From: Armillaria gallica
Taxonomy: Eukaryota > Basidiomycota > Agaricomycetes > Agaricales > Physalacriaceae
DNA: 64,000 nt
Direction of reading: 5' to 3'
NCBI GenBank assembly: GCA_037576215.1
Contig: JBANDB010000003.1
Location: 6,200,001-6,264,000 of the forward strand
How positions within the stretch are numbered: position 1 is the stretch's first letter; each line of letters starts with the position of its first letter. Positions 1 to 64,000 of this stretch are shown here, one piece after another. A program made the position numbers and the translations under genes. Under the pieces are notes generated by a model that saw nothing but the letters and a program-made list of their open reading frames with translations, made no database searches and was not told the origin of the DNA.

Positions 1-1790
1 GAGGTGAGAGGTACTTGGCACAGCCACTGGCTAAAATCAAAATACTCGAGAACACTTCTCACAAGCACATATTTCGCCTCCAGGGTTCGAACCTGGCACA
101 TGCGTGCAGACGCATCAGGCTACGTACATGTGATTTATAGATATCGACCTGGACAAGAAAGGCTCAAAGCAAAGGTACAATGTCGAAAAATAACTACGCT
201 CGCATTTATTCAGGCCCACCACACGAATCGAACGTGTGCACCGATTCTTGTGTCATTAGACTATAACATGGATGCGATGTTTACTTCTGAGACGAACGAT
301 GCGGGACTGCGAGGAGGATAAGGGAGGCGTGCCGGAAGAAGAAAAATAGAATAACGGGAGTAGTGTGGACGACGCGGACAATGTACCGTAATAGAAACCC
401 CTTGGAGCCCTAAGATTAAAGGGGCATGCACATAGTACGGAGAGTGTGTGAAAGACAGACTCTGAACGTGCCTTGTCCCGCAATAATAGAAGGAAGGTAC
501 AGCGCAGAAAATCACTCGGATTTGTCCATCCATCCAAAAGAAGGGGTTGACGACTCAAATAACTGCATTTCACCTCCAGGAGTCAAACCTGGTACATTGT
601 ACAATTCCGCCAGGCTACGGGAATAGTGGTAGGGCCGGTGTTTTTAGTGATAAGGGATGTTGCATGTGGCTGGGCGAGGCAAGGATTCTCGACCTGCCTA
701 ACATACAGCTCGACTCTCCTTGCCGTCATTCGCAGTCTTCTCCCCAAAGCCAAAGGGGTGTCCTGCCAAAGGTGGAAGGGGAAAGGACGTGAGGAGACCG
801 AGGGGCGCCCAAAACGGTAGGAAGGTGGGATAAGATCGCATGTGTTTTTCGGTAGGATTGGAGTATTTCGGTGGGAATCTTGCTTTCTGCTAGATTGACA
901 CCGTTTCCCAGTGGGATTGAGTTCGGTACAAGCATCGCACTTTCTGACGTCCAGATGCCACACTTGGGCCGCCTCCCGTTGAACATATCCGCCCTGACCT
1001 CCGCGACCTCCACCTCTCTGAATCGCACGCTGAACCCCTGGCCCTCAAAGTTCAAGTTTTTGACCCTCACGCGCACGGCTCAGCTTCACGAGTGGCTCTC
1101 ATATATGAGCCGTGCTATTTTTGCTTATGGTGAGTTCGAGACGGCTGGGAAACCGGCGGTCAGTGCGCCCAAATACCACAGCGCACGGCGGTCCGAGAAT
1201 CTAACCAACTCGACGGTGCCCCCTAGAGGTAATCCTACCGAAAATCTCCAATCCTACTGAAAAACGGTTGTGCCACCGGGAGACATCTTCGCGGGAATCC
1301 CACATTCCCACTGTTTTAGGGTATACTCATGAAATGATGAAGAATGGAATGACCACTGCGCCAGGTGGGAAGGATCGTTTGTGCAGCATGCTGGTAATAT
1401 CATGAGCATGTCAAACGAACTAGAAAAGCAAGTCTCGTACCAAGCGGGCCCGTGCTCTCTGTGCAAATGAACTGGCACGCGTCTCAAGAGTACACCCATC
1501 CTCGTGTGGATGACGTCGCGGTAGCTGCGCTTCCTCGGCGCCGATGCGAGCGTGTCATTCCCAGTAATGCCGGTGAGCGTAGGTCGAGACACTAGTCAAG
1601 ACGTATGCAATTCTTGCCCTTTCCCGTCGCGACGCCTTCCCAACACATCTCCTTGCCGTCGTTCGCGACCTTCTCTCCAGAGTCAAAGGAGTAAGCGAAA
1701 ACGACGTAAAGTCTGAAGGTCTGAACGACCATTAGGACGGTCTCTTGATAGAGGTGAACGAGTAGGACAGTAATCATGCATGAGGAAGGA
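1..1790 (-). repeat. tRNA-like composite repeat, partial unit
   Basis: Non-coding repeat sequence. Three tRNA-like units are visible on the minus strand at about 76-126, 213-265 and 568-619. Each has a T-arm whose stem arms pair around a TTCGA-type loop, followed on the plus strand by an A-box-like TAGYCTA motif. Two other recurring modules are present: a segment around 714-790 containing the words for 'ccttgccgtcattcgc' and 'ccaaaggtggaagg', and a segment around 1400-1480 with 'gcaagtctcgtaccaag'. The same modules recur in the same order at 7-13, 17-19, 50-52 and 57-59 kb. No protein-coding gene was recognised. Confidence 0.7.
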
Positions 1791-1799
1791 TGCCATATT

Positions 1800-3212
1800 C
1801 GTGAAGAGCTGCGAACTCGAGCACATTGAAAGGTAGATGTTGAGATATTCCACGTCTATTCGGAAGCCAATTCAGCAAAAGAGAGAGAGACCAGCCACTG
1901 GAAACGACGGTGGTAGTCGTTCGCATCCAACGCGCGGTCAAAAGTATTGTACACAGCCACAAGAACATCGGCATGCGGCCCGGTTACTCCATCGTTCTCT
2001 CCAACATCATCTAGCTTTCCGTGTCCGTCTTCGACCTTCCTTGTAGGTTTACTATTTCAAGCTCGGTTGACTGAGGCTAGCGCTGACTGCGTTCTGTAGA
2101 CGGGGCCTTGATGATGGACGTCTCGACAATACAAAGCCTTCTTCGACATCCGAGGCTTTTACCTCGATGGCTTCAGTCGTCAAGTACAGCGGGATTTGGT
2201 CGTCAATTACGGAACTGCCGACGAGTGTGTTAGCTGCACAATCCTCAACACCGGGCCCTGAGGTCGTCGCTTTTGAAACTAGAAGCGCGGCATATATCGT
2301 CCAGCAGAAGACATCGTACATCAGCCTCCCTCCCCTATTCCCGACGACGAACCAAGGTCCATCATCTGTTATTTTCTCCTCTTCGACGTTGCGCTCTTTT
2401 AAGATCAGGGGATCTAGATAAAGCGAGACTGAAGTGTTTTCCGGACTTCGGGGGATGCTGAATGTCCTGGCAGCCATTCTGTTTAGTTTCAGGTCAAAAT
2501 TCATCGACTCTATTGACGACTTGGTCGTGATAGTACCAAATGTCGGCCCCCTGCGCTCCAAAATGGTTGGAAAGCACCTACGTATACTACACAATCATCA
2601 TCATCAACCTACATGATACATTTACGCGGACCATATCGTCGGCATTGCCTGCTTCCGAACACATCGTCTATCCTACCAACCCTGCACGTTTGAACGTTAA
2701 CCTCATATCCTGCGTCTACGCCTCGACTACTGGCGAAGAGAGGAAGATCGCGCCAGCCAGATATGGATGTTTCGTTCACAGGAGACCATGTAATTGGCAC
2801 AGCCTGTTCCTGAATCATCCGTGCTGTGGACCTAGTCATTTGTTGGGAACCGGAGGTGGATGATTTCCGATTGTTGTGATTTAGACGCCTAGCTCCCTCC
2901 GGGGAAGGTGTCTAAATCCTGGAACCAGTCGTTCGTAGAGTTTCGATGCTTCAGCGCTAGCCGTGTTCCACTATATATTACCCTTCCGCAACCTTTACGA
3001 ATTTACGATTCAACATGTCATGACCTGGCGCCAATCATTGCGGTCTATTGTATGTGTCCTGATTAAACCTGGAGAAGACATAGCCTCGAACTCTCGGTCA
3101 GGGTTGATCTTGCGAAGCAGGGTACAGCCGAGGAAAGCATTCGCAGCATGCACGAAAGAGTACGACAACAACAGCTCTCGCAACTTGTTTCCATACCTTA
3201 ACATCGTCGCTC
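1800..3212 (+). other. Conserved non-coding leader of WW-family copy A
   Basis: About 1.3 kb upstream of copy A that is clearly homologous to 19,320-20,589 and 52,600-53,933, and in part to 13,700-14,235. It therefore travels with the gene. It contains a minus-strand open frame of 180 codons (2052-2594), but that frame is broken in the other copies, so I do not call it a gene. A strong inverted repeat sits at 2878-2918. The promoter or 5' UTR introns of the WW-family gene may lie here. No core promoter motif was identified. Confidence 0.55.
2878..2918. promoter_or_regulatory. Inverted repeat (hairpin) upstream of WW copy A
   Basis: Twelve-base arms GATTTAGACGCC (2878-2889) and GGTGTCTAAATC (2907-2918) pair with a single G-U, around a 17-nt loop. 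The same hairpin occurs at 20241-20281 before copy B, where base changes in the second arm keep G-U pairing. It lies about 300 bp upstream of the start codon. It could act as an RNA hairpin in a leader or as a protein-binding palindrome. I did not find it before copy C. Confidence 0.5.
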
Positions 3213-6200
3213 ATGTATCTCCCCCAGTGGTTGCTGAAGGCCCTGCGGCAGGTCCTTTGTGGCCACGCCGGAGGTCGCTCACCTCTGAAAGCCATTCTAT
3301 TCCTCTGGCGCTTCTTCCGGCGTCTCTTCCGGCGCTTCTCGCGTACTCAAGACGACGGAGAACCTGATAAACCCCCACGGCACATAGCTAACCAGGGTTC
3401 GTATCTACCCCAAAGTGTAGAGCCGACGAAGTGCATGATGTCGCTTGCGGTGGATGGCAATGCAGATGAGCCCGTACAAGCTGTCGTGTGCCGAAGCACT
3501 GCTCCACCTTACGATCCATGGTCCAGCCATGATATGGTCCCAATGTCTGTAGCAAGCCGCTCCCAGACTGGTTTGGCATTCGAAACCGAATCGAATCCAT
3601 CAAATGAACATCCACCCCTCCATAGTTCCCGTCCTTCATCCATCACGTCTTCATCGATTGGAGGCTCTCTTTATTCGTCTGCCCACTCCAATTTCTCACG
3701 ATTATCTCAAGGTATCAGTAGTACAGTACACAACTCGGCCGCAGACGCACATCAGAACTCATTGGATGTTCATTTACCACCTGCCAGACCTACCTCTGGT
3801 CAGGGGGGACTGTCGTCCGACTCTGAGGCTATAGTTGTACCACTGCCACCCACTGCTGTGCTGCACGATGGGCAAATTCAAGATGGTGTTCCCAACTCTA
3901 CATTACATGATGCATATCCTTATATCTGGGCCATAGCACCCGAGAATCTTCAAATATTTTTTCGGAATAGGTCGGTCCGTGTTTATGTTAGTTTTGGTCC
4001 CCTCTTCTGACATGTACCAGACCAAGAAATCCACACAACCCAAACCCTCCCCCGATCCCTCCTCTGACGACTTCATTTCCTCTGTATGTTCTTGTTTCTC
4101 TATAAGTTTCAGTCCTCGAATGACATGTTTCTATCTAGTCATGGCATCCCCAGCGGTTGGTCGGTACACATACATCCTCAGGGTGTTCGCTACTATGTAC
4201 ACGAGAGAATGTTTCATGCATCGGCGAATACCTTGTCGATGTCCTGTGTCTCTCTGTTACGGGTTTTCACTGAAGCAGATATAGTCATTCCAGAAGAGTG
4301 GAGGGTATTGAAACAGTTTCTGGAGAATATCATCAGTTACATGCACTCTAAGGAAATCACTCTCCCGCCCAAAGTCGACCTTGCTCTAGGCCTTACGTGG
4401 TACGAGAATGGCCCTCCAACTTGCGAATATTACTTCGCAGATCATATACATCATTCTATCTTTTGGCTGGATGACTTTGATGCCAGCATGATGCGGGATG
4501 TGAAATGGCAGAACACCTCTGAATCCTCCCATCTTAAACATGCAATAGAGGCTCAATACTGGTCAGTCCTTACAGTGCCTCATCATTTTGTATCATGTGG
4601 GGTCTCATAATGGCCAGGCTGCATTTTAGTCTTTTTCCCGGGGGCCAAGAGCTGACCACTGATATATTTGAAGAGGTCAACGACTTTCTCATTCATTGCA
4701 ATACCGTAAGTTATCAGGAGAAGTGATGCTCATACTGACAGACTGTACAGGGGATTGGGGGCAACACCGACAGGCAAACAAACCGATATGGCTTCACTCT
4801 CGCAGAAGTGCAACAAATGATCAGTTCTGTAACTGGTATCAGAAGTAAGAATGAAAAACTGTAACCTTGAAGAATTATTCACCTATTGGTACAAAACAAT
4901 AGATAACCCCGGGCCATATTCTCGTCCAGGTTCAGTTCGTAATATAGGTGAATATCAAACATTGATCGTAAACTCTACAAGTTGTCTGCAAGCTAACCCG
5001 GAGCAGCTTGGATCATGGAGCTTCGTTGTATGTTGTGTACGTTGATATGAGTGTGCTTATGAAACTAACTCTTTACATCCTCCTAGCTCAGCACCGATAT
5101 GTGGAGTTTTACGGTGAACCCGGTGCTTATCTTGGCCCTCCTGTCCAGGTCAACCGTGAAATATACAAACGATTACGAACCCCACTAATTTCGTTATTGT
5201 CGCCGCTCTTGTTCTTTGCGCCCGATATACATTGCATTGTCCTACGGGAACTCTTCAAGGACGGTGTTGATAAAGCTGATTGGAGTGCTTTCATCCGGAA
5301 ACTCGGTACTGAATGGCAAGAGTTCGTCATCAATGTGAGGACCGACACGGTAAACACTAGAGCTAATCTAACACGTCTACAGGCTACCGTTTTACTCAAC
5401 GCTAACATCGCTTTCCTGGCCATTCAGAGCATTGATGATTCTAGTGTTGATAAAGGACGATCACCTGCTCAGATAGCGAGTTATGTATCAACAATCATGA
5501 GTGTCGGTAGTATAACTGTAGGTTTGCTTCTACTACAGAAGTATCGTCACAAGAATCGTGTCTACAACACCCAAGCAGTAAGCTATGCCATCTATCACTT
5601 CGTTTAGCATTCAATTTGTTTTCTAGTGGGATTTCCTTGGCATACAAGAAGGAGACTTGGGAAAGAGGCTCGGTCTAGAGACTCTCGCCATCATGTTCAG
5701 CTTACCTTGGGCTTTACTCATGTGGGCGTGAGTATTTCCAAGTTACCTTTTCAGCAGCATAGTAACCCGAAACCCAGGATGATTTTCTTCCTGGCAGCAT
5801 TCTGCCTTATGTGTTTCACCGCCTCCAGCTTATCGGTCCGGATGATCGTAGGTAGTGCATTGGTGGTCATCCTCATCCTCATCTTCTGGTACCTCACAAT
5901 ATCACGGGAACGGTATGAGCTGCGGTGGTATGTGCGGGCCAATGTCCATTTGGTCAATGCTTGGTACCGATTGTCCTGGGAACTGTCCACACACCTCCCG
6001 GCCAAGTTCAAAATGGATTGGATGAAAAGAATGCTGTGGATCAGTTCGAACGATGTTGAGATGGCGCCGATGGATTCATCTACAACGGCGCCACTGGGTC
6101 ATGATGAGGCGACATGTTCTCATGAAACGACGTCAGTGAGCTCGTATGAAACGGCGCTGGCCAGTTCGCATGCGACGATAAGCTCGTACGACACGGCATC

Positions 6201-6237
6201 GATGAGATCGCATGTGATGGGTGTTGATGTAGTATAA
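3213..6237 (+). pseudogene. WW-like/four-TM family gene, copy A (frame shift in exon 6)
   Basis: Ten exons: 3213-3970, 4021-4083, 4139-4561, 4618-4705, 4751-4844, 4903-5027, 5087-5334, 5383-5577, 5627-5727, 5778-6237. The product begins with a basic arginine-rich stretch, then a Ser/Pro-rich low-complexity region. A WW-like motif follows (IPSGWSVHIHPQGVRYYV), then an all-alpha region with the family word ATVLLNANIAFLAIQS. Hydrophobic segments end the protein before a Ser/Thr-rich tail. All introns have GT-AG ends. Relative to copy B, exon 6 carries a net +5 nt change around 4970-5005, so the normal donor after 5027 leaves the frame. A weak donor 4 or 7 nt further on would restore it. I recall this as a large agaric family of unknown function. 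Probably a recent pseudogene or a diverged allele. Confidence 0.7.
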
Positions 6238-6239
6238 TG

Positions 6240-6780
6240 GTTGACTGGAAGGAGACGGAGTAGTTGAAAGTCGCGGTGGTACCGTGGCAACCTTGTGGTG
6301 CTTCGATGTAGCATTCAGAGTATTTGTAGTCATCATTCTCAAAAGCATAGATAAATTAGCAGGAGCCCTTTGTTGGTATATCAGTTTACTTTTCCATGAC
6401 CGTCGTCTCTCCGAGAACAGAAGAAGTAAGTCATAATGAAAAAGCACGTCAAATTCATGGCCCGCAACTCTCTCTGCATCTTAGTATGGTACCAGCAGCG
6501 GATGGGAGCATCCATGTCGGTCGCCAGCGGTCATCGGAATATCTTCAAGGAAAACAGTCGCCGATGCCTCAACGAAAGTGGTCATCGAGTGATCCCCTTT
6601 CCCCATGCTGAATTCTGTGCGTTCTGGGGCAGAGTTAAATGCAATATGTAGACTCTACGTACATAGCACCTTCAACATGAGGAATGCGTGCGTCAACAGG
6701 ATTATGAAGAGGAACATACGTGCAAGCGTGGTGTGGTCGTCGCAGCGAAAACACCCAAAAGACTTGCAGACGTATATTTT
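6240..6780 (+). other. 3' flank shared by WW-family copies
   Basis: Non-coding sequence following copy A that is homologous to 23,610-23,990, 49,690-50,200 and 56,930-57,470. It leads into the tRNA-like repeat block without a visible boundary in copies A, C and the 49.4 kb fragment. No gene was recognised. Confidence 0.5.
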
Positions 6781-9700
6781 CCCTCCAGGGTTACGTTCGA
6801 ACCTGGTATATGTAATCCTATGGATATCAACTTGTGTGAACACGAACGAGATCAAAGCAAAGGGGCGGCGCAGAAAAAAAGCTATGTTCCCAAATGACTA
6901 AGGTCCATCACAGGAATCAAACGTGTGTACTGACTCATTTGTCGTTGGACTACAGCGTGGATGAGGTGTTCATTTATGAAACGAGGACAAGAGAAGCGGT
7001 ATATCAAAGTGTGAATGAAAAAATCCCAACGACGGGGGTAGCGTGATGATGCGAACAATGTATCGTGGTAGCAATTCTTTCTGAGCCTTAGGCCTAGGGT
7101 AGGTCAAAAAAGACTCTCGATGTGTCTTGTCCTGCCATCGAGTGCCTCCGGTATAAAATGAGCGCAGAAAGGTTCCTCGGACCTGTCGTACTATCCGTCC
7201 AGACCAAAAATGTCATTCTGGGTCGATATTTTACCCCCAGGAATCGAACGTGGTACATTATACAGATCCACTAGACTATGTCCACGTGTAGAGAGCGGTG
7301 TGGACGACGTCGTAGTAGCTGCTCCTCGGAACACGTCATTTTTGGTGATGGTTGACGTGTACGGCGAGACGAGTGGAGAGGCATGCGATTCTTGTCCCAC
7401 CGGCCCTTCTCAATGCAACTAGATTCTTCTGACCCAAGAGCCGAAGGCAGAAGGGAAGAGGACCGTGAAGTGATCGGGCTGGGGGAGTCGTCAATCAGAC
7501 CAGCTACCGTGAACTGCCACCAAGATGGAGGCGGGGAGAGCTGTAATCCCAACCAACGACCCCAGGGAAGAGGCGGTGGTAGTGGATGTTACTCCCCTGA
7601 TCCGTGCACTATATTTGTAGAAGGTGTGAATCTGAACAGGTGTTGGAAGTGGCATCGGGTCGCCCATAGATGCATAGCCCTTTCTGGCGGAAGGCGAGGT
7701 CGGCAGACCAGATCTGAGGATGAAAGGGTAGATGGAATGGATAGGTCGTACGCGTGATGGGCCAGTGACTATACTTCTGCTTTTTTGACCGCTACTATCT
7801 GTGAAGACCGACGCGAATTTCCGCGTATAGCTGTTTCTATTTGCCATGGGGGAGATGGAAAGAAGGAAGATGAGCCTGAGGATGTGAGCGCATAGGGCTC
7901 TACCCGAGATGGGTGACAGGAACACACATTCCCGAGTAGCCCGCCCCTGTACGAATTGAGCGTATTGGCTTCATGCGGTGGTTGACGTCTAGGAATGGAG
8001 CGAGAATGGGATAGAGTAGCATGTCGAAAGGAGTCGCGAGTCGCAATATTTAGTCTTGGTAGACAAGAGCGATCCCCAGATGCAGATCATTCATGCAACC
8101 CACTAAAATTTGATGAGTCAAAGTCGGAGAAGTGATGGGGACATGACATACCAAAGATACGTTCCCGCTGTTTGTTCAGCTGCCAAAACGTAGTCCGGTC
8201 CAACGCGGAGTTATTATTTCACTCCCAGGACTCGAACCTGACGCATTACGCATACCCAGTAGGTTTCGACGGACTGGTGGAGAGATAATGCATACCATCC
8301 CGGTGCACATTGGTGATTTCTCGCATAGTAGAGAATAGCCATCGGTAAGAGTCGGACGTCCAATCAAATCCAGAGAGATATGTCGTCTCTAGCCCATGCC
8401 CTGAGAACTTGAAGTAATAAAACTTCACCGTGTCTCTAGGAATCGAAGTTGATGGATGCACGCTAAGACACGAGAGAACGTGCGAAGGAGAATGATGGCT
8501 GGGAGGAGCGTGTACTGGTCGAGAGAGGATCTTCCACAGGAATGTAGCAGAAACCGAGCTCCTCGTCTGGAAATGTCGTTTGCGCAGTCTGCATCCAGCT
8601 CCCGTCCACACGCGTGAGTCGGACGAGTACAGACGGCCTAGGTGGCTTCATACAGTGCCAATGGGGGATTTCATCCAGACGTGTGTAAGGTAAATGAGGT
8701 CAAACAGGAAGCGCCGCTTGTTCAGCGTTCTGGTAATCGTCTGAGTGTGAACATAATCTAGATGCTCATCAGAGTTCCAACGTGACATAGAAAGCAAGTC
8801 TCGTACCAAAGATTCCATCACAGCACCGTGTTCTCTCTACGACGCTTGGACCTGCACGCCTGTCATCTATCACAGCCAAGCTTCTACACTTCGGACCAAA
8901 CTAAAACACTCCGTGGGACATTTTCTCGTCGCTTCTTCAAGGAGAGAGGAGGAGTAGTCGAACGAAAGTACGGGAGATGAGGGCAACGAAGATCGGTCGT
9001 CGATTAGACGTACGATACAGGCAGCGTGTGAGAGTAGCTGGGTCTTGAGGTAGTGCGCATTGGATACTCTGCACGTTCGCGTTAGGTTTTACATTAGTCG
9101 ATAGGCAAAGTCCGAAGCACCTAGCGACGGGGCTGTTGAGTGGGCCATGACACCAGGATGTCCACGCGTCGTCCCATTCAGGAGCCATGGCGTGAATACC
9201 AGCCGTTATCAGAACTTCGACTGGGTCTGTAGTGGACGCGGACCAGACTTCTTCGCGAGATCGCACAGTGCGGGGCAGAACGTCACATTAGACGTCGTCG
9301 CTCGTTCGAAAGAAAGTATAGTTGAACGATACCATGGCAGGTGAGACGAGAAAGGTTGTGGTGATGACTGTCGGTTGACAAGAATGTGTGCCTGAATGTG
9401 TAACATTGCCACTGGTTACATATTTAAATTATCGTCGTGTATTTTCATTTCCGGAGCAGTAGCAAAGAAACACAGACAATTTATGTTCAAAAGAATAGAT
9501 ACGCGTAATTAGTGGTGCAATGTAGTTACAGCACAAAAAAATTGAAACCTATAACAAAGACAGGACCACTACACGAGTCGAACATAAGTATACTAAGTTG
9601 CCTGGTCAAACTATGAGGTGGAGTGCAAAGGACTATATCAAAAGGCAGGAAAAACGAGAAGGGCGAGGGAGTGTGCGGGAAGATGATAAATGAGAATACC

Positions 9701-12700
9701 CGAATAGTGTGGATGACTTCATGGGCAATGTATCACGTAGCTCTGACAAAAGAAGAGACAAACAGCAACTTCACCGGTACATTATACAGTTCCGGAGGTA
9801 GTCGTAGTAGCCGGCGAGCGCGTCGTGTTCAGTGACGGGTGATATGGCATGCACGTACGGCGCATCGAGAGGCATGCGATCCTCGTTCCGCCATCCCTTC
9901 GTAATGCTCCTTGCCATGATTCGTAAACTTCTCCCCCAAGCCAAAGGTAGGAAGAAAAAGGATGCGACGAGACCCGAGCCTGAACGTCCATCAAGACAGT
10001 CTCTGGGAAGAGGCAAGCAAGCATGACGGGAAGAATATCATTCCCCAGGACGGACGTCTTTCCGTCGAGAGTTGCAAACACGAATATCTCTAGAGCGTAT
10101 TCCAAATCAATATGCGACATCCCGAACATCGCGTCGCTCATAGATGTATAGCTCTCCCTGCAGAAGACAATCTCAGAACTGGAGAAAAAAGGGCTGAAGA
10201 ACAGGGGCCGTACACGAACAACCCATCGTCGAGAACCACGTCCTCATCTTCCTTCTTCCTCCTGCCCACCTCAATGGATGGATAATTCAACAGGGTCTGG
10301 CATGATGCGACGGTCGTAGGAGAGGAAGGAAAGAAGTTAGAAAAAGAATAGCCTCGAATTCATCACTATAAGCCCCTGCACGAATCGAACATGTCGGGGC
10401 TATACTCCCACTTCACCATGTGGTGGTCAGAAGTGTCGGAAAAGGAGCCAATAATTCAAGCACGTCTGCATTCAAGGTCCTTTTCCTCCGAATTCAAGCA
10501 ATATATGAATTAACGTGTGCGAGTGTGGTGATGCTGTTACAAGCAACAAGGTTCGGCGCAAGAAACTCACTAAAAATGGATGAGTCAAAGTGGGAGAGCG
10601 GGCGGTGCTAGACTATACGTTCCCGCCAATATCACCGCATGTTCAGCCGCCATCGATTGTCAAAAACAGATTTTTTGACAGACTCGTAATTTCACCCCCA
10701 GGACTCGAACCTAGTGCATTGCGCATACCGAGTAGGCTACAATGGACTGACAGGAGAGACTATAATGCGGCCTCGGTGCATGTCGGTGAACTTCCCGCAT
10801 CGCAGAGAATAGCCATCGGTAAGAGTTGGACGTGACGTGCAATCAAATCCAAGGAAGATAAACACCTGAGCACTGTCTTCTCTGTCCCATGCCCAGAGGA
10901 TTCGAAGCAATGAAACTGTGTCGTGTCTTTAGGAGTAAAAGTCGGTGGATTGCTAACCCACGAGAGGAGAATGACGGCCGGGAGGATGTGCGTTCTAATC
11001 GAGAGAAAGTCTTCCGCGGGGATGTAGGCTCTCTGGGGATGTGATTCACGCCATCCACGCGCGTGAGTCAGACGAGGCTAGATGGTCTAGGCAACTTCAT
11101 ATAGCGACAAGGTTCCACCCACCGGGGGACCTCACACAGACATGTGTAAGGGACCGAGACGCCAATGGCAGCACGGGAAGCGAGTTCAGCTCGTCCAGGT
11201 GAAAACATAACCTAGATGCTCATCAAAGTTCCAAAGTGACACAGAAAGCAAGTCTCGTGCCAAAGATCCCATCACGGCACTGTGTTCTCTCTGCATCAAT
11301 TTCACGTTCTACGCCGCTTGGACCTGCACGCGTCCTTCCATTCGTCACAGCCAAGTCTCGGACCACAAACCAAGGTACTCGTTGCTTCTTCGAGGAGAGA
11401 AAGGAAAGGTGGTGTTAAACGATTTCCTTGATGATGAAGTACGGGAGGTAAGAGATACCAGGCACAGCCACTGAAAATATTCAGCGTCCAAAAGAACGGT
11501 TCTCCAAGTATCTCCAGGGTTCGAGCCAGGCACATGCATTAGGCTACGTACATGTAATTTATAGATCCCGACTTGTAAAAAAGAGCCCAAACCAAAGGTC
11601 AGCGCAGAAAAAGACAACCAGGACCATTTTTTATTTATCAAGGCCCACCACACGAATCGATCGTGTGCACCGACTCTTTTGTCGTTAGACTATAATGTAG
11701 ATGGAACGTCCACTTCTAAAACGAACTATGCGGGGCTGCTAGGACGAGAATGTCATAATACACGAGTGTGCAGGAAGCATAAGAATAACCGAGGTCCGAA
11801 GGAGGGTAGCACTGGTAGGTAGTGCGGATGACACGGATGATGGAGGGAGTCGAAAACGAACTCTAGATACGCCTTGTCCCGCAATAAGAAAACCGAGGCA
11901 AGGCGCAGGAAATCGCTCAGTTTTGCTTTATCCACCAAAAAGAAGGCTACGATCGATTCCGTATTTCACCTCCAGGAGTCGAACCTGGTACATGACAGAG
12001 TTCCACTAGGCTACGAGAGTAATTGTAGTAGCCGGTGAGCGCGTCGCTTTTAGCGATGAGTGACGTAGCACGCACGTACGACGAGTCGAGGACGTGCGAT
12101 TCAGGTGGAAGGGAAACGCAGATGAGGACACTTGAGCGTTGAACGTTGACGTTAAATGCTGAATGCTGAACGACCATCAGGACGGTCTCAACCGGGAAGA
12201 GGCGAGTAAGTAGGGTGGGGAAGACTCTTCTTTGCCTTGATTCATGCACGAGAAACGACGTAATATTCGGGGAGTTTGGGGAGAGCTAAGATATTGTAAG
12301 CTGTTATAAGTCGATGAAGGAGAGAGAGACTGACGGATCTGAAGGAAAACCGGCTGATGAGTGAGTCGTACGCGAACACTGGCAGCGACCCACCATCTGT
12401 GGTAGTAAGCCACACGCATCCTTCTCTTCCTCGCGGTGACCCCCTTACCATCCCAATGAAAGCTTGAGCAGCATTATCAGAAATTGGATACTAGATAACC
12501 CAGAGGACGAAAAAGAATCAGCGTCACTTCGTTTCTGTAAACCCCGATACGAATCGAACGTGTCGCGGCCGCACTCCCACTCATCCATCTGGTGGTTGTT
12601 TGAATGAAAAAGCGATGTAACTCGAGCACGTAGAAATTCCAATGCCGGGTCTCCGAGCAATTTCTGAATTAACGCGCAGGTCGAGAGTGTGGTGAGGCTA

Positions 12701-13700
12701 GAGTTTGCTGTTCAACGCGCCAAGACCCATCCTCAGATCTCAGAAACGAACGATATCATTCAACTCACTAAAAAAGCGAAGAGTCAAAGTCGGGGAGTGA
12801 GAGGAGTGACACGACATACCATACATCCATATGTTCGCACTAATATCACTCCGTCTGTTCGTTCAACATCCATTGGTCGTCAAAACGTAGTGGTATCAAC
12901 CCCAGTATCTGATTTCACCCCCAGGACTCGAACCTGGTGCATTACGCATACCGGTAGGTTACAATAGACTGGCAGAAAAGACAGTAATGCCAACGACCTC
13001 TGCCAAAGTCCCACGTCGACAGAGTGAGACGGAAACGTCGGGAGGAACTTTATCATCCCTGCTCTCGGTAGTAGGTTTGAACGGGCCGAGAACGAGATTT
13101 GACGCAGGGTTTGAGCTGGTAGGATGCGCGTACTGATCAAGAAAAAAATCATTCTGTAGCAGAAATTACGCACCTCGTCGATTCATCCCTCGTTTGACCC
13201 ACTCACCGCATCCTCACGTAAGTCAGACGGGCATACGTGACTTTCGCCTAGATGGTTGAAACAGGATGGAGAATGAAACGACAACTGTGCTGGACATCTG
13301 AGCAGCACGCTGGTAAAATCGTGAGCATGCCAAGCGAGCTCGGAAACCAAGTCTCTCACCAAGCCAGACCATGCTCTCTCTGCACCAATTTCTACGCCAC
13401 TTGGACCTGCATCCGTCCATAATGCCAGCGAGTACATCATCCCGGTGTGGATGATGTTGTGGTGGCTGCACCTCCTCGGTGTCGATACGAGCGCATTATT
13501 CTCAGTAATGTCGGCACTAGTCGAGATGGATGCAATCCTCGACCTTTCTTCTCCCAATACAGCTGGATTCTCCTTGCCGTCATTCGCGATCTCCTCCCCA
13601 GAGTCAAAGGTGGAAGGGAAAAGAACGTGGAGAGACTAGTTGACCGGTCTCTGGGAAGAGGTGAACGAGTAGAACGGGAAGAGTGCTAATTCCTTGGTCC
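6780..13700 (-). repeat. tRNA-like composite repeat block (about 7 kb)
   Basis: Non-coding block with at least twelve tRNA-like units on the minus strand, at about 6781-6835, 6903-6953, 7230-7279, 8217-8270, 9562-9615, 10373-10423, 10690-10740, 11511-11550, 11642-11693, 11964-12016, 12540-12594 and 12912-12962. The unit at 11964-12016, read on the minus strand, shows A box TAGCCTAGTGG, 17 nt, then B box GGTTCGACTCC inside a CCAGG/CCTGG stem with a 7-nt loop. Non-tRNA modules recur between units, for example near 8760-8880, 11218-11340 and 13320-13430. Many short open frames occur but none is conserved between copies. Confidence 0.75.
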
Positions 13701-14240
13701 ATGGACGAGGAAGGATATCATATTCGGGAGTTGCAATTGGTTGCTGGCAACGACAGTGGTAGTCGTTGGGACCCACACGCGCGATGTTGACCGGCACTCG
13801 GCGGGCCGGTCACTCCATCATCACTTTCACCTTCTCCTGCCATCTAGCTTTCAGTGTCCGTTTTCAGCCTTCCTTATAAGTTTACTATTTGAAGCTCTTG
13901 GTACCGGTTGATTGGGGCTAGCGCCTACTGGGGAGATTCTGTAGATGGGACCTTGATGCTGGACGACTTGACGATACGGAGCCTTCTTCGACATCCAAAG
14001 CATTTACCTCGATGGTGTCAGTCGTCACGCGTCAAGCTTCAAGGACACGAGCACGCATCACGGCATGTGTTAGCTGCACAGTTTTTAATACCAGGCCCTG
14101 AGGTCGTCATTGTTGAAACTAGAGGCGTGGCAGTGGCATAAATCGTCGAGCCAAAGACCCCCTCCCCCGACATTCACATTCGCATTCGCACCGATCCCGA
14201 TGACAAAACAAAATCAGGGAATCTAGATAAAGTCTTTGAA
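13700..14240 (+). pseudogene. Truncated WW-family leader (fragment D)
   Basis: Homologous to the leader of the WW-family copies (compare 2060-2420 and 19,430-19,800), including the segment with 'cttcttcgacatcc' and 'ggccctgaggtcgtc'. Similarity stops at about 14,235, before any coding exon, where unrelated single-copy sequence begins. It marks the broken end of a further [repeat + WW gene] unit. Confidence 0.6.
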
Positions 14241-15350
14241 TGTGTCTTGGCGTAGAATTTTTGGTAACATCGCTAGCTGTTAGGAATCCGCTCTTCCGTT
14301 CTAGCAAACTCTTGTGTGCATAGTCATTGAACTAAGATGCATCATGCAGCACGAGTCACGCCTAACCATGGCTAGCGCTGAAACTTTTGGCTCCTTTGGA
14401 GTATTTTTGTGCTTCCAAGGTTCAAAGGTGAGTTTCTGAACGGTGTTCTTGTTCTTAGAAGGAACTTAATGGTACCTGCAGATATAACCCAACTTTTACG
14501 ACTCTGACGGTGAGTCTCGTGCCACCACTCGGCACTAGCGCTTTACCCATCTGCATGTCGACTAGAGCATGTGCCCAAAGGAAACGAGTATCTTGTTAGG
14601 GGTGGTGACAATGACAGAACTTGTATTGTGTCCCACCGTTCAGATTCTTCGATGCACGCACCGCAAAAGAAGCTCGTGTTAAAGATTCGAATTCTCTGGC
14701 GCATTCGCTCAAAAAACGGAGCAGCATTTTTCAATTAATTCGGCCTTATGTATCCATTCAAATGACATCCCGCAGTTCTAGATGGGCCACGAGGTGCAAG
14801 TTAAGCACACCTTTCCTCCTTCCTTGCACGTCGGATTTATATCTAAAATACATAGTTGTCAGATTGATGCTTCTGCTAGTTGCTTGTGAGTATACACTTC
14901 AGAAGCGCCGCATGCCTCGCAGTTCAAAGCGAATATCATCTGACGTTTCAATCCTTCTAGTGTAGCGACCAACAGAACCACTACATTTTTGGGTCTACTC
15001 CTTCCATTCGAGGCAGATTACTTCGCCGTTATTGCATATTCGCAATATTTCTTTCACTAGGACTGGATTCACTAGGATAAGTAATAACATACGAAATTGA
15101 CCTTAGAATCTCGAAGCTGGACGACAACGAAGTGGGTGACAAATCCTCGGTTACATCGATATGAGGTGCTAACGATCAGATATACATACTTTGTAGACCA
15201 GAAGATCCCCGCGGAAATAAGGAAATATGTACGTGGATTCTTTCAATAATATTAAGGACAGCTGACTATAGCCATACGAAGCTCGTAAATTTGCAAGCAT
15301 CTCTTTAGCTAACTATCCGGCTTCATCGCATGCCTCAAGCTTCGTGTCTT
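14240..15350. other. Intergenic region, no gene recognised
   Basis: Sequence between the truncated WW leader and the secreted-protein gene. Short open frames are present, the longest 114 codons at 14621-14965, but they show no splice structure or recognisable motif. The distal part presumably carries the promoter of the gene at 15427. Confidence 0.4.
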
Positions 15351-15353
15351 CCG

Positions 15354-15360
15354 TATATAA
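15354..15360 (+). promoter_or_regulatory. TATA box of the small secreted protein gene
   Basis: TATATAA lies 67 bp upstream of the start codon at 15427, which leaves a short plausible 5' UTR. Confidence 0.6.
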
Positions 15361-15426
15361 ACGCGACGTAGCATCTCAAACCTCCCCCATCGAACCAGCA
15401 CTCAGCTATCCGATATCCAATATCCA

Positions 15427-15835
15427 ATGGTCCAACTCACTTCCAAGTTCGCCGCTCTCTCTCTCGTTGTATTAACGCCCATCGTTGCGGCAGTTGATAT
15501 CCGTCTCTGCGATCATGCGTATTTCGTTGGTTGTGATTGGAAGTACGACGTCCCCATCGGAAAGTGCCTCAATAGCACCGCTAGTACTGGCTGGTCCGGA
15601 TTTAACGACAACGTCGTGAGCTCGTAGGTGTCTTCCTAGGAGGCATTGCCCTTTGTCGCTCACTTGGTTCTGGTGCAGTTACAATCAGACGAACACCGGC
15701 AACTGTGGTGTATGCTACTATTTTGCCGACGACAACTGCTTCGACCAGTTGTTCAGTAGTGGCAATGCAAGCACGGACTGGTTTGCTGGAAACAACGACC
15801 GGCTCTCGTCTATTTTCTGTTCCGAGAGCGCGTAA
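15427..15835 (+). CDS. Small secreted cysteine-rich protein
   Basis: Two exons, 15427-15623 and 15679-15835, encode 117 aa. The 55-bp intron (donor GTAGGT, a ctcac branch-like word, acceptor GCAG) is the only one that keeps the frame. The more consensus-like donor at 15616 would break it. Residues 1-22 form a signal peptide ending in VAA. The mature part has seven cysteines with the spacing C-x7-C near its N-terminus, a CGVC pair, and a short conserved-looking tail. The pattern C-D-x4-F-x-G-C resembles small secreted proteins common in basidiomycetes, some with a crystallin-like fold; this assignment is from memory. It probably acts outside the cell. No paralogue occurs in the window. Confidence 0.75.
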
Positions 15836-16251
15836 TTGCGAAGTGGTGAGTTTCGAAGCTACGTAAATGTAGAGTCTGGATGCTGATGAAATTCGCAGTC
15901 TTGTATTCGTGAAGAGTTTTGACATTGTAATCGTGTATGTTGTACTTCCTACATATGCAATTATGTGTTGTTTATGAGGAAGAGAGAAATAAGTTCCGGA
16001 TTCAAATGAGCTTCTTTGAGGTCCTTGCAAGAGAAAAAGAAGACTAGTACATGAATGAAGGATCACATCGTCTCGTCAACAACCCTACAGCAGAACAGGT
16101 GTCAGGACCTGCCTGTCGGGGGCTTCTGGTTGTCCTTGTAGGTTCTCGAAAGTGATGCGTCACCAAGGAGGCTAAGGTCTACATTTTATGATCTCCGGGG
16201 AAGAGCTGTGGGACGGAGCGTAAGATCTGTATTCTACTTTCCGCTCGCAGG

Positions 16252-16428
16252 TTATCTTTTTCGAACTTGGGAAAAATCCTTGAGCAACAGGGCATGTCGC
16301 CTGTGAACACATATATGGCTAGCGACAAACTGGAAGTAACAGGACCACTTCAAGTGAAATCCCTCAAGACGGAAACTTCGGATGTAATGCATATACTCAG
16401 TCGCCTTCAGACCGTACAATCGTAACAT
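16252..16428 (+). pseudogene. Short unassigned coding-like remnant
   Basis: An uninterrupted frame without an initial ATG, preceded by an acceptor-like CGCAG. It contains a word such as NLGKILEQQGMSPVNTYM and ends in a stop at 16426-16428. It may be the last exon of a lost gene. No family was recognised. Confidence 0.2.
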
Positions 16429-16561
16429 CTGAACATATTCTGCCTACGAGTCGCCAGTGTGACGTAGCCAACACAGAAATGAACGCTCCGTGTCTGATTG
16501 TATTGTTTTTAGCTGTCACCATTTTCAAGTCCTAGCCTTCCAAGGCCAAGCCTTCGATGCC

Positions 16562-17083
16562 ATGGGTTTCGCTTCTACACTTGCGGTGGCTGCCATTCCA
16601 GCTGTCCTCTGATTGATTCGGGGCAACAAAGTTAAGAAAAGTCCGACGCAGGACCTTATGGAAGAGCGAATTCAAGATGAGACAGAAGAATCCAACCGCC
16701 GTATCCAGCAGATCCAGAACGAGGCAAACCAAGTTCGTGGCTATATCGAACAGCTTCAAAGGGAGAAGCAGGAGCAAGCCGACTCAGCTAACAGGGCGAG
16801 GCTGGAGGCCGAGAGGACCCAGCAGCTCCAGAACGAGGCGAACCAAGCTCATATCGAACAGCTTCGGAAGGGAAACCAGGAGCAGGCGGACATAGCCAGC
16901 AGGGCGAAACTGGATGCCGAGAAGGCCACCAAAATCGTCGGTGAGCTGCAAGACCAGGCAAAATAGAAGGATGAGGAGGTAAAAAATATACAGGCGGCTC
17001 GGGACGAAATGGAGGTAAAATGGAAGAAGGGGATTCGTCCTGTCGAGTGGCCTTCTCAGGAGCAGTATGAGAAGATCAAGTAG
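16562..17083 (+). pseudogene. N-terminal remnant of an IRG-like (immunity-related GTPase) protein
   Basis: A single reading frame runs from an ATG at 16562 and is interrupted by in-frame stops at 16610, 16964 and 17081. It encodes a short hydrophobic N-terminus (MGFASTLAVAAIPAVL), then a long Glu/Gln-rich coiled coil (EESNRRIQQIQNEANQ and a second, similar heptad block). It ends in a segment reading KKGIRPVEWPSQEQYEK. In basidiomycete IRG-like GTPases, as I remember them, this coiled coil plus 'GIxPVxxPTxEEY' immediately precedes the P-loop GTPase domain. Here the sequence is cut just before that domain and joins the composite repeat at about 17,088. The family call rests on memory of that N-terminal pattern only. 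Confidence 0.5.
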
Positions 17084-17087
17084 CAGT

Positions 17088-19310
17088 ACTATCGTAGTAG
17101 AAACCCCTTCGGAGCCCTAGGCTTAACGTTATGCACATTGTACGGAGAGCATGCCAAAGACGAACTCTAATTGTGCCTTGTCCCGCAATGAGAAAACCAG
17201 GGTAGAGCACAAAAATTACTCGGATTTGGTTTATCTACCAAAAGAAGGCGAGTATATCACGAGTGTGAATGAAGAAGAATGAAGAAGAATAAGAAAAGGT
17301 GTCGTGACGGGTTATGTATTTCACCTCCAGGAGTCAAACCTGTTGCATTATACAGTTCTGCTAGGCTAAGAGAGTAGTCGTAGTAGTCGGTGTTTTTAGT
17401 GACGAGGGATGTTGCATGTGGCTGGGCGAGCAAGAGGTATGCGATTCTCGACCCGCTTGACATACAGCTCGACTCTCCTTGCCGTCATTCGCGGTCTTCT
17501 CCCCAGAGCCAAAGGGGTGTGCCGCCAAAGGTGGAAGGAGAATGGACGGAGGAGACTTGAACGTTAACGTTTATCGTTGAACGACCATCAGGACGAGGCG
17601 AGCGGATGGGACAGGAAGAATGTTCGTTCCCCTGCTCATGCACGAGAAAGGACGTAATATTCGGGGCCAGCTGCACCTCGAAAGATGGATTTTAACCTGT
17701 TCCAAGTCGATGAATTCGCAAAGGAGAGTGAGACTGGCGAATCTAAAGAAAAAAACAGTTGATGAGTAGGTCGTACGCGAACAACTAGCAGTGACGTACC
17801 ATCTGTGGTAAGCCACTCTTCCTAATGGTGACCTCCTTCTTGCCATCCCAATGGGAGCATGAGTGGCATATTCGATAGCTCTTTGACACACAAGAGGACG
17901 AAAAAGACACCAGTAAAAGTCATATCAAATCAACCCTATCAATCCCTGTACGAATCGAACGTGTCAGGGCCGCGCTCCGACTCATCCATACGGTGGTTAA
18001 AAGCTTGAATGGAAAAGAAGAGCTGATTCGAGCGCAATATGTCGGGTCGGAGCCTTTCCTCCGAGAAATTTATGAATTAACGCGTGAGTCGAGAATGTGG
18101 TGAGACTAGACTTTGTTATTCAACGCAACAAGAGCCGTCCTCAGATACGGACCATATCATTCAGCTCAAGCAATCCGCTAAAAATTGATAAGTCCAAGTC
18201 GGGGAGGGAGGGATGTCATGGCATACCAAATATCCATACGTTCACACTAACATCACCCTGTCCGTTTGTTCAGCCACCATCGGAAACGTAGTTGTCAGAA
18301 CGTTGATCATTTTGTCATGATTTCACCCTCAGGACTCGAACATGGTGCATTACGCATACCCAATAGGCTACAATATACTGGTAGGCAAGACGGTGCGCCA
18401 GCAATCTCTGTCGGTTTCCCGTGTCGGGAAGATTGAGACGTCCAATAGAGGAGCTTTATCCCGGCTCTAAAGAACCGAATACTGAGTACCGAGAGATAAG
18501 CCACAAGATGGCGTACGAACGAGTATTCGGACAAAGGAATCAGGCTCGCAGGATGCTCGAGAAAAAATCATCCTATAGCAAGAACCAAGCTCCTCGTCTC
18601 CCGGGGTGTCCTTTGTGCCATCCTATCCCACTGGTATTGCGTAGGTCAGACGGGCCTAGGCCAGACGTAATAGTATAAGACGTCTGAGAAGAGGGAAAAC
18701 AAGGGAAAGTGTAAATCGAACAAACGGAGGTGGGAACGGGGTGAACCTAGATGCTCATGAGCATGCCAAACGAACTCGGAAAGCAAGTCTCGTACCAAGC
18801 GGGACCGTGCTCTCTCTGCACCAATTTCACGCTCTGCGCAATTTGGACCTGCGTGCATCTAGAACGCCAGCGATAGACACCCGTGGTGTGGATGACGTCG
18901 TGGTGGCTGCACTGCCGACTCGACGTCGATACGAGCATGTTGTTCTCAGTGATGTCGATGAGCATCCATGCACGCACGTCGACAGTGGTCGAGAGGGATC
19001 TGATTCTCGTCCTTCCTTACCCCGCCACCTCCTCCCAATGCAGCCGGATCCTCCTTGCTGTCATTCGCAATCTTCTCACTAGAGCTAAAGGTGGAAGGGA
19101 AAAGAGAATTGGAGCTTGAACATTGAACGACCACTGTCAGGGTCGGTCTCTGGGAAGAGGTGAACGAGTAGGATAGGAAGGATGATACTCCCTTGATCCA
19201 TGCACGGGGAAGGACGCCATATCCGTGGAGGTCTGCGAGCTCGAGAACTCGAAAGGTAGATGTTAAGCTGTTCCACGTCGATGTGGAAGACAGTTTCGGC
19301 AAGAGGGTGA
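17088..19310 (-). repeat. tRNA-like composite repeat block
   Basis: Minus-strand tRNA-like units at about 17319-17370, 17941-17995 and 18319-18371, with the usual modules between them: around 17470-17540, 17585-17660, and 18750-18870 with the 'gcaagtctcgtaccaagcggg' word. The module order matches the 7-13 kb block. The left edge truncates the IRG-like remnant. The right edge runs directly into the leader of WW copy B. Confidence 0.7.
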
Positions 19311-19319
19311 AAGTTCGCC

Positions 19320-20589
19320 GACATTCGGCCCGGTTACCGATCTAAACCTTTTCTCCTACTTACCCTCTGTGGCTTTCAGTCCTCGTCTTTGACCTTCCTT
19401 GTAGATTTATTTCAAGCTTTCGCTATTGGTTGACTGGGCCTAGTGCTAACTGGGGAGATTTTGTCGATGGGGCCTTGATGGTGCCAGACGTCTTGACGAT
19501 ACAGAGCCTTCTTCGACATTCAAACCATTTACCTCAATGGTGTCAGTCGTCAAGCTTCAGTACAGCGAGAATTGATCGACAATTGCGGATTTGCCAACGG
19601 ATGCATTACAACATATGTTAGCTGCACGATCCTTAACACCAGTCCCTGAGGTCGTCGCTGTTGAAATTAGAGGCATATCTTGTTCAGCAGAAGGCATCGT
19701 GCATCAGCCCCTCTCCCCTATTCTCGACAACGAACCAAGGGACATCATGGGTTATTTTCTCTTCTTCGACGTTGTGCCCTTTTAAGTTCAGGGAATCTAG
19801 ATAAATCGAGACTGAGGAGCTGTTTTTTTGCAGCCATTCTGTTTAGTTTCGCGTCCAAATTCATCAACTCTGTTGACGAGTTGGTCGTAATAGTACCAAA
19901 GGTCGGCCCCCTGCGCTCCAAAATGGTTGAAAAGCACCTACGTATACAACACAATCATCATCATCATCGACCTACACGATACATTTACGCGGACCATATC
20001 GTCGGCATCGCCTGCTTCCGAACACATCGCCTATCCTACCAATCCTGCACGTTTGAACGTTAACCTCATATCCTGTGTCTGCGCCTCGACTACTGACGAC
20101 GAGAGGAAGATCGCGCTAGCCAGATACAGGAGTTTCGTTCACAGAAAACCATGTAATCGGCACAGCCTGTTCCTGAATCCTCCGTGCTGTGGACCCAGTC
20201 ATATGTTGGGAACCGGAGATGATTGATGTCCGATTGTTGTGATTTAGACGCCTGGCTCCCTCTGGAGAGGGTGTTTAAATCCTTGCACTAGTTGCTCATA
20301 TACTTTTGATGCTTCAGCGCTAACCGTGTTCCACTATATCCTACCCTGCCACGACCTTTACGAATTTACGATTCAACATGTCATGACCTGGCGCTAATCA
20401 TTGCGGTCTATTGCATGCGTCCTGATCAAATCCGGAGAAGGTGTAATCTGTAAGTGAACAAAGAACCCGACTCGGGCTGGGTTGATCTTGCGAAGTAGGG
20501 TACGACCAAGGAAGGTATTACAGCACGCACAAAAGGGTACGAGAACAACAGCTCTTACAACTTGCTTCTGTATCTTGACCTCGTCGCTC
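19320..20589 (+). other. Conserved non-coding leader of WW-family copy B
   Basis: Homologous to 1,800-3,212 and 52,600-53,933. It contains the hairpin at 20241-20281. The coding frame remains open upstream of 20590 to 20482, so a start further upstream cannot be excluded. I chose the ATG conserved in all three copies. Confidence 0.5.
20241..20281. promoter_or_regulatory. Inverted repeat upstream of WW copy B
   Basis: Arms GATTTAGACGCC (20241-20252) and GGTGTTTAAATC (20270-20281) pair using G-U pairs. Relative to copy A, the loop and the second arm have changed while pairing is kept. Confidence 0.45.
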
Positions 20590-23500
20590 ATGTTTCTCCC
20601 CCAGTGGTTGCTGAAGGCCCTTCGGCGAGTCCTCCGTGGTCACGCCGGAGGTCGCTCACCTCTGAAAGCCATTCCATCCCTCTGGCGCTTCTTCCGGCGT
20701 CTCTTCCGGTGCTTCTCGCGTACTCAAGACGACGGAGAACCCGATAAACCCCCACAGCACATAGCTAACCAGGGTTCGTATCTACCCCAAGGCGTAGAAT
20801 CAACAAAGAGCACGATGTCGCTTGCGGGCGATAGCGATACAGACGAGCCCGAAATGGCTGTTGTGTGCCGAAGCACTGCTCTATCTAATGATCCACTGTC
20901 CACCTATGGTATGGCCCCATTGTCTGCGGAAAGCCGTTCCCAGACTGGTTTGGCATGCGAAGCCGATTTGAATCCATCAAATGGACCCTTCCTTAGTTCT
21001 CATCGTTCGTCTATCGTGCCAACACCAATTGAGAGCGCCGTTTATTCGTCCGCCCGCTCCAACCCCTCACGATTGTCTCAGGGTATCAGCAGTACAGCAT
21101 ACAGCTCGACTGCAGACACACATCTGAACTCATCGGATGTTCATCTACCACATGCCAGACCTACCTCTGGTCAGGGGGGACTGTCGTCCGACTCTGAAGC
21201 TATAGTGATACCACCGTCACCCACTGATGCGCTGCACGATGGGCAAAATCAAGACGGTGTTCCCAACTCTACATTACATGATGCGTATCCTTATATCAGG
21301 CCCGTAGCACCCGAGAATCTTGGATCATTTCTTCGGAATAGGTCGGTCCGTGTTTATGTTAGTTTTGGTCTCCTCTTCTGACATGTACCAGACCAAGAAA
21401 GCCACACAACCCAAACCCTCCCCCGATTCCTCCTCTGACGACTTCATTTCCTCTGTATGTTCTTGTTTCTCTATAAGTTTCACTCCTCGAATGTCATGTT
21501 TCTATCTAGCCATGGTATCCCCAGCGGTTGGTCGGTACACGTACATCCTCGGGGTCTTCGCTACTATGTACACGAGAGAATGTTTCATGCATCGGCGAAT
21601 ACCTTGTCGACGTCCTGTGTCTCTCTGTTACGGGTTTTCACTGACACAGATATAGTCATTCCAGAAGAGTGGAGGGTATTGAAACAGATTCTGGAGAATA
21701 TCATCAATTACATGCACTCTAAGGAAATCACTCTCACCCTCAAAGTTGACCTTGCTTTAGGCCTTACGTGGTACGAGAACGGCCCTCCAACTTGCGAATA
21801 TTACTTTGCAGATCATACACATCATTCTATCTTTTGGCTGGATGACTTTGATGCCAACAAGATGCGGGATATGAGATGGTGGAACACCTTCGAATCCTCC
21901 CATCTTAAACATGCAATAGAGGCTCAGTACTGGTCAGTCCTTACAGAGCCTCATCATTTTGTATCATGTGGGGTCTCATAATGGCCAGGCTGCATTTTAG
22001 TTGTTTTCCTGCGGGCCAAGAACTGACCACTGATACAATTGAAGAGGTCAATGACTTTCTCATTCATTGCAATAGTGTAAGTTATCAGGAGAAGTGATAC
22101 TCATACTGACAGACTGTACAGGGGATTGGGGGCAACACTGACAAGCAAACAAACCGATATGGCTTCACTCTCGCAGAAGTACAACAAATGATCAATTCTG
22201 TGACTAGTATCAGAAGTAAGAATGAAAAACTATAACATTGAAGAATTATTCACCTATTGGTACAAAAAAAAATTAGACAACCCCGGGCCATATTCTCGTC
22301 CAGGTTCGGTACATATTATAGGTGAATATCAAACATTTATCGTAAGTGGTCCACAAGCTAACATGGTTGGAGTAGCTTGGATCATGGAGCTTCGTTGTAT
22401 GTTGTGTATGTTGACATGAGTGTGCTTATGAAACTAACTCTTACATCCTCCTAGCTCGGAACCGATATCTGGAGTTTTACGGTGAACCCGGTGCTTATCT
22501 TGGCCCTCCTGTCCAGCTCGACCATGAAATACACAAACGATTACGAACCCCACTAATTTCGTTATTGTCACCACTTTTGTTCTTTGCGCCTGATATACAT
22601 TGCATTGCCCCACATAGATTCTTCTTCGATGGTGTCAGGAAAGCTGATTGGAGTGCTTTCATCCGGAAACTCGGTACTGAATGGCAAGAGTTCGTCATAA
22701 ATGTGAGGACCGACACAGTAAACACTAGAGCTAATCTAACACATCTACAGGCTACTGTTTTGCTCAACGCTAACATCGCTTTCCTGGCCATTCAAAGCAT
22801 TGATGATTCTAGTGTTGATAAAGGACGTTCACCCGCTCAGATAGCGAGTTATGTATCAACGATTATGAGTGTCGGTAGTATAATTCTAGGTTTACTTCTA
22901 CTGCAGAAGTACCGTCACAAGAATCGTGTGTACAACACCTCGAGAGTAAGCTGTATCATCTATCACTCAGTTTAGCATTCAATTTGTTTTCTAGTGGGAT
23001 TTCCTTGGCATACAAGGAGGAGACTTAGGAGAGAAGCTCGGTCTAGAGACTTTGGCCATCATGTTCAGCTTACCTTGGGCTTTACTCATGTGGGCGTGAG
23101 CATTTCCAAGTTCCTTTATCTCATCAGCGGTTTAACTCCAATTTAGGATGATTTTTTTTCTGGCAGCGTTCTGCCTTATGTGCTTCACTGCCTCCAGCTT
23201 ATCGGTCCGAATGATCATAGGCAGCGCATTGTTGACCATTGGTATCCTCATCTTCTGGTACCTCACGATATCGCAGGAACGATATGAGCTACGATGGTAT
23301 GTGCGGGCCCATATCCATTTGGTCAATGGTTGGTACCGATTGTCCTGGGAACTGTCCACACGCCTCCCGGCCAAGTTCAATATGGATTGGATGAAAAGAA
23401 TGCTGCGGATGAGTTCGAACGATGTTGAGATGACGTCAATGGATTCGTCTACGACGGCGTCACTGGATAATGATGAGGCGACGACATGTTCTCATGATAC

Positions 23501-23609
23501 GACGTCAGTAAACTCATATGAGACGGTATTAGCCAGTTCACATTCGACAATGAGCTTGTACGCCACGGCATCGATGAGATCGCATGCGACGGATGTTGAT
23601 GTAGTGTAA
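20590..23609 (+). CDS. WW-like domain, four-TM membrane protein (copy B, intact)
   Basis: Ten exons: 20590-21341, 21392-21454, 21510-21932, 21989-22076, 22122-22215, 22277-22396, 22455-22702, 22751-22945, 22995-23095, 23147-23609. Introns are 45-61 bp, all GT-AG with matching phases, giving 848 aa. Layout: an Arg-rich N-terminus (FFRRLFRCFSR), a Ser/Pro-rich linker to about residue 270, and a WW-like motif with W279 and Y290-Y291. A helical region with FWLDDFDAN follows, then ATVLLNANIAFLAIQS near 597-612. Hydrophobic segments lie near 630-647, 680-712 and 716-735, before a Ser/Thr-rich acidic tail. The second WW tryptophan is absent. I recall this architecture as an expanded agaric family of unknown role, probably in an internal membrane. 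It sits between repeat blocks like copies A and C. Confidence 0.8.
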
Positions 23610-24130
23610 CGGTTGACTGGAAGGAGACGGGCGAGTAGAAGGTGATATCCTGGCAACCTTGTGGTGTGGTATCTAGAGTATTTTTGTCGCAATTCTCGAA
23701 CTTATCCTCGCTATAACGGAAGACCCCTCATCAATATTTCAGTCCATATTTCCATCTCTCACGAACAGAAGAAGCAAAGTAATAGTGAAAAAGCACGTCG
23801 AATCTGCATTCATGGCCCGCAGTTCGTGGAAGCGATACTGTACCAGCAGCGGATGGCAGTATCCACGTCGGTCGCCAGCGGCCATGGGAATATCTTTAAG
23901 GAAGCCAGTTGCAGACGGCCTCAATGAAAGCGGTCATCAAGTGATCCCCCCTTTCCCCACGCTTGGTTCAGTATACTCTGGGGCCGAGTGAGATAGAATC
24001 TGTGGACTTCATGGACGATATTGAGTAAGAACTAGTGCATTTCTTAGGGACAAAACAGTGCATCGAGATACACGGACCGATACCACTAAGAATAATCCCG
24101 ACACCACATAGGACCCTCCGGACAACCGAG
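23610..24130 (+). other. 3' flank of WW copy B
   Basis: Homologous to the other WW 3' flanks up to about 23,990. Unlike copies A and C, it is not followed by a tRNA-like block; the similarity stops there. Confidence 0.45.
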
Positions 24131-24137
24131 CTCGCTA

Positions 24138-24490
24138 ATGGTTCGTATGACCTCAGCATGCACAATTGGAGTACAGCGCGATCCCGTCTTTGCAATCGAG
24201 CAAGATAGGATCCACGCTTTGAGCAAGACACAACAGAGACGCAGCACCTGCTGGACCATGGCAATCAAGGAGAAATTAGAATACGATGCCCCCTCTGATA
24301 TCTTCCAGACCGTCGCTCTCCGTGTTCTCGGGTACTTCCATGACGTGATGGTGAAGCGCATAATCAAGTAGCCGCTGAAAACTGATGCCAAGACCGTATT
24401 GAAAGACCAGCGGGGAGCAGTTGAAATCAGCGATCTTTGTCTTGACTTGCAAGCGCTATCAAAGCATCAGTGTTCTTCCCGTAACCAGCC
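24138..24490 (+). pseudogene. Possible dynamin-like GTPase stalk/GED remnant
   Basis: One reading frame with a stop at 24369-24371 encodes an amphipathic helical segment including FQTVALRVLGYFHDVMVKRI, then continues with PLKTDAKTVLKDQ. The spacing V-x2-Y-x5-V-x-KRI-x4-P-x2-x-D recalls the C-terminal stalk of fungal dynamin/Mx-like GTPases. The match is short and from memory. No start codon or further exons were found. Confidence 0.22.
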
Positions 24491-24599
24491 CTTCTCTGCA
24501 TACACATTAGAGATAAGTGTAAAAGAACAAAAGTTATTTATCAGTCGAAGGACAATGTAGAGGCTCGAAGCGCGTAGAGTAAATCCTGGTGTATCGTTG

Positions 24600-25330
24600 G
24601 CCTGAATGAGAACTGGTCAAGTCTGTGGAAGGAGGCAGCGCAGCCGTACAAAACATCGCAAAGATCGGATTTCACTTCTAGGAGTCACCTGGTGCATTAC
24701 ACAAGGCCTACTAAGTTATATGGACCACGCCGGGAAAAACGTGGATGTCATCAACGAAGCATTGTTACAGGCATATGCCCAAGCCTAAACATCGAGCACG
24801 TCGTCCTTGATACACTTAGCGCGCGTCTTGTCCTGCGGCCCTTTCCCGACAATTCTCCTCGTCTGTGACCTTCTCCCGGAGCCAAAGGCAGATGGGAAGA
24901 AGGATCGACAGGCAAAGCGTCAGTCGGACATTAAGGCGAGAAAGTTACGTGGTGACCACTGACAGCGAGGAGGAGAGGGAACGTCAGATTGGAGACGATC
25001 GTTCTCGACGACGAACGAGGGACTAAGTTGGTGTGTTCCAATGGGGCGAGTACGGAACGAGACAAGAATGCGAACCGAAACACAACGATGGAGTATATGC
25101 ACGACTGTGCACTTCGAGCGGCTGTCGCTTGGTACGAGGTTTCCTCACGGGAGTATGATTGAGCAGGACATGTAAATCCGACCAAACGAAGGTTATAGCT
25201 AATCATAGCAGGTCAAAGGTCCCATTTGTTGGCGCCTAGATGCTTATGAGCATACTTAAGTGACACAAAAACAAAAATTCCCATACCAGAATTCCTATCA
25301 CACGTCTTCTGCCTTGCTAGAGGTAACACG
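24600..25330 (-). repeat. tRNA-like composite repeat, degenerate unit
   Basis: A degenerate tRNA-like unit at 24669-24718, with its T-loop largely deleted, is followed by the module series also seen at 60,490-61,760. That series includes 'caggcatatgcccaagcctaaac' and the 'gatgcttatgagcat' module near 25230-25320. The two stretches are clearly homologous over about 650 bp. Confidence 0.55.
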
Positions 25331-25648
25331 GGTCCTGCATCTTGAATGCGCGCATCATGGGCCTCCATACCAGCGAAGGACGAGCTATCCCGCCTGGGCT
25401 CGGGTCAAACTTGAGGACTCCCTGTGATACATGCCACGACTCTCTGGAAAGAATTGGTTGCCTGCCTGCTCTCCGGATCGCGTCCTGCATGAAAACCATC
25501 AATACCCAAGGCATAAATCAGCGGACCCTGCATTTTACGCACGATGTTCCACCTCCAGCTCCTCTTGTGCATTCCGACCGCGACACGTCTTCCCCAAACA
25601 CCCCGTTTGCGTGATCACCCTTCACAGAGAGGATCATCCACAGGTTTC

Positions 25649-26291
25649 TCAGCCCCACAGCCGGTTAGCCTCCCTCTTCTCCATGGTGTCGCTCACAAGT
25701 GTTATCAGTCCCAGCGTGGCCTCCGCCACGTTGATCATCATCGTCGCAAAGACGTACGACAACGAACGAAGTAGCAGGGTCTGGCTCCCTACGATGAGCT
25801 CGGGGTTTTTAAGGATGGACTTGAAAGGGTCGATCAGAGCAAGTCTGTTGGTCTTTTTGAATTCGCCAAGGGTGGATTGGAGTTCCTCAATGCCTTTATC
25901 AAGCTCCACTCGCGTCTGCGCGTCCATGTCCGCGTTACGACTCCAGCGATTCTTGTTGACATGGTTCGATTACTACAATGCCATTCGAGATGGTTTGTCG
26001 GAGAGGATTTGTAGAACGGTCGATGATGGGAAGAACCTCGGATACATGGACTTTGTGTTCGGCTTCGATGGTATCGTTACGCTCGTGGAATAGTCGGAGA
26101 AGATAGCCGTCGCTGGTATCGGGAACTGTGGTGGTAGAAGCAGAACGGAGGGGCTCAAGAGATGCTGGGACATGCAGATGAATTGAGAGGAGTCGTAGTA
26201 GTCCAAGGTGACGAAAAGATCGTCGCGCATAAGGGCGCTTCGTGGTAGTGAATAAGAAAGATATATGGGCATAGCCACAAACTGAAGTCAC
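25649..26291 (-). pseudogene. Membrane-protein gene remnant of unknown family
   Basis: Two exons join cleanly: up to 26291-25974 and 25915-25649, with a 58-bp intron (donor GTAATC, acceptor GCAG) in phase 0. The product is mainly helical. It contains VPDTSDGYLLRLFHERNDTI, then LPIIDRSTNPLRQTI, then a hydrophobic C-terminal segment (LLLRSLSYVFATMMINVAEA). A second open frame from about 26278 (DDLFVTLDYYDSS) looks like the true upstream continuation but is out of phase around 26,180. This suggests an indel, since no GT-AG pair bridges it. No start codon was assigned. I do not recognise the family. Confidence 0.4.
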
Positions 26292-26319
26292 CTACCCCAA
26301 TTTGGATTCACCGTCGCGC

Positions 26320-26500
26320 GTTCCTTCATCAACTGTGCGTGCACGAGCAAGCCTTGTCATGTATTCCCTGTCCACCGTCTCCAATACCTCTGTCTCCTGT
26401 CCCACTTCCACCGACTACGATGCGGACCTTGCGCTATTCCAACCACTCAGGAGGAAGAGGAGCTTGTGGATAAGCCATGCAGACATCGTCGAGATAGGTA
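26320..26500 (-). pseudogene. Degraded copy of the small membrane-protein gene at 62.4 kb
   Basis: The minus strand shows the exon-intron-exon arrangement of 62,690-62,790 (compare the intron 3' end ending in GACAG followed by AGGTATTG) but with many substitutions and stops. A stretch around 26,350 also matches 32,170. Confidence 0.35.
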
Positions 26501-27200
26501 TTCAGCGGGGAGCTCAAATGTGTCGAGGGTCTCATGCGGGACGAGGACGCTGCTTGGTCGCCACTAGTCAGTGCATCAACATCATTCTGAGAGCTCCTTC
26601 CCACTAGGTGCATGTAATCTAAACGCCACCGCCATCACCCTTCCCAGTTCCCATTATGCTGCACGCTGCCGTGACGGGTCTGCTCTCTTCCCGAAGCATG
26701 GCGGTTTGGCGAACGCATTGGAATCGTAGTCGGGCGACAGGGATGGACGGTGTCAGTATTCGAGGTGGGTCGTTATTTGACTGTTGACAGGAATATCGTC
26801 CTCATTCCCTAGCAGACACTCGGCCGCCTTCTATACATCAAGTATTCGGACATACAGCGTACGGAAGGCTGAAAGAGAGGACGACTCAGTACTCAGTGAT
26901 CAGTGGGTACTCCGAGTCCGAGCCCTTCTTTCTCTGCATTAATACATAGGAATTTGACTTTCTTCACATCGAGTTAAATCCTACGCATGCTTTGATATTT
27001 GGCCCAAATAATCGTCGTGATGGACGACGGTGAGCGCTACCAAACAGCAAACCCCACCTCTTTCGATAATCCGGCCAAAACGATCCTCATGCTGAGTCCA
27101 AGCTGGACGAATATGAGTGCTACCTCGCTTCGACTCCACGATCGATAGCACTCGAACCTTGGCTAGGTGAACATTATCATGTATAATCTACAAAGAGTCC
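26500..27200. other. Intergenic, no gene recognised
   Basis: I see no splice-supported coding region, repeat module or RNA gene here. Confidence 0.4.
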
Positions 27201-27204
27201 TTCG

Positions 27205-27715
27205 GAAATCCGTCCCCAGGATTCGAACCTGGGGCATCCAATGCTTGGTCATGGCCGGACATTCATGTTAACGAGGCAGCCGATGAACGTTCAACCTGCC
27301 CGATAATCGATGTAGGATGTTACTTGTCGCCATGCTAGCATGCACAACGCTGCTCGAGATCGTCTGTTCATTGGCATGGGCGGTCGAAACGCGGTGACCG
27401 AGGTCAAAATTGCATAAAGGCTGCCAGTTTCGAGCCAGTTCCACCCTCGGGACTCGAACCTGGGGCTTCCATGGTTTATGGCTCAGAATCCAATCCAAGC
27501 AGAGCTAGGAGGAATGACAGTAAGCGGACAGAATGTCGTCGTCTCGATGAGCTATGGCATGACGAGAGAGTCGAGGATTAGCTGCTTTCAGCTATGCGTT
27601 TAGACTTGGACGAGCATGGTCATACCAAAAAATTGTTTATAGCAATATTACTAGACTCTAATTTGACCTCCGGGAATCGAACCCAGTCCACTGCGTATGC
27701 CCGCCAGACTACGTT
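27205..27715 (-). repeat. Three tRNA-like units
   Basis: Units on the minus strand at 27210-27259, 27439-27488 and 27663-27713. The first has a seven-base T-stem (CCCCAGG/CCTGGGG) around TTCGAAT, and short flanking GTCC/GGAC complementarity that resembles a minimal acceptor stem. These units are more divergent from the common classes than the others. No anticodon arm can be drawn. Confidence 0.6.
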
Positions 27716-27949
27716 GATCTGATTATCTGGACTACTTGCCTCAAGGATGATGCACACCGGAATTTCGGATCAGAGGAACGAGAGAATACGATCCGCCATC
27801 CCTCCTCTCAATTATAAACTCCTACTACGATGTTAGAATGTACAAGAACTGGTAGAAAACATGGCCAATGTACTGAGTCGGAACCTAGTGCATGACCAGG
27901 GAGGGATGCTACATGCTAGGCCATGGATACTTTACATGTTATCTTGCAA

Positions 27950-30070
27950 GTCAATAGGCAAAGACCAAAGCACTCATCCAAAGAGCGTGTCAACAAGGCG
28001 GAGGTCAGACCTAAAGAATGGGCATTGAATCCGATTTCTCGAAACTGGCGCATTGTATTAGGCTGCGTATGTGTGGTTGTAGATACCGGCTTGTGAGCAA
28101 CGAAGGGCTCGAAACAAAGGTATAATGCAGAAAGAAAGTGTACGGCAAGACGAGTCGATAGTCATCCCGCAGCCCCTTCTCAATGCAACTTGTCGATCTT
28201 CCCCCAAGAGCCAAAGGGTATATACTGCAAAGACGGATGGGAAAAGAACGCGGCGAGAGACTTGAGCTTGATTACTCATCAAGACGATTTCAATCTGGGA
28301 AGAGACAAACAAGCGTGGCAGGAAGAATGTCAACTCCCGAGGACAGAGAACGTGTTCCGTCGAGAGTTGCAAATCCAAGTATCTCGAGAGGTTATTACAT
28401 ATGCGACATCCCAAACATAGCATTGCCTGTAGGTGTATAGCTCTCCCTGCACAATACAATTTCAGAACTAGAGACAAAGGGGTGATGAGACGGTGCCGTA
28501 CACGAACAACCAATCGTCGAGACTCACGCCCTCCTCTTCCTTCTTCCAGTGCTGGATTCCTCCCGTCCATCTCCTCTATGGAAATTCAACAGGGTCTGGC
28601 ATGACGTGACGGTCGTAGGAGAAGAGGGAAAGAAGTTAAAAAAGAATGGCGTCGGAGGCACATCGTGTTGGGATTTACAACTTCAAGCTTATGCCGGAAG
28701 ATTCCCGAATATTCGGCTTACTCATTTGTCACGATACTTGGATATTTTTAGGTACTTTATGTAGAATATTCTAGATACTTTTGTAGTATTTAAGGAACTC
28801 TTTGCGAGCTCTAGTAGCTAACAATTCAGTATATTTACCTACTGCAAGCCTCCCACTGTTATAGTTACAACACATCGCTACGGTATAAGCCCCTGCACGA
28901 ATCGAACATGTCGGGGCCGTACTGTACTATTTCGACCTTATCTTCATGTCACAGGTCATAGCAGCTTGTGAAATGAAGATATGCATACCTGATAACATGT
29001 CACAGGCCTCAGTGAAGAGACACAAAAATGTTCCAAAATAGTGTCTTTTTCGAGTAAGAATAACAAAAAACTCCTTCCTTGAGCATCTATGCATTCCCAG
29101 ACATTTCTGTCATCGGTGATTTGGTTTGATGATGTGGCAGTGGCGACTCTGTTCTGGCAGCTCAAAGGTGGATTCCGTGGCCCGTTCAGCCTTTTATGAC
29201 GTTGTGGATGGCAAAAAATCACACTCAAGGAGGGTTGAACTGGAGACCTAGCTACTCGGTCACAGCATTGAGCCACAAGACTACTATAGTAACTGAATAA
29301 TTTACAATGTGAAGATGTACATAACATGTCACAGACTACAGTGATCTGTGAAGATCTTCCCGGCTGAAGATGTGGCATAACATGTCACAAGCCGTGAAGA
29401 TAAGGTCGAAATGGTACAGTACTCCCACTTCACCATATGGCGGTCAGAAGTGTCGGAAAAGAAGCTAATCATTCAAGCACGTCTGCATTCAGGGTCTTTT
29501 CCTCCGAGTTCAAGCACTGACACGCGCGAGTATGGTGATGTTGTTACACGCGACAAGGTTCGGCTCAAGAGACCCACTAGAAATTGATGGGTCAAGGCCG
29601 GAGAGCGGGAGGAATGAAATGACATACCCAACATCGGTCCTGGACTATGCGTTCCCGCCAATATCAACGCATGTTCAGTCGCTATTGGTTGTGAAAAAAG
29701 ATTTAAGTGTGCAACATGATTTGACCTCCAGGACTCGAACTTGGTGCATTGCGCATACCGAGTAGGCTACAACGGATTGACAGCAAAGACCATAACGCCT
29801 GCTATCTCGGTGCATGTCGGTGAAGTTCCCACATTGTAGGGAATAGCCATCGGTAAGAGTCGGACGTGACGTACAATCGAATCCAAGGAAGATAAATGCC
29901 TGAGCACTGTCTTCTCTGGCTCATTCCCCGAGAAAGCGAAGCAACAAAACTTTGCCATGCCTTTAGGAGTCGAAGTCGGTGGATGTCACGGTATGCTAAA
30001 ATGACGACTGGGACTCGGAGGATGCGGGTACGAATCGAGAGAAAGTCTTCCGTGAGGATATAGGCTCTCT
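27950..30070 (-). repeat. tRNA-like composite repeat block, interrupted by a MITE
   Basis: Units at about 28032-28075 (degenerate), 28888-28922 continuing at 29419-29443 (split by an insertion), and 29719-29770. The modules around 28,180-28,370 and 29,460-29,660 match those at 10.0-10.6 kb closely. Confidence 0.65.
28923..29418. mobile_element. Non-autonomous TIR element (MITE-like, 496 bp)
   Basis: The ends are inverted repeats of 24 bp, TGTACTATTTCGACCTTATC... on the left and its complement on the right with one mismatch. The element is flanked by GTAC at 28919-28922 and 29419-29422. Removing it together with one GTAC restores a tRNA-like unit matching the intact one at 10373-10423. Internally, the word ACATGTCACA occurs several times. 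No transposase is encoded. The superfamily is uncertain. Confidence 0.7.
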
Positions 30071-30390
30071 GGGGATGTCATTCACATCGTCCATGCGTGT
30101 GAGCGAGCGCGCGCAACATTGGCCCATCAATATCACTCTATCACCCTTAGACGCCAGCGTGCCGAATTTACGAACATTGGGATATGTTCTCGAGGTCCTG
30201 TGTGCAAATTATGAACGCGGATGGCGTAGAGTGGAGGATAGAATGCGCGGAGAGGAGATGAGAGTCAAAGAGGAAGAGGAAGGTACCCGAGGTACATCAC
30301 CGGCCCGTGCGGATTCGGCGTCGACGCAAGTCTTCCTTCTACTACCACCTCCTCCTCACGTCCATTCTCGTTTCTTCCTGTATCTCTTCC

Positions 30391-31640
30391 ATTCTTCCAT
30401 GTTTCAAACACAGTGGAATTTGTTTCATGTACGTACTTTTATTTGTATTGTAATTGTAATCATCCTCCGCTAAATCCCTCTTGACACTCCAGCTGTCCAA
30501 ATGTTGGACTTGAACGCGCAACTCATATCCTCGCTCTACGCTTTATTTCCTTCTTTCTTCCGTTCTTCAAATGCTCATATTCGTTTTGTTTGACAGGAAA
30601 TTACGTTGAGATGGTTTTACAATGTGCCACAGCCGCAATACTCCCCGTTCCACCTCTTACCTCCCGAGGGCCTCGTCAAGAGCTGCAATGACGCGTATTT
30701 GGACCCTGATTTACCGGTCGTTCCTTATGCGGACGACAACTCATGCTGTGGCGTTCTCCCTTAGTTTTGACTCCGGACCATTGCGTCTTCACATCCTGTT
30801 CAAATAGCGAGCATATCATTCCATCGCGCGCACTCAAAACAATTATTATGGATATTCAAGTGATGTAAAGATTGTATTTCGAGGTGAATAGGCGTTGCAA
30901 ACTCCTTTTATGCCTGCCATGACTGATTGTCCTCTGCAGATACCGACCGACGCCACAGAATTTGTCGTATCATTTTCCAACGTGATCGCGGGCTCTACAT
31001 CCCGAAATACGGAAGATACGAGATAACGGCACTCGTGTCAGTTTGACATGTACTGAATATCTTCCTTCTTGAATTCAGACTTACCTCGGACTTTGGGATG
31101 CGAGCAAAGCGCGGATTCAAAGATGACCCGATAACTCCACTATATCCACCACTTCTGAGGATCTGGTTGTGACACCTGGACTCCCTGGTCCGCGCACACG
31201 TAGTCAAGGTCTTTCTGTCAATTTACCAGCTATTTCGAGGCGCTGAGCATCCGGCTATGGGACAACAGTACCCGTGTGTTTGTATTACATATTGTTTGAT
31301 TCAGAAAGTGACTCATCCCCTGGACCTACAGCGCTGCGAGCATTAAAACTCGCTCTTGATGTCTTGTTTTCCTTTTCTGGGATGATATTGATGACCCTGC
31401 ACACCCCGCAAATTCGTTCTGTGAGTGCCGTTGCGCGTTTCCTGACCATGTTCATCGCAAAGCCTGACATTTTATCTTATTTGTGTGGTTATATTCTGCA
31501 AGCAGTATGTATTCGTGTTCTAAGGTGAACTGCACACGGTAATTTTGTCTTACAGGCAGATATCAGAGAGACAGAATCAAGATGGTGAATGTACGAGTCA
31601 TTCAAAGGTCCGATTCTTGCTCCGGGTCATTCTATTTTCA
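30391..31640 (+). other. Unresolved spliced coding region, unknown product
   Basis: Several stretches look like exons in the plus direction. The first follows a TGACAG acceptor at about 30,600 and includes SPFHLLPPEGLVKSCNDAYL. A second joins KIVFR to TDRRHRICRIIFQRDRGLY across a GT-AG intron of about 60 bp ending at 30,948. A third lies around 31,300-31,505 (ALRALKLALDVLFSF) and ends at a consensus GTATGT donor. Internal stops at about 30,764 and 31,124 are not explained by my splicing. This may be an unrecognised gene or a decayed one. An ATG at 30,400 followed by GTACGT is a possible start. Confidence 0.3.
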
Positions 31641-31909
31641 TGTTGACATTCTATTCCCGAACATTGACAGGTCGAATTGCCTTGGAGATGAAGAAAAAAC
31701 GTCGAAAGCACTACGTACTGTTGGATGTTGCAATATCAAGAATGCCGAGAAGTGAATGAGAAGACTGGTCGGGTATTTTTCGATGACCGGGTGGATAGTG
31801 CGGAGGCGAGAACGGATGCTTTGAATTTCGTTATGAGCGGGGACTTGTGTTATTGCATTAATTGCTCTATTCTGATTTCTTTTATTTTCATCAGTATTAT
31901 CAGATAACA

Positions 31910-32445
31910 CATCTTGGTAGAGGCGGCCGATTTTCGTGGTAGTTTATGACTTTAGTGGGCGGAGCACATTTTGGCAGACGCAGCAGATTTGGGGATGGTA
32001 GGAGACATTGACTCGATCGTAGAGATGAACCATTGAACGCAACCCATGAGACCCGTATACCATTCTCGTGTCGATACCATTGTGGATTTGGCGTTATATC
32101 AGCTATCAATGGATGATCGCATCACCATCACCTTATAGAGGAACCCAAGAGCGACAACCCCGAAGACGTTCGAGCAAGCCTTGTTATGTACTCTTGATCG
32201 ATACGTTCGCCAATATCTCCTCTGTCGCACAAGAATCAGGTTCGCGTGCCCCATTTCGGTTGACTAAGACGTGCAAAGACACGTTTACGAAAGCGTCATT
32301 TCTCGGTGCGGTCTCCAGCGTGCTCTTGGGAACTTCAAGGTCAGCATGAAAGGTGCCGTGCGTCTTCATCTGACGGAGGAATCTGCTTTCAATCCCATGG
32401 AGAGATGCTGAGCTAAAGACAAGGTATATATTCAATTTTCTACCG
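31910..32445 (-). pseudogene. Decayed copy of the small membrane-protein gene at 62.4 kb
   Basis: The minus strand matches 62,540-62,800 through the exon with 'ctcttgggttcctctataagg' and the whole intron region ('aaccgaaatggggcacgcgaacctgattct'), but stops and frame shifts are frequent. It lies just 3' of the A-T-R reductase gene. Confidence 0.45.
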
Positions 32446-32484
32446 GTATCTTCTCTATATTTTGCACAGTTCAGTCTCTTTTAA

Positions 32485-35400
32485 TCAATTGATAAATCCA
32501 GTCTCTCGCCAGTGTGCCACCCATTTCGCCACAAGCTCCCTGTTGACCGCCGGCGCCTTCTTCAAAATGGGTGCAATCTTCGTCGTTTCTTCTGTCAAGA
32601 ATACCATCGGCTTTCTATGGGATGGCCCATATCTCATACGGAAGAACGGCTGCCACACAACGCGTGAGTCGCCTATAACCGCCAACCAGGAAAGCTACTC
32701 ACCAACAACTTGATAGTCGGGTTCTTCTTTCCGTCCTCATCCGACTTCGCTAACCTCTCCACCCACTCACTCTTATCCACGCGCTCGAAGCTCACCCCAG
32801 AAGCTTCTAATCCGCCAAGAATATCCTTCCAATGCGCCGACGTGTTTGGATTCACGATGTGATACACAGCCGTAGCAGGCTTTGTCGTGTTCAACACGAC
32901 CTCCACTATACTCTTCCCGGCGAAATCTACAGGGAGCCACGAGGGATATTCGTCGACCACAGGAAGCGCGCCTACAGTGTTCGCGCTTTTGAACATCAAC
33001 GGCCACGCCTCCGTTTCGTTCCAGACACCGCTTCAAAGGAGAAAATCAGCGTACACTCGTTTCTCAAGGACGGAGCCACCCACTACACGGAATCCCCGAC
33101 CATCTGTCCTATCCGCAGAACGGACACTGGCACCCCGCTCTTCTGTGCCGCGTGCTCACACAGCTTCTCCACGACCCACTTGCTCTGCGCATACCCCATC
33201 CCCGCCGCAGTCGACGGTGAAGTGGAAAAGCCCTCTGAACAGGTCTCGTCCCTCGATCCCTGCCTACAGCTGATGGACGAGCTGAACGCGAATGATGCAG
33301 GCTCACAGAAGGGCGATCCGAGACACAAGTTGATTAAGTTCACCGCGCCACCGATGTGCGAGTCATAAGACTCAATGTTGAGTACGAAGTTGACAGGCCA
33401 GGCGTTCTGTTTTGGGTCACAGTGAATATCACGACACAGAAGGAGGGTGAGGGTGTGACGTACGTGGATAACATCCGTCACCTCATCTTGTAGAGCGCCG
33501 TACTCTTCTTCTGTCAACCCAAAGAGAGGCTCGTTGGCGTTTGCTGCGTATGACGTGACCTTGGCTTCGTCGACAGAGACCTTTCGGTCAGTGACCGACT
33601 GTCTGATACGTTCCAGAGATTCGGAGTGAGACTTGGCACGGGACAAACAGACGACCTTTTGAACGGAAGAGGATGCTGTTAATTGAGAAAGAAGATGAGC
33701 ACCGAGGGATCCTGTTGCACCGGTGAGGAGCTATGCACGAGTAGAGTGAGTCTCTTTTGTTCTGAGGTGTGAGGAATCTAGGCTTACGATTACGCGGGCA
33801 TCGGTAGGCTTCGGTAGAGCAGTAGCTCTGGCTGCATGCGTGCCTACGTTGGCACTCCATTTATCAAGCAGTGCCAGCATCACGGCTTCGTGCCTACTTC
33901 CCACTACTTGAGTACCACCGCTCTGTAGGTGAAGGATATAACCTGCAAGTCTGGCAAATTGTCAGTGTCAGAGCCCCAGTCGAGGATGAAAAATGGACAC
34001 ACTTCTCCACCGACGGATGTTCATATACCACTAGCAAGCCTTCTGTGAGTCTTTCATTCTTCTAGAAGTAAAACGTTCTTTCTTACCTGTCTGTCCAAGG
34101 CTATGAGCCCCCAATTCGAGCCCCTTCTGCATACTATTTCGTATCCTTGTCGCATGTAACGAGTCAACTCCAAATGCAAATAGGTCGACCTTTCTATCGA
34201 GCTTTGCCGACCGATTAGGACCCAAGGCTTTAGCGATCGTAGCAAATATATACGCCTCCAGCTCTTCCCACGATAGTGTCTTCTTCTCCACCTCGACGTC
34301 AGTCTGGTCGAACCGGGCGTAGATGCTTTCTGAACACCGGTTGATCATGATGGATCCAGTATGAAAACAAGACTCGTACCTATAAGGTCCTTGAACTTTG
34401 CATAACACGCTGGTCGGAGTATGCTCATCTTGGTGGCCACCGGGATGTGCGTACCATACCTGTACGGTGTTTTCCATCAGTTCCCACCTCGTAAAACCGC
34501 ATAAGGACACGTACGGTAAGAACTCTACCATCTCGGGTAGCAACCGCGAATGGGTTGGTGCTTCTGCGTTGGCTTGCTCGATGACGGGCCAGACTTGGGA
34601 CATGAGGTCTTCTCGGGAGAGACCCTCTTCAAGTGCGAGGTCAGAGGGGAGGATTAGGCATCCCGTTTGTGGTTTTCCGGCGCCGAAGATGATGGCTGGG
34701 AAGACATCAGTGGGAAAAAACTATGATGGGCATTAGCTTTACCTTCGGCGACGTATGGGCTGTTTCCTCGGATACAGAGTTCCATGGGAACTGTGTCGCT
34801 CATCAGCAAGGATAGAGTGGCTAGCAAGATCCTTACCGGGGTTGGTCTTCTCCCCGAGGATATGAACGAGCGTATCATCAAGCCGTCCGATGTATTTGTA
34901 CAAGTCCTTGCGCTCGGGATGTCGGAGAAAGAGGTCCTTGGTCGCGTAGGATCCGTCCGAGCGGTTAGTCTCGGTCTAAGAAACGCTGAAAAGACTGATC
35001 CCAATGTCTGAGAAGGGATAAACAAACCTTGGGAGGATACCCGTCCTTGACGATAACTTCAAAGGTGTCGCCACCTTGTGGTTCCCAAACAAGGTAGTTT
35101 GCTGAACCGGGGAGAGGGCGGGTCCAGTTCCAGAGTTTGTCTGTCGCGAAGTCGCGGTTGGAGTTCATCAGAGGTCCGGTCTGCAATAGGTGAGTCCGGT
35201 TTGTCGTTGAGTGGAATGTTTCCTACCTCTGTTGTTGCGTAGATACTAAGCAAGTTCACTCCGGCTTGAACGAGTCTGTCACCGAGATCATCCTGGTTGC
35301 ATAAAAGGATGAAAAATGGAAGCGGAGGTGGACAAGTGAGGAGCCTACGGGGAGAGGAGCGCCTGCATATCCGACGATATCAAAACTGGCTAGGGCATTG

Positions 35401-36485
35401 ACGCCTGCAGGCGTTTCCGCGAGGAGCTACAATGATTGTCCTGAGCACCAGCTCTATAGGAAGCGTGAAGGGAAATAAGACCTTAATTACATACGGTACA
35501 GCATAACATTGTCGCACAGGAGGAGAGACGACGAGTACGGCACAGATGTTACTAGATGTTAGAGGTAGATGAGGCGGGAAGAGCGTCAGCGGTTGACCAG
35601 GATAGATACATCGGAATCTATTCGGGCGAGTCAGTTATTGTCGATGGACCACAAAGCAGCGAAACTGACACAGCAAAGTGACCGTATGCATGGAACACGG
35701 GCAGAGTACTGAAACCTGGCTTGTTCTGGTTCAACGCGGCATTCGCAATGAGGCCATAGTGGGTTATGCGGACTGGTTTAGGGAATCCGGTCTACGAATG
35801 AAAGTTCAGAGGGTGGAAACATAGTAGGAAGGGAAGGGCTTACCGAGCCAGAAGAGTGAAGAATGACGGCAGGTCGTTTGCTCTCCTGTTCTGGTGTCAG
35901 AACCGCTGGGAAGGGTTTGATCTTGGTGCTCTCAACGCCCTCGAGACCCCACAAAGGGAAACGCTTATCTTCGACGAGCTCCACCGTGTATCCTTGGTTG
36001 CGAAGGAGCTTCTGCGCGTCGTGTGCTTCTTGGATGAATTTCGTGCCGTAGATAAGGTGGGTAGCGTCGGTGAGCTTGGTGAGATGTGCGACTGCTAGAA
36101 CGGAGTTGTTCACCGAGAGAAGGAGGGCGGTCAGACCGAGCTTCGCGAGGGCCATCTCTAGGAGAAATTCGTCGATCGCTGTGCTTGTCAAGACAGCAAT
36201 AGTCTGCACGGGAGGTACCTCGCCCAAGACCGTCTTTGGCGCAAGGCCAAGGGAGGAGTAGTGCCATGCAAGGCGGTCAACGGCGGATTGTATTTGGGCA
36301 AATCTACATGAGTGTTAGAGCGAGTCAACAAGAGAGAGAAACCAAAGGTACGTGAGCGAGCGTAATACTATGGCAGAACCATCCTCAGGCGACCCCGTAT
36401 AGATAGCAGGATCATTCGGCTGGTCTCGTGCACGAATTGCGACAAGTTCTGTGATGGATTTCGCTTTGGAGGTTACTGCGGACAT
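32485..36485 (-). CDS. Adenylate-forming reductase (NRPS-like, A-T-R)
   Basis: Eighteen exons give 1,036 aa: 36485-36352, 36303-35844, 35791-35670, 35617-35482, 35426-35349, 35292-35227, 35180-35028, 34975-34837, 34790-34743, 34695-34515, 34459-34380, 34329-34087, 34030-34003, 33950-33788, 33730-33464, 33406-33087, 33030-32703, 32649-32485. All 17 introns are 46-57 bp GT-AG and in phase. The adenylation domain has LHSSGS-TGFPKPV, YATTE-TGP and YKYIGRLDD. The carrier domain has DLFAFGVDSLHATR (phosphopantetheine serine about S589). The reductase domain has LLTGATGSLGAHLL near 678 and YAQSK (Y838, K842). Such enzymes activate a carboxylic or amino acid, load it on the carrier and release it reductively with NAD(P)H. 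The substrate cannot be read here. The donor of intron 4 (GTCTTA) is weak but keeps the conserved YVIK. Confidence 0.92.
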
Positions 36486-36767
36486 AGTGACAAGGGACAA
36501 AGGGTTACCGGACCGTCAAGCCGGTACACCCGGTCGGTCGCCTTCGAGAGTTCTTAAAAAAAATACTATATCAATTTTTTTCTAAACTAATTAGCTCAGA
36601 AGTGGGTGAGAAAGTGATGATTAATCAAAAAATGAGAGCTCACTGAGACTATCGGCTCTGTAATTCCCTTAAGCATCATCTTAGTGATAGAGATGATGAA
36701 GGGACAGTCATGTTGCAGTCGCGCAAGCTTCAGATTTGGTATTCCGTCAACGGCCAGCCGGGAGAGA

Positions 36768-36781
36768 CCGGTTGGAACCGG
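36768..36781. promoter_or_regulatory. CCGGTT inverted repeat between reductase and UstYa-like gene
   Basis: CCGGTT and AACCGG are separated by GG, about 285 bp upstream of the reductase start. Further CCGGT-type words occur at about 36,511-36,541 and 36,795. A symmetrical CGG-containing site is the kind bound by fungal Zn2Cys6 regulators, but no regulator gene is present in the window. Confidence 0.3.
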
Positions 36782-36885
36782 TAACTGGTGCTAACCGGGT
36801 GGCAGTGCGCTTACCAATACCATATGTCATACCTTGATCCGGAATGTTATTCCCACGGCGGTCGGTCGGTCGGATTGACCAGGCG

Positions 36886-37410
36886 TTATAAAAAATATCG
36901 AGTGGATGTATTATTTTGACATCCTCGTAACCCCTTGGCTTGGCTTTTTGGGATCTTCAGCAGTGTATCTGCAGTGGATAAATGAGATCGTGAAGGATGC
37001 CGTTGATGTAGATCACTGACGGTTGTAAAGATCGCCCCAAGCTCTGTCTGCTTCGGCGTCGAAACCTTGATATATCGTCTTTTCTTCTCGCCCGACGGTA
37101 AATACTTTCACCTCGTTCTCCAGGGCCTCTTGAGCAGGCGCTACTCAAAAAGCAACTAAGAAGGTTAATAGCATCAACTGATATGATACTCACAATATAA
37201 CAGTGGTCGATCCACAAAGATGGCCTAACAGTCGTTGGTTCCGTGAAAGCTGATGATCAGTAAGAATGCCAGAACGATAGCTTGCAGTAAAATGATCCCA
37301 ACATAGATCTTCTCGTGTAATTTCGAACGGGCGTGGCGAGTCTTCCGTGTAGAGTACTGATTGTCGTCAGGCGACACTAGTGGGACATAATCGAGCGACT
37401 CGCTGCCCAT
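36886..37410 (-). CDS. UstYa/DUF3328-like protein, C-terminally truncated
   Basis: Three exons (37410-37230, 37140-37021, 36968-36886) give 127 aa. There is an N-terminal polar tail, one TM segment near residues 36-53 (IYVGIILLQAIVLAFLLII), and then the family landmarks SPAQEALENEV, RAWGDLYN and KIPKSQA. The frame then ends in a TAA. Full-length members run to roughly twice this size and carry two HxxHC-type motifs thought to be catalytic; those are absent. Intron 1 is long (89 bp) with an unusual GTTAGG donor. Full-length relatives oxidise or cyclise ribosomal peptides in dikaritin pathways. This copy is probably inactive or regulatory. It lies head to tail with the reductase and next to the secreted repeat peptide. 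Confidence 0.6.
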
Positions 37411-37429
37411 CGTGAAGAATACAGATTAT

Positions 37430-38340
37430 CCGGAGGGACAGGAAAGGACCTGGGGTATAATGTATCACAATCGTCCAGATACTGTTCTAGAGCATCTGAA
37501 TTCGATTCTTCAAGGGAGGAAACTGATCTGAGGTCACAAGAAGTCCGTGGTTGATTAGAACTGTCGAATATTATGACAGATTCGCCGCTTCACGTAGCTG
37601 GCCCCAATCCTGGTGAGAATCTTTTGTAAGTTGAGGATATCATTGGCCAGGACAAGTTCAACATCCGGCAATTAATTTACATCTTCCCGCGCGCGTCCCA
37701 GAGGCTGTCAGAGTATCGACTCTGCATCTAGTTCCTTGCTGATGATGAACACGTGAGTGGGTTCTCGGTATGACCCGTCACCCTACCACGACATTTTCAT
37801 ATTTTGCGCGTAGATAGTCGTTTTAGGAGCGAGAAAGTGCTCTAGGACAATGCGAGAATGACATCAAGGAAGACCAGACAGTGATTGGCTGATGGAAAAA
37901 TATCAGGGTCGGAATAACCAATTACCGACTCATAGTTCGATCTCAACTCCGCAAATTCCGCTGACTATTCAACTTCATTGTACCGTCGCATAGCTCGCCA
38001 TCCCTTCAAGGACCAATTACTTGTTTACTCAGCTGTTGTCATGGGGGCAACGTGTACGGTCTCTTGACTATTTGGTGGACGATACCTTGCCTTGGTGTCA
38101 CTCATATCGGTGCTTTTCTCTGTCAAGCTGGGGTCGAAAGAATTTTAGTTCGATGTCTGGAATATTCCAACATCTCGGCAACCTTCTTTTTTGACAGATC
38201 AATCATGTACTTCATCCTCCAACTTGGGTTCTTGCTGCGAGATTCATATCACCCTTGACATTGGACCGCCTGAAAACCATTCTACGCCATTGTCCGTGGA
38301 GTTGCAGTATCTTGACCCAGTGCCTGATTAGGAGCCATAC
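37430..38340. other. Intergenic region between divergent genes
   Basis: This is the space between the minus-strand UstYa-like gene and the plus-strand repeat-peptide gene, so it probably contains both promoters. No gene was recognised. Confidence 0.4.
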
Positions 38341-38344
38341 TCGC

Positions 38345-38351
38345 TATATAA
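38345..38351 (+). promoter_or_regulatory. TATA box of the repeat-peptide gene
   Basis: TATATAA lies 47 bp upstream of the proposed ATG at 38398. Confidence 0.55.
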
Positions 38352-38397
38352 ACCTCAGGTTACGGTGAATCCATACCGTTCCATCCTGTTAGGAATC

Positions 38398-39055
38398 ATG
38401 AAGTTCTCTTCTTTTGTGCCACTTGTATTTTTTGCCTTCGGAATGGCCAATGCAGGGATTATTGTTGTACGTATACAGCTTTAATACTGATGGCCTGCAC
38501 TTAGAACCTTCACCCCCTAGGCTCGCGATGACGATTTTGACTCCAGTGTAGCGTGAGTAATCTGATCGCCACAGTGGTTACCATCTGAATTGACATGCTA
38601 ACTTGGACAGTTTTGCGAACGGGCGTGATTCTCGCTGGGTACGCGATGTTGAGGTATTGCGCTCCATCCCACAGCTCGTCAGACACAAGTTGACTTTCGC
38701 ATTCTTAGACCCGTGAGGACGATATCGACTTCGATCCGTGAGCAATCTGGTTGCCATCTAAATAACATGCTGAACACGGCTTGACAAGCATTGCCAACGG
38801 GCCTAATTCTTTCTGGGAACGCGATGCCGAGGTGTTGCGCTCCGTCCCACAGACTCGTCAGGTAGAGGTTGATTCGGCTAATCCGTAAGTATCCGGCTGA
38901 TTAACGTATATGCACAATATCAACATGACTTTCCCAGCTACGGAAACGGTCCCAATACCTATGTCCGCGACTTGGAGGTTGAGGTGAGCATCCGCTTTTC
39001 AGGGTAGTCTCGCAAATGATCATAATACGATCTATAGGCCCTCGAGAGGAAGTAG
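38398..39055 (+). CDS. Secreted tandem-repeat peptide precursor (RiPP-like candidate)
   Basis: Seven exons give 110 aa: 38398-38466, 38521-38552, 38611-38653, 38709-38737, 38789-38884, 38938-38983, 39038-39055. The six introns are 51-58 bp. Exon 1 is a signal peptide with a likely cut after MANA. The rest is three imperfect repeats of about 25 residues. Each has an acidic half (ARDDDFDSSVA, TREDDIDFDP, VEVDSANP) and a Gly/aromatic half (FANGRDSRWVRDVE, IANGPNSFWERDAE, YGNGPNTYVRDLE). A phase-2 intron splits each repeat at the same point, a sign of exon duplication. A fourth unit follows out of frame (39046-39166). There are no KR/RR Kex2 sites, unlike ustiloxin-type precursors. Location beside a UstYa-like gene and a P450 suggests a modified-peptide precursor, but a structural secreted protein is possible. 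Confidence 0.6.
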
Positions 39056-39166
39056 ACACCTCTGTCTCGTAAGTCGTTTCCCCTGGCCTGTCACTCGAGT
39101 TTCATCGGTGGATCCTTGCTTAGCTTTAGTCGGGGGCCAACCAGTTATTGGGTCCGCAATGCAGAG
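39046..39166 (+). pseudogene. Fourth repeat unit, out of frame or alternatively spliced
   Basis: Exon-like pieces 39049-39068 (EVDTSVS) and 39124-39166 (FSRGPTSYWVRNAE) are separated by a GTAAGT...TTAG intron. The second is 43 nt long, exactly like exon 3 and the start of exon 5. It is reached only through a rare GAG acceptor. It ends at GCAAGT, a potential GC-type donor. A GC-AG intron is also seen in the P450 gene of this window. Confidence 0.45.
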
Positions 39167-39169
39167 GCA

Positions 39170-40040
39170 AGTAGCCTTCATTGGACTCCTAGAGTTACAA
39201 TAATAACACATCGCTGTAGGATGGGTTGCTTTAGTTAGATGTGTACTTCAACTTACTAGGTTCAAAGAATTCGAAGCTCCGTGCAATGGTCCATAATCGG
39301 GTATGATCAACTCAGCTTCGGTGTACCATTGCACTTCAAGTATTTTCCCCAAAGTGACCAAAGTTCAATCGGCCCAATTTTTGAGTTAAGACGTCATAAT
39401 ATTCATTCACACGTTTTAACGTTAACCGCGCAGCGAATGAAAGACTAAAAGCCTCTTCATGACGACATGTAAGGATTGTGAGATGCAGTCAGAGACTAAT
39501 AGCCATCGGACGCATAACAAGAATATCATTTGAAAGGCCTAGTACCGATAGTACTATGACAGATGCAGCGTTCAGTTCTGGTAAAGTTAAGCATCATAGA
39601 CCAGCTTTAAATTGCAGGTAGCCCGACTAGGCAGCGAAGGAGCGAAGGAATAGAGAAGAAATACATCAAGGAACCGATTTTTTGAAATCGCAGGCACCGT
39701 AATTGCCAATAATACCAAGCGCTTGAGGCGCGAGGACTAATAGAATGACGTGAATGAGAGGAGCAGCGAGAACATGGGTGCGACAGGCACACCAAGATCG
39801 TCTAGTACGGACTCTGGTCAGTCTCCTTCTCAGCTATTTGGACCAGAATAAATATTTTCCTCCTCCCTCTTAAACCGCCAGGCCCCAGACCACCATGGCT
39901 CCTGTCACAGGTCCACAAAACTACTCGAAGACGACGATATATCTTCTTTGACGGTATTTGCGCAAAACCTTGTTTATGACGAAGTTCAGACTACTCGTAA
40001 AAGACGCACGTTACTGTCAAGCTGTCCACAAACAGCTGTA
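39170..40040. other. Intergenic, no gene recognised
   Basis: No splice-supported coding sequence or repeat module was seen. The word TTACAATAATAACACATCGCTGTA at 39,195 partly resembles a segment near 28,865. Confidence 0.4.
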
Positions 40041-40046
40041 AGTATT

Positions 40047-42386
40047 CTATGCGGTTTCTAGTCTTTCATCTTGCACTTTGCCCATCAAAGTACCCTCGGA
40101 ATGAACAAGGTCGTCTCCAAAGGATGCGGCGATTTCCTCTAGCGTCTTTCCCTTGTTTCTATGCACACAATAAAGCTGCCCCGATATCGACAAAGGTTGA
40201 AGAACTTACTCAGGAAAGTACACGAATATTCCGACTGCAGCCACAAATGTTGTCGCAACGAAGACGTCTGCCAGAATGTTGGGATCTATGTTGCCGGTCT
40301 AATGAAAGGACTTACAATAGAAGTCCCCACCGATGTTCGCGAAGGCCTGTTAATAAAAAATTCATCAAACAAAAGGAGTCGAAGTTCAATGACACAAACA
40401 CTAGGACCCGCTTCCATGAGGGCAACATTCCATACAAAGTGGGACGTTGATGCCAATCCCATGCTGCAGCGGTGTGAATTACAATCCAAAAGATCAAGGA
40501 TCAAGGACTATGCGTACGCACACTTTACTTTGTAAAAACACAGGGAGAACCTCGACACCATACAACCAAGTAGTACTATTTAGCCCTAGGTCTTTTGGCG
40601 GCAAATTCAGAGGAAGTGATTGAGGTGTAAGGGCTAAGATACTCACAGTAGATGGCTGTAAACAAATAAATCCTGAGAACCGCAAGTCCTTTTCCCACAT
40701 TATTGTCGGATCCAGCGAAGTAGCGCGTCATCAAAGCAGTGTAAAGAAGATCCACGCATAAAGCAGAAGTGCCCCATCTCAGGAGTTTTACGCGGCCGAA
40801 TCTGTCTAAGAAATATATCTTTTCATGAATTAAAACTTGGGCCCAGACGTGTAGCATAGGTCATAAAGATGGGGCTTACCGAGAATACATTCATGATAAG
40901 ACCCACAGTCCCGTAGATGCCAGCCAGTAGGAGTATAGTTTGACCGGTGATGCCTAAATTCGTGTAAAGCGTTGTCTGGTAGTAGCCTCCAATTTCGGGT
41001 TATAGACCAAACCGTTGAAGTAATCAAAAAGTAATAAACTCACCAACAACGTTGACTCCAGTCAAGGACGTCATGCTCTGCACGGCGACCGAGATAAGAA
41101 TACGTTTCTTATACTTAGACCAGGCTTCCGCAAAAGTTCTTATTTCCGTCGACTTCAAGTTAAGATGGTAAGGCTGATCTAGGCTTTGAAATTTGGCTGA
41201 ACATACTTTTTCGAAGAGTATTTGTTCTCGCATATAGTCAAATTCTTTGTGCAACTCTGCCTAGAAGGTTGTCTCAGCAGCGTGTAGGACTAAGAAGGAA
41301 TGCCTCTCACACCAGAAAGATCACCGCGAATGTGAGTGAACGCCATACGTGCTTCATCGTCGCGGTCTGAATTAATGAGCCATCTTGGGGACTCGGGGAG
41401 AAAGAATTGCAGGCCAAAGAAGAGGATAATCCCGGGAGGGATTTGAAGCGCCAGCGGGAATCGCTACTGAAAAGATGTCGTAGTGGGTGCGTATCCGCAG
41501 GCAAAGCTAGTATAACGTGACAACGCGATAAGGATATAGAAGTATCCAAAGCTTACCCAACCCAGTTGGCTGATAAATACGTGAGAATGACAACTTAGTG
41601 AGGCTCAGAGGTCCTTACCGAGGAAAGTACCAACTCCTATCATATATCCTGAGAGGCCACCAATCAATCCACGGGACGCAGGAGGCCTAGCAGTGAATAT
41701 AAAGACCGACACACCAGACAGATGTCAGTACGTACGCAATCTCGGAGTTGTATATAGGAACGGTGCCAACGAGACCTCCCCTATAGATGCATATATTAGC
41801 AGATGCAAATCTCGGTGAATTATGACCTTCATACACAGCAACGCCAGTTAGTATTCGCCCTACGAGAAACATCGCATAGTTCTGAGCTGATGTTTGAATG
41901 ATCGTTCCTACGGTGACCTGTGCCGGGCAATTGACGCTGGGTTGATGAATAAACAATACCATCATACCACCACGCACAGCAGCTGCATATATCGTCTCCG
42001 ACCTAGGAAATCCCCGAAAAGACTTTGGGTTATAGCTCCTACAGCTTCACCGGCGATGTACGTCGCAACTATAGCCCCAGTAGCTGCAGCGTTCGGATTT
42101 CCCATGTCTATAAATACGTCGGTGAAGATGACGAAAGAAAAAGAGGAGAGCCCACAGTCTTTGAAGCTCTGATGGGCGATACTTGTGGTGATGATTCCCG
42201 TATCACATCTGTTATGTCGGTCAGCTTCGGAAAATACTCCGGTTGTTGAGAGGATCAGTCCACAGACCCGAAGAGAAACGATCCTATGGAACCGTAACCG
42301 TGGACATAAGACTTGATAGAATACGTTGCAAAAACAGTCATACCTAAGCCTGCGAAGGTCCCAAGTATAACGATGTAGCAATTCAT
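40047..42386 (-). pseudogene. MFS sugar-porter-type transporter with one in-frame stop
   Basis: Eighteen exons run from ATG at 42386 to stop at 40047, including micro-exons of 16 nt (42283-42268) and 13 nt (41569-41557). All phases match, giving 476 codons. Family marks are present: FLFGCDTGIIT, GDFLGRRR, the GRILTGVAVGGLVGTVPIYNSE region, FFLPESPRWLI, FLDRFGRVKLL, and a C-terminal PE-NKGKTLEEIAASFGDD. The only defect is TAG at 41466-41464 (codon 168), immediately before RFPLALQIPPG, where relatives have WR; a single G-to-A change of TGG explains it. Intron 9 uses an inner acceptor. Intron 10 may be retained in frame. A transporter here could export or import the product of the neighbouring pathway. 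Either a very young pseudogene or a base error. Confidence 0.8.
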
Positions 42387-42389
42387 ATT

Positions 42390-43222
42390 GCGCGTCTGAG
42401 TGTACCAACACAACTTCGATCAAGAACGATCGATGATTGCTTTGTGTTATATTCCCCAGCGCCAAATGAAATTAGACATAGCTGGCTGGTTCTGTGGGGT
42501 AGAGAACCCGAGCGCCATGTCCCATGGCAGGAAGATTAGGTCTCATGCCAAAGAACTCGTGGCGAGCGCCGGGTGAAGAGAACTCGACTCCTTAAATAGC
42601 GAACGGTGCGATGGACCGATCACGCAGCTGTTTTACTATGTACGTGACCTCTCCGGCCCGTTGACGGACCGCTTTGCCTTCGGGCTTCTTGAGTCTCTCC
42701 TTTTCTTGCCTCTCATCACTGCACTCGCAGCAATCAAAAGGTGCAATCAAGGCATGGTGGTACCAGAGCACCGTTGAGTAATAAAACTTGCCATCAGCAG
42801 GTGTGTATCGTTATCTGTCTATGAGACTACGGGATAGCAATTGCAGCTGTGAGCACTCATCCATGACAATACTATCACTGCCTCCTGGTTGTAGTAATTT
42901 CGTCGATCAGAGCAGAGAGAAGCCGAAAGCCAAGTAACATAATGAGGTCAATAAGGGAAGGGAACCTGTTGAAGGAGAGCACAGAATGGGGGTGGATGAC
43001 GAATTTGAGTTGTTGGGTCACACACTGCAATTTAGGAATGACGACAACGACAAAGCTCCGGAGGCAGGATAGGACTATGGGGCTATTGATCTGAAACAGA
43101 GAAAGGAGCTCAAGATAGAGCAGAAAGGGGAATGAAAGGGCCGATGAAAGGGTCTAGAGGGTGGGGAAGGCATTAGCATGTGTATGACCTCGCAGAATGG
43201 GTATATGTCTCCCTCGACATTT
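42390..43222. other. Intergenic between transporter and HNH gene
   Basis: This contains the presumed transporter promoter. No gene, repeat module or RNA gene was recognised. Confidence 0.4.
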
Positions 43223-44478
43223 TCAGGCCCCGACGCCAATAACTTGATTCATGCGATTTAGGAGGGCGCTCTTCAATGCCTCCCCCGAACTTCCATCATA
43301 TGCTAACACACTCAAGTCTTCCACATCACGGTCAGACTTATCAATGTATTCGGCAGCCCCGGAAAGATGCCCGACCTTGGCACAAGCAGCATGCAGGGTA
43401 AGGAGTGCCTCGGATGGAACGGGCAAATTCTCTTGATCTGAAGTGGTGAATGTTACCTCCGTCGGCAATCGCCGTCGGTACTGGGGATAAAGATTTTGTA
43501 CTTTGTAACAATTTGCGGCGTTCTGAGTGGTAGTGGAATCAGTAAGACTACCAGGTAAAGTAATAGCGTAATGCGCACCGTCTTCTCAAACCAGATTTCC
43601 AAGCGATCAAACCAGTCATGGACATTGGAATCCATTGTCATCACATTGTAAAGAGAATGTACTTTGGCACCATTGAGTTGATTAACGTCGTAACCGAAAT
43701 GTTTCAAAACTGCCAAGACTGAAGCGGCATAGTCGGGCTGGCAAGGATAAGGACATCAACAATGTAGAAAAACAGATAAAGGCGTACCTTTGTGTTGTTT
43801 GAGTCTTGGCCAGATACGTTAAAATACGTGGATTCCGGCACAATGTGTGCGCACTGAGTGTACACGGTGCCTGCTTCCCCAATCTCGTCCAGGGAAGCCG
43901 AAGTCTCGCCGACTGTATTCTGGTCGTAGACGCCGGTCACTACGCACCGAAACCCGTCTCGGACGAGAGCCTAGAGAGTGTGAGTTCTCAACGAGAATGT
44001 CACGCACATCGCCACTCACGAGATCCTTTGCCTCTTTATGGGTTTTCGGTGCCTCCCGGATTTTGGACCTCAGATCCCTCTTGAGGACATCAAACGACGG
44101 GCGTGACGAATGGTCTGAGGAAGCAGGTGACCGACCTTTGAACTTCTTGACTGAGAGCCAGTTTCATGTCAAGGCTAGGCGTATTACAGTGACGAAGAAC
44201 TTACAGGGACGGATGAAATAGTCGATGAAAGTCTGCCCGAGTTGAGACAGCTTCGGATGATCCCCTGCACAAGAATGTATCACCTTGACGACTTCATGAA
44301 GCGCGGTGCGGGAAGGGGAATGGATAATCAAGTATCCCAGTACCCTTGCGTGAATCAACGCATGGCTATTGGATGTGACCGAATTTTCAAACTCGAGACA
44401 AACGTTATATGCACTAATATCATTCGCATCCAGGCCATCCGGGATCCCTGTGACGGGGGGAAGTGCAGCGGCAGGCAT
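43223..44478 (-). CDS. HNH-domain protein
   Basis: Five exons (44478-44205, 44150-44020, 43970-43788, 43737-43579, 43522-43223) give 348 aa. The N-terminal half is helical. The core has VRDGFRCVVTGVYD, then QCAHIVPES and HSLYNVMTMDSNVHDWFD, which together supply the Cys/His/Asn pattern of an HNH fold. The tail ends with HLSGAAEYID and a Ser-rich end. I recall this as an expanded Agaricomycete HNH family without known function; nuclease activity is not shown. It lies 247 bp downstream of the P450 on the same strand. The frame is intact. Confidence 0.8.
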
Positions 44479-44724
44479 GATGGTAAGGTGAAAGCAGGAT
44501 GACGTGTTTGCCTTTATTTGGCTCTGATATCATACTGAGCTAACTTGCAGACATTTTCATTCCAGACCAAAATGTGCTGAAACTAGACTTGAGCGATCGT
44601 GTAGGACTGTCGTTAGCGAAGTGATCACGAACTTGCCATGCCATTGATCGGTTTAGACGTACAACATTTCTTACAGAGATCGGAAACGAAAAGTACGAAC
44701 GGTACGATGCAATCATCTGAAAGA

Positions 44725-46994
44725 TCATTCGTCCCTCGCTGCTAGCTTAACCTTCAAACGTAGCTGAGAGCCTTTCTCAATCTGTCCTTCAACTGTCGGG
44801 GTCATAACAAATGATGACTCCCTCCTAACCTCCTCGTTATCGTCAAGCGAAAACTCAAAGGTTCCCAAAAGTTCAATCATGAATGCATGCAATTCCATAA
44901 CGCTGGCAGAATATGAGTTCGCTTCTATAAGGGTTGAAAATATGCCAACGTACGCGAATCGCCACCCAATACACGATCGAGAGCCACCAGCAAATGTAAA
45001 CCTTCGCCGTGTTGGATTTATAAACATAATGACGGTCAAAGATATGCTTACAGGCTCGCATAAACGCCTAGAGCTGACTTCGTGTTCGGTACCGTATTAC
45101 GCAGCCATCGATCAGGATTGAAGACATCCGCGTCATTGCCGAAGATTTCCTTGTTCCTATTCAAGTGTTTCATTAACACATGGTTCTGAAGAGTGAAATA
45201 AGGTTATATCAACCTGTTGTACGCTGCAATAGAAGCAATGACCTGGGTCCCTTTTGGGATCGGCAGCTCATGCAGCACTTTCCCCGAAGTAGTGGTGATA
45301 GGTGTGCTCAACGGGAGCACGTCATCTTGGCTGGCATATCTAAAAATGTTATACACCACAGGATGGTAGCGGAATGTCTCCTTCAGAGCGTTCATTAGCA
45401 GGGCTAATGGACATCATGCGAACGAACTAACCTTGATCATCGCCGATAGGTAAGGCATCGACTCGAGGTCAGCTGGCAAGAAGCTGCTATCACCACGTTT
45501 ACGGACAACTTGCTCCGTAGCGCGTATTTCTTCACGAAGTCTGTCTTGCATTTCCGGCTTTCTACACATCTCCAGAAGTGCGAAGGATATAGAGTTAGCG
45601 GTCGTTTCGTGGCCAGCAAGTATAATCGTACTGGTGTGGCGAACACGATGAATAGCAGCTCCAATGTATAACCAAGAAAACGTACTTCATCTGAGCCAGT
45701 AACTCCCTTTGTTCTAATCGCTTTTGGGGATTTTCAGAAGCATTGGCTTTGACCAGCATGCTCATGATATCCCTACGGCCGCTGCCCTCGAGCAGGGCTT
45801 TGGACTTTTCCGTGACAAGTTCTTGAGCGAGTATGGTGCTTAGTTTCTTTGTATTCTGTGCATGAGTAAGACGCGTGGATTGGGAGTTGTCCATGATAAA
45901 TCCCGCGAGGTCATATGGGAGGTTATCCATGATAGAGAGGGAAAGGATAGCGGATTTCGTTGGTAAACCGAAAGTGTCGAACCTGGAGTGCGTCAATTGA
46001 GAAAGGGGGTAAAAAAAGAAAAAGAGCTTGTATTACATCACATTGGTGTATGCCTTGGCGAGAGGGTGATCCAGACTATCTAGGGCTCCGAATTGGTAGT
46101 CAAATGCGGCTGCGAATGCAATAAGTAAATATAATACGACGATACGACCGTATCCTCATCATTCACCTTCACCAATAGCATCTAAAGCTGCACGGGAAAC
46201 CCAAGACGTCACATTGAGGGTAATTGATTGATCACTGTTAAGTTCTATTGTTTCCTTCCACTTTTGGGCCATCTGGAAAGAAGGCGTGAATATATTATGA
46301 AAAAATCATGTAAACACAAGTTAACCTTCTCAGCGCACGCAAAGAATATCGGAAAGAAAGATTTAGATTCTGGACCGCCGAATCCAGGGAGCATGACTTT
46401 ACGGTGGCGTTTGTGGTCGTCGCCTAAATATCCAAATATTGAATGGATCACACACACACACATATATATTTACGAAATACTTGCCATCCACGGCTGTGAG
46501 TCCGGGGCCAAGCAATGAACGAGATAGATGGCGTCGACCAATTACTTTAGGGTATCTATAACTCGCGGTGTGATAGATATATTGAAGTGCTTTGGGATCC
46601 GAGATGAAGAGACGGTCTTCCTGGAAAAGATGAATTCAGACGGTCGCGTTGTACAGTGAAAACCAGTTCTTACCCCCAAAGGCGCACGAACGCGGAAAAC
46701 ATCTCCGTACATCGCCTGCCATTTGAAGTCGACCTGCAAAGGTTGGAGGCAGGAAGGTGGGAATCACATTGGATGCATACCTCGCCGGCTTGTGCCTGTA
46801 GAAGTTCCGGTAGGTTTCCTGGAAGGGCAACCGATTAGTTTACTGTACACATACAAGGGAATGGGTGATTACTTACCATATAAAAATGATTTAGATGCAG
46901 GTCCGGGAACCTGAGAAATAGAGATGCGCGACCATCGTTTGTATGTGAAATAGACAGTAGTAAGAACGACGACAACGAGGAGTCCTGCAAACAT
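44725..46994 (-). CDS. Cytochrome P450 monooxygenase
   Basis: Thirteen exons give 540 aa: 46994-46877, 46818-46781, 46733-46674, 46620-46485, 46423-46326, 46272-46167, 46109-46037, 45982-45686, 45630-45432, 45380-45214, 45156-45052, 45001-44954, 44902-44725. An N-terminal membrane anchor (GLLVVVVLTTVYF) is followed by PGPAS. The I-helix has AGHETT (about 314-319), the K-helix ETFR (376-379), and the heme loop FAGGSRSCIGWRFA with Cys about 476. Intron 4 (46484-46424) has a GC-AG donor, GCAAGT, and contains a CA/TA microsatellite. Two introns end in AAG rather than the usual YAG. The enzyme would be an ER-bound monooxygenase; its substrate is unknown. It fits an oxidative tailoring role in the neighbouring cluster. 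Confidence 0.92.
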
Positions 46995-46999
46995 GGTTA

Positions 47000-49420
47000 T
47001 GAGTATACTGATAATTCACTGCATAGAAGATACCTTTAAAAGCCTTTCAAGCATCCGTTCCATCACGGAGAAGCCTGAGTCTGGATAAGACGTTGTACAT
47101 GATGCGGCGAGTAAAGATGATGCGGAGGGAAACTGTGACCCGTGTTGATAGCACAGAGGTCCGAATTCGTTGCGTGAGACGGGTAAGCAAGGGATAACGG
47201 TTGCTTCGACCTAGCCGCCATTCCCACGTGGACGGTCAAATGACAGGAATGCCCCACTCAATCAGTGGTACTAACGCCGTCTGGTCGATTCGAATGGACA
47301 AAAGTGCCGTGAGCACCATTGGGTGAGATACCGTTTTCCCTAGGTAAAACGGCAAAGCTGGCGCCTCACTATGCGAACAAGAAAGGTGGTGGGAATGTCC
47401 TCATGGTGTACCCATCGTTTAGTACTCCATGGAAACGGGATGGGGAGTCTTGTGAGGTGAATATAGAAATCGCACGACCGTAGACTGGTGACCCTCTCTC
47501 TGGACACAACCAATTTTCTGTTCATAGAGACGACTACGAGTCCAGCGCAACCACTCTCAAGAAAACGTAGCTTAAGGGGATAAGCAGGAATTGCAGGTCA
47601 CAGAAGCTACGAAGAGTAAGCCAAGCGCATGAAGGAGTCACAGCTCTGACCAAAAGACCCGAAGCTTGTCAAAGCGTGGGTACTTGAATGTAAGTAACCT
47701 GAATGCTGAGCAACAGTGAGTGATGGATGATGAGCGTTACACTGGCCAGCAGTCGCGGGATGCCGCTACCGATCCAAAAGTATTAAAACAAAGAAAAGAG
47801 AAAGGATTGAATTTGGCGAGAAAACTGGAAAACTGGATTGATTGAAAAAGAACACAACAAAGGGTAGCTCCGGCCCGACATCCGGAAATGCATTGGCCGG
47901 CAATTTCCGTCACTGGTTTAACTGTAACTCGATCCTCTACTCCAGTCTCCGCGAGAAGTACGCAACCGTGCGATCACAACGGTACGAGCCTTTGTGCTAA
48001 GCACTTGACTTTCCATGTTACTATGTGGACACGGCTGTTCGTTGTGCCACCACACTATCTCAATATCGAAGAAATCACCATCCTTTCCCATTCTTACAGA
48101 TAACCGGCCACGGGGTAATGGTAAGTACTTACAAACTAAAAAGTTGCGCTCATATGTAGAACGTTCTCAATCTTCGGCCCTTTGAGCTCGTGATGGTCAC
48201 GCCCTAATACTTGCCACCCAGTTAGTCAACCACCACGACACACCTCTGATTCGCCATCTTGGTGATCTATAAAAAATGATTTAAAGCGTCTTCCTTCTCT
48301 GGACCAAGGTCTCCAAGTGAAAGCACAGGCCAAGAGAGACTGATATCTTCTAACATAATACCACCTTGGCTGGATATTCACGCGTGGTCGACCTATCTCT
48401 TACAATGCGTTCAACCCTTGGATAGGGAGGAACACCAGAAATTCCTTCAATGCGGAATGCGGGTGCTGTTGATATCAAACGAAAACTTCATCACCGGCGT
48501 TCTCTCTCTCCTCATCGACCTGTCCGAGTTCGCTGAATTCCGTCCTTTCGTCACGCCTTCTCGCGCTTTTCCTCGTAGCTCTGGGGCTGTGGCCTTCCAC
48601 AGCTGATGGAGCGTATGGTTGGACAGATTTCTCCTGTATGCGTGACATTCTCTGCTTGTTCTTTTATGGACAACAACACAGCACCGACTTATCCGGTGTG
48701 TTTTCATACGCTTCATACAGGAACTCGAAAGTGATTTAAATGTTATGGACATCGCGCGAATGCATCTTACGTGTTTTCTTCTGGATGCACATCGACCAGA
48801 GCTGAACGTTGCTCGACGCGCAATACATATTGATTACTTGTCTTACCGTCGCCTCACCGACATTACGTCAAGCATATCTAGACCACAGCGCAGTTCGCAG
48901 GATGGGATTTGTCCCATCTCTCTTCACGTCCCAAGAACCTTCATGCTCTCTTCGCGCCCTGACCCACGTCCAAAGATGCTTGATGGCCGGCACTCAGTTT
49001 CTCATCGAGCTTGTATGGTGGGACTTACGTTGCATGGTGTCCACTGTAATATGATCTGCGCTCGACACCAGCTCTCTGTCAGTGTGCCGCTACCATCTGC
49101 GGAACCTAGTGCCAAGTCTGTTCAGCATATAGGTACCCACCCTGGACTGCCAGAAAGAAGACCGTCCGCAGAAAAAAATTGGATGTCGTTTCCCTGCTCC
49201 TTCTGATCGACGAGCAGTTCATCTCGTTCCTTGCGAGGCAGGCAGTCCGGAACTTCCAGGGCGATATAAATGCCACGATCGACTATCAGACGATACTTGT
49301 GTTCAAAGGTGCTATACATTCCTTATTTCGAGGAATAATCTACTAGAAACTAACCTCTGTCTCACTTATACCTTTTCCCGGTGGCTCGATCCAAAGGATG
49401 CTCCGAGCTTCTCGAAAGCT
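47000..49420. other. Gene-poor interval upstream of the P450
   Basis: I see no exon chain I can defend. Open frames at 48745-49206 (+) and 49122-49319 (-, with HKYRLIVDRGIYIALEVPD) look coding-like in composition, but no splicing partner was found. The interval ends abruptly at the fragment of a WW-family gene. Confidence 0.4.
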
Positions 49421-49424
49421 CGAG

Positions 49425-49690
49425 GGGAGATGTCCGTACGCCTCCCGACCAAGTTCAACATGGTTTGGACGAAAAGAATGCCGTGGATGAGTTCGACCGA
49501 TGTTGGGATGGCGTCAATGGATTCATCTACAACGGCGTCACTGGATAATGATGAGTCAACGACATGTTCTCGTGGAACGACGTCAATGAGCTCGTATGAG
49601 ACGGCGCCGTCGGCCAGTTTACATGCTACGATAAGCTCGTACGACACGGCATCGATGGGATCGCATGTAACGGGTGTCGACGTAGTATAA
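49425..49690 (+). pseudogene. 3' fragment of a WW-family gene (fragment E)
   Basis: It matches the last exon of copies A-C from the LPAKFN-like word (here LPTKFNMVWTKRM) to the stop at 49688-49690. It is followed by the usual 3' flank. Sequence upstream of about 49,425 is unrelated, so the unit was cut at the edge of the single-copy island. Confidence 0.75.
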
Positions 49691-50199
49691 CGGTTGACTG
49701 GAAGGAAACGACAAGTAGTATAAAGTCACGGTGGTACCATGGCAACCTCGTGTTGCTTCAGTGTGGCATCCAGAGTATTCGTAGTCATGATTCTCAAAAC
49801 TATAGAGAAATTAGCAGGAGCCCTTTGTCGATATATCAGTTTACCTTTCCATGACTGTCATCTCCCCGAGAATAGAAGAAGCAAGGTTATAAAGAGAAGT
49901 ACCTCAAATTCATGGCCCGCAGCTCTCTTCGTATCGTAGAAGCGGTAGTAAGGTACTAGAGGCGGGTGGGAGTATCCATGTCAGTCGCCTATGGCCTCAA
50001 CGAAAGTGGTCATCGAGTGATCCCCTTTCCCCATGCTGAGTTCGGTACGCTCTGGGGGCAAAGTTGAATGGAACATGTCGACTCTATGGACATCGCACCT
50101 TCAACATGAGGGATGCGTACGCCAATAGGATTACGGAGAGGAACATACGTCCAAGTGCGGTGTGGTGGTCGCAGTGAGAGCACCGAAGAGTTTGTAGAA

Positions 50200-52600
50200 G
50201 GTGGGTTCCCCTCTAGGGTTACGTTCAAGCCTAGTATATATATCATGTGAACACGAAAGGGTTCGAAACAAAGGTACATCACAGAAAAAAAACTAGGTTT
50301 CCAAATAACTAAGGTCCATTACACGAATCGAACGTGTGCACTGACTCGTGAGTCGTTGGACTAAAGCGTGGATGGGGCGTTTATGTATGAAATGAGGATG
50401 AGAGAGGCAGTATATCACGAGTATGGATGAAGAAGAATGAGAAAACCCCAAGGACGGGAGTGGCGTGATGATGCAGACAATGTATCGTGGTAGAAATTCT
50501 CTCTGAACCATAGGCCTCGCGTAGTACGGAGAGAGGTCAAAAACAGACTGTCGACCGTGTCTTGTCCTGACAGAGTGCCTCCGGTATATGAAGGGCGGAA
50601 AAAGGTTCCTCAGACGTGTTGTACTATCCGTCCAGACCAAGGATGACATTCTGGGTCGACATTTTGCTTCCAGGAACCAAATGTGGTACAAGATCCACTA
50701 GGTTACGTCCACGTGTGGGAAGTGGTGTGGATGACGTCGTAGTAGTTACTCCTCGGAACACGTCGTTTTTGGTGATGGTTAACGTGTACGGCGGGGCGAG
50801 TCGAGAGACATCCGATTATTGTCCTACCGGCCCTTTTCAATGCTCCATGCCGTGATTCGCGAACTTCTCCCTCAAGCCAAAGATAGAAAGAAAAAAGATG
50901 CGACGAGACTTGAGCCTGAACGTTCATCTAAACAGTTTCTGGGAAGAGGCAACGGGAAGAATATCGTTCCCGAGGAAGGATCATATTCGAGAGAGCTGGA
51001 CCCCAAGAGGGTATTCCAAGTCGAGATGCGAAGAACAACATCCCAAACATCGTGGCGCCCATAGAAGTATAGCTCTCCCTGCAGAAGACAGTTTCAGAAC
51101 TGGAGAAAAAAGGGCTGATAAGCGGGGGACGCACACGAACAGCCGGCCGTTGACAACCACAACCACAACCTCCTCTTCCTTCTTCCAGTGCTGGATTCCT
51201 TCTTCCCATCTCCTCTATGGTCGATGGAAGCGTATTCCAACAGAGTCTGATACGACGCGACGGTCGTAGGATAAGAGGGAAAGAAGCTGGGAAAAGAACC
51301 GCATAGGAAAAAACGTCACTATAACCCCTGCACGAATTGAACGAGTCGGGTCTGCACTCCCATTTCACCATGCGGTTAGAACTGTTGAAAAAGGAGCTAA
51401 TGATTCGACCACGGCTACACTCAAGGCTCCAAGTCTAAGCAATGTATGAAGTAACACGTACGCCCCGCGGGCCAAGAGTGTGATAATGTTGTTAGACGCG
51501 ACAAGAGCCATCCTCAGGTACGGGCCATTTCCTTTGGCCCACTAAGAATTGATTAGTAAAAGTCAGAGAGTGGGAGGAAGGACATGACATACCGGACATA
51601 CGTTCCCGCCAATATCGCCGTTTGTTCAGCCTGTCAAAAATGGTTTGGTCCCATTGCGCGGATTTGAACCTGGTGCATTACGCATACCCAATTTTGCTAC
51701 AATAGACCGGTAGGAAGACAAGAAGTTCCCGCATTGAGGTCATCGGGACGAGTGAGACGTCCAACGAAAAGAAAGGGAGGAGCGCTTTATCCTTGCTCGA
51801 AAGGGCTTAGAGCTAAGTGCTAAGTCAAGAGATGGCGTGCGAATGAGAATGACGACGTGTTTGGGCTGGCAGGATGCTCCAGAGAAAATCAGTCGGTGGA
51901 GGAACCAAGCTTCTCGTCTCCATGGGTGTCGTTTGTGGTATCCGTACCCACTCACACACATCCTACCCCGGAGAAGCATAAGAATCAGATGATTGACAAG
52001 AGGTTGAAATGGGATGGAGAATCGAATGACACCCGCGAAGGGTGGGAAGGATCGACGCTGCCAATATCATGAGCATGTCAAACGAACTCTGAAAGTAAAT
52101 CTCGTACCAAGCGGGCCCGTGCTCTCTCTGCACTAGTTTCACACTTGGACCTGTACGCCAGCACGAGTGTGGATCGGGTCGTGATGCCTTCACCTCCGAC
52201 TCGGCGTCGATACGAGAGTGTCGTTTTCAGCGATGTCGATGAGCGCCCATGTGCGCACGTCGAGACACTGGTCGAGAGGGATGTTATTCTCGTCCTTCCC
52301 TACCCTGCCACCTCCTCCCAGTGCAGCCAGATTCTCCTTGCGTCATTCGCGATCTTCTCACCAGAGCCGAAGGTGGAAGGGAAAGGAGACTTGAAGCTTG
52401 AACGTTGAACGTTGAACGACCGGTAGAGGTGAACGAGTAGGACAGGACAGGAAGGATGATGTTCTCTTGATCCATGCACGAGGAAGGAAGCCATATCCGT
52501 GGAAAGCTGTGAATTTGAGGGCTTCGAAAGGTAATAAGCTGTTCCACGTCGATGTGGAAGACAGTTTTGGCAATAGAGAGTGAAAGGCTAAAGTTCACCG
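50200..52600 (-). repeat. tRNA-like composite repeat block
   Basis: Units at about 50205-50240 (degenerate), 50313-50364, 50661-50706, 51323-51375 and 51650-51700, with the modules near 50,820-51,000, 52,068-52,150 and 52,330-52,500 in the standard order. It runs without a break into the leader of WW copy C. Confidence 0.7.
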
Positions 52601-53933
52601 GCATTCGGCCCGGTTACCGATCTAAACCGTTTCTCCTACTGTCTGTAGCTTCCAGTCTTCGTCTTCGACCTTTCTTGTAAGTTTATTTCAAGCTCTTGCT
52701 ACTGGTGCTTACTGGAGATATCTTGTAGATGAGGCTTTTATAATGGACCTCTCGACGATACAGAGCCTTCGACATCCAAAACATTTACCTTGATGGTGTC
52801 GGTCGTCAAGTACAGCAGGCACTCGCGGAACTGCCGATGCCCTGAGGTCGCCGCCATTGTTAAAACTAGAGGCACGACATCTATCGTCCGGCTGCCGGCA
52901 CAAGATATCGTATCCACATCTTTAATATTCTCACCAACGACAGCTGGTGCAATAATGGTTCATCACGCCGTATTTCCTTGCACCTCTTCTACGTTGTGCC
53001 CTTTGATGATCAAGGAACGGAATCTAGATAATGCGACACTGGGGAGGTCTTTTCCGGACTCCGGAGAACGCTGAATTGCCTGGAGGTTTGACTACAGTCA
53101 TTCCGATTAGTTTCACATCCGAATTCTTCGACTCTATCGAGACTTGGTCATGGCTTGGATAGTACAAAAGATCAACCCCGTGTACTCCGAACTTAAAATG
53201 GCTGAAGAGCACCTACGTATACGACATAATCATCATCAACCCACGCGACATAGGTACGCGAACCATATCATTGGCATCGCCTGCTTCCGAACACCCCCAT
53301 TCGTCCTATCAATCTTGAACGTCACCCTTATATCCTGTGCCTGCACCTCGACTACTGGCGCTCAAATTGAGGCGTTGTAAGAGAAGAAGATTGCGCGCGC
53401 CGGATACGGATGTCTTGTTCGCAGACCGCGTAAACAACGCGCACTCCTCTTGAAGCCTCCCTGCTCTGCTGTTGACCTAGTCGTTTATGTAAATTCTCAC
53501 AAGTTGCGTGCCCTGAGGACCTCGACCTTTGGTGATATCCATCGTAGGCTTTCGGTGCTTCAGCGCGCGGCGTCTTACTATTTCCTACCGTGGACCCGGC
53601 GTTTACAAAAACCTGGCGCCAATCACACTCTCACCACTGGCTAGTGATGTCGCGTAGCAACAATGCAGCTTTGAGCGGCAATATGACCTGATCACTTTCG
53701 GTGATATCCAAAGAGGTAGAACAATATGCTCTTCGTGGTTGATTGTCTGCATTCAGACCAAGCTTGGAGAAGGTGTACGCTCGGACTGAATGAAGAACAT
53801 GTGAAAATGCTCCGATTTGATCTTGTGAAGCAAGTACGACAGAGGAAGGCAGTATATCACGCACGCAAGGGTATGAGAACAACAACCTTGCATCTTGCGT
53901 CTGTATCTTGACCTCCTCGCTGAACAGTAGCTC
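52600..53933 (+). other. Conserved leader of WW-family copy C
   Basis: Homologous to 1,800-3,212 and 19,320-20,589 but more divergent. The hairpin of the other two copies is not recognisable. Confidence 0.45.
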
Positions 53934-56927
53934 ATGTTTCTCCTCCAGTGGTTGCTGAAGGCCCTTCGGCGATTCATTTGTGGCCACACCGGAGCTCGCT
54001 CGCCTCTGAAGGTCATTCTGCTCCTCTGGCGCTTCTTCAGGCGTCTCTTCCAGCGCTTCTCGCATACTCGAGACGACGGAACACCTGATAAACCCCCACA
54101 GCACATAGCTGCCCAGGTTTCTTATCTACCCCAAGGTACAGAGCCAACGAAGTGTACGATATCGCCTGTGGTCGATGGTAGTACCGTACCAGACGAGCCC
54201 GCAATGGCTATTGCATGCCAAACTTCTCTACCTAGCGATTCACGGTCCTCCCACGATATAGCCCCGGTGTCTGTGGATAGCTGCTCCCAGACCGGCTTGG
54301 CCGAAACTGATTTAAATCCATCGAATGGACATCCACTCCTCCACGGTTTTCGTCTTTCATCCATCACACGTTCGATAGCTCCCTTTATTCGTCCGCCTGC
54401 TCCAATTTCTCACGATTATCTCAAGGTATCAGCAGTACAGTACACAACTCGGCCGCAGACGCACGTCAGAACTCATTGGATGTTCATTTACCACCTGCCA
54501 GACCTACGTCTGGCCAGAGGGGACTGTCGTCCGGATTTGAAGCGCCACAGCCACCCACCGCCGCACAACGCGGACAAAATCAAGATGGTGCTTCCAACTC
54601 TACATTGCAGGATGTGCATCCTCGTATCAAGGCTGTAATGCCTGATTATGCTAGAATATTTAGGCTTAGGTGTGTCCATTTTATGGTAATTTTTGCCTCC
54701 TCTTCTGACATGTTTTAGACAAAGGAAGCCGTACGAGCTAGACCCCCCACCGCTTGCTCCTCTGATGACTTCATTTCACCTGTACGCCTTTGTTTCTTTA
54801 TAACTTTTAGTTCTCCAATATCATGTTTCCGTCCAGCCATGGTGTTCCCAGTGATTGGTCGTCACACATACATCCTCAGGGTCCTCGTTATTATGCACAT
54901 GAAATAGTGTTTCACACATCGGCAAATACCTCGTCGCCATCCAGCGTCTTTCTGTTACAGGTTTTTACTGAAGCAGATATCGTTGTTCCAGAGGTGTTGT
55001 ATGTGTTGACAGGTTTTCTAGATAATATTGTCAATTACATATGTGCCAAGGGAATTAGTCTCCCACCCAAAGTCGACCTCTTTTTGGGCCTAAGATGGTT
55101 CCGAGACGGTACTGTGACCTGTGGATATTATTTTGCGGATCACGTTCATCGTTCTGTCTTTTGGCTGGATGATGTCGATGTCAAGGCATTGTCGATCAGC
55201 GGTGTGATAACAACAGAACCATCCCATCTTGCCCATGCGATGGAGGCTCGATACTGGTCAGTCCTTACAGTGTACGAGTCATCATTTTATCATATTGGGC
55301 CAGGTTCCATCGCTACTTGTTTCCCGTGTGCCAGGAAATGACTAGTGATATAATTGAAGAGGTCAACGATTTTCTCATCAATTGTCTCGCAGGTAGGTTG
55401 TCAAGGCAAGATAAATAATACTTATTCTGATAAACTTTCCAGAGGTTTCAGACAAATCATATGCCAGATATGGTTTCACCCTGCCAGAATTGCAACGATA
55501 TCTCAGTGTCGTGACTACTATCATGAGTAAGGATGAGATTCTGTAAGTACTGAAGAGTCACTCATCTATTATTTGTTATAAAAAAATAGATAGCCCTGGG
55601 TCATATTATCGACCAGGTTCATTATGTGTTGTAGGTGAATATCAAATACTATTGATCGTAGACGGTTCACAAGCTAACGTGGCTGGAACAGCTAAGATCA
55701 TGGAAAATTGTTGTATGTTGTGTACATTGATATATGTGTGCTTATGAAATTAATTCTTACATCCTCCTAGCTCGGAACCGATATGTGGAGTTTTATGGCG
55801 AACCCGGTGCTTATCTTGGCCCTCCTGTCGAGAGGCTCGACCGTGACATATACAAACGATTACAGACCCCGCTGATTTCGTTATTGTCGCCATTCTTATT
55901 CTTTGCGCCCGATTCTCATCACATTGTCCTGCATGAAATCTTTCACAATGGTCTCACTAAAGTGGATTGGAGTGCTTTCATCCGGAAACTCAGTACGGAA
56001 TGGCAGGATTTTGTCATCAATGTGAGGACTGACACGATAAACTCTAGAGCTAGTCTAACACATCTACAGGCTACTGTTTTGCTCAACGCTAACATCGCCT
56101 TCCTGGCCATTCAGAGCATTGATGAATCTAGTGTTGATAAGGGACGTTCACCCGCTCAGATAGCGAGCTATGTCTCAACGGTTCTGAGTGTCGGTAGTAT
56201 AAGTCTAGGTTTACTTCTACTGCAGAAGAACCGTTACAAGGATCGTGTTTACACCACCTCAAAAGTAAGCTGTGTCTTCGATTACTTGATTTAGCATTGA
56301 TGTATTTTTTAGTTCGAGTTCCTTGGCTTACAAGAAGGAGAGTCCGGAAGGAGGCTTGGTCTAGAGACTTTGGCTATCATGTACAGCTTACCTTGGGCTT
56401 TACTCATGTGGGCGTGAGTATTTTCAAGTTATTTTATCTTTCCAATGACATAACCCGAATCCAGGATGATTTTTTTCCTGGCAGCGTTCTGCCTCATGTG
56501 TTTCACCACCTCCAGCTTATCCGTCCGAATGATCGTAGGCAGCGCATTGTTTGCCATCGGTATTCTCATCTTCTGGCACCTCACAATATCGCGGGAACTG
56601 TATGAGCTACGATGGTATGTGCGGGCCCATGTCCATTTGGTCAATGCTTGGTACCGATTGTCCTGGGAACTGTCCACACACCTCCCGGCCAAGTTCAATA
56701 TGGATTGGATGAAAAGAATGCTGCGGATGAGTTCAAACGATGTTGAGATGGCGTCAATGGATTCATCTACAACGGCGTCACTGGATAATGATGAGGCGAC
56801 GACATGTTCTCATGAAACGACGTCAGTGAGCTCGTATGAAACGGCGTCGGCCAGTTCGCGAGCGACGATAAGCTCGTACAACACGGCATCAATGAGATCG
56901 CATGTGACGGATGTGGACGTAGTATAA
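53934..56927 (+). pseudogene. WW-like/four-TM family gene, copy C (frame shift in exon 1)
   Basis: The same exon plan as copy B, but exon 1 has lost 7 nt around 54,370-54,385, so the Ser-rich linker changes frame. From about 54,400 the correct frame continues (DVHLPPARPTSGQRG) through all later exons to the stop at 56925-56927. Copy C keeps an intron at 54907-54960 (GTGTTT...TTACAG) inside the WW-like motif. In copies A and B, both splice sites of that intron are lost. Its helical region reads YWFHRYLFPVCQEMTSDII, closer to the family pattern I remember. It is the most diverged and probably the oldest of the three copies. Confidence 0.7.
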
Positions 56928-56929
56928 CA

Positions 56930-59760
56930 GTTGACTGGAAGGAGACGGAGTAGAAAGTCGCGTTGGTACCGTGGCAACCTCATGATGCTTCGGTGTAGCA
57001 CCCAGAGTGTTTGTAGTCATCATTCTCAAAGCCATAGACAAAGTAGTAGGAGACCTTTGTCGATATTCAGTTTACCTTTCCATGACCGTCGTCTCTCCGA
57101 GAACAGAAGAAGCAAAGTCATAATGAATAAGCACGTCAAATTCATCGCCCGCAACTCTCTCTGTATCGTGGAAGCAGGAGTACTAGCAGCTGATGGGAGT
57201 ATCCATGTCAGTCACCATTGGCCATCGGAATATTTTTGAGGAAAACATTCGCCGACGGCCTCAACGAAAGTGGTCATTGAGTGATCCCCTTCCCCATGCT
57301 GAGTTCGGTGTGTTTTGGGGCAGAGTTAAATGGAATATGTGGACTCTATAGACACAGCACCTTTAACATGAGAAGTACGTATGACAATAGGATTGTGGAG
57401 AGGAACATACATGCAAGCGTGGTGGGGTCGTCGCAGTGAAAGCACCCTAAAGACTTTGTAGACATATATTTCCCTTCCAGGATTACTTCCGTTCAAAATT
57501 AGTACATGTCAGCCATGATATGATCTTGTGAACACAAAAGGGCTCAAAACATGAGTACAGCGCAGAAAAAAAAACGCTATGTTCACAATTAAACCAAATG
57601 ACTAAGGCCCATCACACGAATCGAACGTGTGCACTGACTCTGGTGTCGTTGGACTACAGCGTGGATGGGGTAATCATTTCTGGAACGAGGACGAGAGGAA
57701 CAGTATTTCACGAGTGTGAATGAGAAAACCCCAAGGACGGCATTCTGGGTCGACCTTTTACCTCCAGGAGTCGTACGTGGTACATCATGCAGATCCACTA
57801 GGTTACGCCCACGTGCGGGAAGCGGCGTGGATGACTTCGTAGTAGCGCAACACGTCGTTTTTGGTGATAGTTACAAGTTGAGAGACATACGATTATTGTC
57901 CCGCCGGCCCTTCTCGATGCTCCTTGCCGTGATTAACAGACTTCTCCCCCAAGCCAAAGGTAGAAAGAAAAAGGATGCGACGAGACTTGAGTCTGAACGT
58001 TCATCTACACGGTTTCTGGGAAGAGGCAACGGGAAGAATGTCGTTCCCGAGGGAGGATCATATTCGAGAGAGCTGCACCTCAAGAGGGTATTGCAAGTCG
58101 AGATGCGAAGAACAACCCCCAAACGTCGTGTCACCCATATACGTATAGCTCTTCCTGCAGGAAACAATTTCAGAACAAAAGAAAAGGGGCTGATAAGCGG
58201 GGGACGTACACGAACAACCAATCGTTGAGAACCACGACTTCCTCTTCCCTCTTCCAGTGCTAGATTCCTCCTTGCCGTCTCCTCTTATGGTCGATGGAAG
58301 CGTAATCCAACTGGGTCTGGCATGACGCGACGGTCGTAGGATAAGAGGGAAAGAAGTTGGAAAAAGAATCGTGTCCGAAAAGACGTCACTATAACCCCAG
58401 CACAAATAGAACGTATCGGGTCTGCATCCCCATTTCACCATGTAGTGATTGGAAAAGGAGCTAATGATTCGACAGCGTCTACATTCAAAGCTCCGAGTCC
58501 AAGCAATATATGAAGTAGCGTGTGCGCCTAGCGGGCCAAAAGTGTGATAGTGTTGTCACAGACGACAAGAGCCACCCTCAGGTTTGGACCATTTCGTTCG
58601 GCTCAAGCAACCCACTAAGAATTGATGAGACATAGTCGGAGAGTGAGTGGAAGGACATGACATACTAAACATACGTTCCTGCCAATATCACTGTTTGTTC
58701 AGCCTGTCAGAAATGGTTCGGTCCCATTGCGCGCATTCGAACCTGGTGCATTACGCGTATCCAACAGCCTACAATAGACCGGCAGGAAGACAAGAAGTTC
58801 CCGCATCGAGGTCATCGGGACGAGTGAGACGTCCAACGGAAAGAAAGGGAGGAGCGCTTTATCCCTACTGGAAAGGGCCTAGAGATAAGCGCTAAGCGAA
58901 GAGATAGTGTGCGAACAAGAATGACGACGTGTTTGGGCTGGTAGGATGCTCCAGAGAAAATCAGTCGGTAGGGAAACCAAGCTCCTCGTCTCCATGGGTG
59001 TTGTTTGTGGTATCCGTATCCACTCACACACATCCTACCCACGGAGACATATAAGATGATTGAGAAGACGTCGAAATGGGATGGAGAATCGAATGACAAC
59101 CGTGCCGGGTGGAAAGGACCGATGCTGCCGATATCATGAGCACGTCAAACGAACTCTGAAAGTAAATCTCGTACCAAGCGGGCCCGTGCTCTTTCTGCAC
59201 CGATTCCATGCTCTACGTCACTTAGACATACACACGTCTATAACGTGGCAGCTGCACCTTCTCGGTGAGCATGTCGTTCTGAGGACGTCGATAGCAAGAC
59301 GAGTCGAAAGGGATGCAATTTTCGTCCTTTCATGTCCCGGCCTCCTCCCAATACATTTCCTTGCCGTTGGTCGCGACCTTCTTTCCAGAGTCGAAGGTAA
59401 AAGGGAAAAAGACAAGAGACATGAACGGTATCTGGGAAGAGGTGAACGAGTAGGACGAGAAGGCTGTTAATCCCTTGATCTAAAAAAAACGGACTGATGA
59501 GTGAGCCGTATGCGAACAGCTGGCAAAGACGCACCAGTCGTTAGGATCCTCATGCACTCCTTTTCTTAGCGTGTCCTCTAGGTCCAATGTCCATGGAAAA
59601 TGTGTAAGTAACAGTCATTATGAGAGATTCGAGTCAAGTCTCGCTAGACATGGAAGGTTCATGTTCCGGCATTCGGCCCGATCGCCGACTCTCCAAGCTT
59701 TTTCTAAGCGGAATCAATCCAGTTTTTTAGTTGTTCTCCTACTTACCGTCATGTAAGTAT
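56930..59760 (-). repeat. WW 3' flank followed by tRNA-like repeat block
   Basis: The 3' flank to about 57,470 is followed by units at 57476-57510 (degenerate), 57606-57660, 57757-57807, 58393-58445 and 58728-58773. The modules at 57,910-58,070, 59,138-59,230 and 59,345-59,480 match the 50.2-52.5 kb block in order and spacing. An open frame at 57716-58228 has no counterpart that stays open in other copies. Confidence 0.7.
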
Positions 59761-59979
59761 ACTCCGACTCGCACTGTGTTCAAACGCTTGAATCAAGAGA
59801 ACCGCCCCACGATCTATGAGCTCTCTAGCTATGTACACTCTATCATATAGCCCTTCTGGCCGATGGCTATACTACAACGCTGAACGTAAGGCCATTCCTC
59901 TGATATCCGTGAATGAAAACTGGTGACGTCTGTGTCGAAGAAAGAGGCAGTACAGCTGTGCAAAGTCATAGCAGGATGG

Positions 59980-61760
59980 TTGAATTCCACCTTAGGACTC
60001 GAGCCTGGTGCGGTTGTGTGAACACACTAGGCTACCTTGTGCGCAAGTTATATACACCACCCTGCGACCAAGAGAGAGCTTAAAACAAAGGTAGAATGCC
60101 CTCAAAGATCCATGACCACGCAATCGAGTGCGTACATTGACTTTGGTCTCGTTAGACTTTAAAGCGGATGGAGTGGAGCGGAACACTCACGGCCAGCGAT
60201 AAGATTGGCAATGCCATAATCTTGCGACGGATCTGAGGGTCTACGGAAAGAATAAGCATAATTATCTGTGGATAGGCGAGTTGGAGCCTACATTTTGGTG
60301 TCTCTCCAAATTAAAAGTGGGCATCCTGCTCTGCTTCCGACCGCTTTCTGAAACCCACGGTCTCGATTTATTCATCACCGAACCTGGATACCATCCGGAA
60401 TCCTTAAGCACTGAGCAGAAGACGTAGTATCAATAAATCCCACGCTCGAGTAGGGAAAGCACAACCAAAAAATACGCCAACGGCTACTGTCACCTCCAGG
60501 AGTCGAACCTGGTGCATCACACAAGATCAACTAAGCTGTATGTCCCATGCCGAGAGTACCGGGGATAACGTCAACGAGGCATTGTCGCAGGCATATGCCC
60601 AAGCCTAAACGTAGAGGCGTCGTCCTTGAGACACATAAGGCGCGCTTTGTCCTGCAGCCATTTTCCAACGATTCTCCTCGTCTTTAACCTTCTCCCTGGG
60701 GCCGAAGGCGGATGGGGTGACAGGCAAAGAGTTCATCAGACAACATAGCACATGACCCTATCAAGTGAACGACCAACAGGCAACAAGATGGACGAGGATC
60801 TCAACCACACACGGAAAATAAGGCAGCAAAAAAGCCTACAACCAAGAACCCAACGCCGAGCGGTCTCTTCAACGTTGCTCAATAATGTGGCAGTCAAAAA
60901 TCAAAACTCCTGCATTTCACCCCTAGGAATCGAACCTGTTGCATTACGCACATCCACTGGGCTACGATGGACTGTCAGAGAAACAATGACACCAGGCATC
61001 TCGTTCTACATCAAAGAGAATAGAGGTCATCAGGAAGAGTCAGACGTTCAATCGAAGCGAAGATAATAAACGTCCGAGCTCGCCATCTTCCCTATCCTGT
61101 TTCCTGGCGGTAAGGGGAAGCAATACCAAACTTCGACATCAAGGCCAAGCAGCCAAGCAAAAGAGCAGACTTTTTTTAAAGCTAGTTCACCTCCAGGACC
61201 CGAACCTGGTTCATCCGTGTATCAACATACTAGGTCATGTCAAGGTGAGGGAGTAGCGGGGCGAGAGTGAGGTGAGGAGTCGAACTAGACAGGAGAGGGT
61301 TGTTCTCGAGTTCGACGGCGAACGAGGGATTGAGTTGATATTGCTGGGGTACTGAGCGAGCCGAGGGTGCAAACTGGAATGGACGAATCAATGGTGTGTG
61401 GGGGATGAATTATATACGTGAGATTGCGCTTTGAGTGGGTGTAGTGGCACGCTACCTGTTACGAGTTTCCTTTGAAGGAGTCTGATATGGGCAAGATACA
61501 CGCGAAACTGAGCAGGATATGGTGAAACGACGACCAAGCGAAATCTGAAGCTGAACGGTGACAATCGTAGCAGGTCCGAGGGTCAATTGGCACCTATAGA
61601 TGTTCATAAGCGTGCTGAAGCGACTCCAAAAGCAGGATTTCCGTACCAAGATTTCCATGCCGCATCTTCTGCTGAGGAATAGAGGTCACAGGAGACCTGC
61701 ACCGAAGCCAGGCCGTACGTGTTACCTCTCCAGTTGGGCCTGCGCGCATCCTGGGCCCGA
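59980..61760 (-). repeat. tRNA-like composite repeat block, second variant
   Basis: Units at 59985-60036, 60489-60541, 60914-60966 and 61186-61238. Modules from 60,540 to 60,730 match 24,720-24,900. The module at 61,600-61,740 is the 'gtaccaagatttccatgccgc' variant of the one at 25,260. The interval 60,200-60,480 holds nothing recognisable. Confidence 0.65.
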
Positions 61761-62188
61761 TACAGTACCAGCGAAGACACAACCATCCCCGCCTTCCCTC
61801 ACGAGTCGAGCTCAGATGAAACTCTTGCTATATTGCCACGTCGATCGCGTGACTCGAAGGAGAAAAGAGCGAGTAGTCCAATGATTTATATGAACTACAT
61901 AGGTAAAATGGTGACGGCTGAAAAAGATCATGGTGCACAGCGGCTTTCAGTTGGGAACGGTGGTAAGTAGTGAATAAGAATGTGGCACAGCCACTGACCA
62001 CTGTGCTCATTGGTGGCTCTCCAGACGGTGACCACGACGAGCAAAATCAAAATATAAACATGGTATAATTCCGATAGAGAACCATTGTCCACTGTCCACT
62101 GTCCAGCTGGGTCCTGACTCCTGACTCCTGAAAAACCCAATGCAACACACTTGTGACTTGTCAATCACAGCTGCTAGCAATGAGTATC

Positions 62189-62193
62189 AAAAA
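62189..62193 (-). terminator. RNA polymerase III terminator of tRNA-Ser
   Basis: A run of five T on the minus strand begins about 20 nt downstream of the tRNA 3' end. Confidence 0.5.
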
Positions 62194-62213
62194 GAAACAA
62201 ACATTTCTTTACA

Positions 62214-62321
62214 CGACACCAGCAGGATTTGAACCTGCGCACTCAGAGAGTAACAGATGAATATGAGGACGAATTCCTATATCATTCTAATCTGTCGCCT
62301 TAACCACTTGGCTATAGTGCC
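62214..62321 (-). tRNA. tRNA-Ser (AGA) with a 26-nt intron
   Basis: The acceptor GGCACTA pairs fully with TGGTGTC (two G-U), and the discriminator is G as expected for serine. The anticodon stem ACAGA/TCTGT closes a loop TTAGAA interrupted, after the base 3' of the anticodon, by an intron of about 26 nt. A long variable arm (ACTC/GAGT) and a perfect T-arm GCAGG-TTCAAAT-CCTGC are present. The B box GGTTCAAATCC and an A-box-like region are intact. This is the only unit in the window with a complete cloverleaf, in contrast to the tRNA-like units. Confidence 0.92.
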
Positions 62322-62380
62322 GCAACATTAATTGTGTTAAATGTTAGATCACGTTTTGAAATCTATTCTTTGCTTGTAGT

Positions 62381-62944
62381 CTATTTCTTTGGCACGCCAT
62401 CATTATCATCCTCATCCAAGACGACGCGTAGAAATCTATTGGCGACAGCTTGCATGAAACTATTCCACTCCGATTCTTCCACTGACTCGAACGCAGAGAT
62501 GGACTGTCGAGCAAAGCCCATGAGAAACTTCCCCAGCGAATACAAACCGATTACTCCTCGTGTCGATACCAATATGGATTCGGCGACACCTACCCATACT
62601 GCGCGCGCTACCATTGCCTTATAGAAGAACACAAGAGCGATGAGCCCGAAGATGGTCGTCGTGTACTCCCTGATCAACACCGTCCGCCATCTACAATACC
62701 TCTGTCACACGAGAATCAGGTTCGCGTGCTCCATTTCGGTTAACTACGACGTGGTCCTTGCGCTCTACTCGAACTTCGCCCAGGAGGATGAAGAGCTTGA
62801 GGACAAGGAGGCCGTGGGGATACTCAGCAAGGAGCCGAAGGGACCTTTGTGGTTCGAAGATGCCGCCTAACCCAGCGGTGAATGTAATTAATTTTCTCAT
62901 CTCGAGAGCCCCTCCTCATCAAAATCTACTAGGTGCTTACTCAT
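62381..62944 (-). CDS. Small membrane protein of unknown family
   Basis: Exons 62944-62941, 62866-62769 and 62701-62381 give 140 aa if ATG 62944 is the start; coding may extend further upstream. The introns (62940-62867, donor GTAAGC; 62768-62702, with a CTGAT branch and GACAG acceptor) keep the frame. The protein begins GIFEPQRSLRLLAEYP. It has hydrophobic stretches (LLVLKLFILLGEV and TTTIFGLIALVFFYKAMV) and ends in an acidic-basic tail. Degenerate copies, intron included, lie at 26.3, 32.0 and 63.9 kb. I do not recognise a named domain. Confidence 0.55.
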
Positions 62945-62949
62945 TGCGC

Positions 62950-63720
62950 CGCCACAGTCTCTATTTACGCTGCTGCTGGAGGGGTACACACCTTTCCAAC
63001 GTATAGGGTCTCGCCGTGTACGCGGAGGGGGTCGACAGGATCGTTACAACGGTACTACACTCCGTCTAGCGGCCCTAAAGATTCGAACATACGACGACTA
63101 TGTCTTTAACGCAAGCAGGAAGAGAGGACCAGGTGGCCCAGATGATCTTGCCGGATGGAAGTATGGCTCGAGGACGCGCCTAGATATCGAACAATTCCCG
63201 CTGCCCTCTCTGTTCACCTGTGAAAACCTCTACTTTCATCCGTGAAAAATCAGCGCTCCACTATCCATTGTTACGATTGCACTCCCCAGCTTGCAGGACG
63301 TAAAAAAATTTGACCGTTCTCTTCAATCCATTCTCTGATGCTATACGCATTACTGATACCAACTGCTCGTACCTGTTTGAATACAGGCCGTAGTCTTCCG
63401 TTAAAACGAACGTCGTATCAAAGCCCGACCTCTTCCCAAGTAACCACCTGAACTCCACGTCTTCTCTTTCCCTGTCAACTTTAACAGTCGGAGAAGATAC
63501 GATTGACTGTCATGTCACCTTCATACCGTCGACGCCAACCAATGGGTACGCCTCGTTGAATGAAGCGTCGGATGCGGAGAGGGTCTCGATGTAATTACTA
63601 CAACAGACATGGGGAAGGACCTTCCAAACATACCGCGCAACCATCCCCTAAACGAACGCACAGTGTCTGTTTATCAGGTCTCGTGGGATTACTCGAGTAC
63701 AACCAAAAAACTAGAGATGT
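62950..63720. other. Interval with no assigned gene
   Basis: It may contain 5' exons of the gene at 62.4 kb. A minus-strand open frame at 63261-63458 has no recognised motif. Confidence 0.35.
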
Positions 63721-63729
63721 TGACATAAT

Positions 63730-63780
63730 TTTACCTCCAGGAGTCGAACCTGGTGCATTGCACAGACTCGCTAGGCTAGT
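63730..63780 (-). repeat. tRNA-like unit
   Basis: On the minus strand: A-box-like TAGCCTAGCGAG, then B box GGTTCGACTCC within a CCAGG/CCTGG T-arm. No anticodon arm. Confidence 0.65.
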
Positions 63781-63879
63781 GTGGATGACATGACGAGAGA
63801 CGTGCTCTCCACCCCATCGTCTTCTTCTCGGGGCACGCAAACATCGGATGATGGTTCTGCGTCAGCTATCAATGGCGCG

Positions 63880-64000
63880 CGCTACACAGAGCAACGTCCG
63901 AGCACTCAATCCCAAGCGACTGTCGCACAAGAACCAGGCTCGCGTGTCCCATTTCGATACGCTAAATTGCGCTGTACTCAAACTACACCCAGGAGAACGA
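63880..64000 (-). pseudogene. Partial copy of the small membrane-protein gene, cut by window end
   Basis: The plus-strand words 'gactgtcgcacaagaaccag' and 'cgtgtcccatttcg' match the intron and exon borders of 62,700-62,760, and 'caggagaacga' matches the next exon. The window ends inside the copy. Confidence 0.4.

Follow-up and report, generated by a model that had tools for sequence, protein, structure and literature searches.

Vault RNA, snaR and TMER are small RNAs made by RNA polymerase III (Pol III) from genes that contain an A and a B box, and the snaR genes are clustered. None of the three had an Rfam match up to E 10 in the 64-kb stretch of Armillaria gallica DNA analyzed here (the window). 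Three further described systems invite comparison. The 4.5SH RNA genes of rodents occur in hundreds of copies, each in a tandem repeat of 4-5 kb, and the Armillaria array resembles them in that its candidate Pol III genes are short, contain boxes A and B and end in a T-run; unlike 4.5SH, a single 7SL-derived RNA, it combines diverged tRNA-like units of several classes in each cassette, occurs at more than one locus and has its boxes closer together (PMC7279448). Entamoeba keeps Pol III genes in tandem array units too, 25 distinct ones with up to five genes each (PMC2652664), but these consist of tRNA and 5S genes separated by short tandem repeats, whereas no Armillaria unit has an anticodon arm or is called a tRNA. 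Helenus, described from some Agaricomycetes, has tRNA-like sequence in the LTRs of TRIM elements and shares with our locus A and B boxes of tRNA origin within repeats of a fungus (PMC10886601). It is, however, an LTR retrotransposon with a primer-binding site and 5-bp duplications as described there, and the fixed-order cassettes and several unit classes argue against the Armillaria array being a Helenus TRIM. Among the papers listed in a search of titles and abstract openings, often a small share of those matching and with few subscription journals and preprints covered, none described such arrays for Armillaria or other mushrooms.

The window contains 39 tRNA-like units, each with a T-arm carrying a Pol III B box, and all 39 lie on the minus strand (Table 1). 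The original prediction had claimed this strand and this plan; its count of at least 40 was slightly higher than our profile tally, which comprises 25 units of the CCAGG group (E < 1e-3), 7 of the CACACG class (E < 1e-4) and 7 of the CCCCTGCACG class (E < 1e-5). The exact sequence GGTTCGANTCC was found 10 times on the minus strand and 0 times on the plus strand, and GTTCRANYC at 33 minus and 5 plus sites, or 19 and 0 when at least four T-stem pairs were required. Degenerate copies are common: 7 of the 39 units have no T4 run within 45 nt, and the B box is broken in several. No unit gave a cloverleaf with an anticodon arm above cut-off. ARAGORN called no tRNA in the window or at any of 24 unit loci, versus 19 of 20 tRNA control loci, and Rfam called no unit in the window a tRNA, its only tRNA match being the intron-containing gene at the end of Table 1. 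The other Rfam matches were two sub-threshold hits to mir-8364 (27 and 26 bits, gathering threshold 67) at 28939-28981, where they overlap a class I unit at its upstream end.

Table 1. Units and the tRNA gene in the window (window positions; the T4 column gives the position of the T4 run in nt 3' of the T-arm)
Feature	Position	Strand	T4 run	Remark
Class C	69..132	-	37	
Class H	178..300	-	29	with flanks
Class B	562..624	-	36	
Class C-like	6774..6812	-	29	degenerate; E 3.6e-4
Class H	6866..6992	-	28	
Class L	7223..7291	-	26	B-like
Class A	8212..8281	-	36	
Class H	9526..9650	-	28	
Class I	10334..10457	-	30	
Class A	10684..10756	-	31	
Class C	11510..11555	-	20	degenerate
Class H	11599..11725	-	36	
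Class B	11958..12020	-	30	
Class I	12503..12627	-	30	
Class A	12907..12978	-	35	
Class B	17315..17374	-	29	
Class I	17904..18028	-	27	
Class A	18312..18385	-	none ≤45	
Class D	24666..24733	-	24	B box broken
Class G	27202..27239	-	none ≤45	
Class G-like	27432..27468	-	37	
Weakly class A	27659..27722	-	37	
Class I	28853..28976	-	none ≤45	
Class I fragment	29418..29475	-		E 2.7e-6; profile positions 4-61 only; T-arm score 10/21
Class A	29714..29785	-	28	
Class H	50276..50403	-	27	
Class L	50656..50722	-	none ≤45	degenerate
Class I	51314..51406	-	14	
Class A	51660..51716	-	16	degenerate
Class H	57561..57696	-	38	
Class L	57752..57821	-	35	
Class I	58380..58467	-	16	degenerate
Class A	58735..58788	-	none ≤45	degenerate
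Weakly class D	59981..60038	-	none ≤45	
Weak class H match	60096..60175	-	30	E 5.8e-5; T-arm score 11/20
Class D	60485..60541	-	23	
Class A'	60911..60979	-	16	
Class E	61178..61251	-	30	
Class F	63721..63779	-	26	
tRNA gene	62214..62321	-		true, intron-containing, inside array, not a unit; Rfam tRNA match

Box A was scored with the consensus TRGYNNANNNG. A perfect match lay within 45 nt upstream of 5 of 19 window T-arms, compared with a mean of 0.5 and a maximum of 3 in 500 shuffles, and at the C1 locus an A box accompanied 7 of 12 T-arms versus 0.54 by chance. A-box motifs are thus enriched near the T-arms, as proposed, and TAGYCTAGTGG holds as a consensus but not as a fixed string, the literal sequence occurring only twice in the window; box A is imperfect in many units. 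The claimed gap of 16-19 nt between the boxes also agrees with our alignment, in which, by eye, about 16-20 nt separate them in nearly all of 34 units and about 25 nt in one. Type 2 promoters have boxes A and B 30-40 bp apart (PMC7279448). The units have both boxes at a spacing well below this, which makes their promoter strength doubtful.

Downstream of the T-arm, a T4+ run occurs at 10-45 nt in 55 of 69 units (by group, 36 of 49, 10 of 10 and 9 of 10), as in the oligo-T terminator of a type 2 Pol III gene, against a background of 0.109 per 35 nt and A4 control counts of 7, 1 and 0 over the same span. As a calibration, 20 of 20 sampled true tRNA genes had a T4 run 0-25 nt past the tRNA end. 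In class H, T4 runs are also common in two flanking intervals (6 of 10 each), and 5 of 10 class I units have a T4 in the 45 nt that precede the T-arm.

Across the 86-Mb genome there are 1176 exact B boxes, compared with 143 for the reversed control. Among the 100 of these that were listed, all on C1, 82 fall in three clusters and, by eye, 76 have a T4 run downstream. A search for GGTTCGACTCC with T5 22-42 nt downstream gave 146 genome matches versus 0 for the control, long T-runs giving several matches each. At L093, a 9-kb locus on C1 picked because matches lay there, 12 T-arms, all on the plus strand and 11 of them with T4, sit in a pair of neighboring repeats, each about 3.4 kb long, that have the same architecture as the C3 units but other sequences. 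Strand is uniform within blocks and flips between them, and is not scattered: among 100 places listed on C1 we counted 3 strand switches in 81 neighbor pairs within 50 kb, and among 85 places listed 38 of 41 pairs within 20 kb were on the same strand. The chromosome carries dozens of these short units in repeated cassettes, and comparable arrays lie elsewhere in the genome.

The units are organized in cassettes with the order J-A-I-B-H-C on the unit strand. Read by eye over 264 kb, this order partly recurs in about ten cassettes, most of them incomplete, in keeping with the fixed module order that had been claimed. Module J is not tRNA-like, its copies being without the A-box and T-arm plan by eye, and was excluded from the unit count. 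Cassettes are duplicated across C3:6.06-6.53 Mb, inverted blocks included, and the unit types of the window occur as plus-strand blocks at C3:6.065-6.080 and, mostly, 6.337-6.453 Mb; the single strand seen in the window therefore reflects co-oriented duplication. The description of the locus as long non-coding repeats held only in part, as coding genes intersperse the array, among them a multi-exon gene for a WW-domain protein that is present in three copies. A general tie of the units to WW-domain genes was rejected, given that the scored gene copies of the locus span C3:6.179-6.257 Mb and units reach 6.53 Mb. The T4+ runs as putative Pol III terminators, the cassette duplication and the recurrence elsewhere in the genome are all additions to the original prediction.

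Conservation partly peaks at the units. In classes A and B, identity per 10 columns is 0.70-0.94 over the core, which starts at box A and ends a little beyond the T-arm, and 0.22-0.42 over the tail that leads to the T-run, although these units were found by a core profile, which favors conserved cores. In nine cassettes anchored on unit A only, local identity maxima fall at I, B and H (0.82, 0.75 and 0.62). The inter-box stretch is also conserved, and identity reaches 0.45-0.76 3' of the class A T-run, 0.75 in bins upstream of class B and 0.76, 0.71 and 0.68 in non-unit cassette stretches. Among 62 distinct T-arms from several loci, where those of L093 were admitted only with at least three pairs, T-stem pairs 2 and 3 covary (50 paired versus a shuffled mean of 39.4 and maximum of 47, and 45 versus 30.1 and 42), whereas the outermost pair does not (42 versus a mean of 40.2). 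Predicted unit RNAs are no more stable than shuffles, with class mean z values from +0.57 to -0.53 and -0.26 on C1, compared with -1.15 for true tRNAs and -0.07 for random locus sequence. The acceptor stem of 71 units of the window locus scored a mean of 11.75 versus 12.06 when re-paired, with 175 of 200 controls as high, whereas 30 arms from C1 and C2, including a few neighboring T-arms of the same loci, scored 13.42, above all 200 controls (mean 11.9, maximum 13.12). A 3-bp mini-hairpin standing where the anticodon arm would be exceeded shuffles in class A (7 of 300 as high), class C (2 of 300) and the pooled set (4 of 300), but not in classes B, L and D; covariation of the combined structure was not above shuffles on most measures, and RNAalifold on the alignment gave no useful structure.

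We consider it somewhat probable (roughly 0.57) that the units are short type 2 Pol III transcription units descended from tRNA genes and arranged in duplicated arrays. Each would run from box A into the T-arm with box B, with no room for an anticodon arm, and continue through a variable tail of about 20-35 nt to an oligo-T terminator, giving an RNA of about 90-110 nt if the start is assumed 10-15 nt before box A. Both boxes would be bound by TFIIIC, which would then bring in TFIIIB and Pol III. A cassette measures about 1.5-2 kb and holds up to six modules, five of them units, and tandem and segmental duplication multiplied the cassettes with their neighboring genes, leaving the units co-oriented within blocks. 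Of the three explanations offered originally, namely a composite SINE, TFIIIC boundary sites and a source of small Pol III RNAs, the last fits best, as most units have both boxes and, suitably spaced from them, a T-run; transcription itself we infer from sequence. Conservation of the non-unit stretches and the weakness of the empty-site comparison described below weaken the Pol III unit reading.

The same boxes could instead serve as extra-TFIIIC (ETC/COC-like) sites, where bound TFIIIC organizes chromatin or delimits domains and Pol III transcribes little or nothing. Few parts are more conserved than the boxes, the predicted RNAs fold in an unremarkable way and the short box spacing may suit binding better than transcription. 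Yet bare TFIIIC sites need no T-runs, which 55 of 69 units have at a set distance and which also follow 76 of the 100 C1 B boxes listed, and the conserved inter-box stretch is a further point against such sites; the T-runs suggest transcription, and we regard bare binding sites as unlikely. A little less unlikely is that the units are functionless relics, tRNA genes without an anticodon arm spread by duplication. This would agree with the many degenerate copies, the unremarkable folds, conservation that extends beyond the units and a unit consensus nearest to tRNA-Ser(AGA)-type genes, including the one in the array (28 of 36 positions, among 21 tRNA genes that represent part of the isotypes). 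Drift alone, however, predicts neither local maxima at the boxes nor retained T-runs, and the same plan in different sequences at several loci would be unexpected.

Old, locally accumulated families of tRNA-derived SINEs are very improbable. Short elements that carry an A and a B box and occur in numerous diverged copies would suit such families, and SINEs with Pol III terminators exist (PMC8466645). SINEs should be interspersed in both orientations, but a single 0.46-Mb locus accounts for 46 of 58 matches to the A-box plus B-box pattern and for 118 of 125 cassette BLAST places, cassette order is fixed and strand is uniform in blocks (strand pairs among the 100 and the 85 places listed), which likewise disfavors the composite SINE; the annotation figures given for A. 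gallica include 14 SINE copies totaling 975 bp (PMC10204328). Nine cassettes, A-anchored and globally aligned and so a weak test, gave no clean empty site for A and I; B was poorly aligned in one, and H and C were missing or unalignable in several.

If transcribed, the units of the Pol III reading would form a large gene class that current annotation seems to miss, since the figures reported for A. gallica Jzi34 comprise, beside the SINE copies, 308 tRNAs and no sRNA (PMC10204328), against the 1176 exact B boxes found here. They would also offer a natural experiment on paring down a tRNA gene while still recruiting Pol III, give insight into Pol III array expansion and bear on whether tRNA-like gene arrays shape fungal chromosomes. 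That the tail varies and no folding signal is seen points slightly to the act of TFIIIC/Pol III loading, more than to the RNA itself, as what matters. A bolder and quite improbable extension is that many hundreds of minimal tRNA-like Pol III genes exist genome-wide, in arrays of co-oriented cassettes that would have originated repeatedly and from different tRNAs. Each gene would yield an RNA whose tRNA-like head is constant, while its tail of 20-35 nt varies and ends in oligo-U. tRNase Z would cut behind the T-arm and set the trailers free as a varied collection of small RNAs, and the arrays would be a fungal parallel, in their layout, to piRNA/21U-RNA clusters. Within 264 kb, the longest exact antisense match of the variable tails was at most 13 in 51 of 54, where shuffles reached 15, and the three tails with matches of 21-23 nt are taken to be inverted duplicates.

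As a lead only, the comparison with 21 tRNAs points to an origin of the units from tRNA-Ser in the window and from tRNA-Ala on C1. The tRNA gene inside the array, read by eye from its likeness to L078 and L080, appears to be a tRNA-Ser (AGA), and intron-length tRNA matches that resemble it in length lie at C3:6452023, 6521496 and 6528934.

In the genome of Armillaria gallica (86 Mb, 28 contigs), we collected the anticodon-less tRNA-like units from a contiguous 264 kb (C3:6050001-6314000) with iterated nhmmer profiles, using cut-offs of E<1e-3 for units with CCAGG-type T-arms and E<1e-8 for classes H and I. This yielded 49 CCAGG-group units, ten of class H (CACACG) and ten of class I (CCCCTGCACG). 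The units share a plan, in which a box A near TRGYCTAGTGG is followed after about 16-20 nt by a T-arm such as CCAGG-TTCGANT-CCTGG, the site of box B, and in most of the CCAGG group by GGTGAAAT or a near variant. Perfect A boxes (TRGYNNANNNG) were commoner than in shuffles (5/19 vs 0.5). Neither ARAGORN nor Rfam called any unit a tRNA; one class I unit is overlapped by two sub-threshold mir-8364 matches in Rfam. On C3, the profiles detected no units at 6.264-6.314 Mb and, save a weak match on a tRNA, none at 6.08-6.17 Mb.

The candidate Pol III terminator, a stretch of at least four T (T4), follows the T-arm at a distance of 10-45 nt in 36/49 CCAGG-group, 10/10 H and 9/10 I units (background, 0.109 per 35 nt). 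A4 runs occupied that interval in seven, one and none, respectively. Four flanking 35-nt windows contained T4 in 6-8/49 CCAGG-group and 0-2/10 I units, and in 0-6/10 H units, with six in two of the four windows. The T-arm plus its preceding 45 nt contained T4 in 2/49 CCAGG-group, 0/10 H and 5/10 I units, and the class I runs that were read lie 5' of box A. In a calibration on true tRNA genes of the same genome, 20/20 sampled had a T4 run 0-25 nt past their end. The Pol III type 2 signal set is thus present in most units. One account of type 2 promoters places the boxes usually 30-40 bp apart (PMC7279448), farther than in the units.

Reading the unit strand by eye gave about ten complete or partial repeats of the order J-A-I-B-H-C (J being a non-tRNA-like module), with roughly 150-800 nt from unit to unit and with units F, E, A', D and G interspersed. 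The original prediction that all units of the window (C3:6200001-6264000) lie on one strand held (39/39 minus, at slightly looser H and I cut-offs). Beyond the window, the 12 units at C3:6.065-6.080 Mb are on the plus strand. Self-comparison gave 75 forward and 0 reverse matches in the window (E 1e-6), yet 205 forward and 114 reverse in the 264 kb (E 1e-10); together with the plus-strand units, this identifies the window's single strand as co-oriented duplication. Cassette BLAST placed 118 of 125 places, counts that are lower bounds, at C3:6.06-6.53 Mb, the remainder being at least five at C6:5.300-5.302 Mb and at least two on C11. The A-box+B-box pattern matched 58 times, with 46 matches in this C3 locus; the other 12, including one in the C6 cassette, are outnumbered by the 16 of the reversed-pattern control. 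The cassette on C6, another chromosome, carries units in the order B, H, I (C6:5299900-5302300). When nine cassettes were aligned, A and I kept their positions (two cassettes have 16-base gaps within I); B was placed in eight and badly aligned in the ninth, and H and C were unalignable or missing in several. No clean empty site was seen in these nine, a weak test with cassettes anchored on A and globally aligned.

The same architecture occurs elsewhere in the genome. Over the whole genome, GGTTCGANTCC has 1176 occurrences (reversed control 143). Requiring TTTT 22-42 nt downstream gives 1157 matches (control 14), a long T-run accounting for several each time, and GGTTCGACTCC followed by TTTTT gives 146 (control 0). 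Genome-wide B-box matches include true tRNA genes, e.g., C2:708694 and C2:4583200. Among the 100 GGTTCGANTCC matches listed, all on C1, 76 have a T-run (counted by eye), 82 fall in three regions totalling 0.5 Mb that were picked post hoc, and the strand switches three times in 81 neighbour pairs within 50 kb. Among the 85 distinct GGTTCGACTCC-TTTTT places listed, 38 of the 41 pairs of neighbours at most 20 kb apart have the same orientation, and 12 places stand alone by >100 kb. Sequence families differ between sampled regions. A 9-kb stretch of C1 (L093), picked because matches lay there and hence an illustration rather than a measurement, has 12 T-arms on the plus strand and 0 on the minus, 11 with a T4 run and seven with a perfect A box (expected 0.54, max 4). 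Five unit types keep the same order in its two adjacent ~3.4-kb repeats. It also holds a 38-nt inverted repeat pair (L093:1105-1142 and 1338-1375; 89%, 195 nt apart). At 225-361 kb on C2, four units combine a different A box (TCGTCCAACTAGTGR) with a T-arm and a T-run 28-32 nt downstream.

In the class A conservation sample (15/29 copies, with full flanks), identity was 0.70-0.94 from box A through GGTGAAAT, dropped to 0.42 and 0.28 over the following 20 columns and was 0.56 at the T-run; class B plus L (12/17) gave 0.76-0.84 in the core, 0.37 and 0.22 in the tail and 0.48 at the T-run, the core peaks being partly built in, since the units were detected through their cores. Class A identity was 0.45-0.76 beyond the T-run, outside the predicted transcript (e.g., about 12790-12875, minus), and certain upstream bins of class B plus L reached 0.69-0.75. 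In the nine-cassette alignment, with A as the sole anchor, identity peaks locally at I (0.82), B (0.75) and H (0.62), yet non-unit stretches rise to 0.76, 0.71 and 0.68; thus the boxes are conserved, along with sequence outside the units. In a set of 62 distinct T-arms drawn from several loci, covariation exceeds that of 1000 shuffles at the second and third T-stem pairs and does not at the outermost; the signal is weak in the CCAGG group and moderate in H and I, and kinship among sequences can beat shuffles without structure. The 81 predicted transcripts folded no better than dinucleotide shuffles (mean z of 20 true tRNAs, -1.15).

On the simplest reading, tRNA-derived Pol III transcription units that lack an anticodon arm were amplified as cassettes into a large set; their transcription we infer. 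Counting against it are the short box spacing, the lack of a folding signal, the conservation outside units and dead-looking copies; the readings that the units are TFIIIC-only sites instead of Pol III transcription units, or relics, are less likely, and a SINE origin of the present copies is unlikely. The published A. gallica annotation counts 308 tRNAs, 14 SINE copies and no sRNA (PMC10204328), and judged from these counts alone the units seem unannotated there. The titles and abstract starts listed by literature searches yielded no description of such arrays in Armillaria or other mushrooms.

Genes and further repeats located in the window
Feature	Position	Strand	Remarks
True tRNA gene inside array	62214-62321	minus	~26-nt intron; serine AGA, isotype by eye
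WW-domain transmembrane protein gene, three copies	3213-6234, 20590-23606, 53934-56924	plus	multi-exon
WW-domain gene fragment	49418-49687
Adenylate-forming reductase-like exons	33083-36314	minus	NAD_binding_4, AMP-binding_C_3; AMP-binding below cut-off
Sugar_tr match	41962-42471		below cut-off
Non-tRNA module among cassettes, 77 nt	694-770, 13548-13624, 19029-19105 and 7 more		10 copies
108-nt repeat	16705-16922		two tandem copies
Short inverted repeat	28939-28981		adjoins class I unit; sub-threshold mir-8364 Rfam matches, both strands

Rfam matches similar in length to the tRNA gene inside the array lie in the same locus (C3:6452023, 6521496 and 6528934), and the gene has intronless relatives at two loci elsewhere (L078 and L080). 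The WW-domain gene has more copies at C3:6.179-6.193 Mb. The protein it encodes has several family members in Armillaria and finds its best matches there, with an A. gallica protein at 87% and other Armillaria as the named matches that follow.
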